NCBI GenBank assembly: GCA_947650365.1
Contig: OX393549.1
Location: 28,053,209-28,117,208, forward strand
DNA from: Chamaelirium japonicum
Taxonomy: Eukaryota; Streptophyta; Magnoliopsida; Liliales; Melanthiaceae
DNA: 64,000 nt
Reading direction: 5' to 3'
This document shows, in pieces, positions 1 through 64,000 of the stretch (position 1 is its first letter; each line of letters starts with the position of its first letter). The notes beneath the pieces are model-generated. The model worked only from the letters and a program-made list of their open reading frames with translations, did no database searches and was not told where the DNA came from. The translations under genes and the position numbers were made by a program.

Positions 1-652
1 ATTAGAATGGATACATTCGTGCGAATGAATTAGAATGGATTGTATGAAGGAATTAGAATGGATCGTACGAATGAATTAGAATGGATCATACGAATTAATT
101 AGAATGGATCATACGAATGAATTAGAATTGATCGTACGAATGAATTAGAATGGATCGTACGAATGAATTAGAATGGATCATGCGAATGAATTAGAATGGA
201 TCGTACGAATGAATTTGAATGGATACATTTGCGCGAATGAATTAGAATGGATCGTACGAATGAATTAGAATGGATCGTATGAATGAATTAGAATGGATAG
301 TACGAATGAATTAGAATGGATCGTACGAATGAATTAGAATGGATCGTGTGAAATAATTAGAATGGATCGTACGAATAAATTAGAATGGATCGTGCGAATG
401 AATTAGAATGGATCGAACGAATGAATTAGAATGGATACATTTGTGCGAATGAATTAGAATGGATCGTACGAATGAATTAGAAAGGATCGTATGAATGAAT
501 TAGAATGGATCGTACGAATGAATTAGAATGGATCGTGCGAATGAATTAGCATGGATCGTACGAATGAATTAGAATGGATCGTACGAATGAACTAGAATGG
601 ACACAATCGTGCGAATGAATTAGAATGGATCGTACGAATGAGTTAGAATGGA
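1..652 (+). repeat. Satellite block, forward
   Basis: About 27 monomers. 28-bp forms occur near 1-25, 220, 430 and 595. The block ends at the 14-bp palindrome GAATGGATCCATTC (646-659), a junction type seen only here in the window. Confidence 0.93.
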
Positions 653-901
653 TCCATTCGAATTCATTCGCACGATCCATTCTAATTGATTCATACGATC
701 CATTCTAATTCATTCGTACGATCCATTCTAATTCATTCACACAAATATATCCATTCTAATTCATTCGTACGATCCATTCTAATTCATTCGCACGATCCAT
801 TCTAATTCATTCGTGCAATCCATTCTATTTCATTCGTACGATCCTTTCTTATTCATTCGTACGATCCATTCTAATTCATTCACACGAATGTATCCATTCG
901 T
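653..901 (-). repeat. Satellite block, reverse
   Basis: Short reverse block between the GGATCC palindrome and the CATTCGTACGAATG palindrome at 895-908. Confidence 0.92.
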
Positions 902-1933
902 ACGAATGAATTAGACTAGATTGTACGAATGAATTAGAATGGATCGTACGAATGAATTAGAATGGATCGTATGAAGGAATTAGAATGGATCGTACGAATG
1001 AATTAGAATGGATCGTACGAATGAATTAGAATAGATCGTACGAATGAATTAGAATGGATCGTACGAAGGAATTAGAATGGATCGTACGAATGAATTAGAA
1101 TGGATATATTCGTGCAAATGAATTAGAATGGATCGTATGAATGTATTAGAATGGATCGTATGAGTGAATTAGAATGGATGGTATGAATGAATTAGAATGG
1201 ATCATACGAATTAATTAGAATGGATCATACGAATGAATTAGAATGGATCGTACGAATGAAGTAGAATGGATCGTACGAATGAATTAGAATGGATCATACG
1301 AATGAATTAGAATGGATCATACGAATGAGTAAGAATGGATCGTACGAATGAAATAGAATGGATTGTACGAATGAATTAGAATGGATACAATCGTGCGAAT
1401 GAATTAGAATGGATCGTACGAATGAATTAGAATGGATCGTACGAATGAATTAGACTGGATCGTACGAATGAATTTGAATGGATATATTTGTGCGAATGAA
1501 TCTAAATGGATTGTATGAATGAATTACAATGGATCGTACGAATGAATTAGAATGGATCGTATGAATGAATTAGAATGAATCGTATGAATGAATTAGAATG
1601 GTTACATTCGTGCGAATGAATTAGAATAGATCGTACGAATGAATTAGAATGGATCGTACGAAAAAATTAGAATGGATCATGGGAATGAATTAGAATGGAT
1701 CGTACGAATGAATTAGAATGGATCCACCGAATGAGTTAGAATGGATCATACGAATGAATTAGAATGGATTGTACGAATGAATTAGAATGGATTGTGCGAA
1801 TAAATTAGAATGGATCGTATGAATGAATAAGAATGGATCGTACGAATGAATTAGAATGGATCGTGCGAATGAATTAGCATGAATCGTACGAATGTATTAG
1901 AATGGATCGTACGAATGAATTAGAATGAATCGT
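902..1933 (+). repeat. Satellite block, forward
   Basis: Contains the marker variants GAATCTAAATGG (near 1498), TTACAATGG and GGTTACATTCG, a multi-monomer segment that returns near 24.6, 32.6, 53.8 and 62.4 kb. It ends at ATCGTACGAT (1929-1938), the same junction as at 10374 and 62859. Confidence 0.93.
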
Positions 1934-2013
1934 ACGATCCATTCTAATTCATTCGTACGATCCATTCTAATTCATTCGCACGAATGTATCCATTCTAGTT
2001 CATTCGTACGATC
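1934..2013 (-). repeat. Satellite block, reverse, interrupted by the LTR
   Basis: Reverse monomers up to the insertion point. Joined to 3324 onward through one CGATC copy, the 23-bp register continues without a base lost or gained. Confidence 0.93.
2009..2013. repeat. Left target-site duplication, CGATC
   Basis: CGATC directly abuts the TG of the island and is repeated at 3319-3323. Both copies lie in ordinary satellite monomers. A 5-bp duplication is the usual footprint of LTR-element integrase. Confidence 0.9.
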
Positions 2014-2023
2014 TGTTTGGGGG
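2014..2023 (+). repeat. LTR 5' terminus, TGTTTGGGGG
   Basis: Short terminal inverted repeat. It matches the reverse complement of the 3' end (TGTTGGGGG) except for one extra T. Confidence 0.85.
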
Positions 2024-2107
2024 ATTTTTCCTGGTCCTTGCGAGCCACCTGTAAGACCAAGAAAAGAGAAACGTGAGAACGGCTGGCTCCCTTAGGAGCG
2101 CAGACCC

Positions 2108-2124
2108 TCCGACGCTCAAGTCAG
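2108..2124 (+). promoter_or_regulatory. Conserved-looking LTR motif TCCGACGCTCAAGTCAG
   Basis: I recognise TCCGA(C/T)GCTCAAGT(C/T)AG-like blocks as common upstream of the TATA region in plant LTRs. Its function is not known to me. It supports a plant origin and + orientation. This is recognition from memory, not a database match. Confidence 0.5.
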
Positions 2125-2210
2125 TGATGGTAGCACAACGGAGAGCTGTTGTATACCAAAGTGGAAGGGAAAGGGATTTCGAACCTGTACTTTGGAGCCT
2201 GGGGGTATGC

Positions 2211-2218
2211 ATTTATAG
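2211..2218 (+). promoter_or_regulatory. TATA-like box ATTTATAG, probable U3 promoter
   Basis: ATTTATAG follows a GCCTGGGGGTATGC stretch about 200 bp into the LTR, a usual place for the TATA of a plant LTR. Transcription would then begin around 2240-2250 and mark the start of R. No experiment or second copy is available to confirm the start site. Confidence 0.5.
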
Positions 2219-2400
2219 ACAGTGGCGACCTATCGGGGTGTGACGTGTGGCAGCTCTTTCCAGAGCCTTCTAGGCCCCCACGTTCTAGCCTTCAATAGTT
2301 TCTGACAGTTCTTGGAATTTGGACCCTTGACATTCTTTGTCGTCTAGCTCGTCTGACGAAGTAGTGGGGGACAGCAGCTGCTGTTCTGTTGCCGCCATGG

Positions 2401-2418
2401 GAATCTTCTAGAATATTC
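2401..2418. promoter_or_regulatory. Perfect four-module heat-shock element
   Basis: GAATCTTCTAGAATATTC reads GAA-2-TTC-2-GAA-2-TTC, four alternating modules with exact spacing, the binding pattern of trimeric heat-shock factor. The element is symmetric, so strand is undefined. It lies about 185 bp downstream of the TATA-like box, so it would be in the transcribed part unless another promoter is used. Heat-responsive plant LTRs such as ONSEN carry such elements, usually upstream of the start site. Confidence 0.6.
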
Positions 2419-2644
2419 AAGTCTAGGAGGTCTCAAACCGACTCTGACGGGCTTCCGTGGACTGCAATCATCCACGTAGCTTCAGTGGGTTCTCGACACC
2501 TGGTAATCTTTATGCTGCTTTTACTGGGGATGATCTCAGGGAAAAAGCAAAGGCCAGCTCGCCCGGTACTGCTCCGTCCTTTCGCCCATATTTATCAAGA
2601 GTTGGACCTCGCGAGAGCAACCTCTTCGATAAACAGGGGTCTAG

Positions 2645-3095
2645 GCGAGCTTTGGCGAGCTCATGAGTAAGCATGGGCGAGCTCCTGGGTGAGCTTGGGC
2701 GAGCTCCTGTGCGAGCTAGGCGAGTTCCTGAGTGAGCATGGCGAGCTCCTGGGCGAGCTAGGCGAGCTCCTGAGCGAGCATGGCGAGCTCTTGGACGAGC
2801 TTGGGCGAGCTCCTGTGCGAGTTAGGCGAGCTCCTGAGCGAGCATGGCGAGCTCTTGGACGAGCTTGGGCGAGCTCCTATGCGAGTTAGGCGAGCTCCTG
2901 AGCGAGCATGGCGAGCTCCTGTGCGAGCATGGCGGGCTCCTGGACGAGCTTTGGGCAAGCTCCTGTGCGAGCTAGGTGAGCTCCTGAGCGAGCATGGCGA
3001 GCTCCTGGACGAGCTTTGGGCGAGCTCCTGTGCGAGCTAGGCGAGCTCCTGAGCGAGCATGGCGAGCTCCTGGACGAGTTTGGGCGAGCTCCTTC
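2645..3095 (+). repeat. GAGCTC minisatellite inside the LTR, 64-bp trimer unit
   Basis: Twenty full units of 21-23 bp plus partial ends, each starting GCGAGCTCCTG or close to it. Three subtypes alternate: one ending GTGCGAGCTAG, one ending AGCGAGCATG, one ending GACGAGCTTGG. Together they make a 64-bp higher-order unit: the AGCGAGCATG subtype starts at 2762, 2826 and 2890 (steps of 64), then 2976 and 3041. Each unit is itself two 10-11 bp halves that both begin GCGAGC. Open frames here (GELL, SEHGELLDEL patterns) exist only because the units are mostly 21 bp; they are not evidence of a protein. Confidence 0.92.
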
Positions 3096-3201
3096 ACGCT
3101 CTTTGTCTAAGCCATTTATCGAATTTGGGCGTGTCATTGTGGGGACTGGAGGTGCGAGCTGTACTCAGATACAAGGTGTCCATCCAGCTCCCTGTGGGGG
3201 A

Positions 3202-3254
3202 GAGCTCCTGAAGGGCTGAGAGGGCGAGCTCCTGGCGGGCTGGAGGGCGAGCTC
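3202..3254 (+). repeat. Degenerate outlying GAGCTC units
   Basis: GAGCTC recurs at 3202, 3226 and 3249, steps of 24 and 23 bp, with diverged GGGCTG-rich spacers. These look like old edge units of the minisatellite, separated from it by about 100 bp of unique LTR sequence. Confidence 0.65.
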
Positions 3255-3309
3255 CTTGCGAGGGTTCCAACTCCTGGACGGGCTATCCAAGATATGTGGT
3301 TTTTGACTA

Positions 3310-3318
3310 CCCCCAACA
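3310..3318 (+). repeat. LTR 3' terminus, CCCCCAACA
   Basis: Ends in CA and is the inverted partner of the 5' terminus. It is directly followed by the second CGATC. Confidence 0.85.
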
Positions 3319-3323
3319 CGATC
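3319..3323. repeat. Right target-site duplication, CGATC
   Basis: Identical to 2009-2013. Together the pair shows a clean integration with no flanking deletion. Confidence 0.9.
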
Positions 3324-5831
3324 CATTCTAGTTCATTCGTATGATCCATTCTAATTCATTCGTATGATCCATTCTAATTCATTCGTATGATCCATTCTAA
3401 TTAATTTGTATGATCCATTCTAATTCATTCGTACGATCCATTCTAATTCATTCATACAATCCATTCTAATTCATTCGCACGAATGTATCCATTCTAATTA
3501 ATTCGTACGATCCATTCTAATTCATTCGTATGATCCATTCTTATTCATTCGCACGATCCAGTCTAATGGATTCGCACGATCCATTCTAATTCATTCGCAC
3601 GAATGTATCCATTCTAATTCATTCGTACGATCCATTCTAATTCATTAATATGATCCATTCTAATTCAATTGCATGATCCATTCTAATTCATTCGTACGAT
3701 CCATTCTAATTCATTCGTACGATCCATTCTAATTCATTCGCATGATCCATTCTAATTCATTCGTACAATCTATTCTATTTTATTCGTACGATCCAATCTT
3801 ACTTATTCGTATGATCCATTCTAATTCATTCGGACGAATGTATCCATTCTAATTTATTCGTACGATCCATTCTAATTCATTCATACAATCCATTCTATTT
3901 CATTCGTACGATCCATTCTTACTCATTCGTATTATCCATTCTAATTCATTCGTATAATCCATTCCAATTCATTCGTACGATCCATTCTAATTCATTCGTA
4001 CAATCCATTCTATTTCATTCGTACGATCCATTCTTACTCATTCGTATGATCCATTCTAATTCATTCGCACGAATGTATCCATTCTAAATCATTCGTACGA
4101 TCCATTCTAATTCATTCGTACGATCCATTCTAAATCATTCGTACAATCCATTCTATTTCATTCGTACGATCAATTCTAATTCATTAGCACGATCCATTCT
4201 AATTAATTCGTACGATCCATTCAAATTCATTCGCACGATCCATTCTAATTCATTCGTACAATCCATTCTATTTCATTCGTACGATCCATTCTTACTCATT
4301 CGTATGATCCATTCTAATTCATTCACACGAATGTATCCATTCTAATCCATTCGTACGATCCATTCTAATCCATTCGTACGATCCATTCTAATTCATTCGC
4401 ATGAATGTAACTATTCTAATTCATTCATTTGATCCATTCTAATTCATTCGAACGATCCATTCTAATTCATTCGTCCGATCCATTCTAATTCATTCGCACG
4501 AATGTATCCATTCTAAACCATTCATACGATCCATTCTAATTTATTCATACGATCCATTCTAATTCATTTGTAAGATCCATTCTAATTCATTCGTACGATC
4601 CATTCTAATTCATTCGTACGATCCATTCTAATTCATTCATAAGATCCATTCTAATTCATTCGTACGATCCATTCTAATTCATTCGTACGTTCCATTCTAA
4701 TTCATTAGCACGATCCATGCTAATTCATTCGTTCGATCAATTCTAATTCATTAGCACGATCCATTCTAATTCATTCGTACGATCCATTCTAATTCATTCG
4801 TACGATCCATTCTAATTCATTCGCACGATCCATTCTAATTCATTCATAGGATCCATTCTAATTCATTCATACGATCTATTCTAATTCTTTCGCACGAATG
4901 TATCCATTCTAATTCATTCGCACGAATGTATCCATTCTAATTCATTCATACGATCCATTCTAATTCATTCGTATGATCCATTCTAATTCATTCGTACGAT
5001 CCATTCTAATTCATTTATACGATCTATTCTAATTCATTCATACAATCCATTCTAATTCTTTCACACGATCCATTCTAATTCATTCGTACGATCCATTCTA
5101 ATTCATTCGCACAATCCATTCTATTTCATTCGTACGATCCATTCTTACTCATTGGTACGATCCATTCTAATGCATTCGCACAAATGTATCCATTCTAATT
5201 CATTCGTACGAATCCATTCTAATTCATTCGTACAATCTATTCTACTTCATTCGTACGATCCATTCTTACTCATTCGTATGATCCATTCTAATTCATTCGG
5301 ACGAATGTATCCATTCTAATTTATTCGTACGATCCATTCTAATTCATTCGTACGATCCATTCTAATTCATTCGTACGATCCATTCTAATTCATTCGTCCG
5401 ATCCATTCTAATTCATTCGCACGAATGTATCCATTCTAATTCATTCGTACGATCCATTCTAATTCATTCATACGATCCATTCTAATTCATTCGTAAGATC
5501 CATTCTAATTCATTAGTACGATCCATTCTATCTCACTCATACGATCCATTCTAATACATTCATACGATCCATTCTAATTCATTTGCACGAATATATCCAT
5601 TCTAATTCATTCGTACGATCCATTCTAATTCATTCGTAGGATCCATTCTAATTCATTCGTACGATCCATTCTAATTCATTCGCACAATCCATTCTATTTC
5701 ATTCATACGATCTATTCTTACTCATTCGTATGATCCATTCTAATTAATTCGCACGAATGTATCCATTCTAATTCATTCATACAATCCATTCTAATTCATT
5801 CCGTACGATCCATTCTAATTCATTCGTACGA
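3319..5831 (-). repeat. Satellite block, reverse (2.5 kb)
   Basis: One of the longest uninterrupted blocks. It holds repeated copies of the three-monomer marker CTATTTCATTCG / CTTACTCATTCG (for example near 3775, 3895, 4010, 4265 and 5110), often near a 28-bp form. It ends in the 60-bp palindrome at 5802-5861. Confidence 0.93.
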
Positions 5832-5861
5832 TCGTACGAATGAATTAGAATGGATCGTACG
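5802..5861. repeat. 60-bp perfect palindrome at an orientation switch
   Basis: Two 30-bp arms pair without a mismatch about the centre 5831/5832 (GTACGATCGTAC in the middle). The next pair, 5801/5862, mismatches because of one extra C in the left arm; beyond it the arms remain related satellite. There is no loop, so the arms meet directly. Confidence 0.93.
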
Positions 5862-6257
5862 AATGAATTAGAATAGATTGTGCGAATGAATTAGAATGGA
5901 TCGTACGAATGAATTAGAATGGATCATACGAATGAATTAGAATGGATCATTCGAATGAGTAAGAATAGATCGTACGAATGAATTAGAATGGATCGTACGA
6001 ATGAATTAGAATGGATCGTACGAATAAATTAGAATGGATACATTCGTCCGAATGAATTAGAATGGATCATACGAATGAGTAAGAATGGATCGTACGAATG
6101 AAATAGAATAGATTGTACGAATGAATTAGAATGGATCCTACGAATGAATTAGAATGGATCGTGTGAAAGAATTAGAATGGATTGTATGAATGAATTAGAA
6201 TGGATCGTATGAATGAATTAGAATGGATCGTGCGAATGAATTCGAATGGATCGTACG
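5832..6257 (+). repeat. Satellite block, forward
   Basis: Carries the GAGTAAG / GAAATAG marker near 6067-6120. It ends in a variant of the AATGAATTCG inverted-arm junction, with TTT replacing TTC in the right arm. Confidence 0.92.
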
Positions 6258-7029
6258 AATTTATTCTAATTCATTCATACAATCCATTCTAATTCTTTCA
6301 CACGATCCATTCTAATTCATTCGTACGTTCCATTCTAATTCATTAGCACGATCCATGCTAATTCATTCGTTCGATCAATTCTAATTCATTAGCACGATCC
6401 ATTCTAATTCATTCGTACGATCCATTCTAATTCATTCGCACGATCCATTCTAATTCATTCATAGGATCCATTCTAATTCATTCATACGATCTATTCTAAT
6501 TCTTTCGCACGAATGTATCCATTCTAATTCATTCGCACGAATGTATCCATTCTAATTCATTCGTACGATCCATTCTAATTCATTCGTACGATCCATTCGA
6601 ATTCATTCGCACGATCCATTCTAATTCATTCATATGATCCATTCTAATTCATTCATACAATCCATTCTAATTCTTTCACACGATCCATTCTAATTCATTC
6701 GTACGATCCATTCTAATTCATTCGTACGATCCATTCTATTTCATTCGTACGATCCATTCTATTTCATTCGTATGATCCATTCTAATTCATTCGTATGATC
6801 CATTCTAATTCATTCGTACGATCCATTCTAATTCATTCGTACGATCCATTCTAATTCATTCGCACGAATGTATCCATTCTAGTTCATTCGTACGATCCAT
6901 TCTAATTCATTCGTACGATCCATTCTAATTCATTCGCACGATCCATTCTAATTCATTCGTACGATCCGTTCTAATTCATTCATACGATCCGTTCTAATTC
7001 ATTCGTACAATCTATTCTAATTCATTCGT
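6258..7029 (-). repeat. Satellite block, reverse
   Basis: Its opening (TCATACAATCC, TCTTTCACACG, ATTAGCACGATCCATGC) is nearly the same as the openings after 16880, 21485, 30452 and 52584. It ends at CATTCGTACGAATG (7023-7036). Confidence 0.92.
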
Positions 7030-7416
7030 ACGAATGGATACATTCGTGTGAATGAATTAGAATGGATCGTACGAATGAGTAAGAATGGATCGTACGAATG
7101 AAATAGAATGGATTGCACGAATGAATTAGAATGGATCGTACGAATGAATTAGAATGGATCGTGTGAAAGAATTAGAATGGATTGTATGAATGAATTAGAA
7201 TGGATCGTACGAATGAATTAGAATGGATCGTACGAATGAATTAGAATAGATCGTACGAAATAATTAGAATGGATCGTGTGTAAGAATTAGAATGGATCGT
7301 ACGAATGAATTAGAATGGATCGTGCGAATGAAATAGAATGGATCGTACAAATGAATTAGAATGGATCGTGCTAATGAATTAGAATTGATCGAACGAATGA
7401 ATTAGCATGGATCGTG
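7030..7416 (+). repeat. Satellite block, forward
   Basis: Begins GGATACATTCGTGTG, as at 16021 and 31071. It ends GGATCGTGC joined directly to a reverse ATTCGTACG. Confidence 0.9.
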
Positions 7417-7758
7417 CATTCGTACGATCCATTCTAATTCATTCGTAAGATCCATTCTAATTCATTCGTACGATTAATTCATTCGTACGATCTATTCTAA
7501 TTCATTCGAACGAATGTATCCATTCTAGTTCATTCGTACGATCCATTCTAATTCATTCATACGGTCCATTCTAATTCATTCATACGATCTATTCTAATTC
7601 ATTCATACAATCCATTCTAATTCTTTGACATGATCCATTGTAATTCATTCGTACGATCCATTCTAATTCATTCGCACAATCCATTCTATTTCATTCGTAC
7701 GATCCATTATTACTCATTCGTATGATCCATTCTAATTCATTCGCACGAATGTATCCAT
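7417..7758 (-). repeat. Satellite block, reverse
   Basis: Includes one shortened monomer (CGATTAATTCATTCG, near 7470). It ends at ATCCAT-A-ATGGAT (7753-7765). Confidence 0.9.
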
Positions 7759-8139
7759 AATGGATCATACGAATGAGTAAGAATGGATCGTACGAATGAA
7801 ATAGAATGGATTGTGCGAATGAATTAGAATGGACCGTACGAATGAATTACAATGGATACATTCGTGCGAATGAATTAGAATGGATCGGACGAATGAATTA
7901 GAATGGATCGTACGAATGAATTAGAATGGATCATACGAATGAATTAGAATGGATCGTACGAATAAATTAGAATGGATACATTCGTCCGAATGAATTAGAA
8001 TGGATCATACGAATGAGTAAGAATGGATCGTACGAATGAAATAGAATAGATTGTACGAATGAATTAGAATGGATCCTACGAATGAATTAGAATAGATCGT
8101 GTGAAAGAATTAGAATGGATTGTATGAATGAATTAGAAT
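7759..8139 (+). repeat. Satellite block, forward
   Basis: Opens with the GAGTAAG / GAAATAG marker and ends AATTAGAATTAATTC, a junction seen again at 18917. Confidence 0.9.
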
Positions 8140-8662
8140 TAATTCATACGATCTATTCGAATTTATTCGCACGATCCATTCTAATTCATTCATACGATCC
8201 ATTCTAATTCATTCATACAATCCATTCTAATTCTTTCACACGATCCATTCTAATTCATTCGTAGGATCCATTCTAATTCATTCGTACAATCTATTCTATT
8301 TCATTCGTACGATCCATACTTACTCATTCGTATGATCCATTCTAATTCATTCGGACGAATGTATCCATTCTAATTTATTCGTACGATCCATTCTAATTCA
8401 TTAGTACGATCCATTCTAATTCATTCGTACGATCCATTCAAATTCATTCATCCGATCCATTCTAATTCATTCGCACGGATGTATCCATTCTAATTCATTC
8501 GTAGGATCCATTCTAATTCATTCGTACGATCCATTCTAATTCATTCGTAAGATCCATTCTAATTCATTCATACAATCCATTCTAATTCATTCGTACGATC
8601 CATTCTAATTCATTCGCACGATCCATTCTAATATATTCATACGATCCTTTCTAATTCATTTG
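8140..8662 (-). repeat. Satellite block, reverse
   Basis: About 23 monomers. The end (TTTGAACGTGTGAATG) has no clear palindrome and occurs once. Confidence 0.9.
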
Positions 8663-9598
8663 AACGTGTGAATGAATTAGAATGGATCGTACGAATGAAT
8701 TAGAATGGATAAATTCGTGCGAATGAATTAGAATAGATCGTATGAATGAATTAGAATGGATCGTACGAATGTATTAGAATGGATCGTGCGAATGAATTAG
8801 AATGGATCATATGAATGAACTAGAATGGATACATTCGTGCGAATGAATTAGAATGGATCGTACGAATGAATTAGAATGGATCGTACGAATGAATTAGAAT
8901 GGATCTTACGAATGAATTAGAATGGATCATACGAATGAATTAGAATGGATCGTACGAATGAATTAGAATAGATACATTCGTGCGAATGAATTAGAATGGA
9001 TCGGACGAATGAATTAGAATGGATCGTACGAATGAATTAGAATGGATCGTACGAATGAATTAGAATGGATCGTACGAATAAATTAGAATGGATACATTCG
9101 TCCGAATGAATTAGAATGGATCATACGAATGAGTAAGAATGGATTGTACGAATGAAATAGAATAGATTATACGAATGAATTAGAATGGATCGTACGAATG
9201 AATTAGAATGGATCGTACGAATGAATTAGAATGGATACATTCGTGCGAATGAATTAGAATGGATCGAACGAATGAATTAGAATGGATCGTACGAATGAAT
9301 TAGAATGGATCGTACGGAATGAATTAGAATGTATTGTATGAATGAATTAGAATGGATACATTCGTGCGAATGAATTAGAATGGATCATACGAATGAGTAA
9401 GAATGGATCGTACGAATGAAATAGAATGGATTGTACGAATGAATTAGAATGGATCGTACAAATGAATTAGAATGGATACATTCGTACGAATGAATTAGAA
9501 TGGATCATACGAATGAGTAAGAATAGATCGTACAAATGAAATAGAATGGATTGTATGAATGAATTAGAATGGATCGTGCGAATGAATTTGAATGGATC
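8663..9598 (+). repeat. Satellite block, forward
   Basis: Four copies of the GAGTAAG marker (near 9128, 9392, 9515 and an upstream variant), interleaved with 28-bp forms. It runs into the fold-back at 9590-9611. Confidence 0.9.
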
Positions 9599-9611
9599 GC
9601 ATGATCCATTC
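9590..9611. repeat. Fold-back hairpin GAATGGATC-GCAT-GATCCATTC
   Basis: Perfect 9-bp arms around GCAT. After it the array resumes forward, so only about half a monomer is inverted. Copies lie at 19931-19952 (perfect) and 54935-54956 (one mismatch). Confidence 0.9.
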
Positions 9612-10378
9612 GAATAGAATGGATCGTATGAATGAATTATAATGGATCGGGCGAATGAATTAGAATGGATTGTAGGAATGAATTAGAATGGATCGTATGA
9701 ATGAATTAGAATGGATCGTATGAATGAATTAGAATGGATCGTGCGAATGAATTAGAATGGATCGTACGAATAAATTAGAATGGATCGTACGAATGAATTA
9801 GAATGGATCATACAAATGAGTAAGAATGGATCGTACGAATGAAATAGAATGGATTGTACGAATGAATTAGAATGGATACATTCGTGCGAATGAATTAGAA
9901 TGGATCGTACGAATGAATTAGAATGGATCGTACGAATGAATTAGAATGCATCGTACGAAAGAATTAGAATGGATATATTCGTGCGAATGAATTAGAATGG
10001 ATCGTACGAATGAATTAGAATGAATCGTATGAATGAATTAGAATGGTTACATTCGTGCGAATGAATTAGAATAGATCGTACGAATGAATTAGAATGGATC
10101 GTACGAATAAATTAGAATGGATCGTGGGAATGAATTAGAATGGATCGTACGAAGGAATTAGAATGGATCCACCGAATGAGTTAGAATGGATCATTCGAAT
10201 GAATTAGAATGGATTGTACGAATGAATTAGAATGGATTGTGCGAATGAATTAGAATGGATCGTATGAATGAATAAGAATGGATTGTACGAATGAATTAGA
10301 ATGGATCGTGCGAATGAATTAGCATGAATCGTACGAATGTATTAGAATGGATCGTACGAATGAATTAGAATGAATCGT
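9612..10378 (+). repeat. Satellite block, forward
   Basis: The last 350 bp (GGTTACATTCG, GGATCCACCG, TTAGCATGAATCG) match the end of block 902-1933 and of 61884-62863. It ends at ATCGTACGAT (10374-10383). Confidence 0.91.
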
Positions 10379-11172
10379 ACGATCCATTCTAATTCATTCG
10401 TACGATCCATTCTAATTCATTCGTACGATCCATTCTAATTCATTCGCACGAATGTATCCATTCTAGTTCATTCGTACGATCCATTCTAGTTCATTCGTAC
10501 GATCCATTCTAATTCGTTCGCACGATCCATTCTAATTCATTCGTATGATCCATTCTAATTAATTCGTATGATCCATTCTAATTCATTCGTACGATCCATT
10601 CTAATTCATTCATACAATCCATTCTAATTCATTCGCACGAATGTATCCATTCTATTTAATTCGTACGATCTATTCTAATTCATTCGTATGATCCATTCTT
10701 ATTCATTCGCACGATCCAGTCTAATGGATTCGCATGATCCATTCTAATTCATTCGCACGAATGTATCCATTCTAATTCATTCGTACGATCCATTCTAATT
10801 CATTAATATGATCCATTCTAATTCATTCGTACGATCCATTCTAATTCATTCGCACGATCCATTCTAATTCATTCTTACAATCTATTCTATTTCATTCATA
10901 CGATCCATTCTTACTCATTCGTATGATCCATTCTAATTCATTCGGACGAATGTATTCTTTCTAATTTATTCGTACGATCCATTCTAATTTATTCGTACGA
11001 TCCATTCTAATTCATTCGTATGATCCATTCTAATTCATTCGTTCGATCCATTCTAATTCATTCGCACGAATGTATCCATTCTAATTCATTCGTACAGTCC
11101 ATTCTAATTCATTCGCACAATCAATTCTATTTCATTCGTACGATCCATTCTTACTCATTCGTATGATCCATT
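10379..11172 (-). repeat. Satellite block, reverse
   Basis: Contains the rare CAGTCTAATGGATTCGCA variant near 10717, also near 3570, 14226 and 63180. It ends at ATCCAT-T-ATGGAT. Confidence 0.91.
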
Positions 11173-11520
11173 ATGGATACATTCGTGCGAATGAATTAGA
11201 ATGAATCATACGAGTGAGTAAGAATGGATCGTACGAATGAAATAGAATGGATTGTGCGAATGAATTAGAATGGATCGTACGAATGAATTAGAATGGATCG
11301 TGTGAAAGAATTAGAATGGATTGTATGAATGAATTAGAATAGATCGTATGAGTGAATTAGAATGGATCGTACGAATGAATTAGAATGGATCGTACGAATG
11401 AACTAGAATGGATACATTCGTGCAAATGAATTAGAATGGATCGTACGAATGAATTAGAATGGATCGTATGAATGAATTAGAATGGATCTTACGAATGAAT
11501 TAGAATGGATCGTACGAATG
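11173..11520 (+). repeat. Satellite block, forward, 348 bp
   Basis: Same length and junctions at both ends as 14728-15075; the two are copies 3,555 bp apart. It ends GAATG joined to CACGATCCATGC. Confidence 0.91.
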
Positions 11521-12135
11521 CACGATCCATGCTAATTCATTCGTTCGATCAATTCTAATTCATTAGCACGATCCATTCTAATTCATTCGTACGATTCAAT
11601 CTAATTCATTCGCACGATCCATTCTAATTCATTCGTACGATCCATTCTAATTCTTTCACACGATCCATTCTAATTCATTCGGACGATCCATTCTAATTCA
11701 TTCGTACGATCTATTCTAATTCATTCGTACGATCCATTCTAATTTCATTCGTACGATCCATTCTAATTCATTTGCTCGAATGTATCCATTCTAATCCATT
11801 CGTACGATCCATTCTAATCCATTCGTACGATCCATTCTAATTCATTCGCATGAATATAACCATTCTAATTCATTCATTTGATCCATTCTAATTCATTCGT
11901 ACGATCCATTCTAATTCATTCGTCTGATCCATTCTAATTCATTCGCACGAATGTATCCATTATAATCCATTCGTAAGATCCATTCTAATTCATTCGTACG
12001 ATCCATTCTAATTCATTCGTACGATCCATTATAATTCATTAATATGATCCATTCTAATTCATTCGTACGATCCATTCTAATTCATATGCACAAAGGTATC
12101 CATTCTAATTCATTCGTACGATCCATTCTAATTCA
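11521..12135 (-). repeat. Satellite block, reverse
   Basis: Carries GCATGAATATAACC (near 11850), a variant of the GCATGAATGTAACC marker. It ends ATTCA joined to GGATCGTACG, as at 17584, 59060 and 61883. Confidence 0.9.
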
Positions 12136-12572
12136 GGATCGTACGAATGAATTAGAATGGATACATTCGTGCGAATGAATTAGAATTGATCGTACGAATG
12201 AATTAGAATGGATCGTGCGAATGAATTAGAATGGATCGTACGAATGAATTAGAATGGATCGTACGAATGAATTAGAATAGATCGTACGAATGAATTAGAA
12301 TGGATCGTACGAAGGAATTAGAATGGATCGTACGAATGAATTAGAATGGATATATTCGTGCAAATGAATTAGAATGGATCGTCTGAATGTATTAGAATGG
12401 ATTGTATGAGTGAATTAGAAATGATCGTACGAATGAATTAGAATGGATTGTATGAATGAATTAGAATGGATCGTACGAATGAATTAGAATGGATCATACG
12501 AATTAAGTAGAATGGATCATACGAATGAATTAGAATGGATCGTACGAATGAATTAGAATGGATACATTCGTG
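12136..12572 (+). repeat. Satellite block, forward
   Basis: About 19 monomers. It stops in the middle of a 28-bp form (ACATTCGTG), then reverse TCGCATGAATG; no palindrome of note. Confidence 0.9.
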
Positions 12573-12971
12573 TCGCATGAATGTAACCATTCTAATTCAT
12601 TCATTTGATCCATTCTAATTCATTCGTATGATCCATTCTAATTCATTCATCCGATCCATTCTAATTCATTCGTCCGATCCATTCTAATTCATTCGCACGA
12701 ATGTATCCATTCTAATTCATTCGTACGATCCATTCTAATTCATTCGTAAGATCCATTCTAATTCATTCGTATGATCCATTCTAATTCATTCGTACGATCC
12801 ATTCTAATTCATTCGCACGAATGTATCCATTCTAGTTCATTCGTACGATCCATTCTAATTCATTCGTTCGATCCATTCTAATTCATTCGCACGATCTATT
12901 CTAATTCATTCGTACGATGAATTCTAATTCATTCGCACGAATGTATCCATTCTAATTCATTCGTACGATCC
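12573..12971 (-). repeat. Satellite block, reverse
   Basis: Starts at the GCATGAATGTAACC marker. It ends CGATCC joined to TGAATTAG, the junction that also begins the large units at 38310, 41477 and 46047. Confidence 0.91.
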
Positions 12972-13138
12972 TGAATTAGAATGGATCGTACGAATGAATT
13001 AGAATGGATACCTTTGTGCATATGAATTAGAATGGATCGTACGAATGAATTAGAATGGATCATATTAATGAATTAGAATGGATCGTACGAATGAATTAGA
13101 ATGGATACATTCATGCGAATGAATTAGAATGGATCGTG
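12972..13138 (+). repeat. Satellite block, forward, 167 bp
   Basis: Contains GGATACCTTTGTGCATATG. Its length and both junctions equal those of 37557-37723. It ends at CGTGCACG (13135-13142). Confidence 0.92.
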
Positions 13139-14727
13139 CACGAATGTATCCATTCTAATTCATTCGTACGATCCATTCTAATTCATTAATATGATCCATT
13201 CTAATTCATTCGTACGATCCATTCTAATTCATATCCACAAAGTTATCCATTCTAATCCATTCGTAGGAACCATTCTAATCCATTCGTACGATCCATTCTA
13301 ATTCATTCGTACGATCCATTCTAATTCATTCGCTCGAATGTATCCATTCTAATCCATTCGTACGATCCATTCTAATCCATTCGTACGATCCATTCTAATT
13401 CATTCGCATGAATGTAACCATTCTAATTCATTCATTTGATCCATTCTAATTCATTCGTACGATCCATTCTAATTCATTCGTCCGATCCATTCTAATTCAT
13501 TCGCACGAATGTATCCATTCTAATTCATTCGTACGATCCATTCTAATTCATTCGTACGATCCATTGTAATTCATTCGTACGATCTATTCTAATTCATTCG
13601 TACGATCTATTCTAATTCATTCGTACGATCCATTCTAATTCATTCGCACGAATGTATCCATTCTAATTCATTTGTACGATCCATTCTAATTCATTCGTAC
13701 GATCCATTCTAATTCATTCGCACGATCCATTCTAATTCATTCATACGATCAATTCTAATTCATTCGCACGAATGTATCCATTCTAATTCATTCATACAAT
13801 CCATTCTAATTCATTCGCACAATCCATTCTAATTCATTCATACAATCCATTCTAATTCATTCGCACAATCCATTCTATTTCATTCGTACGATCCATTCTA
13901 ATTCATTCGTCCGATCCATTCTAATTCATTCGCACGAATGTATCCATTCTAATTCATTCGTACGATCCATTCTAATTCATTCGTACGATCCATTCTAATT
14001 CATTCGTAAGATCCATTCTAATTCATTCGTACGATCCATTCTAATTCATTCTTACGATCCATTCTAATACATTCGTATGATCCATTCTAATTCATTCGTA
14101 TGATCCATTCTAATTCATTCATACAATCCATTCTAATTCATTCGTACGAATGTATGCATTCTAATTAATTCGTACGATCCATTCTAATTCATTCGTATGA
14201 TCCATTCTTATTCATTCGCACGATCCAGTCTAATGGATTCGCACAATCCATTCTAATTCATTCGCACGAATGTATCCATTCTAATTCATTCGTACGATCC
14301 ATTCTAATTCATTAATATGATCCATTCTAATTCATTCGCACGATCCATTCTAATTCATTCGTACGATCCATTCTAATTCATTCGTACGATCCATTCTAAT
14401 TCATTCGCACGATCCATTCTAATTCATTCGTACAATCTATTCTATTTCATTCGTACGATCCATTCTTACTCATTCGTATGATCCATTCTAATTCATTCGG
14501 ACGAATGTATCCATTCTAATTTATTCGTACGATCCATTCTAATTCATTCATACGATCCATTCTAATTCATTCGTACGTTCCATTCTAATTCATTCGTCCG
14601 ATCCATTCTAATTCATTCGCACGAATGTATCCATTCTAATTCATTCGTACGGTACATTCTAATTCATTCGCACAATCCATTCTATTTCATTCGTACGATC
14701 CATTCTTACTCATTCGTATGATCCATT
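13139..14727 (-). repeat. Satellite block, reverse (1.6 kb)
   Basis: From about 14.1 kb it parallels 10.6-11.17 kb, including the CAGTCTAATGGATTCGCAC variant. It ends at ATCCAT-T-ATGGAT. Confidence 0.92.
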
Positions 14728-15075
14728 ATGGATAGATTCGTGCGAATGAATTAGAATGGATCATACGAATGAGTAAGAATGGATCGTACGAATGAAATAG
14801 AATGGATTGTGCGAATGAATTAGAATGGATCGTAGGAATGAATTAGAATGGATCGTGTGAAAGAATTAGAATGGATTGTATGAATAAATTAGAATAGATC
14901 GTATGAATGAATTAGAATGGATCGTACGAATGAATTAGAATGGATCGTACGAATGAACTAGAATGGATACATTCGTGCGAATGAATTAGAATGGATCGTA
15001 CGAATCAATTAGAATGTATCGTACGAATGAATTAGAATGGATCTTACGAATGAATTAGAATGGATCGTACGAATG
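14728..15075 (+). repeat. Satellite block, forward, 348 bp copy
   Basis: Copy of 11173-11520, with scattered single-base differences and the same right junction, GAATG-CACGATCCATGC. Confidence 0.92.
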
Positions 15076-16017
15076 CACGATCCATGCTAATTTATTCGTT
15101 CGATCAATTCTAATTCATTAGCACGATCCATTCTAATTCATTCGTACGATCCATTCTAATTCCTTCGCACGATCCATTCTAATTCATTCGTACGATCCAT
15201 TCTAATTCTTTCACACGTTCCATTCTAATTCATTCGTACGATCCATTCTAATTCATTCGTACGATCTATTCTAATTCATTCGTACGATCCATTCTAATTT
15301 CATTCGTACGATCCATTCTAATTCATTCGCTCGAATGTATCCATTCTAATCCATTCGTACGATCCATTCTAATCCATTCGTACGATCCATTCTAATTCAT
15401 TCGCATGAATGTAACCATTCTAATTCATTCATTTGATCCATTCTAATTCATTCGTACGATCCATTCTAATTCATTCGTACGATCCATTCTAATTCATTCG
15501 CACGAATGTATCCATTCTAATCCATTCATAAGATCCATTCTAATTCAGTCGTACGATCCATTCTAATTCATTCGTACGATCCATTCTAATTCATTAATAT
15601 GATCCATTCTAATTAATTCGTACGATCCATTCTAATTCATTGATTTGATCCATTCTAATTCATTCGTACGATCAATTCTAATTCATTCGTGCAATCTATT
15701 CTATTTCATTCGTACGATCCATTCTTACTCATTCGTATGATCCATTCTAATTCATTCGTATGATCCATTCTAATTCATTCGTACGATCCATTCTAATTCA
15801 TTCGTACGATCCATTCTAATTCATTAGCACGAATGTATCCATTCTAGTTCATTCGTACGATCCATTCTAATTCATTCGTACGATCCATTCTAATTCATTC
15901 GCACGATCCATTCTAATTCATTCGCACGATCCATTCTAATTCATTCGTACGATCCATTCTAATTCATTCGTACGATCCATTCTAATTCATTCGTACAATC
16001 TATTCTAATTCATTCGT
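15076..16017 (-). repeat. Satellite block, reverse
   Basis: The first 500 bp parallel 11521-12060 (GCATGAATGTAACC near 15401). It ends at CATTCGTACGAATG (16011-16024). Confidence 0.92.
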
Positions 16018-16879
16018 ACGAATGGAAACATTCGTGTGAATGAATTAGAATGGATCGTACGAATGAGTAAGAATGGATCGTACGAATGAAATAGAATGGA
16101 TTGCACGAATGAATTAGAATGGATCGTACGAATGAATTAGAATGGATCGTGTGAAAGAATTAGAATGGATTGTATGAATGAATTAGAATGGATCGTGCGA
16201 ATGAATTAGAATGGATCGTACGAATGAATTAGAATGGATCGTACGAATGAACTAGAATTGATCATACGAATGAATTAGAATGGATCATACGAATTAATTA
16301 GAATGGATCATACGAATGAATTAGAATGGATCGTACGAATGAATTAGAATGGATGCATTCGTGCGAATGAATTAGAATGGATCCTTCGAATGAATTAGAA
16401 TGGATCGTACGAATGAATTAGAATGGATACATTTGTACGAATGAATTAGAATGGATCGTATGAATGAAATAGAATGGATCGTACGAATGAATTAGAATGG
16501 ATCGTGCGAATGAATTAGAATGGATCGTACGAATGAATTAGAATGGATCGTACGAATGAACTAGAATGGATACATTCGTGCAAATGAATTAGAATGGATC
16601 GTACGAATGAATTAGAATGGATCGTACAAATGAATTAGAATGGATCTTACGAATGAATTAGAATGGATCGTACGAATGAATTAGAATGGATCGTACGAAT
16701 GAATTAGAATGGATACATTCGTGCGAATGAATTAGAATGGATCGGACGAATGAATTAGAATGGATCATACGAATGAATTAGAATGGATCGTGTGAAAGAA
16801 TTAGAATGGATTGTATGAATGAATTAGAATGGATCGTATGAATGAATTAGAATGGATCGTGCGAATGAATTCGAATAGA
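16018..16879 (+). repeat. Satellite block, forward
   Basis: Ends in inverted arms AATGAATTCG (16864-16873) and CGAATTCATT (16885-16894) around an 11-bp loop. Confidence 0.92.
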
Positions 16880-17584
16880 TCGTACGAATTCATTCTAATT
16901 CATTCATACAATCCATTCTAATTCTTTCACACGATCCATTCTAATTCATTCGTACGTTCCATTCTAATTCATTAGCACGATCCATGCTAATTCATTCGTT
17001 CGATCAATTCTAATTCATTAGCACGATCCATTCTAATTCATTCGTACGATCCATTCTAATTCATTCGCACGATCCATTCTAATTCATTCATAGGATCCAT
17101 TCTAATTCATTCATACGATCTATTCTAATTCTTTCGCACGAATGTATCCATTCTAATTCATTCGCACGAATGTATCCATTCTAATTCATTCGTACGATCC
17201 ATTCTAATTCATTCGTACGATCTATTCGAATTCATTCGCACGATCCATTCTAATTCATTCATATGATCCATTCTAATTCATTCATACAATCCATTCTAAT
17301 TCTTTCACACGATCCATTCTAATTTATTCGTACGATCCATTCTAATTCATTCGTACAATCCATTCTATTTCGTTCGTACGATCCATTCTTACTCATTCGT
17401 ATGATCCATTCTTATTCATTCGTATGATCCATTCTAATTCATTCGTACGATCTATTCTAATTCATTCGTACGATCCATTCTAATTCATTCGTACGATCCA
17501 TTCTAATTTATTCGCACGAATGTATCCATTCTAGTTCATTCGTATGATCCATTCTAATTCATTCGTACGATCCATTCTAATTCA
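16880..17584 (-). repeat. Satellite block, reverse
   Basis: Opens with the same variant series as 6258, 21485, 30452 and 52584. It ends ATTCA joined to GGATCGTACG. Confidence 0.92.
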
Positions 17585-18917
17585 GGATCGTACGAATGAA
17601 TTAGAATGGATACATTCGTGCGAATGAATTAGAATTGATCGTACGAATGAATTAGAATGGATCGTGCGAATGAATTAGAATGGATCGTACGAATGAATTA
17701 GAATGGATCGTACGAATAAACTAGAATGGAGACATTCGTGCGAATGAATTAGAATGGATCGTACGAATGAATTTGAATGGATCGTACGAATGAATTAGAA
17801 TGGATCTTACGAATGAATTAGAATGGATCGTACGAATGAATAAGAATGGATCGTGCGAATGAATTAGAATTGATCGTACGAATGGATTAGAATGGATCGT
17901 ACGAATGGATTAGAATGGATACATTCGAGCGAATGAATTAGAATGGATCGTACGAATGAATTAGAATGGATCATACGAATGAGTAAGAATAGATCGTACG
18001 AATGAAATAGAATGGATTGTACGAATGAATTAGAATGGATCGTACGAATGAATTAGAATGGATCGTGTGAAAGAATTAGAATGGATTGTATGAATGAATT
18101 AGAATGGATTATATGAATGAATTAGAATGGATATATTCGTGCGAATGAATTAGAATGGATCGTACAAATGAATTAGAATGGATCGTACGAATGAATTTGA
18201 ATGGATCATACGAATGAATTAGAATGGATCGTATGAATGAATTAGAATGGTTACATTCTTGCGAATGAATTACAATGGATCGTACGAATGGATTAGAATG
18301 GATCGTACGAATGGATTAGAATGGATATATTCGAGCGAATGAATTAGAATGGATCGTACGAATGAATTAGAATGGATCGTACGAATGGATTAGAATGGAT
18401 CCTACGAATGGATTAGAATGGATACCTTTGTGCATATGAATTAGAATGGATCGTATGAATGAATTAGAATGGATCATATGAATGAATTAGAATGGATCGT
18501 GTGAAAGAATTAGAATGGATTGTATGAATGAATTAGAATAGATCGTATGAATGAATTAGAATGGATCGTACGAATGAATTAGAATGGATCGTACGAATGA
18601 ATTAGAATGGATCGTACGAATGAATTAGAATGGATACATTCGTGCGAATGAATTAGAATGGATACATTCGTGCGAAAGAATTAGAATAGATCGTATGAAT
18701 GAATTAGAATGGATCCTATGAATGAATTAGAATGGATCGTGCGAATGAATTAGAATTGATCGTACGAATGAATTAGAATGGATCGTGCTAATGAATTAGA
18801 ATTGATCGAACGAATGAATTAGCATGGATCGTGCTAATGAATTAGAATGGAACATACGAATGAATTAGAATGGATCGTGTGAAAGAATTAGAATGGATTG
18901 TATGAATGAATTAGAAT
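17585..18917 (+). repeat. Satellite block, forward (1.3 kb)
   Basis: Contains GAATGGATTAG-type monomers near 17880-17930 and 18290-18420, and GTGCTAATG / TTAGCATGG near 18788-18836. Confidence 0.92.
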
Positions 18918-19389
18918 TAATTCGTACGATCCATTCGAATTCATTCGCACGATCCATTCTAATTCATTCATATGATCCATTCTAATTCATTCGTACGATC
19001 CATTCTAATTCATATGCACAAAGGTATCCATTCTAATCCATTCGTAGGATCCATTCTAATCCATTCGTACGATCCATTCTAATTCATTCGTACGATCCAT
19101 TCTAATTCATTCGCTCGAATGTATCCATTCTAATCCATTCGTACAATCCATTCTAATTCATTCGTAAGATCCATTCTAATTCATTCGTACAATCCATTCT
19201 AATTCATTCGTACGATCCATTCTAATTCATTCGCACGAATGTATCCATTCTAGTTCATTCGTACGATCCATTCTAATTCATTCGTACGATCTATTCTAAT
19301 TCATTCGTACGATCCATTCTAATTCATTCGTACGATCAATTCTAATTCATTCGCACGAATGTATCCATTCTAATTCATTCGTACGATCC
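18918..19389 (-). repeat. Satellite block, reverse
   Basis: Begins TTCGTACGATCCATTCG and ends with the CGATCC-TGAATTAG junction. Confidence 0.91.
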
Positions 19390-20295
19390 TGAATTAGAAT
19401 GGATCGTACGAATGAATAAGAATGGATCGTACGAATGAGTAAGAATGGATCGTACGAATGAAATAGAATAGATTGCACGAATGAATTAGAATGGATCGTA
19501 CGAATGAATTAGAATGGATCGTGTGAAAGAATTAGAATGGATTGTATGAATGAATTAGAATGGATCGTACGAATGAATTAGAATGGATCGTACGAAGGAA
19601 TTAGAATGGATCGTACGAATGAATTAGAATGGATCGTACGAATGAATTAGAATAGATCGTACGAATGAATTAGAATGGATCGTACGAAGGAATTAGAATG
19701 GATCGTACGAATGAATTAGAATGGATATATTCATGCAAATGAATTAGAATGGATCGTATGAATGTATTAGAATGGATCGTATGAGTGAATTAGAATGGAT
19801 CGTACGAATGAATTAGAATGGATCGTATGATTGAATTAGAATGGATCGTGCGAAAGAATTAGAATGCATTGTATGAATGAATTAGAATGGATCGTATGAA
19901 TGAATTAGAATGGATCGTGCGAATGAATTAGAATGGATCGCATGATCCATTCGAATAGAATGAATCGTATGAATGAATTAGAATGGATCGGGCGAATGAA
20001 TTAGAATGGATTGTAGGAATGAATTAGAATGGATCGTATGAATGAATTAGAATGGATCGTGCGAATGAATTAGAATGGATCGTGCGAATGAATTAGAATG
20101 GATCGTACGAGTGAATTAGAATGGATCGTACGAATGAATTAGAATGGATCATACGAATGAATTAGAATGGATCATACGAATGAGTAAGAATGGATCGTAC
20201 GAATGAAAAAGAATAGATTGTACGAATGAATTAGAATGGATACATTCATGCGAATGAATTAGAATGGATCGGATGATTGAATTAGAATGGATCGT
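19390..20295 (+). repeat. Satellite block, forward, with a fold-back
   Basis: Holds the second GAATGGATC-GCAT-GATCCATTC fold-back at 19931-19952. It ends at ATCGTACGAT (20291-20300). Confidence 0.91.
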
Positions 20296-20479
20296 ACGAT
20301 TCATTCTAATTCATTCGTACGATCCATTCTAATACATTCATACGATTCATGCTAATTCATTCGCACGATCCATTCTAATTCATTCGTACGATCCATTCTT
20401 ATTCATTCATACGATCCATTCTAATTCATTCGCACAATCCATTCTAATTCATTCGTACAATCCATTCTAATTCATTCGT
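20296..20479 (-). repeat. Satellite block, reverse, 184 bp
   Basis: Eight monomers. It ends at CATTCGTATGAATG (20473-20486), the usual palindrome with one CpG transition. Confidence 0.9.
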
Positions 20480-21484
20480 ATGAATGGATCGTACGAATGA
20501 ATTAGAATGGATCGTGTGAAAGAATTAGAATGGATCGTATGAATGAATTAGAATGGATCGTACGAAGGAATTAGAATGGATCGTACGAAGGAATTAAAAT
20601 GGATCGTACGAATGAATTAGAATGGATCGTACGAATGAATTAGAATAGATCGTACGAATGAATTAGAATGGATCGTACGAAGGAATTAGAATGGATCGTA
20701 TGAATGAATTAGAATGGATATATTCGTGCAAATGAATTAGTATTGATCGTATGAATGTATTAGAATGGATCGTATGAGTGAATTAGAATGGATCGTACTA
20801 ATGAATTAGAATGGATCGTATGAATGAATTGGAATGGATACATTCGTGTGAATGAATTAGAATGGATCGTATGAATGAATTAGAATAGATTTTGTGAATG
20901 AATTAGAACTGATCGTACGAATGAATTAGAATGGATACATTCGTGCTAATGAATTAGAATGGATTGTATGAATGAATTAGAATGGATCGTACGAATGAAC
21001 TAGAATGGATACATTCGTGCGAATGAATTAGAATGGATCGTACGAATGAATTAGAATGGATCGTACGAATAAATTAGAATGGATCTTACGAATGAATTAG
21101 AATGGATCGTACGAATGAATTAGAATGGATCGTACGAATGAATTAGAATGGATATATTCGTGCGAATGAATTAGAATGGATTGGACGAATGAATTAGAAT
21201 GGATCATACGAATGAATTAGAATGGATCGTACGAATGAATTAGAATGGATCGTACGAATAAATTAGAATGGATACATTCGTCCGAATGAATTAGAATGGA
21301 TCATACGAATGAGTAAGAATGGATCGTACGAATGAAATAGAATAGATTGTATGAATGAATTAGAATGGATCCTACGAATGAATTAGAATGGATCGTGTGA
21401 AAGAATTAGAATGGATTGTATGAATGAATTAGAATGGATCGTATGAATGAATTAGAATGGATCGTGCGAATGAATTCGAATGGA
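20480..21484 (+). repeat. Satellite block, forward
   Basis: Contains GATTTTGTGAATG near 20890, shared with 23160 and 59690. It ends in AATGAATTCG / CGAATTCATT arms at 21469-21499. Confidence 0.92.
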
Positions 21485-22432
21485 TCGTACGAATTCATTC
21501 TAATTCATTCATACAATCCATTCTAATTCTTTCACACGATCCATTCTAATTCATTCGTACGTTCCATTCTAATTCATTAGCACGATCCATGCTAATTCAT
21601 TCGTTCGATCAATTCTAATTCATTAGCACGATCCATTCTAATTACGATCCATTCTAATTCATTCGCACGATCCATTCTAATTCATTCATAGGATCCATTC
21701 TAATTCATTCATACAATCCATTCTAATTCATTCGCACGAATGTATCCATTCTAATTCATTCGTACGATCAGTTCTAATTCATTCACAAAATCTATTCTAA
21801 TTCATTCATACGATCCATTCTAATTCATTCACACGAATGTATCCATTCTAATTCATTAATACGATCCATTCTAATTCATTCGTACGATCCATTCTAATTC
21901 ACTCATACGATCCATTCTAATACATTCATACGATCCATTCTAATTCATTTGCACGAATATATCGATTCTAATTCATTCGTATGATCCATTCTAATTCCTT
22001 CGTACGATCCATTCTAATTCATTCGTATGATCTATTCTATTTCATTCGTACGATCCATTCTTACTCATTCGTACGATCCATTCTAATTCATTCGTCCGAT
22101 CCATTCTAATTCATTCGCACGAATGTATCCATTCTAATTCATTCGTTCGATCAATTCTAATTCATTAGCACGATCCATTCTAATTCATTCATACGATCCA
22201 TTCTAATTCATTCGCACGATCCATTCTAATTCATTCGTAAGATCCATTCTAATTCATTCGTACGATCCATTCAAATTCATTTGTACGATCCATTCTAATT
22301 CATTCACACGAATGTATCCATTCTAGTTCATTCGTACGATCCATTCTAATTCATTCATACAATCCATTCTAATTCATTCGCATGAATGTATCCATTCTAA
22401 TTCATTCGTACGATCAGTTCTAATTCATTCGT
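21485..22432 (-). repeat. Satellite block, reverse
   Basis: Ends in AATTCATTCG-TG-CGAATGAATT (22422-22443), a near-palindrome with a 2-bp centre, seen only here at this arm length. Confidence 0.92.
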
Positions 22433-23965
22433 GCGAATGAATTAGAATGGATCCACCGAATGAGTTAGAATGGATCATACGAATAAATTAGAATGGATTG
22501 TACGAATGAATTAGAATGGATTGTGCGAATGAATTAGAATGGATCGTATGAATGAATAAGAATGGATCGTACGAATGAATTAGAATGGATCGTACGAACG
22601 AATTAGAATGGATACATTCGTGCGAATGAATTAGAATGGATCATACGAATGAGTAAGAATGGATCGTACGAATGAAATAGAATGGATTGTACGAATGAAT
22701 TAGAATGGATTCGTACGAATGAATTAGAATGGATACATTCGTGCGAATGAATTAGAATGGATCATACGAATGAGTAAGAATGGATCGTACGAATGAAATA
22801 GAATAGATTGTACGAATGAATTAGAATGGATCCTATGAATGAATTAGAATGGATCGTATGAATGAATTAGAATGGATCGTATGAATGAATTAGAATGGAT
22901 CGTACGAATGAATTAGAATAGATCGTACGAATGAATTAGAATGGATCGTACGAAGGAATTAGAATGGATCGTACGAATGAATTAGAATGGATATATTCGT
23001 GCAAATGAATTAGAATGGATCGTATGAATATATTAGAATGGATCGTATGAGTGAATTAGAATGGATCGTACGAATGAATTAGAATGGATCATATGAATGA
23101 ATTAGAATGGATACATTCGTGTGAATGAATTAGAATGGATCGTATGAATAAATTAGAATAGATTTTGTGAATGAATTAGAACTGATCGTACGAATGAATT
23201 AGAATGGATACATTCGTGTGAATGAATTAGAATGGATTGTATGAATGAATTAGAATGGATCGTACGAATGAATTAGAATGGATCGTATGAGTGAATTAGA
23301 ATGGATACGAAGGAATTAGAATGGATCGTACGAAGGAATTAGAATGGATCATACGAATGAAATAGAATGGATCGTACGAAGGAATTAGAATGGATCGTAC
23401 GAAGGAATTAGAATGGATCGTATGAATGAATTAGAATGGATATATTCGTGCAAATGAATTAGAATGGATCGTATCAATGAATTAGAATGGATCGTATGAG
23501 TGAATTAGAACGGATAGTACGAATGAAGTAGAATGGATCATATGAATGAATTAGAATGGATACATTCGTGCAAATGAATTAGAATGGATCGTATGAATGA
23601 ATTAGAATAGATTGTGCGAATAAATTAGAATGGATCGTACGAATTAATTGGAATGGATACATTCGTGCGAATAAATTAGAATGGATTGTATGAATGAATT
23701 AGAATGGATCGTACGAATGAATTAGAATGGATCGTACGAATGAATTAGAATAGATTGCACGAATGAATTAGAATGGATCGTACGAATGAATTAGAATGGA
23801 TCGTACGAAGGAATTAGAATGGATCGTACGAATGAATTAGAATGGATCGTACGAAGGAATTAGAATGGATCGTACGAATGAATTAGAATGGATTGTACGA
23901 TTGAATTAGAATGGATCATACGAATGAGTAAGAATGGATCGTATGAATGAATTAGATTGGATCGT
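22433..23965 (+). repeat. Satellite block, forward (1.5 kb)
   Basis: Includes short forms lacking part of a monomer (GGATACGAAGG near 23305) and several GAAGGAATTAG variants. It ends in the GGATCGTACGATCC palindrome (23959-23972). Confidence 0.92.
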
Positions 23966-23992
23966 ACGATCCATTCTAATTCATTAGCATGG
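23966..23992 (-). repeat. Single inverted monomer with hairpin
   Basis: One reverse monomer in a forward array. Its arms ATTCTAATTCATTA (23973-23986) and their complement at 24000-24013 flank a 13-bp loop. This is a slightly damaged form of the hairpin at 31925-31971. Confidence 0.88.
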
Positions 23993-25186
23993 ATCGTGGT
24001 AATGAATTAGAATGGAATATACGAATGAATTAGAATGGATCATAGAATTGATCGTACGAATGAATTAGAATGAATTAGAATGGATCGTACGAATGAATTA
24101 GAATAGGTCATAGGAATGAATTAGAATGGATCGTGCAAATGAATTAGAATGGATACATTCGTGCGAATGAATTAGAATGGATCGTGCGAATGAATTAGAA
24201 TGGATCGTACGAATGAATTAAAATGGATATATTTGAACGAATAAATTAGAATGGATCATACGAATGAATTAGAATGGATCGTACGAATGAATTAGAATCG
24301 ATAGTGCGAATGAATTAGAATCGATCGTACGAATGAATTAGAATGGATCGTACGAATGAATTAGATCGTACGAATGAATTAGATCGTACGAATGAATTAG
24401 AATGGATCGTACGAATGAATTAAAATGGATACATTCGAGCGAATGAATTAGAATAGATCGTAGGAATGAATTAGAATGGATCGTACGAATGAATTAGAAT
24501 GGATACATTTGTGAGAATGAATTAGAATGGATCGTACGAATGAATTAGAATACATCATACGAAAGAATTAGAATGGATATATTCGTGCGAATGAATTAGA
24601 ATGGATCGTACGAATGAATTAGACTGGATCGTACGAATGAATTTGAATGGATACATTTGTGCGAATGAATCTAAATGGATTGTATGAATGAATTACAATG
24701 GATCATACGAATGAATTAGAATGGATCGTACGAATGAATTAGAATAGCTCATACGAATGAATTAGAATGAATCGTATGAATGAATTAGAATGGTTACATT
24801 CGTGCGAATGAATTAGAATAGATTGTACGAATGAATTAGAATGGATCGTACGAATAAATTAGAATGGATCGTTGGAATGAATTAGAATTGATCTTACGAA
24901 TGAATTAGAATGGATCGTACGAATGAATTAGAATGGATCGTACGAATGAATTAGAATGGATACATTCGTGCGAATGAATTAGAATGGATCGGACGAATGA
25001 ATTAGAATAGATCGTACGAATGAATTAGAATGGATCAAATGAATGAATTAGAATGGTTACATTCATGCGAATGAATTAGAATGGATCGTACGAATGGATT
25101 AGAATGGATCGTACGAATGGATTAGAATGGATACATTCGTGCGAATGAATTAGAATGGATTGTATGAATGAATTAGAATGGATCGT
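23993..25186 (+). repeat. Satellite block, forward (1.2 kb)
   Basis: Holds 18-bp monomers at 24361-24395 (TTAGATCGTACG, missing GAATG) and the GAATCTAAATGG segment. It ends in a 22-bp perfect palindrome at 25176-25197. Confidence 0.92.
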
Positions 25187-25197
25187 ACGATCCATTC
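25176..25197. repeat. 22-bp perfect palindrome at a switch
   Basis: GAATGGATCGT is followed at once by its reverse complement, centre 25186/25187. The same sequence recurs at 63388-63409. Confidence 0.93.
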
Positions 25198-26354
25198 GAT
25201 TTCATTCGCACGATCCATTCTAATTCATTCATACGATCCATTCTAATTCATTCATACAATCCATTCTAATTCTTTCACACGATCCATTCTAATTCATTCA
25301 TAGGGTCCATTCTAATTCATTTGTACAATCTATTCTATTTCATTCGTACGATCCATTCTTACTCATTCGTATGATCCATTCTAATTCATTCGGACGAATA
25401 TATCCATTCTAATTTATTCGTACGATCCATTCTAATTCATTCGCATGATCCATTCTAATCCATTCTTACTCATTCGTATGATCCATTCTAATTCAATCAT
25501 ACGATCCATTCTAATTCATTCGTACGATCCATTGTAATTCCTTCGTACGATCCATTCTAATTCATTTGTACGATCCATTCTAATTCATTCGTACGATCCA
25601 TTCTAATTCCTTCGTACGATACATTCTAATTCATTCGTACGATCCATTCTAATTCATTCGCGCAATCTATTCTAATTCATTCGTACGATCCATTCTAATT
25701 CATTCGTACGATACATTCTAATTCATTCATACAATCCATTCTAATTTATTCGCACGAATGTATCCATTCTAATTTATTCGTATGATCCATTCTAATTCAT
25801 TCGCACAATCTATTCTAATTCATTCATACGATCCATTCTAATTCATTCGCACGAATGTATCCATTCTAATTCACTCATACGATCCATTCTACTTCATTCG
25901 TACTATCCGTTCTAATTCACTCATACGATCCATTCTAATTCATTCATACGATCAATTCTAATTCATTTGCACGAATATAACCATTCTAATTCATTCGTAC
26001 GATCCATTCTAATTCCTTCGTACGATCCATTCTAATTCCTTCGTACGATCCATTCTAATTCCTTCGTACGATCCATTCTATTTCATTCGTATGATCCATT
26101 CTAATTCCTTCGTACGATCCATTCTAATTCCTTAGTATCCATTCTAATTCAATCATACGATCCATTCTAATTCATTCATACGATCTATTCTAATTCATTC
26201 ATACAATCCACTCTAATTCTTTCACACGATCCATTCTAATTCATTCGTACGATCCATTCTAATTCATTCGCACAATCCATTCTATTTCATTCGTACGATC
26301 CATTCTTACTCATTCGTATGATCCATTCTAATTTATTCGCACGAATGTATCCAT
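25187..26354 (-). repeat. Satellite block, reverse (1.2 kb)
   Basis: Rich in CTAATTCCTTCG monomers (near 25540, 26015-26060 and 26105). It ends at ATCCAT-A-ATGGAT (26349-26361). Confidence 0.92.
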
Positions 26355-26355
26355 A

Positions 26356-27184
26356 ATGGATCATCCGAATGAGTAAGAATGGATCGTACGAATGAAATAG
26401 AATGGATTGTGCGAATGAATTAGAATGGACCGTACGAATGAATTAGAATGGATTCATTCGTGCGAATGAATTAGAATGGATCGGACGAATAAATTAGAAT
26501 GGATCGTACGAATGAATTAGAATGGATCGTACGAATGAATTAGAATGGATACATTCGTCCGAATCAATTAGAATGGATCATACGAATGAGTAAGAATGGA
26601 TCGTACGAATGAAATAGAATAGATTATACGAATGAATTAGAATGGATTCGTACGAATGAATTAGAATGGATACATTCGTGCGAATGAATTAGAATGGATC
26701 GTACCAATGAGTAAGAATGGATCGTACGAATGAAATAGAATGGATTGTGCGAATGAATTAGAATGGATCGTACGAATGAATTAGAATGGATCGTGTGAAA
26801 GAATTAGAATGGATTGAATGAATGAATTAGAATAGATCATATGAATGAATTAGAATGGATCGTACGAATGAATTAGAATGGATCGTACGAATGAATTAGA
26901 ATGGATACATTCGTGCGAATGAATTAGAATGGATACATTCGTGCGAAAGAATTAGAATAGATCGTACGAATGAATTAGAATGGATCCTATGAATGAATTA
27001 GAATGGATCGTGCGAATGAATTAGAATGGATCGTACGAATGAATTAGAATGGATCGTGCTAATGAATTAGAATTGATCGAACGAATGAATTAGCATGGAT
27101 CGTGCTAATGAATTAGAATGGAACGTACGAATGAATTAGAATGGATCGTGTGAAAGAATTAGAATGGATTGTATGAATAATGAA
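26356..27184 (+). repeat. Satellite block, forward
   Basis: Two GAGTAAG / GAAATAG markers. It ends at GAATTC (27182-27187), the core of the recurrent GAATTCG...CGAATTC junction. Confidence 0.92.
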
Positions 27185-28870
27185 TTCGTACGATCCATTC
27201 GAATTCATTCGCACGATCCATTCTAATTCATTCATATGATCCATTCTAATTCATTCATACGATCCATTCTAATTCATATGCACAAAGGTATCCATTCTAA
27301 TCCATTCGTAGGATCCATTCTAATCCATTCGTACGATCCATTCTAATTCATTCGTACGATCCATTCTAATTCATTCGCACGATCCATTCTAATTCATTCG
27401 TATGATCCATTCTAATTCATTCGCACGAATGTATCCATTCTAATTCATTCGTACATACGATCCATTCTATTTCACTCGCACGAATGTATCCATTACGATC
27501 TATTCTAATTCATTCATACAATCCATTCTAATTCTTTCACACGATCCATTCTAATTCATTCGTACGATCCATTCTAATTCATTCGCACAATCCAATCTAT
27601 TTCATTCGTACGATCCATTCTTACTCATTGGTACGATCCATTCTAATTCATTCGCACGAATGTATCCATTCTAATTCATTCGTACGAATCCATTCTAATT
27701 CATTCGTACAATCTATTCTATTTCATTCGTACGATCCATTCTTACTCATTCGTATGATCCATTCTAATTCATTCGGACGAATGTATCCATTCTAATTTAT
27801 TCGTACGATCCATTCTAATTCATTCGTACGATCCATTCTAATTCATTCGTACGATCCATTCTAATTCATTCGTTCGATCCATTCTAATTCATTCGCACGA
27901 ATGTATCCATTCTAATTCATTCGTACGATCCATTCTAATTCATTCGTACGATCCATTCTAATTCATTCGTAAGATCCATTCTAATTCATTCATACGATCC
28001 ATTCTAATTCATTCGTACGATCCATCCTAATTCATTCGCACGAATGTATCCATTCTAGTTCATTCGTACGATCTATTCTAATTCATTCGTACGATCCATT
28101 CTAATTCATTCGCATGATCCATTCTAATTCATTCGTACGATCCATTCTAATTCATTCATACGATCCATTCTAATTCATTCGTACGATCCATTCTAATTCA
28201 TTCGCACAATTGTATCCATTCTAATTCATTCGTACGATCCATTCTAATTCATTCGCACGATCCATTATAATTCATTCGTATGATCCATTCTAATTCTTTC
28301 ACACGATCCATTCTAATTCATTCGTACGATCCATTCTAATTCATTCGCACGATCCATTCTAATTCATTCGTACGATCCATTCTAATTCATTCATACGATC
28401 CATTCTAATTCATTCGTACGATCCATTCTAATTCATTCGCACAAATGTATCCATTCTAATTCATTCGTACGATCCATTCTAATTCATTCGCACGATCCAT
28501 TCTAATTCATTCGTACGATCCATTCTGATTCATTCGTACGATCCATTCTAATTCATTTGTACGATCCATTCTAATTAATTCGTATGATCCATTCTAATTC
28601 ATTCGTACGATCCATTCTAATTCATTCATACAATCCATTCTAATTCATTCGCACGAATGTATCTATTCTAATTAATTCGTACGATCCATTCTAATTCATT
28701 CGTATGTTCTTATTCATTCGCACGATCCATTCTAATTCATTCGCACGAATGTATCCATTCTAATTCATTCGTACGATCCATTCTAATTCATTAATATGAT
28801 CCATTCTAATTCATTCGTACGATCCATTCTAATTCATATGCACAAAGGTATCCATTCTAATTCATTCCCA
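27185..28870 (-). repeat. Satellite block, reverse (1.7 kb)
   Basis: Very regular near 28310-28560. It ends TCCCACGAAAGAATTAG, a junction without a palindrome that occurs once. Confidence 0.92.
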
Positions 28871-30451
28871 CGAAAGAATTAGAATGGATTGTATGAAAGA
28901 ATTAGAATGGATCGTGCGAATGAATTAGAATGGATCGTACGAAGGAATTAGAATGGATCGTACGAATGAATTAGAATAGATCGTACGAATGAGTAAGAAT
29001 GGATCGTACGAATGAATTAGAATGGATCATACGAATGAATTAGAATGGATCGTACGAATTAATTAGAATGGATCGTACGAATGAATTAGAATGGATCGTA
29101 CGAATGAATTAGAATGGATACATTCGTGCGAATGAATTAGAATGGATCGTACGAATGAATTAGAATGGATCGTACGAATGAATTAGAATGGATACATTTG
29201 TGCGAATGAATTAGAATGGATCGTACGAATGAATAAGAATGGATCGTATGAATGAATTAGAATGGATCATATGAATGAATTAGAATGGATCGTGCGAATG
29301 AATTAGAATGGATCGTACGAATGAATTAGAATGGATCGTACGAATGAACTAGAATGGATACATTCGTGCGAATGAATTAGAATGGATCGTACGAATGAAT
29401 TAGAATGGATCGTACGAATGAATTAGAATGGATCTTACGAATGAATTAGAATGGATCGTACGAATGAATTAGAATGGATACATTCGTGCGAATGAATTAG
29501 AATGGATCGGACGAATGAATTAGAATGGATCGTAAAAATGAATTAGAATGGATCGTACGAATGAATTAGAATGGATCATACGAATAAATTAGAATGGATA
29601 TATTCGTCCGAAAGAATTAGAATGGATCATACGAATGAGTAAGAATGGATCGTACGAATGAAATAGAATAGATTGTACGAATGAATTAGAATGGATCCTA
29701 CGAATGAATTAGAATGGATCGTGTGAAAGAATTAGAATGGATTGTAGGAATGAATTAGAATGGATCGTGCGAATGAATTAGAATGGATCGTACGAATGAA
29801 TTAGAATGGATACATTTGTGCGAATGAAATAGAATGGATCGTAAGAATGAATTAGAATGGATCGTATGAATGAATTAGAATGGATCGTACGAATGAATTA
29901 GAATGGATCGTGCGAATGAATTAGAATGGATCGTACGAATGAATTAGAATGGTTACATTCGTGCGAATGAATTAGAATAGATCGTACGAATGAATTAGAA
30001 TGGATCGTACGAATAAATTAGAATGGATCGTGGGAATGAATTAGAATGGATCGTACGAATGAATTAGAATGGATCGTGTGAAAGAATTAGAATGGATCGT
30101 ACGAATGAATTAGAATGGATCGTGCGAATGAATTAGAATGGATCGTACGAATGAATTAGAATGGATACATTTGTGGGAATGAATTAGAATGGATCGTATG
30201 AATGAATTAGAATGGATCGTGCTAATGAATTAGAATTGATCGAACGAACTAATTAGCATGGATCGTGCTAATGAATTAGAATGGATCGTACGAATGAATT
30301 AGAATGGATCGTGCGAATGAATTAGAATGGATCGTACGAATGAATTAGAATGGATACATTTGTGCGAATGAATTAGAATGGATCGTACGAATGAATTAGA
30401 ATGGATCGTATGAATGAATTAGAATGGATCGTGCGAATGAATTCGAATGGA
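28871..30451 (+). repeat. Satellite block, forward (1.6 kb)
   Basis: 28-bp forms recur near 29109, 29190, 29350 and 29470. It ends in AATGAATTCG / CGAATTCATT arms at 30436-30466. Confidence 0.92.
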
Positions 30452-31064
30452 TCGTACGAATTCATTCTAATTCATTCATACAATCCATTCTAATTCTTTC
30501 ACACGATCCATTCTAATTCATTCGTACGTTCCATTCTAATTCATTAGCACGATCCATGCTAATTCATTCGTTCGATCAATTCTAATTCATTAGCACGATC
30601 CATTCTAATTCATTCGTACGATCCATTCTAATTCATTCACACGATCCATTCTAATTCATTCATAGGATCCATTCTAATTCATTCATACGATCTATTCTAA
30701 TTCTTCCGCACGAATATATCCATTCTAATTCATTCGCACGAATGTATCCATTCTAATTCATTCGTACGATCCATTCTAATTCATTCGTACGATCCATTCT
30801 AATTCATTCATACGATCTATTCTAATTCATTCATATAATCCATTCTAATTCTTTCACACGATCCATTCTAATTCATTCGTACGATCCATTCTAATTCCTT
30901 CGTACGATCCATTCTAATTCATTCGTACGATCTATTCTAATTTATTCGTACGATCCATTCTAATTCATTTGTACGATCCATTCTAATTTCTTCGTACGAT
31001 CCATTCTAATTCATTCATACGATCCATTCTAATTCATTCGTACAATCTATTCTAATTCATTCGT
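30452..31064 (-). repeat. Satellite block, reverse
   Basis: Opens like 16880. It ends at CATTCG-TG-CGAATG (31058-31071), the GTGC version of the CATTCGTACGAATG junction. Confidence 0.92.
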
Positions 31065-31920
31065 GCGAATGGATACATTCGTGTGAATGAATTAGAATGG
31101 ATCGTACGAATGAGTAAGAATGGATCGTACGAGTGAAATAGAATGGATTGCACGAATGAATTAGAATGGATCGTACGAATGAATTGGAATGGATCGTGTG
31201 AAAGAATTAGAATGGATTGTATGAATGAATTAAAATGGATCGTACGAATGAATTAGAATGGATCGTACGAAGGAATTAGAATGGATCGTACGAATGAATT
31301 AGAATGGATCGTACGAATGAATTAGAATAGATCATACGAATGAATTAGAATGGATCGTACGAAGGAATTAGAATCGATCGTACGAATGAATTAGAATGGA
31401 TATATTCGTTCAAATGAATTAGAATGGATCGTATGAATGTATTAGAACGGATCGTATGAGTGAATTAGAATGGATCGTACGAATGAATTAGAATGGATCG
31501 TATGAATCAATTAGAATGGATACATTCGTGTGAATGAATTAGAATGGATCGTATGAATGAATTAGAATGGATCGTACGAATGAATTAGAATGGATCATAC
31601 GAAGGAATTAGAATGGATCGTACAAATGAATTAGAATGGATCGTACGAATGAATTAGAATAGATCGTACGAATGAATTAGAATGGATCGTACGAAGGAAT
31701 TAGAATGGATCGTACAAATGAATTAGAATGGATCGTGTGAAAGAATTAGAATGGATTGTATGAATGAATAAGAATAGATCGTATGAATGAATTAGAATGG
31801 ATCATACGAAGGAATTAGAATGGATCGTACGAATGAATTAGAATGGATCGTACGATTGAATTAGAATGGATCATACGAATGAGTAAGAATGGATCGTATG
31901 AATGAATTAGATTGGATCGT
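31065..31920 (+). repeat. Satellite block, forward
   Basis: Its start matches 7030 and 16018. It ends at the GGATCGTACGATCC palindrome (31914-31927). Confidence 0.92.
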
Positions 31921-31924
31921 ACGA

Positions 31925-31971
31925 TCCATTCTAATTCATTAGCATGGATCGTGCTAATGAATTAGAATGGA
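31925..31971. repeat. Hairpin with 20-bp perfect arms and 7-nt loop
   Basis: The left arm is TCCATTCTAATTCATTAGCA (31925-31944), the loop is TGGATCG, and the right arm is the exact complement (31952-31971). It inverts one monomer inside a forward array. It is the mirror image of the hairpins at 40094, 44664, 49119 and 63614. Confidence 0.93.
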
Positions 31972-33649
31972 ATATACGAATGAATTAGAATGGATCGTAG
32001 AATGGATCGTACGAATAAATTAGAATGAATTAGATTGGATCGTACGAATGAATTAGAATAGATCATAGGAATGAATTAGAATGGATTGTGCAAATGAATT
32101 AGAAAGGATACATTCGTGCAAATGAATTAGAATGGATCGTGCGAATGAATTAGAATGGATCATACGAATGAATTAGAATGGATATATTTGAACGAATAAA
32201 TTAGAATGGATCATACGAATGAATTAGAATGGATCGTACGAATGAATTAGAATGGATAGTGCGAATGAATTAGAATCGATCGTACGAATGAATTAGATTG
32301 GATCGTACGAATGAATTAGATCGTACGAATGAATTAGAATGGATCGTACGAATGAATTAAAATGGATACATTCGAGCGAATAAATTAGAATAGATCGTAG
32401 GAATGAATTAGAATGGATCGTACGAATGAATTAGAATGGATACATTTGTGAGAATGAATTAGAATGGATCGTACGAATGAATTAGAATGCATCGTACGAA
32501 AGAATTAGAATGGATATATTCGTGCGAATGAATTAGAATGGATCGTACGAATGAATTAGACTGGATCGTACGAATGAATTTGAATGGATACATTTGTGCG
32601 AATGAATCTAAATGGATTGTATGAATGTATTACAATGGATCGTACGAACGAATTAGAATGGATCGTACAAATGAATTAGAATAGCTCATACGAATGAATT
32701 AGAATGAATCGTATGAATGAATTAGAATGGTTACATTCGTGCAAATGAATTAGAATAGATCGTACGAATGAATTAGAATGGAACGTACAAATAAATTAGA
32801 ATGGATCGTGGGAATGAATTAGAATGGATCTTACGAATAAATTAGAATGGATCGTACGAATGAATTAGAATGGATCGTACGAATGAATTAGAATGGATAC
32901 ATTCGTGCGAATGAATTAGAATGGATCGGACGAATGAATTAGAATGGATCGTACGAATGAATTAGAATGGATCAAATGAATGAATTAGAATGGTGACATT
33001 CATGCGAATGAATTAGAATGGATCGTACGAATGGATTAGAATGGATCGTACGAATGGATTAGAATGGATACATTCGTGCGAATGAATTAGAATGGATTGT
33101 ATGAATGAATTAGAATGGATCGTACGAATGAATTATTATGGATCATACGAATGAATTAGAATGGATCGTACGAACGAATTAGAATGGATCGTACGAACGA
33201 ATTAGAATGGATCATATAAACGAATTAGAATGGATCGTACGAATGAATTAGAATGGATACATTCGAGCGAATGAATTAGAATGGATCGTACGAATGAATT
33301 AGAATAGATCATAGGAATGAATTAGAATGGATCGTGCAAATGAATTAGAATGGATACATTCGTGCGAATGAATTAGCATGGATCGTGCGAATAAATTAGA
33401 ATGGATCGTACGAATGAATTAGAATGGATATATTTGAACGAATAAATTAGAATGGATCATACGAATGAATTAGAATGGATCGTACGAATGAATTAGAATG
33501 GATAGTGCGAATGAATTAGAATCGATCGTACGAATGAATTAGAATGGATCGTACGAATGAATTAGATCGTACGAATGGATTAGAATGGATCGTACGAGTG
33601 AATTAAAATGGATACATTCGAGCGAATGAATTAGAATAGATCGTAGGAA
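31948..33649 (+). repeat. Satellite block, forward (1.7 kb)
   Basis: Up to about 33.1 kb it repeats 23993-25150, offset 7.94-7.96 kb, including the 18-bp monomer (32316) and GAATCTAAATGG (near 32605). A further local copy of the short-monomer part starts near 33290. It ends at GAATTC (33647-33652). Confidence 0.92.
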
Positions 33650-34410
33650 TTCAAATCCATTCGTACGATCCATTCTAATCCATTCGTACGATCCATTCTA
33701 ATTCATTCGCATGAATGTAACCATTCTAATTCATTCATTTGATCCATTCTAATTCATTCGTACGATCCATTCTAATTCATTCGTCTGATCCATTCTAATT
33801 CATTCGCACGAATGTATCCATTCTAATTCATTCGTACGATCCATTCTAATTCATTCGTACGATCCATTCTAATTCATTCGTAAGATCCATTCTAATTCAT
33901 TCGTACGATCCATTCTAATTCATTCGCACGAATGTATCCATTCTAGTTCATTCGTTCGATCTATTCTAATTCATTCGCACGATCCATTCTAATTCATTCG
34001 TACGATCTATTCTAATTCATTCGCACGATCCATTCTAATTCATTCGTACGATCTATTCTAATTCATTCGCACAATCCATTCTAATTCATTCGTACGATCC
34101 ATTCTAATTCTTTCACACGATCCATTCTAATTCATTCGTACTATCCATTCTAATTCATTCGTACGATCTATTCTAATTCATTCGTCCGATCCATTCTAAT
34201 TCATTCGTACGATCTACTCTAATTCCTTCGTACGATCCATTCTAATTCATTCATACAATCCATTCTAATTCTTTCACACGATCCATTCTAATTCATTCGT
34301 ACGATCCATTCTAATTCATTCGTGCAATCCAATCTATTTCATTCGTACGATCCATTCTTGCTCATTCGTACGATCCATTCTAATTCATTCACACGAATGT
34401 ATCCATTCGT
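33650..34410 (-). repeat. Satellite block, reverse
   Basis: Has GCATGAATGTAACC near 33709. It ends at CATTCGTACGAATG (34404-34417), with the same approach (TTCACACGAATGTATC) as at 880 and 55928. Confidence 0.92.
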
Positions 34411-35083
34411 ACGAATGAATTAGAATAGATTGTACGAATGAATTAGAATGGATCGTACGAATGAATTAGAATGTATCGTACGAAGGAATTAGAATGGATC
34501 GTACGAATGAATTAGAATGGATTGTACGAACGAATTAGAATAGATCGTACGAATGAATTAGAATGGATCATACGAAGGAATTAGAATGGATCGTACGAAT
34601 GAATTAGAATTGATATATTCGTGCAAATGAATTAGAATGGATCGTATGAATGTATTAGAATGGATCGTATAAGTGAATTAGAATGGATCGTACGAATGAA
34701 TTAGAATGGATCGTATGAATGAATTAGAATGGATCGTACGAATGAATTAGAATGGATCGTATGAATGAATTAGAATGGATCGTACGAATGAATTAGAATG
34801 GATCGTGCGAATGAATTAGAATAGATCGTACGAATGAATTAGAATGGATCGTAAGAATAAATTAGAATGGATACATTCGTCCGAATGAATTAGAATGGAT
34901 CATACGAATGAGTAAGAATGGATCGTACGAATGAAATAGAATAGATTGTACGAATGAATTAGAATGGATCCTACGAATGAATTAGAATGGATCGTGTGAA
35001 AGAATTAGAATGGATTGTATGAATGAATTAGAATGGATCGTATGAATGAATTAGAATGGAGCGTGCGAATGAATTCGAATGGA
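34411..35083 (+). repeat. Satellite block, forward
   Basis: Ends in AATGAATTCG / CGAATTCATT arms (35068-35098). A 62-codon open frame runs through this junction at 35056-35244; it encodes only translated satellite. Confidence 0.92.
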
Positions 35084-35567
35084 TCGTACGAATTCATTCT
35101 AATTCATTCATACAATCCATTCTAATTCTTTCACACGATCTATTCAAATTCATTCGTAGGATCCATTCTAATTCATTCGTACAATCTATTCTATTTCATT
35201 CGTACGATCCATTCTTACTCATTCGTATGATCCATTCTAATTAATTCGGACGAATGTATCCATTCTAATTTATTCGTACGATCCATTCTAATTCATTCGT
35301 ACGATCCATTCTAATTCATTCGTAAGATCCATTCCAATTCATTCGTACGATCCATTCTAATTCATTCGTACGATCCATTCTAATTCATTCGTACGATCTA
35401 TTCTAATTCATTCATACAATCCATTCTAATTCTTTCACACGATCCATTCTAATTCATTTGTACGATCCATTCTATTTCATTCGCACAATCCATTATATTT
35501 CATTCGTACTATCCATTCTTACTCATTCGTATGATCCATTCTAATTCATTCGCACGAATGTATCCAT
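35084..35567 (-). repeat. Satellite block, reverse
   Basis: Ends at a variant of ATCCAT-A-ATGGAT in which one arm reads ATGCAT (35562-35574). Confidence 0.91.
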
Positions 35568-35568
35568 A

Positions 35569-35924
35569 ATGCATCATACGAATGAGTAAGAATGGATCGT
35601 ACGAATGAAATAGAATGGATTGTGCGAATGAATTAGAATGGACCATACGAATGAATTAGAATGGATACATTCGTGCGAATGAATTAGAATGGATCGGACG
35701 AATGAATTAGAATGGATCGTACGAATGAATCAGAATGGATCGTACGAATAAATTAGAATGGATACATTCGTCCAAATGAATTAGAATGGATCATACGAAT
35801 GAGTAAGAATGGATCGTACGAATGAAATAGAATAGATTGTACGAATGAATTAGAATGGATCCTACGAATGAATTAGAATATATCGTGTGAAAGAATTAGA
35901 ATGGATTGTATGAATTAGAATGAA
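35569..35924 (+). repeat. Satellite block, forward
   Basis: Close in layout to 7759-8139. It ends at GAATTC (35922-35927). Confidence 0.91.
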
Positions 35925-37556
35925 TTCGTACGATCCATTCGAATTCATTCGCACGATCCATTCTAATTCATTCATACGATCCATTCTAATTCATTCATAC
36001 AATCCATTCTAATTCTTTCACACGATCCATTCTAATTCATTCGTAGGATCCATTCTAATTCATTCGTACAATCTATTCTATTTCATTCGTACGATCCATT
36101 CTTACTCATTCGTATGATCCATTCTAATTCATTCGGACGAATGTATCCATTCTAATTTATTCGTACGATCCATTCTAATTCATTCGTACGATCCATTCTA
36201 ATTCATTCGTACGATCCATTCTAATTCATTCGTCCGATCCATTCTAGTTCATTCGCACGAATGTATCCATTCTAATTCATTTGTACAATCCATTCAAATT
36301 CATTCATACGATCCATTCTAATTCATTCGTAAGATCCATTCTAATTCATTCGTACGATCCATTCTAATTCATTCGTACGATCCATTCTAATTCATTCGCA
36401 CGAATGTATCCATTCTAGTCCATTCGTACGATCCATTCTAATTTATTCGTACGATCCATTCTAATTCATTCGCACAATCCATTCTAATTCATTCGTACGA
36501 TCCATTCTAATTCATTCATACGATCCATTCTAATTCATTCGTACGATCCATTCTAATTCATTCGCACAAATGTATCCATTCTAATTAATTCGTACGATCC
36601 ATTCTAATTCATTCGCACGATCCATTCTAATTCATTCGTACGATCCATTGTAATTCATTCGCACAATCTGTTCTTATTCATTCGCACAATCCATTCTAAT
36701 TCATTCGCACGAATGTATCCATTCTAATTCATTCGTACGATCCATTCTAATTCATTCGTACGATCCATTCTAATTCATTCGTATGATCCATTCTAATTAA
36801 TTCGTATGATCCATTCTAATTCTTTCGTACGATCCATTCTAATTCTAATTCATTCGTACGATCCATTCTAATTCATTCGTATGATCTATTCTTATTCACT
36901 CGCACGATCCAAACTAATTGATTCGCATGATCCATTCTAATTCATTCGCACGTATGTATCCATTCTAATTCATTCGTACGATCCATTCTAATTCATATGC
37001 ACAAAGTTATCCATTCGTAGGATCCATTCTAATCCATTCGTACGATCCATTCTAATTCATTCGTACGATCCATTCTAATTCATTCGCTCGAATGTATCCA
37101 TTCTAATCCATTCATACGATCCATTCTAATCCATTCGTACGATCCATTCTAATTCATTCGCATGAATGTAACCATTGTAATTTATTCATATGATCCATTC
37201 TAATTCATTCGTACGATCCATTCTAATTCATTCGTCCGATCCATTCTAATTCATTCGCACGAATGAATCCATTCTAATTCATTCGTACGATCCATTCTAA
37301 TTCAATCGTACGATCCATTCTAATTCATTCGTAAGATCCATTCTAATTCATTCATACGATCCATTCTAATTCATTCGTACGATCCATTCTAATTCATTCG
37401 CACGAATGTATCCATTCTAGTTCATTCGTACGATCCATTCTAATTCATTCGTACGATCCATTCTAATTCATTCGCACGATCCATTCTAATTCATTCGTAC
37501 GATCAATTCTAATTCATTCGCACGAATGTATCCATTCTAATTCATTCGTACGATCC
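35925..37556 (-). repeat. Satellite block, reverse (1.6 kb)
   Basis: Includes a monomer with an extra ATTCTA (36838-36850) and a CAAACTAATTGATTCGCATG variant near 36910. It ends CGATCC-TGAATTAG. Confidence 0.92.
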
Positions 37557-37723
37557 TGAATTAGAATGGATCGTACGAATGAATTAGAATGGATACCATT
37601 GTGCATATGAATTAGAATGGATCATACGAATGAATTAGAATGGATCATATTAATGAATTAGAATGGATCGTACGAATGAATTAGAATGGATACATTCATG
37701 CGAATCAATTAGAATGGATCGTG
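37557..37723 (+). repeat. Satellite block, forward, 167 bp copy
   Basis: Copy of 12972-13138, with the same length and both junctions. It ends at CGTGCACG (37720-37727). Confidence 0.92.
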
Positions 37724-38309
37724 CACGAATGTATCCATTCTAATTCATTCGTATGATGCATTCTGCACAAAGGTATCCATTCTAATCCATTCGTAGGATC
37801 CATTCTAATCCATTCTTACGATCCATTCTAATTCATTCGTACGATCCATTCTAATTCATTCGCTCGAATGTATCCATTCTAATCCATTCGTACGATCCAT
37901 TCTAATCCATTCGTACGATCCATTCTAATTCATTCGCATGAATGTAACCATTCTAATTCATTTATTTGATCCATTCTAATTCATTCGTACGATCCATTCT
38001 AATTCATTCGTTCGATCCATTCTAATTCATTCGCACGAATGTATCCATTCTAATTCATTCGTACGATCCATTCTAATTCATTCGTACGATCCATTCTAAT
38101 TCATTCATAAGATCCATTCTAATTCATTCGTACGATCCATTCTAATTCATTCGCATGAATGTATCCATTCTAGTTCATTCGTACGATCCATTCTAATTCA
38201 TTCGTACGATCCATTCTAATTCATTCGCACGATCCATTCTAATTCATTCGTACGATCAATTCTAATTCATTCGCACGAATGTATCCATTCTAATTCATTC
38301 GTACGATCC
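37724..38309 (-). repeat. Satellite block, reverse
   Basis: Near 37755 it jumps from GATGCATTCTG to CACAAAGGTATCC, suggesting an internal deletion relative to 13139 onward. It ends CGATCC-TGAATTAG. Confidence 0.9.
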
Positions 38310-39449
38310 TGAATTAGAATGGATCGTACGAATGAATTAGAATGGATACCTTTGTGCATATGAATTAGAATGGATCGTACGAATGAATTAGAATGGATCA
38401 TATTAATGAATTAGAATGGATCGTACGAATGAATTAGAATATATACATTCGTGCAAATGAATTAGAATGGATCGTACGAATGAATTAGAATGGATCGTAC
38501 GAATGAACTAGAATGGATACATTCGTGCGAATGAATTAGAATGGATCAACGAATTAATTAGAATGGATCGTACGAATGAATTAGAATGGATCGTACGAAT
38601 GAACTAGAATGGATACATTCGTGCGAATGAATTAGAATGGATCGTACGAATGAATTAGAATGGATCGTACGAATGAATTAGAATGGATACATTCGTGCGA
38701 ATGAATTAGAATGGATCGGACGAATGAATTAGAATGGATCGTACGAATGAATTAGAATGGATCGTATGAACGAATTAGAATGGATCGTACGAATAAATTA
38801 GAATGGATACATTCGTCCGAATGAATTAGAATGGATCATACGAATGAGTAAGAATGGATCGTACGAATGAAATAGAATAGATTGTACGAATGAATTAGAA
38901 TGGATTCGTACGAATGAATTAGAATGGATACATTCGTGCGAATGAATTAGAATGGATCGTACCAATGAGTAAGAATGGATCGTACTAATGAAATAGAATG
39001 GATTGTGTGAATGAATTAGAATGGATCGTACGAATGAATTAGAATGGATCGTGTGAAAGAATTAGAATGGATTGTATGAATCAATTAGAATAGATCGTAT
39101 GAATGAATTAGAATGGATCGTACGAATGAATTAGAATGGATCGTACGAATGAATTAGAATGGATACATTCGTGCGAATGAATTAGAATGGATACATTCGT
39201 GCGAAAGAATTACAATAGATCGTATGAATGAATTAGAATGGATCCTATGAATGAATTAGAATGGATCGTGTGAATGAATTAGAATGGATCGTACGAATGA
39301 ATTTGAATGGATCGTGCTAATGAATTAGAATTGATCGAACGAATGAATTAGCATGGATCATGCTAATGAATTAGAATGGAACGTACGAATGAATTAGAAT
39401 GGATCGTGTGAAAGAATTAGAATGGATTGTATGAATGAATTAGAATGAA
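38310..39449 (+). repeat. Satellite block, forward half of copy 1
   Basis: Opens TGAATTAG then GGATACCTTTGTGCATATG. It contains the GGATTCGTACG and GTGCTAATG / TTAGCATGG markers (38907, 39313-39352). Confidence 0.92.
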
Positions 39450-41476
39450 TTCGTACGATCCATTCGAATTCATTTGCACGATCCATTCTAATTCATTCAT
39501 ACGATCCATTCTAATTCATTCATACAATCCATTCTAATTCTTTCACACGATCCATTCTAATTCATTCGTAGGATCCATTCTAATTCATTCGTACAATCTA
39601 TTCTATTTCATTCGTACGATCCATTCTTACTCATTCATATGATCCATTCTAATTCATTCGGACGAATGTATCCATTCTAATTTATTCGTACGATCCATTC
39701 TAATTCATTCGTACGATCAATTCTAATTCATTCGTACGATCCATTCTGACTCATTCGTATGATCCATTCTATTTCATTCTTACGATCCATTCTAATTCAT
39801 TCGTACGATCGATTCTAATTCATTCGCACTATCCATTCTAATTCATTCGTACGATCCATTCTAATTCATTCGTATGATCCATTCTAATTTATTCGTTCAA
39901 ATATATCCATTCTAATTCATTCGTACGATCCATTCTAATTCATTTGCACGAATGTATCCATTCTAATTCATTTGCACGATCCATTCTAATTCATTCCTAT
40001 GATCTATTCTAATTCATTCGTACGATCCATTCTAATTCATTCTAATTCATTCGTATGTTCCATTCTACGATCCATTCTAATTCATTCGTATATTCCATTC
40101 TAATTCATTAGCACGATCCATGCTAATGAATTAGAATGGATCGTACGATCCAATTTAATTCATTCATACGATCCATTCTTACTCATTCGTATGATCCATT
40201 CTAATTCAATCGTACGATCCATTCTAATTCATTCGTACGATCCATTCTAATTCCTTCGTACGATCCATTCTAATTCATTCGTACGATTCATTCTAATTCA
40301 TTCACGCAATCTATTCTAATTCATTCGTACGATCCATTCTAATTCATTCGTACGATCCATTCTAATTCATTCATACAATCGATTCTAATTTATTCGCACG
40401 AATATATCCATTCTAATTCATTCGTACGATCCATTCTAATTCATTCGCACAATCTACTCTAATTCATTCATACGATCCATTCTAATTCATTCGCACGAAT
40501 GTATCCATTCTAATTCATTCATACGATCCATTCTACTTCATTCGTACTATCTGTTCTAATTCACTCATACGATCCGTTCTAATTCATTCATACGATCCAT
40601 TCTAATTCATTTGCACGAATATATCCATTCTAATTCATTCGTACGATCCATTCTAATTCCTTCGTACGATCCATTCTAATTCCTTCGTACGATCCATTCT
40701 ATTTCATTCGTATGATCCATTCTAATTCCTTCGTACGATCCATTCTAATTCCTTCGTATCCATTCTAATTCACTCATACGATCCATTCTAATTCATTCGT
40801 ACGATCCATTCTAATTCATTCATACAATCCATTCTAATTCATTCGCACGAATGTATCCATTCTAATTCATTCGTACGATCAGTTCTAATTCATTCACAAA
40901 ATCTATTCTAATTCATTCATACGATCCATTCTAATTCATTCACACGAATGTATCCATTCTAATTCATTCATACGATCCATTCTAATTCATTCGTACGATC
41001 CATTCTAATTCACTCATACGATCCATTCTAATACATTCATACGATCCATTCTAATTCATTTGCACGAATATATCCATTCTAATTCATTCGTAAGATCCAT
41101 TCTAATTCCTTCGTACGATCCATTCTAATTCATTCGTACGATCTATTCTAATTCATTCGTACGTTCCATTCTAATTCCTTCGTACGATCCATTCTAATTC
41201 CTTCATACGATCCATTCTAATTCATTCGTACGATCCATTCTAATTCATTCATACAATCGATTCTAATTCCTTCACACGATCCATTCTAATTCATTCGTAC
41301 GATCCATTCTAATTCATTCGCATGAATGTATCCATTCTAGTTCATTCGTACGATCCATTCTAATTCATTCGTACGATCCATTCTAATTCATTCGCACGAT
41401 CCATTCTAATTCATTCGTACGATCAATTCTAATTCATTCGCACGAATGTATCCATTCTAATTCACTCGTACGATCC
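39450..41476 (-). repeat. Satellite block, reverse half of copy 1
   Basis: Contains a monomer fragment (CATTCTAATTCATTC near 40036), CATTCTACGATCC near 40070, and the hairpin at 40094-40140 followed by GGATCGTACGATCC (40138-40151). It ends CGATCC-TAAATTAG. Confidence 0.92.
40094..40140. repeat. Hairpin, 20-bp perfect arms, 7-nt loop
   Basis: TCCATTCTAATTCATTAGCA (40094-40113), loop CGATCCA, exact complement at 40121-40140. One monomer is flipped forward inside a reverse array. Confidence 0.93.
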
Positions 41477-43996
41477 TAAATTAGAATGGATCGTATGAAT
41501 GAATTAGAATGGATACCTTTGTGCATATGAATTAGAATGGATCGTACGAATGAATTAGAATGGATCATATTAATGAATTAGAATGGATCGTACGAATGAA
41601 TTAGAATGGATACATTCGTGCGAATGAATTAGAATGGATCGTACGAATGAGTTAGAATGGATCGTACGAATGAACTAGAATGGATACATTCGTGCGAATG
41701 AATTAGAATGGATCGTACGAATGAATTAGAATGGATTGTACGAATGAATTAGAATAGATCTTACGAATGAATTAGAATGGATCGTACGAATGAATTAGAA
41801 TGGATCGTGCGAATGAATTAGAATGGATCATATTAATGAATTAGAATGGATCGTACGAATGAATTAGAATGGATACATTCATGCGAATGAATTAGAATGG
41901 ATCAGACGAATGAATTAGAATGGATCGTACGAATGAATTAGAATGGATCAAATGAATGAATTAGAATGGTTACATTCATGCGAATGAATTAGAATGGATC
42001 GTACGAATGGATTAGAATGGATACATTCGAGCGAATGAATTAGAATGGATCGTACGAATAAATTAGAATGGATCGTATGAATGGATTAGAATGGATCCTA
42101 CGAATGGATTAGAATGGATACCTTTGTGCATTTGAATTAGAATGGATTGTACGAATGAATTAGAATGGATTATATTAATGAATTAGAATGGATCGTACGA
42201 ATGAATTAGAATGGATACATTCGTTCGAATGAATTAGAATGGATCGTGCGAATCAATTAGACTGGATCGTGCGAATGAATAAGAATAGATCATACGAATG
42301 AATTAAAATGGATCGTACGAATTAATTAGAATGGATACATTCGTGCGAATGAATTAGAATGGATTGTATGAATGAATTAGAATGGATCGTACGAAAGAAT
42401 TAGAATGGATCCTACGAATTAATTAGAATGGATCATACGAATGAATTAGAATGGATCGTACGAAAGAATTAGAATGGATCGTACGAATGAATTAGAATGG
42501 ATACATTCGTGCGAATGAATTAGAATGGATTAAGCGAATGAATAAGAACAGATTGTGCGAATGAATTAGAATGGATCGTACGAATGAATTAGAATGGATC
42601 GTGCGAATGAATTAGAATGGATCGTACGAATGAATTAGAATGGATACATTTGTGCGAATGAATTAGAAAGGATCGTACGAATGAATTAGAATGGATCGTA
42701 TGAATGAATTAGAATGGATCGTACGAATGAATTAGAATGGATCGCGCGAATGAATTAGAATGGATCGTACGAATGAATTAGAATGGATCGTACGAATGAA
42801 CTAGAATGGATACATTCGTGCGAATGAATTAGAATGGATCGTACGAATGAATTAGAATGGATCATGCGAATGAATTAGAATGGATCGTACGAATGAATTA
42901 GAATGGATCGTGTGAAAGAATTAGAATGGATCGTACGAATGAATTAGAATGGATCGTGCTAATGAATTAGAATGGATCGTACGAATGAATTAGAATGGAT
43001 CGTATTAAAGAATTAGAATGGATCGTACGAATGAATTAGAATGGATCATGCGAATGAATTAGAATGGATCGTACGAATGAATTAGAATGGATCGTACGAA
43101 TGAACTAGAATGGATACATTCGTGCAAATGAATTAGAATGGATCGTATGAATGAATTAGAATGGATCGTACGAATGAATTAGAATGAATCTTACGAATGA
43201 ATTAGAATGGATCGTACGAATGAATTAGAATGGATCGTACGAATGAATTAGAATGGATACATTCGTGCGAATGAATTAGAATGGATCGGACGAATGAATT
43301 AGAATGGATCGCACGAATGAATTAGAATGGATCGTACGAATAAATTAGAATGGATACATTCGTCCGAATGAATTAGAATGGATCATACGAATGAGTAAGA
43401 ATGGATCGTAGGAATGAAATAGAATAGATTGTACGAATCAATTAGAATGGATTTGTACGAATGAATTAGAATGGATACATTCGTGCGAATGAATTAGAAT
43501 GGATCGTACCAATGAGTAAGAATGGATCGTACGAATGAAATAGAATGGATTGTGCGAATGAATTAGAATGGATTGTACGAATAAATTAGAATGGATCGTG
43601 TGAAAGAATTAGAATGGATTGTATGAATGAATTAGAATAGATCGTATGAATGAATTAGAATGGATCATACGAATGAATTAGAATGGATCGTACGAATGAA
43701 TTAGAATGGATACATTCGTGCGAATGAATTAGAATGGATACATTCGTGCGAAAGAATTACAATAGATCGTATGAATGAATTAGAATGGATCCTATGAATG
43801 AATTAGAATGGATCGTGCGAATGAATTAGAATGGATCGTACGAATGAATTAGAATGGATCGTGCTAATGAATTAGAATTGATCAAACGAATGAATTAGCA
43901 TGGATCGTGCTAATGAATTAGAATGGAACGTACGAATGAATTAGAATGGATCGTGTGAAAGAATTAGAATGGATTGTATGAATGAATTAGAATGAA
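41477..43996 (+). repeat. Satellite block, forward half of copy 2 (2.5 kb)
   Basis: The longest forward block. It includes GATTAAGCGAATGAATAAG near 42529 and two GTGTGAAAG variants. It ends at GAATTC (43994-43999). Confidence 0.92.
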
Positions 43997-46046
43997 TTCG
44001 TATGATCCATTCGAATTCATTTGCACGATCCATTCTAATTCATTCATACGATCCATTCTAATTCATTCATACAATCCATTCTAATTCTTTCACACGATCC
44101 ATTCTAATTCATTCGTAGGATTCATTCTAATTCATTCGTACAATCTATTCTATTTCATTCGTACGATCCATTCTTACTCATTCATATGATCCATTCTAAT
44201 TCATTCGGACGAATGTATCCATTCTAATTTATTCGTACGATCCATTCTAATTCATTCGTACGATCCATTCTAATTCATTCGTACGATCCATTCTTACTCA
44301 TTCGTATGATCAATTCTAATTCATTCGTACGATCCATTCTAATTCATTCGTACGATCGATTCTAATTCATTCGCACTATCCATTCTAATTCATTCGTACG
44401 ATCCATTCTAATTCATTCGTATGATCCATTCTAATTTATTCGTTCAAATATATCCATTCTAATTCATTCGTACGATCCATTCTAATTCAACCGCACGATC
44501 CATTCTAATTCATTTGCACGAATGTATCCATTCTAATTCATTTGCACGATCTATTCTAATTCATTCCTATGATCTATTCTAATTCGTTCGTACGATCCAT
44601 TCTAATTCATTCTAATTCATTCGTATGTTCCATTCTACGATCCATTCTAATTCATTCGTATATTCCATTCTAATTCATTAGCACGATCCATGCTAATGAA
44701 TTAGAATGGATCATACGATCCAATCTAATTCATTCATACGATTCATTCTTACTCATTCGTATGATCCATTCTAATTCAATCGTACGATCCATTCTAATTC
44801 ATTCGTACGATCCATTCTAATTCCTTCGTACGATCCATTCTAATTCATTCGTACGATCCATTCTAATTCATTCGTACGATCCATTCTAATTCCTTTGTAC
44901 GATCCATTCTAATTCATTCGTACGATTCATTCTAATTCATTCGCGCAATCTATTCTAATTCATTCGTACGATCCATTCTAATTCATTCGTACGATCCATT
45001 CTAATTCATTCATACAATCCATTCTAATTTATTCGCACGAATGTATCCATTCTAATTCATTCGTACGATCCATTCTAATTCATTCGCACAATCTATTCTA
45101 ATTCATTCATACGATCCATTCTAATTCATTCGAACGAATGTATCCATTCTAATTCATTCATACGATCCATTCTACTTCATTTGTACTATCCGTTCTAATT
45201 CACTCATACGATCCATTCTAATTCATTCATACGATCCATTCTAATTCATTTGCACGAATATATCCATTCTAATTCCTTCGTACGATCCATTCTATTTCAT
45301 TCGTATGATCCATTCTAATTCCTTCGTACGATCCATTCTAATTCCTTCGTATCCATTCTAATTCACTCATACGATCCATTCTAATTCATTCGTACGATCC
45401 ATTCTAATTCATTCATACGATCCATTCTATTTCATTCGCACGAATGTATCCATTCTAATTCATTCGTACGATCAGTTCTAATTCGTTCACAAAATCTATT
45501 CTAATTCATTCATACGATCCATTCTAATTCATTCACACGAATGTATCCATTCTAATTCATTCATACGATCCATTCTAATTCATTTGTACGATCCATTCTA
45601 ATTCACTCATACGATCCATTATAATACATTCATACGATCCATTCTAATTCATTTGCATGAATATATCCATTCTAATTCATTCGTAAGATCCATTCTATTT
45701 CCTTCGTACGATCCATTCTAATTCATTCGTACGATCTATTCTAATTCATTCGTACGATCCATTCTAATTCCTTCGTACAATCCATTCTAATTCATTCGTA
45801 CGATCCATTCTAATTCATTCATACAATCGATTCTAATTCTTTCACACGATCCATTCTAATTCATTCGTACGATCCATTCTAATTCATTCGCATGAATGTA
45901 TCCATTCTAGTTCATTCGTACGATCCATTCTAATTCATTCGTACGATCCATTCTAATTCATTCGCACGATCCATTCTAATTCATTCGTACGATCAATTCT
46001 AATTCATTCGCACGAATGTATCCATTCTAATTCATTCGTACGATCC
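43997..46046 (-). repeat. Satellite block, reverse half of copy 2
   Basis: Hairpin at 44664-44710 and many CTAATTCCTTCG monomers near 45260-45350. It ends CGATCC-TGAATTAG. Confidence 0.92.
44664..44710. repeat. Hairpin, 20-bp perfect arms, 7-nt loop
   Basis: Same sequence as 40094-40140, offset 4,570 bp. Arms 44664-44683 and 44691-44710. Confidence 0.93.
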
Positions 46047-48451
46047 TGAATTAGAATGGATCGTACGAATGAATTAGAATGGATACCTTTGTGCATATGA
46101 ATTAGAATGGATCGTACGAATGAATTAGAATGGATCATATTAATGAATTAGAATGGATCGTACGAATGAATTAGAATGGATACATTCGTGCGAATGAATT
46201 AGAATGGATCATACGAATGAATTAGAATGGATCGTACGAATGAACTATAATGGATACATTCGTGCGAATGAATTAGAATGGATCGTACGAATGAATTAGA
46301 ATGGATCGTACGAATGAATTAGAATAGATCTTACGAATGAATTAGAATGGATCGTACGAATGAATTAGAATGGATCGTGCGAATGAATTAGAATGGATCA
46401 TTTTAATGAATTAGAATGGATTGTACGAATGAATTAGAATGGATACATTCGTGCGAATGAATTAGAATGGATCAGACGAATGACATAGAATGGATCGTAC
46501 GAATGAATTAGAATGGATCAAATGAATGAATTAGAATGGTTACATTCATGCGAACGAATTAGAATGGATCGTACGAATGGATTAGAATGGATACATTCGA
46601 GCGAATGAATTAGAATGGATCGTACGAATGAATTAGAATGGATCGTACGAATGGATTAGAATGGATCCTACGAATGGATTAGAATGGATACCTTTGTGCA
46701 TATGAATTAGAATGGATTGTACGAATGAATTAGAATGGATCATATTAATGAATTAGAATGGATCGTACGAATGAATTAGAATGGATACATTCGTGCGAAT
46801 GAATTAGAATGGATCGTGCGAATCAATTAGACTGGATCGTGCGAATGAATAAGAATAGATCATACAAATGAATTAAAATGGATCGTACGAATTAATTAGA
46901 ATGGATACATTCGTGCGAATAAATTAGAATGGATTGTATGAATGAATTAGAATGGATCATACGAATGAATTAGAATGGATCCTACGAATTAATTAGAATG
47001 GATCAGACGAATGAATTAGAATGGATCGTACGAATGAATTAGAATGGATCGTACGAATGAATTAGAATGGATACATTCTTGCGAATGAATTAGAATGTAT
47101 TGTCCGAATGAATAAGAACAGATCGTGCGAATGAATTAGAATGGATCGTACGAATGAATTAGAATGGATCGTGCGAATGAATTAGAATGGATCGTACGAA
47201 TGAATTAGAATGGATACATTTGTGCGAATGAATTAGAATGGATCGTATGAATGAATTAGAATGGATCGTACGAATGAATTAGAATGGATCGTGCGAATGA
47301 ATTAGAATGGATCGTACGAATGAATTAGAATGGATCGTACGAATGAACTAGAATGGATACATTCGTGCGAATGAATTAGAATGGATCATACGAATGAATT
47401 AGAATGGATCGTGCGAATGAATTAGAATGGATCGTACGAATGAATTAGAATGGATCGTGTGAAAGAATTAGAATGGATCGTACGAATGAATTAGAATGGA
47501 TCGTGCGAATGAATTAGAATGGATTGTACGAATGAATTAGAATGGATACATTTGTGCGAATGAATTAGAATGGATCGTACGAATGAATTAGAATGGATCG
47601 TATTAATGAATTAGAATGGATCGTACGAATGAATTAGAATGGATCGTGCGAATGAATTAGAATGGATCGTACGAATGAATTAGAATGGATACATTCGTGC
47701 GAATGAATTAGAATGGATCGGACGAATGAATTAGAATGGATCGTACGAATGAATTAGAATGGATCGTACAAATAAATTAGAATGGATACATTCGTCCGAA
47801 TGAATTAGAATGGATCATACGAATGAGTAAGAATGGATCATACGAATGAAATAGAATAGATTGTATGAATGAATTAGAATGGATTCGTACGAATGAATTA
47901 GAATGGATACATTCATGCGAATGAATTAGAATGGATCGTACCAATGAGTAAGAATGGATCGTACGAATGAAATAGAATGAATTATGCGAATGAATTAGAA
48001 TGGATCGTACGAATAAATTAGAATGGATCGTGTGAAAGAATTAGAATGGATTGTATGAATGAATTAGAATAGATCGTATGAATGAATTAGAATGGATCGT
48101 ACGAATGAATTAGAATGGATCGTACGAATGAATTAGAATGGATCGTACGAATGAATTAGAATGGATACATTCGTATGAATGAATTAGAATGGATACATTC
48201 GTGCGAAAGAATTACAATAGATCGTATGAATAAATTAGAATGGATCCTATGAATGAATTAGAATGGATCGTGCGAATGAATTAAAATGGATCGTACGAAT
48301 GAATTAGAATAGACCGTGCTAATGAATTAGAATTGATCGAACGAATGAATTAGCATGGATCGTGCTAATGAATTAGAATGGAACATACGAATGAATTAGA
48401 ATGGAGCGTGTGAAAGAATTAGAATGGATTGTATGAATGAATTAGAATGAA
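46047..48451 (+). repeat. Satellite block, forward half of copy 3 (2.4 kb)
   Basis: Follows copy 2 almost monomer by monomer. It ends at GAATTC (48449-48454). Confidence 0.92.
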
Positions 48452-50433
48452 TTCGTACGATCCATTCGAATTCATTTGCACGATCCATTCTAATTCATTC
48501 ATACGATCCATTCTAATTCATTCATACAATCCATTCTAATTCTTTCACACGATCCATTCTAATTCATTCGTAGGATTCATTCTAATTCATTCGTACAATC
48601 TATTCTATTTCATTCGAACGATCCATTCTTACTCATTCATATGATCCATTCTAATTCATTCGGACGAATATATCCATTCTAATTTATTCGTACGATCCAT
48701 TCTAATTCATTCGTACGATCCATTCTAATTCATTCGTACGATCCATTCTTACTCATTCGTATGATCCATTCTAATTCATTCGTACGATCCATTCAAATTC
48801 ATTCGTACGATCGATTCTAATTCATTCGCACTATCCATTCTAATTCATTCGTACGATCCATTCTAATTCATTCGTATGATCCATTCTAATTTATTCGTTC
48901 AAATATATCCATTCTAATTCATTCGTACGATCCATTCTAATTCAATCGCACGATCCATTCTAATTCATTTGCAAGAATGTATCCATTCTAATTCATTTGC
49001 ACAATCCATTCTAATTCATTCCTATGATCTATTCTAATTCACTCGTATGATCCATTCTAATTCATTCTAATTCATTCGTATGTTCCATTCTACGATCCAT
49101 TCTAATTCATTCGTATATTCCATTCTAATGCATTAGCACGATCCATGCTAATGAATTAGAATGGATCGTACGATCCAATCTAATTCATTCATACGATCCA
49201 TTCTTACTCATTCGTATGATCCATTCTAATTCAATCGTACGATCCATTATAATTCATTCGTACGATCCATTCTAATTCCTTCGTACGATCCATTCTAATT
49301 CATTCATACGATCCATTCTAATTCATTCGTACGATCCATTCTAATTCCTTCGTACGATCCATTCTAATTCATTCGTACGATTCATTCTAATTCATTCGCG
49401 CAATCTATTCTAATTCATTCGTACGATCCATTCTAATTCATTCGTACGATCCATTCTAATTCATTCATACAATCCATTCTAATTTATTCGCACGAATGTA
49501 TCCATTCTAATTCATTCGTACGATCCATTCTAATTCATTCGCACAATCTATTCTAATTCATTCATACGATCCATTCTAATTCATTCGCACGAATGTATCC
49601 ATTCTAATTCATTCATACGATCCATTCTAATTCATTTGCACAAATATATCCATTCTAATTCATTCGTACGATCCATTCTAATTCCTTCGTACGATCCATT
49701 CTAATTCCTTCGTACGATCAATTCTATTTCATTCGTATGATCCATTCTAATTCCTTCGTACGATCCATTCTAATTCCTTCGTATCCATTCTAATTCACTC
49801 ATACGATCCATTCTAATTCATTCGTACGATCTATTCTAATTCATTCATACAATCCATTCTAATTCATTCGCACGAATGTATCCATTCTAATTCATTCGTA
49901 CGATCAGTTCTAATTCATTCAAAAAATCTATTCTAATTCATTCATACGATCCATTGTAATTCATTCACACAAATGTATCCATTCTAATTCATTCATACGA
50001 TCCATTCTAATTCATTCGTACGATCCATTCTAATTCACTCATACGATCCATCCTAATACATTCATACGATCCATTCTAATTCATTTGCCCGAATATATCT
50101 ATTCTAACTCATTCGTACGATCCATTCTAATTCCTTCGTACGATCCATTCTAATTCATTCGTACGATCTATTCTAATTCATTCGTACGATACATTCTAAT
50201 TCATTCGTACGATCCATTCTAATTCCTTCGTACGATCCATTCTAATTCATTCGTACGATCCATTCTAATTCATTCGTACGATCCATTCTAATTCTTTCAC
50301 ACGATCCATTCTAATTCATTCGTACGATCCATTCTAATTCATTCGTGCAATCCATTCTATTTCATTCGTACGATCCATTCTTACTCATTCGTACGATCTA
50401 TTCTAATTCATTCACATGAATGTATCCCTTCGT
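48452..50433 (-). repeat. Satellite block, reverse half of copy 3
   Basis: Hairpin at 49119-49165. It ends TCCCTTCGTACGAATG, a one-base variant of the CATTCGTACGAATG junction. Confidence 0.92.
49119..49165. repeat. Hairpin, 20-bp arms with one mismatch
   Basis: Same hairpin, 4,455 bp after 44664, with one change in the left arm (TTCATTAG to TGCATTAG). Confidence 0.9.
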
Positions 50434-52583
50434 ACGAATGAATTAGAATAGATTGTACGAATGAATTAGAATGGATCGTACGAATGAATTAGAATGGATC
50501 GTACGAAGGAATTAGAATGGATCGTACGAATGAATTAGAATGGATCGTACGAATGAATTAGAATAGATCGTACGAATGAATTAGAATGGATCGTATGAAG
50601 CAATTAGAATGGATCGTACGAATGAATTAGAATGGATATATTCGTGCAAATGAATTAGAATGGATCGTATGAATGTATTAGAATGGATCGTATGAGTGAA
50701 TTAGAATGGATCGTACGAATGAATTAGAATGGATTGTATGAATGAATTAGAATGGATCGTACGAATGAATTAGAATGGATCATACGAATTAATTAGAATG
50801 GATCATACGAATGAATTAGAATGGATCGTACGAATCAATTAGAATGGATCGTACGAATGAATTAGAATGGATACATTTATGCGAATGAATTAGAATGGAT
50901 TGTGCGAATGAGTAAGAACAGATCGTGCGAATGAATTAGAATGGATCGTACGAATGAATTAGAATGGATCGTGCGAATGAATTAGAATGGATCGTAAGAA
51001 TGAATCAGAATGGATACATTTGTACGAATGAATTAGAATGGATTGTGCAAATGAATTAGAATGGATCGAATGAATGAATTAGAATGGATCGTACGAATGA
51101 ATTAGAATGGATCGTGCGAATGAATTAGAATGGATCGTGCGAATGAATTAGAATGGATCGTGCGAATGAATTAGAATGGATCGTACGAATGAATTAGAAT
51201 GGATCGTACGAATGAATTAGAATGGATCGTACGAATGAACTAGAATGGATACATTCGTGCGAATGAATTAGAATGGATCGTACGAATGAATTAGAATGGA
51301 TCATGCGAATGAATTAGAATGGATCGTACGAATGAATTAGAATGGATCGTGTGAAATAATTAGAATGGAATGTACGAATGAATTAGAATGGATCGTGCGA
51401 ATGAATTAGAATGGATCGTACGAATGAATTAGAATGGATACATTTGTGCGAATGAATTAGAATGGATCGTACGAATGAATTAGAATGGATCGTATGAATG
51501 AATTAGAATGGATCGTACGAATGAATTAGAATGGATACATTCGTGCGAATGAATTAGAATGGATCGTACGAATGAATTAGAATGGATCGTGCGAATGAAT
51601 TAGAATGGATCGTACGAATGAATTAGAATGGATCGTGTGAAATAATTAGAATGGATCGTACGAATGAATTAGAATGGATCGTGCGAATGAATTAGAATGG
51701 ATCGTACGAATGAATTAGAATGGATACATTTGTGCGAATGAATTAGAATGGATCGTATGAATGAATTAGAATGGATCGTATGAATGAATTAGAATGGATC
51801 GTACGAATGAATTAGAATGGATCGTGCGAATGAATTAGAATGGATCGTACGAATGAATTAGAATGGATCGTACGAATGAACTAGAATGGATACATTCGTG
51901 CGAATGAATTAGAATGGATAGTACGAATGAATTAGAATGGATCGTACGAATGAATTATAATGGATCTTACGAATGAATTAGAATGGATCGTACGAATGAA
52001 TTAGAATGGATCGTACAAATGAATTAGAATGGATACATTCGTGCGAATGAATTAGAATGGATCGGACGAATGAATTAGAATGGATCGTATGAATGAATTA
52101 GAATTGATCGTACGAATGAATTAGAATGGATCGTACGAATAAATCAGAATGGATACATTCATCTGAATGAATTAGAATGGATCATACGAATGAGTAAGAA
52201 TGGATCGTACGAATGAAATAGAATAGATTGTACGAATGAATTAGAATGGATTCGTACGAATGAATTAGAATGGATACATTCGTACGAATGAATTAGAATG
52301 GATCGTACCAATGAGTAAGAATGGATCGTACGAATGAAATAGAATAGATTGTACGAATGAATTAGAATGGATACATTCATCCGAATGAATTAGAATGGAT
52401 CATACGAATGAGTAAGAATGGATCGTACGAATGAAATAGAATAGATTGTACGAATGAAGTAGAATGGATCCTACAAATGAATTAGAATGGATCGTGTGAA
52501 AGAATTAGAATGGATTGTATGAATGAATTAGAATGGATCGTATGAATGAATTAGAATGGATCGTGCGAATGAATTCGAATGGA
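50434..52583 (+). repeat. Satellite block, forward (2.15 kb)
   Basis: The most regular long stretch in the window (51070-52140), with few variants apart from GTGC and 28-bp forms. It ends in AATGAATTCG / CGAATTCATT arms at 52568-52598. Confidence 0.93.
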
Positions 52584-53118
52584 TCGTACGAATTCATTCT
52601 AATTCATTCATACAATCCATTCTAATTCTTTCACACGATCCATTCTAATTCATTCGTACGTTCCATTCTAATTCTTTAGCACGATCCATGCTAATTCATT
52701 CGTTCGATCAATTCTAATTCATTAGCACGATCCATTCTAATTCATTCGTACGATCCATTCTAATTCATTCGCACGATCCATTCTAATTCATTCATAGGAT
52801 CCATTCTAATTCATTCATACGATCTATTCTAATTCTTTCGCACGAATGTATCCATTCTAATTCATTCGCACGAATGTATCCATTCTAATTCATTCGTACG
52901 ATCCATTCTAATTCATTCGTACGATCCATTCTAATTCATTCATACGATCTATTCTAATTCATTCATACAATCCATTCTAATTCATTCACACGATCCATTC
53001 TAATTCATTCGTACGATCCATTCTAATTCATTCGCACAATCCATTCTATTTCATTCGTACGATCCATTCTTACTCATTCGTATGATCCATTCTAATTCAT
53101 TCGCACGAATATATCCAT
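52584..53118 (-). repeat. Satellite block, reverse
   Basis: Opens like 16880. It ends at ATCCAT-A-ATGGAT (53113-53125). Confidence 0.92.
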
Positions 53119-53119
53119 A

Positions 53120-53287
53120 ATGGATCATACGAATGAGTAAGAATGGATCGTACGAATGAAATAGAATGGATTGTGCGAATGAATTAGAATGGACCGTACG
53201 AATGAATTAGACGTACGAATGAATTAGAATGGATACATTCATGCGAATAAATTAGAATAGATCATACGAATGAGTAGGAATGGATTG
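53120..53287 (+). repeat. Satellite block, forward, 168 bp
   Basis: Contains TTAGACGTACG, a monomer with an internal deletion (near 53207). It ends abruptly, GGATTG-TCATTC. Confidence 0.9.
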
Positions 53288-53611
53288 TCATTCTAATTCA
53301 TTCGTATGATCCATTCTAATTCATTTGTATCCATTCTATTTCATTCGTACGATCCATTCTAATTTATTCGCGCAATCTATTCTAATTCATTCGTACGATC
53401 CATTCTAATTCATTCGTACGATCCATTCTAATTCATTCATACAATCCATTCTAATTTATTCGCATGAATGTATCCATTCTAATTCATTCGTACGATCCAT
53501 TCTAATTCATTCGCACAATTTATTCTAATTCATTCATACGATCCATTCTAATTCATTCGCACGAATGTATCCATTCTAATTCATTCATACGAACCATTCT
53601 ACTTCATTCAT
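53288..53611 (-). repeat. Satellite block, reverse, 324 bp
   Basis: Includes TTTGTATCCATTC, a shortened monomer near 53325. It ends TTCATA-AATGG without a palindrome. Confidence 0.9.
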
Positions 53612-54139
53612 AAATGGATTGTACGAATGAATTAGAATGGATCGTACGAATGAATTAGAATGCATCGTACGAAAGAATTAGAATGGATATATTCGTGCGA
53701 ATGAATTAGAATGGATCGTACGAATGAATTAGACTGGATCGTACGAATGAATTTGAATGGATACATTTGTGCGAATGAATCTAAATGGATTGTATGAATG
53801 AATTACAATGGATCGTACGAATGAATTAGAATGGATCATACAAATGAATTAGAATAGCTCATACGAATGAATTAGAATGAATCGTATGAATGAATTAGAA
53901 TGGTTACATTCGTGCGAATGAATTAGAATAGATCGTACGAATGAATTAGAATGGATCGTACGAATAAATTAGAATGGATCGTACGAATAAATTAGAATGG
54001 ATCGTGCTAATGAATTAGAATTGATCGAACGAATGAATTAGCATGGATCGTGCTAATGAATTAGAATGGAACGTACGAATGAATTAGAATGGACCGTGTG
54101 AAAGAATTAGAATGGATTGTATGAATGAATTAGAATGAA
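53612..54139 (+). repeat. Satellite block, forward
   Basis: Fourth copy of the GAATCTAAATGG segment (near 53777). It ends at GAATTC (54137-54142). Confidence 0.92.
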
Positions 54140-54544
54140 TTCGTACGATCCATTCGAATTCATTCGTACGATCCATTCTAATTCATTCATACGATCCATT
54201 CTAATTCATTCATACAATCCATTCTAATTCTTTCACACGATCCATTCTAATTCATTCGTAGGATCCATTCTAATTCATTCGTACAATCTATTCTATTTCA
54301 TTCGTACGATCCATTCTTACTCATTGGTATGATCCATTCTAATTCATTTGGACGAATGTATCCATTATAATTTATTTGTATGATCCATTATAATTCATTC
54401 GTACGATCCATTCTAATTCATTCGTACGATCCATTCTTACTCATTCGTATGATCCATTCTAATTCATTCGTACGATCCATTCTAATTCATTCGCACAATC
54501 TATTCTAATTCATTCGTACGATCCATTCTGATTTATTCGTACGA
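54140..54544 (-). repeat. Satellite block, reverse
   Basis: Ends at GTACGATCGTAC (54539-54550), the same centre as the 60-bp palindrome at 5802 but with diverged arms. Confidence 0.91.
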
Positions 54545-55299
54545 TCGTACAAATGAATTTGAATGGATCGTACGGAATGAATTAGAATGGATTGTATGAA
54601 TGAATTAGAATGGATACATTCGTGCGAATGAATTAGAATGGATCATACGAATGAGTAAGAATGGATCGTACGAATGAAATAGAATGGATTGTACGAATGA
54701 ATTAGAATGGATCGTACAAATGAATTAGAATGGATCGTACGAATGAATTAGAATGGATCATACGAATGAGTAAGAATGGATCGTACAAATGAAATAGAAT
54801 AGATTGTACGAATGAATTAGAATGCATCGTACGAATGAATTTGAATGGATCGTGTGAAAGAATTAGAATGCATTGTATGAATGAAATAGAATGGATCGTA
54901 TGAATGAATTAGAATGGATCGTGCGAATGAATTCAAATGGATCGCATGATCCATTCGAATAGAATGGATCGTATGAATAAATTAGAATGGATCGGGCGAA
55001 TGAATTAGAATGGATTGTAGGAATGAATTAGAATGGATCGTATGAATGAATTAGAATGGCTCGTATGAATGAATTAGAATAGATCGTGCGAATGAATTAG
55101 AATGCATCATACGAATGAATTAGAATGGATCATACGAATGAATTACAATGGACCATATGAATGAATTAGAATGGATCATACGAATGAGTAAGAATGGATC
55201 GTACGAATGAAATAGAATAGATTGTACGAATGAATTAGAATGGATACATTCGTGCGAATGAATTAGAATGGATCGGACGATTGAATTAGAATGGATCGT
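54545..55299 (+). repeat. Satellite block, forward, with a fold-back
   Basis: Fold-back at 54935-54956 (third copy, one mismatch). It ends at ATCGTACGAT (55295-55304), with the same approach as 20291. Confidence 0.91.
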
Positions 55300-55948
55300 A
55301 CGATTCATTCTAATTCATTCGTACGATCCATTCTAATACATTCGTACGATTCATGCTAATTCATTCGCACGATCCATTCTAATTCATTCGTACGATCCAT
55401 TCTTATTCATTCATACGATCCATTCTAATTCATTCGCACAATCCATTCTAATTCATTCATACAATCCATTCTAATTCATTCGTATGATCCATTCTAACTC
55501 ATTCGGTGGATCCATTCTAATTCATTCGTACGATCCATTCTAATTCATTCCCACGATCCATTCTAATTTATTCGTACGATCCATTCTAATTCATTCGTAC
55601 GATCTATTCTAATTCATTCGCACGAATATAACCATTCTAATTCATTCATACGATTCATTCTAATTCATTCGTACGATCCATTCTAATTCATTCGTACGAT
55701 CCATTCGAATTCATTCGGACGATCCATTCTAATTCATTCGCACGAATGTATCCATTCTAATTCATTCGTACGATCCATTCTAATTCATTCATACAATCCA
55801 TTCTAATTCTTTCACATGATCCATTCTAATTCATTCGTACGATCCATTCTAATTCATTCGTGCAATCCATTCTATTTCATTCGTACGATCCATTCTTACT
55901 CATTCGTACGATCCATTCTAATTCATTCACACGAATGTATCCATTCGT
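55300..55948 (-). repeat. Satellite block, reverse
   Basis: Contains CATTCGGTGGATCC near 55502. It ends at CATTCGTATGAATG (55942-55955). Confidence 0.91.
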
Positions 55949-57597
55949 ATGAATGAATTAGAATAGACTGTACGAATGAATTAGAATGTATCGTACGAAT
56001 GAATTAGAATGGATCGTACAAAGGAATTGGAATGGATCGTACGAATGAATGAGAATGGATCGTACTAATGAATTAGAATGGATCGTACGAAGGAATTAGA
56101 ATGGATCGTACGAATGAATTAGAATGGATATATTCGTGCAAATGAATTAGAATGGATCGTATGAATGTATTAGAATGGATCGTATGAGTGAATTAGAATG
56201 GATCATACGAATTAATTAGAATGGATCATACGAATGAATTAGAATGGATCGTACGAATGAATTAGAATGGATCGTACGAATGAATTAGAATGGATACATT
56301 CATGCGAATGAATTAGAATGGATTGTGTGAATGAATAAGAACAGATCGTGCGAATGAATTAGAATGGATCGTACGAATGAATTAGAATGGATCGTGTGAA
56401 TGAATTAGAATGGATCGTACAAATGAATTAGAATGGATACATTTGTGCGAATGAATTAGAATGGATCGTACGAATGAATTAGAATGGATCATACGAATGA
56501 ATTAGAATAGATCGTATGAATGAATTAGAATGGATCGTGCGAATGAATTAGAATGGATCGTACGAATGAATTAGAATGGATCGTACGAATGAACTAGAAT
56601 GGATACATTCGTGCGAATGAATTAGAATGGATCGTACGAATGAATTAGAATGGATCGTACGAATGAATTAGAATGGATCTTACGAATGAATTAGAATGGA
56701 TCGTACGAATGAATTAGAATGGATCGTACGAATGAATTAGAATGGATATATTTGTGCGAATGAATTAGAATGGATCGGACGAATGAATTAGAATGGATTG
56801 TACGAATGAATTAGAATGGATCATATGAATGAACTAGAATGGATACATTCGTGCGAATGAATTAGAATGGATCGTACGAATGAATTAGAATGGATCGTAC
56901 GAATGAGTTAGAATGGATCTTACGAATGAATTAGAATGGATCGTACGAATGAATTAGAATGGATCGTACGGATGAATTAGAATGGATACATTCGTGCGAA
57001 TGAATTAGAATAGATCGGACGAATGAATTAGAATGGATTGTACGAATGAATTAGAATGGATCGTACGAATGAATTAGAATGGATCGTACGAATAAATTAG
57101 AATGGATACATTCGTCCGAATTAATTAGAATGGATCATACGAATGAGTAAGAATGGATCGTACGAATGAAATAGAATAGATTGTACGAATGAATTAGAAT
57201 GGATTCGTACGAATAAATTAGAATGGATACATTCGTGCGAATGAATTAGAATGGATCGTACCAATGAGTAAGAATGGATCGTACGAATGAAATAGAATGG
57301 ATTGTGCGAATGAATTAGAATGGATCGTACGAATGAATTAGAATGGATCGTGTGAAAGAATTAGAATGGATTGTATGAATGAATTAGAATAGATCGTATG
57401 AATGAATTAGAATGGATCGTATGAGTGAATTAGAATGGATACGAAGGAATTATAATGGATCGTACGAATGAGTAAGAATGGATCGTACAAATGAAATAGA
57501 ATGTATTGTACGAATGAATTAGAATGGATCCTACGAATGAATTAGAATAGATCGTGTGAAATAATTAGAACGGATTGTATGAATGAATTAGAATGAA
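55949..57597 (+). repeat. Satellite block, forward (1.65 kb)
   Basis: A local doubling is visible: the series 28-bp form, GATCTTACG, GATCGGACG occurs near 56601-56780 and again near 56837-57020. It ends at GAATTC (57595-57600). Confidence 0.92.
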
Positions 57598-59060
57598 TTC
57601 GTACGATCCATTCGAATTCATTTCCACGATCCATTCTAATTCATTCATACGATCCATTCTAATTCATTCATACAATCTATTCTAATTCACTCATACGATC
57701 TATTATATTTCATTCGTACGATCCATTCTTACTCATTCGTATGATCCATTCTAATTCATTCGGATGAATGTATCCATTCTAATTTATTCGTACGATCCAT
57801 TCTAATTCATTCGTACGATCCATTCTAATTCATTCGTACGATCCAGTCTAATTCATTCGTCCGATCCATTCTAATTCATTCGCACGAATGTATCCATTCT
57901 AAGTCATTCGTACGATCCATTCTAATTCATTCGTACGATCCATTCTAATTCATTCGTAAGATCCATTCTAATTCATTCGTACGATCCATTCTAATTCATT
58001 CGTACGATCCATTCTAATTCATTCGTAAGATCCATTCTAATTCATTCGTACGATCCATTCTAATTCATTCGTACGTTCCATTCTAATTCATTCGCACGAA
58101 TGTATCCATTCTAGTTCATTTGTACGATCCATTCTAATTCATTCGTACGATCCATTCTAATTCATTCGTACGATCCATTCTAATTCATTCGCACGAATGT
58201 ATCCATTCTAGTTCATTTGTACGATCCATTCTAATTCATTCGTACGATCCATTCATATTCATTCGCACGATCCTTTCTAATTCATTCGTACGATCCATTC
58301 TAATTCATTCATATGATCCATTCTAATTCATTCGTACGATCCATTCTAATTCATTCATACGATCCATTCTAATTCATTCGTACGATCCATTCCAATCCAT
58401 TCTAGTTCATTCGTACGATCCATTCTAATTCCTTCGTACGATCCATTCTAATTCATTCGTACGATCTATTCTAATTCATTAGTCCGATCCATTCTAATTC
58501 ATTCGCACGAGTGTATCCATTCTAATACATTCATACGATCCATTCTAATTCATTTGCACGAATATATCCATTCTAATTCATTCGTACGATCCATTCTTAT
58601 TCCTTTGTACGATCCATTCTAATTCATTCGTACGATCTATTCTAATTCATTCGTCCGATCCATTCTAATTCATTCGCACGAATGTATCCATTCTAATTCA
58701 TTCGTATGATCCATTCTAATTAATTCGTATGATCCATTATAATTCATTCGTACGATCCATTCTAATTCATTCATACAATCCATTCTAATTCATTCGCACG
58801 AGTGTATCCATTCTAATTAATTTGTACGATCCATTCTAATTCATTCGTATGATCTATTCTTATTCCTTTGCACGATCCAGTCTAATTGATTCTCACGATC
58901 CATTCTAATTCATTCGCACGAATGTATCCATTCTAATTCATTCGTACGATCCATTCTAATTCATTAATATAATCCATTCTAATTCATTCGTACGATCCAT
59001 TCTAATTCATATGCACAAGGGTATCCATTATAATTCATTCGTAAGATCCATTCTAATTCA
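57598..59060 (-). repeat. Satellite block, reverse (1.5 kb)
   Basis: A short internal doubling of GTATCCATTCTAGTTCATTTG is seen at 58100 and 58200. It ends ATTCA-GGATCGTACG. Confidence 0.92.
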
Positions 59061-60722
59061 GGATCGTACGAATGAATTAGAATGGATACATTCGTGCGAA
59101 TGAACTAGAATTGATCGTACGAATGAATTAGATGGGATCGTGTGAATGAATTAGAATGGATCATACGAATGAATTAGAATGGATCGTACGAATGAACTAG
59201 AATGGATACATTCGTGCGAATGAATTAGAATGGATCGTACGAATGAATTAGAATAGATACATTTGTGCGAATGAATTAGAATGGATCGGACGAATGAATT
59301 AGAATGGATCGTACGAATGAATTAGAATGGATCAAATGAATGAATTAGAATGGATCGTACGAATGAATTAGAATGGATTGTACGAATGAATTAGAATGGA
59401 TACATTCGTGCGAATGAATTAGAATGGATCGGACGATTGAATTAGAATAGATCGTACGAATGAATTAGAATGGATCGTACGAAGGAATTAGAATGGATCG
59501 TACGAATGAATTAGAATGGATATATTCGTGCAAATGAATTTGAATGGATCGTATGAATGTATTAGAATGGATCGTATGAGTGAATTAGAATGGATTATAC
59601 GAATGAATTAGAATGGATCGTATGAATGAATTAGAATGGATACATTCATGTGAATGAATTAGAATGGATCGTATGAATGAATTAGAATAGATTTTGTGAA
59701 TGAATTAGAATTGATCGTACGAATGAATTAGAATGGATACATTCGTGCGAATGAATTAGAATGGATTGTATGAATGAATTAGAATGGATCGTACGAATGA
59801 ATTAGAATGGATCGTATGAGTGAATTAGAATGGATACGAAGGAATTAGAATGGATCGTACGAAGGAATTAGAATGGATCATACGAATGAAATAGAATGGA
59901 TCGTACGAAGGAATTAGAATGGATCGTACGAAGGAATTAGAATGGGTCGTACGAAGGAATTAGAATGGATCGTACGAATGAATTAGAATGGATATATTCG
60001 TGCAAATGAATTATAATGGATCGTATGAATGAATTAGAATGGATCGCATGAGTGAATTAGAACGGATAGTACGAATGAAGTAGAATGGATCGTATGAATG
60101 AATTAGAATTGATACATTGGTGCGAATGAATTAGAATGGATCGTACGAATGAATTAGAATGGATTGTACGAATGAATTAGAATGGATCTTACGAATGAAT
60201 TAGAATGGATCGTATGAATGAATTAGAATGGATCGCACGAATGAATTAGAATGGATACATTCGTTCGAATGAATTAGAATGGATCGGACGAATGAATTAG
60301 AATGGATCGTACGAACGAATTAGAATGGATCAAATGAATGAATTAGAATGGTTACATTCAAGCGAATGAATTAGAATGGATTAGAATGGATGCATTCGAG
60401 CGAATGAATTAGAATGGATCGTACGAATGAATTAGAATGGATCGTACGAATGGATTAGAATGGATCGTACGAATGGATTAGAATGGATCCTACGAATGGA
60501 TTAGAATGGATACCTTTTTGCATATGAATTAGAATGGATCATACGAATGAATTAGAATGGATTGTACGAATGAATTAGAATGGATCATGCTAATGAATTA
60601 GAATTGATCGAACGAATGAATTAGCATGGATCGTGCTAATGAATTAGAATGGAACATACGAATGAATTAGAATGGATCGTGTGAAAGAATTAGAATGGAT
60701 TGTATGAATGAATTAGAATGAA
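59061..60722 (+). repeat. Satellite block, forward (1.7 kb)
   Basis: The middle (59690-60080) parallels 23160-23530, including GATTTTGTG, GGATACGAAGG and GAACGGATAG. It ends at GAATTC (60720-60725). Confidence 0.92.
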
Positions 60723-61883
60723 TTCGTACGATCCATACGAATTCATTCGCACGATCCATTCTAATTCATTCATACAATCCATTCTAATTCATTCATATGA
60801 TCTATTCTAATTCTTTCGCACGAATGTATTTATTCTAATTCATTCGCACGAATGTATCCATTCTAATTCATTCGTACGATCCATTCTAATTCATTCGCAC
60901 GATCCATTCTAATTCATGCGTACGATCAATTCTAATTCATTCGCACGAATGTATCCATTCTAATTCATTCGTACGATCCATTCTAATTCATTCATAGGAT
61001 CCATTCTAATTCATTCATACAATCCATTCTAATTCATTCGCACGAATGTATCCATTCTAATTCATTCGTACGATCAGTTCTAATTCATTCACAAAATCTA
61101 TTCTAATTCATTTATACGATTCATTCTAATTCATTCACACGAATATATCCATTTTAATTCATTCATACGATCCATTCTAATTCATTCGTACGATCCATTC
61201 TAATTCACTCATACGATCCATTCTAATACATTCATACGATCCATTCTAATTCATTTGCACGAATATATCCATTCTAATTCATTCGTAAGATCCATTCTAA
61301 TTCCTTCGTACGATCCATTCTAATTCATTCGTACGATCTATTCTATTTCATTCGTACGATCCATTCTTACTCATTCGTACGATCTATTCTAATTCATTCG
61401 TCCGATCCATTCTAATTCATTCGCACGAATGTATCCATTCTAATTCATTCGTACGATCCATTCTAATTCATTCGCACGATCCATTCTAATTCATTCGTAC
61501 GATCCATTCTAATTCTTTCTCACGATCCATTTTAATTCATTCGTACGATCCATTCTAATTCATTCGCACGATCCATTCTAATTCATTCGTACGATCCATT
61601 CTAATTCATTCATACGATCCATTCTAATTCATTCGTACGATCCATTCTAATTCATTCGCACAAATGTATCCATTCTAATTCATTCGTACGATCTATTCTA
61701 ATTCATTCGCACGATCCATTCTAATTCATTCGTACGATTCATTCTAATTCATTCGTACGATCCATTCTAATTCATTCGTATGATCCATTCTAATTAATTC
61801 GTATAATCCATTCTAATTCATTCGTATATTCCATTCTAATTCATTCGCCCGATCCATTCATTCGTACGATCCATTCTAATTCA
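60723..61883 (-). repeat. Satellite block, reverse (1.2 kb)
   Basis: Contains CGATCAGTTC / CACAAAATC (61073-61097), shared with 21772, 40882 and 45471. A shortened monomer (CCATTCATTCG near 61856) precedes the ATTCA-GGATCGTACG end. Confidence 0.92.
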
Positions 61884-62863
61884 GGATCGTACGAATGAAT
61901 TAGAATGGATACATTCGTGCGAATGAATTAGAATTGATCGTACGAATGAATTAGAATGGATCGTGCGAATGAATTAGAATGGATTGTACGAAGGAATTAG
62001 AATGGATCGTACGAATGAACTAGAATGGATACATTCGTGCGAATGAATTAGAATGGATCGTACGAATGAATTAGAATGGATCGTACGAATGAATTAGAAT
62101 GGATCTTACGAATGAATTAGAATGGATCGTACGAATGAATTAGAATGGATCATACGAATGAATTAGGATGGATACATTCGTGCGAATGAATTAGAATGGA
62201 TCGGACGAATGAATTAGAATGGATCGTACGAATGAATTAGAATGGATCAAATGAATGAATTAGAATGGATCGTACGAATGAATTAGAATGCATCGTACGA
62301 AAGAATTAGAATGGATATATTCGTGCGAATGAATTAGAATGGATCGTACGAATGAATTAGACTGGATCGTACGAATGAATTTGAATGGATACTTTTGTGC
62401 AAATGAATCTAAATGGATTGTATGAATGAATTACAATGTATCGTACGAATGAATTAGAATGGATTGTACGAATGAATTAGAATAGCTCATACGAATGAAT
62501 TAGAATGAATTGTATGAATGAATTAGAATGGATACATTCGTGCGAATGAATTAGAATAGATCGTACGAATGAATTAGAATGGATCGTACGAATAAATTAA
62601 AATAGATCGTGGGAATGAATTAGAATGGATCGTACGAATGAATTAGAATGGATCCACCGAATGAGTTAGAATGGATCATACGAATGAATTAGAATGGATT
62701 GTACGAATGAATTAGAATGGATTGTGCGAATAAATTAGAATGGATCGTATGAATGAATAAGAATGGATCGTATGAATGAATTAGAATGGATCATGCGAAT
62801 GAATTAGCATGAATCGTACGAATGTATTAGAATGGATCGTACGAATGAATTAGAATGAATCGT
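61884..62863 (+). repeat. Satellite block, forward
   Basis: Fifth copy of the GAATCTAAATGG segment (near 62405), then GGATCCACCG and TTAGCATGAATCG as in 902-1933. It ends at ATCGTACGAT (62859-62868). Confidence 0.92.
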
Positions 62864-63245
62864 ACGATCCATTCTAATTCATTCGTACAATCCATTCTAA
62901 TTCATTCGCACGAATGTATCCATTCTAGTTCATTCGTACGATCCATTCTAGTTCAGTCGTACGATCCATTCTAATTCATTCGTACGATCCATTCTAATTC
63001 ATTCGTATGATCCATTCTAATTAATTCGTATGATCCATTCTAATTCATTCGTTCGATCCATTCTAATTCATTTATTCAATCCATTCTAATTCATTCGCAC
63101 GAATGTATCCATTCTAATTAATTCATACGATCCATTCTAATTCATTCGTATGATCCATTCTTATTCATTCGCACGATCCAGTCTAATGGATTCGCACGAT
63201 CCATTCTAATTCATTCGCACGAATGTATCCATTCTAATTCATACA
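62864..63245 (-). repeat. Satellite block, reverse
   Basis: Carries CAGTCTAATGGATTCGCACG near 63180. It ends TCATACAATCG-TGTGAATAAATTAG. Confidence 0.91.
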
Positions 63246-63398
63246 ATCGTGTGAATAAATTAGAATGGTTATATTCATGCGAATGAATTAGAATGGATCG
63301 TACGAATGGATTAGAATGGATCGTACGAATGGATTAGAATGGATACATTCGTGCGAATGAATTAGAATGGATTGTATGTATGAATTAGAATGGATCGT
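63246..63398 (+). repeat. Satellite block, forward, 153 bp
   Basis: Short block ending in the 22-bp perfect palindrome at 63388-63409. Confidence 0.91.
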
Positions 63399-63409
63399 AC
63401 GATCCATTC
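63388..63409. repeat. 22-bp perfect palindrome at a switch
   Basis: Same sequence as 25176-25197; centre 63398/63399. Confidence 0.92.
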
Positions 63410-64000
63410 GAATTCATTCGTATGATCCATTCTAATTCATTCGTACGATCCATTCTAATTCATTCGTACGAATGTATCCATTCTAATTCATTTGCACGAT
63501 CCATTCTAATTCATTCCTATGATTTATTCTAATTCATTCGTACGATCAATTCTAATTCATTCTAATTCATTCGTACGATCCATTCTACGATCAATTCTAA
63601 TTCATTCATATATTCCATTCTAATTCATTAGCACGATCCATGCTAATGAATTAGAATGGATCATACGATCCAATCTAATTCATTCATACGATCCATTCTT
63701 ACTCATTCGTATGATCCATTCTAATTCAATCGTATGATCCATTCTAATTCATTCATACGATCCATTCTAATTCCTTTGTACGATCCATTCTAATTCATTC
63801 GTATGATCCATTCTAATTCATTCGTACGATTCATTCTAATTCCTTCGTACGATCCATTCTAATTCATTTGTACGATCCATTCTAATTCATTCGCGCAATC
63901 TATTCTAATTCATTCGTACGATCTATTCTAATTCATTCGTACGATCCATTCTAATTCATTCATACAATCCATTCTAATTTATTCGCACGAATGTATCCAT
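63399..64000 (-). repeat. Satellite block, reverse, runs off the window
   Basis: From 63480 it follows the reverse half of the 4.5-kb unit (39960, 44520 and 48975 onward), including the hairpin at 63614-63660. A fourth copy may continue beyond the window. Confidence 0.9.
63614..63660. repeat. Hairpin, 20-bp perfect arms, 7-nt loop
   Basis: Same as 40094-40140. Arms 63614-63633 and 63641-63660. Confidence 0.93.

Follow-up and report, generated by a model that had tools for sequence, protein, structure and literature searches.

The satellite and its alternating strands

The window, the whole 64,000-nucleotide stretch of DNA that was analysed (1..64000), holds an array of the Chio1/Chio2 type with monomers of 23 and 28 bp and a single insert. 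Segmentation with a two-strand profile HMM built on the 23-bp monomer CGTACGAATGAATTAGAATGGAT divides the array into 77 satellite blocks separated by 75 strand switches, 38 from forward to reverse (F-to-R) and 37 from reverse to forward (R-to-F). One strand takes up 33,294 bp, the other 29,402 bp, and 1,304 bp belong to the insert (2014..3318), which is solo-LTR-like rather than satellite, with TG...CA ends and a 5-bp target duplication, CGATC. Block length has a median of 694 bp and a maximum of 2,521 bp for the 75 blocks wholly within the window; the longest (41477..43997) is on the plus strand, a further long block of 2,512 bp (3318..5829) is on the minus strand, and six micro-blocks measure 13 or 24 bp. 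The original prediction of about 70 alternating blocks is borne out in number; its size range of a few hundred bases to 2.5 kb holds apart from the micro-blocks, and its claim of satellite across the whole window holds apart from the insert. Alternation continues 100 kb beyond the window on either side, giving 307 switches in 264 kb. Noise in the HMM was rejected as a source of the switches, because the model returned a single block with no switches for 65.8 kb of simulated satellite kept on one strand, in which 7% of bases had been redrawn (leaving it a little less diverged than the real array) and 5 bp had been added to 14% of monomers.

In all likelihood this satellite is Chio1/Chio2, to which CENH3 binds in the holocentric plant Chionographis japonica; the assignment was made by published features rather than by a letter-for-letter comparison with the published monomer, whose letters stand in a figure. 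The 2,591 full monomers of the window include 2,156 of 23 bp and 361 of 28 bp, matching the published pair of a dominant Chio1 and a second variant, Chio2, and the longer form equals the shorter one plus 5 bp, which fits the description of Chio1 as differing from Chio2 by a 5-bp deletion and one substitution (Kuo 2023, PMC10264360; Kuo 2025, PMC12722358). The substitution is also recognisable: after a 28-bp form, 323 of 369 cases have G three places into the CGTACG that follows (174/199 in plus blocks, 149/170 in minus blocks), against 502 of 2,156 for the 23-bp monomers. The 9-bp motif TTCGTACGA, placed in the 23-bp monomer by a published figure legend (PMC12722358, Fig. 2), is seen on the reverse complement of tandem monomers, and folding of a consensus trimer gives an 8-bp TCGTACGA stem with a 15-nt loop, in keeping with the published 8-bp dyad that pairs neighbouring monomers. 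Arrays at many chromosome sites and a mixture of forward and reverse arrays complete the likeness; the mixture is present in the window, in the 264 kb and in genome-wide counts of the dimer (3,088,632 forward, 3,119,018 reverse). Four pieces of monomer sequence had no match in the main texts of the literature searched.

The published Chio satellite makes up ~16% of the genome in ~100 units that average 1.89 Mb over 12 chromosomes, and its clusters are enriched 11.1-fold (CL1) and 11.7-fold (CL73) in CENH3 ChIP (Kuo 2023, PMC10264360). The 6.2 million dimer matches, scaled, correspond to ~300 Mb or ~20% of the genome, and the matches listed include numerous sites on C1 and C2. The assembly analysed comprises 1,518,659,071 bp in 3,253 contigs; the figure published before scaffolding was 1,526,137,861 bp in 3,786 contigs (Kuo 2023, PMC10264360). 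The window is probably the interior of a centromere unit, its CENH3 binding being taken from publication; the centromeric role, which the original prediction had marked as inference, was already in print for this satellite (PMC10264360). The same is true of the alternating orientation as first noticed, since Chio arrays have been described as mixed or "frequently alternating" in orientation (Kuo 2023, PMC10264360; Kuo 2025, PMC12722358). In the sections consulted, however, those accounts contain no junction sequences, no recurrence of junctions between units and no duplication of flip-bearing modules.

Orientation switches are known from other satellites. They are reported for 1.7% of mouse minor satellites (MiSats) and 1.9% of major satellites (MaSats) (PMC10880262); the present array has, on average, one switch per 836 bp. 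Human satellites 2 and 3 resemble the present array in this feature only: some reads match both strands and were taken as possible inversion breakpoints, but these 1,738 reads were set aside as exceptions (PMC4022460).

Junction classes and duplicated modules

The 75 switches of the window fall into 20 sequence classes, eight of which are multicopy and contain 63 of the switches, so that the ~70 switches first noticed are present as copies of fewer junctions rather than as ~70 independent features. Average-linkage clustering sorts the 307 switches of the 264 kb into 31-47 classes, depending on the cut-off. The commonest there, a register-6 F-to-R junction represented at 43958..44037, has 57 members, split 27 to 30 between the two orientations. 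A register-9 R-to-F junction (7719..7798) has six copies in the window and 32 members in the 264 kb, a register-15 R-to-F junction (858..937) has seven window copies, and the R-to-F class RF3, represented at 12096..12175 with a predicted 29-bp stem and 11-nt loop, occurs at 10 places in the window. The number of classes keeps climbing, from 51 at 300 junctions to 57 at 394 (of 395, one being cut short by the end of the locus), with 19 of the 57 seen once; therefore, new flips may yet arise, and other arrays may have private ones. Among the 395 junctions, R-to-F registers 13 and 16 do not occur. Separate flips could also converge on one junction sequence, because the monomers are short and alike.

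The flips lie within modules that have been duplicated both in tandem and in inverted orientation. A plain BLAST comparison of the array with itself returned overlapping matches by the thousand and was set aside in favour of rare 40-mers and an alignment of monomer variants with a threshold score of 80 (maxima of 32 and 38 in one shuffle). Across the 264 kb, 87% of monomers and 91% of the 308 strand changes fall within direct duplications that exceed this threshold; for the 130 inverted duplications the figures are 24% and 32%. In aligned columns, identity is 97.6-99.8% for twelve chosen copy pairs and 87.2% for monomers paired at random. Within the window a higher-order unit of ~4.5 kb, flips included, is repeated in ~2.5 tandem copies (38643..50188): 38643-45664 aligns to 43213-50096 over 310 monomers and seven switches, and the first two copies are 98.0% identical in aligned columns. 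The stretch 54141..63668 is part of a second flip-bearing module, duplicated ~26 kb further on, beyond the window; comparison of 53613-63668 with the downstream copy gives 99.3% identity over 9,982 aligned columns.

The same junctions are common to sampled arrays on two chromosomes. Three loci (C1:51 Mb, C1:135 Mb and C2:19 Mb; L024-L026) were picked from the dimer listing independently of junctions, and 33 of their 46 switches differ by at most three edits over 80 bp from one in or near the window; the other 13 have no match at that distance. Among 150 artificial joins, all of the F-to-R kind, none matched at ≤3 edits and 23 did so at six. Three further loci (L021-L023) match at 32 of 42 switches, a rate that is biased because they were chosen at matches of one junction, and the main claim rests on L024-L026. 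It is important to point out that these six 10-kb samples represent ~300 Mb of satellite. Sharing extends beyond single junctions: C1:1.82 Mb and C1:135 Mb have in common a 3.6-kb stretch, flips included, at 97.3% identity. A 36-bp core of RF3, the single junction counted genome-wide, is present in 6,499 copies (3,364 and 3,135 on the two strands), compared with ~32,000 predicted from its local density; arrays are therefore partly private. Taken together, the multicopy classes, the duplicated modules, the matches across arrays and the 6,499 genomic copies make most of the sampled flips look inherited rather than newly made on the spot.

Fold-back, inversion and selection

The original prediction held that such dense dyads could support hairpins, and in silico they do. 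The longest perfect inverted-repeat arms measure 11-27 bp at 10 junction classes (11 bp in two of them) but have a median of 8 and a maximum of 11 bp at 40 within-block sites, and folding z-scores are -8.4, -9.0 and -11.1 for three junctions compared with -2.2 and -4.0 for two within-block stretches. The junctions are thus predicted to form strong hairpins. The further suggestion, that the region has gone through fold-back repair again and again, finds no support as a general cause of the flips here, because 63 of 75 switches are multicopy and most sampled flips recur elsewhere.

Local and repeated fold-back repair or template switching at dyad-rich monomers, with most switches as separate events, is accordingly an improbable account. 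Dyads in monomers and junctions, together with good predicted folding, are in its favour, but the same 80-bp junctions return many times over, in other arrays as well. Private variants mirrored across the switch were compared with random arms, no class contributing more than 20 members, and none of the 11 testable classes reached p < 0.05 (lowest values 0.087 and 0.091); two micro-palindrome classes were too short for inclusion. In a second test, the 95% null point for mirrored arms was exceeded by 19.8% of the 263 junctions and the 99% point by 6.1%, but this excess stems mainly from two classes, F-to-R of register 6 and R-to-F of register 9, whose copies are not independent. The register-9 class, a clear fold-back to judge from its consensus, did not hold up as such against random arms. 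In the micro-palindrome classes the arms are mirrored by sequence. One of them, with blocks of 13 or 24 bp, is likely a true fold-back, judging by its letters: at 40098..40165 a 24-bp block is flanked by perfect 20-bp arms around a 7-nt loop, with a private variant common to both arms, and further copies of the class lie at 23970, 31925, 44695, 49150 and 63645. This class excepted, the evidence for fold-back at founder switches is weak and mixed.

A similarly small chance attaches to inversion, whether of array segments in place or of larger segments with one breakpoint in the array; larger inversions have been suggested for the spread of units (Kuo 2023, PMC10264360). Entire flip-bearing modules do exist in both orientations, as the 130 inverted duplications attest. 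A clean in-place event, however, should leave a block with the same register phase at its two ends (inversions with end losses aside), and equal phase was found at only four of 306 pairs of neighbouring junctions, with ~9 expected by chance; equality within one base was found at 33 of 306, with ~34 expected. Clean in-place inversion is thus unsupported as the origin of the blocks.

Selection, by which alternation would be kept since hairpins between inverted neighbours help CENH3 loading, is compatible with the explanation preferred below but on its own has little probability. The strong predicted hairpins, CENH3 binding by the satellite (PMC10264360) and a review that ties dyads to centromeres (PMC8997354) are in line with it. 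Against it, Chama of the sister-genus species Chamaelirium luteum, a CENH3 satellite that shares the 9-bp motif and dyad symmetry, has a 60-bp monomer in consistently oriented arrays that preserve higher-order repeats across hundreds of kb, and so binds CENH3 without alternation (PMC12722358). Recurrence is, moreover, explained by copying alone.

Assembly errors are the least credible source of the flips. Satellite arrays do pose problems for assembly, and the flips are known here from assembled sequence, but identical junctions return in several arrays that carry their own differences, and the mean spacing of switches is far below the length of HiFi reads. The published assembly was made from 58.5x HiFi reads with hifiasm (Kuo 2023, PMC10264360), and mixed or alternating orientation has been reported in two papers (PMC10264360, PMC12722358).

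Probable origin and spread of flip-bearing modules

The alternation probably (at roughly 80%) descends from a limited number of founder switches that were multiplied in modules within arrays and copied between them. A limited set of strand switches would have arisen and become built into higher-order modules. Within an array the modules would then have gained copies, through unequal exchange for instance, and some form of ectopic copying, for which gene conversion, break-induced copying and reinsertion of eccDNA are candidates, would have taken them to other arrays and chromosomes in either orientation. What we infer is how the copying took place, in what order the steps followed and any role of hairpins.

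How new Chionographis centromere units came to be distributed chromosome-wide is stated to be unknown (Kuo 2025, PMC12722358). A speculative and rather unlikely proposal is that what spread at the onset of holocentricity was neither single monomers nor uniform arrays but flip-bearing modules, with junctions (stems of up to 29 bp) acting as break-and-copy hotspots that mobilised the modules, balanced the strands genome-wide and maybe favoured CENH3 loading. If so, one could read from the junction sequences which centromere units gave rise to which others. Both the satellite and its alternation are already published, and the useful addition is the sharing of junctions, which in the sampled arrays suggests that they can serve as markers among units. 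If junctions are inherited markers common to units, their distribution over all units could reveal in what order and which way the spread went, and could tell apart models of gene conversion, eccDNA insertion and inversion.

Satellite identity and strand alternation

The satellite filling the window is very likely Chio1/Chio2, the CENH3 satellite of holocentric Chionographis japonica described in Kuo 2023 (PMC10264360), a plant whose NCBI species name is Chamaelirium japonicum. That paper gives Chio1 and Chio2 monomers of 23 and 28 bp differing by 5 bp plus one base, a share of 16.11% of the genome (2n = 24), and a primary HiFi assembly of 1,526,137,861 bp; the assembly holding the window, at C1:28,053,209-28,117,208, spans 1,518,659,071 bp in 3,253 contigs, with C1 at 137 Mb. 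Among 2,591 full monomers in the window, 2,156 measure 23 bp and 361 measure 28 bp, and the one-base difference is seen in them as well, the diagnostic base being G in 323/369 cases after the 5-bp insert versus 502/2,156 of the 23-bp monomers. The window satellite also contains TTCGTACGA, which Kuo 2025 (PMC12722358) places in the 23-bp Chio monomer, and its consensus trimer is predicted to fold with an 8-bp TCGTACGA stem. The name Chio rests on combined features because the letters of the published monomer appear only in a figure, and monomer pieces matched no main text in our literature search. Genome-wide, dimer matches at ≤3 mismatches number 3,088,632 forward and 3,119,018 reverse, near balance at 49.8% vs 50.2% of 6.2 million; among the matches listed they are spread along C1 and on C2, and the count scaled by local density gives ~300 Mb of satellite.

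Strand calling with a profile HMM holding both strands of the 23-bp monomer resolved the window into 77 satellite blocks (33.3 kb and 29.4 kb on the two strands, plus one 1.3-kb insert) and 75 strand switches, 38 F-to-R and 37 R-to-F. A simulated array on a single strand, with a little less divergence than the real satellite, yielded zero switches. The strand alternation is real, as the original prediction held, and continues across 100 kb either side of the window, with 307 switches in 264 kb; the 313 satellite blocks there have a median length of 656 bp and average 836 bp. As an observation it is already in print, since published accounts cover Chio orientation: Kuo 2023 reports Chio arrays in both forward and reverse orientation, mixed together, and Kuo 2025 (PMC12722358) describes Chio as having 'frequently alternating orientation', whereas Chama, the satellite of the sister genus, is consistently oriented and lacks alternation. 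In other reports, directional switches affect 1.7% and 1.9% of satellites in mouse (PMC10880262), and 1,738 human HSat2/3 reads matching both strands were excluded, being read as potential breakpoints of inversions (PMC4022460). Although these measures differ from ours, the density of alternation in Chio is far higher than in either. The literature search, which included the accessible portions of Kuo 2023 and Kuo 2025, found no study of the switch sequences.

The arrays also carry interruptions. Solo-LTR-like inserts lie at window 2014-3318 (5-bp target duplication CGATC), with internal GCGAGCTCCTG-like tandem repeats, and at 1852-2921 of L025, a 10-kb piece from C1:135 Mb (GTATC); their ends are similar (79.9% identity over 427 aligned columns) and their target duplications differ. 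A 673-bp non-satellite insert at window-relative -77515 to -76843 (L003) has a minus-strand block on one side and a plus-strand block on the other, and a GC-rich GCGCGGGC-like repeat breaks the array at C1:51 Mb (L024 9861-10000).

Switches as probable copies within and between arrays

When the 80 bp around each switch were compared at ≤8 edits, the 75 window switches fell into 20 classes, eight of which contain 63 switches, the other twelve being singletons. The surrounding 264 kb holds 31-47 classes, depending on cut-off, the largest with 57 members (27 in one orientation, 30 in the other). Register phases of the switches are very uneven (chi-square p ~1e-33 and ~4e-15, values overstated by the non-independence of copies). 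Alignment of monomer variants at score ≥80 called 380 direct duplications, which take in 87% of monomers and 91% of 308 strand changes, and 130 inverted ones, which take in 24% and 32%; the top scores in a single shuffle were 32 and 38. Twelve hand-picked copy pairs, with units of ~4.5 kb to tens of kb, show 97.6-99.8% identity over aligned columns, ignoring gaps of at least one monomer, vs 87.2% in random monomer pairs. Most switches within the stretches sampled thus appear, from these comparisons, to be copies. A 124-bp non-satellite insert recurs at window-relative 111439, 143781 and 160776 (L015, L018, L020), each time within a copy of one large duplicated unit; two of the three inserts match and the third has two base differences, so the insert was copied along with the unit.

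Three 10-kb pieces drawn from the dimer matches listed, at C1:51 Mb, C1:135 Mb and C2:19 Mb (L024-L026), contain 46 switches, of which 7/14, 13/16 and 13/16, respectively, lie within 3 edits of a near-window switch; artificial F-to-R joins matched in 0/150 cases at ≤3 edits and 23/150 at ≤6. In three further pieces, biased by being picked at matches of one junction, 32/42 switches matched. Pieces from C1:1.82 Mb and C1:135 Mb have 3,609 aligned columns in common at 97.3% identity, flips included. Pooled at 6 edits, 394/395 switches form 57 classes, 16 of which occur in at least two arrays and contain 310 of 394 switches. The class number still climbs as switches are added (19/57 are singletons), and a single junction counted genome-wide has 6,499 copies vs ~32,000 predicted from its local density; both count against full sharing. 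The arrays have a core in common, the remainder differing between them. At C2:19 Mb (L026 790-8333), a ~3.7-kb higher-order unit repeats the same flip series head to tail at 97.6% identity over aligned columns.

Origin of the proposed founder switches

The best explanation starts from founder switches, limited in number and of mixed or uncertain origin, which copying would then have multiplied. We put its probability at slightly over four in five, a figure held there by mixed fold-back tests and a small sample.

The junctions have dyads able to support hairpins, as originally proposed, in so far as folding is predicted. Perfect inverted-repeat arms at ten junction classes measure 11-27 bp, vs a median of 8 and maximum of 11 within blocks, and the predicted fold of one junction has a 29-bp stem (z -11.1; within-block stretches, -2.2 and -4.0). 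Fold-back as the source of founder switches should leave mirrored variants beside the switch, and here the signs are mixed. Of 263 junctions in one form of the mirrored-arm test, 19.8% lay above the null's 95% point and 6.1% above its 99% point, but this excess sits mostly in two large classes made up of non-independent copies, and against random arms 0/11 testable classes reached p 0.05 (lowest 0.087 and 0.091). The consensus of one of the two large classes has a suggestive mirrored run, and a 13/24-bp micro-palindrome is likely a true fold-back, since its 20-bp arms have a common private variant. With switches mostly shared copies, repeated local fold-back, a possibility originally raised, is probably not the main origin of flips in the sampled stretches. 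In-place inversion of blocks, which should give equal register phases at both block ends, is not supported (4/306 pairs, ~9 expected).

Beyond published work, founder switches followed by copying would make the switches, in the sampled stretches, inherited and shared markers.
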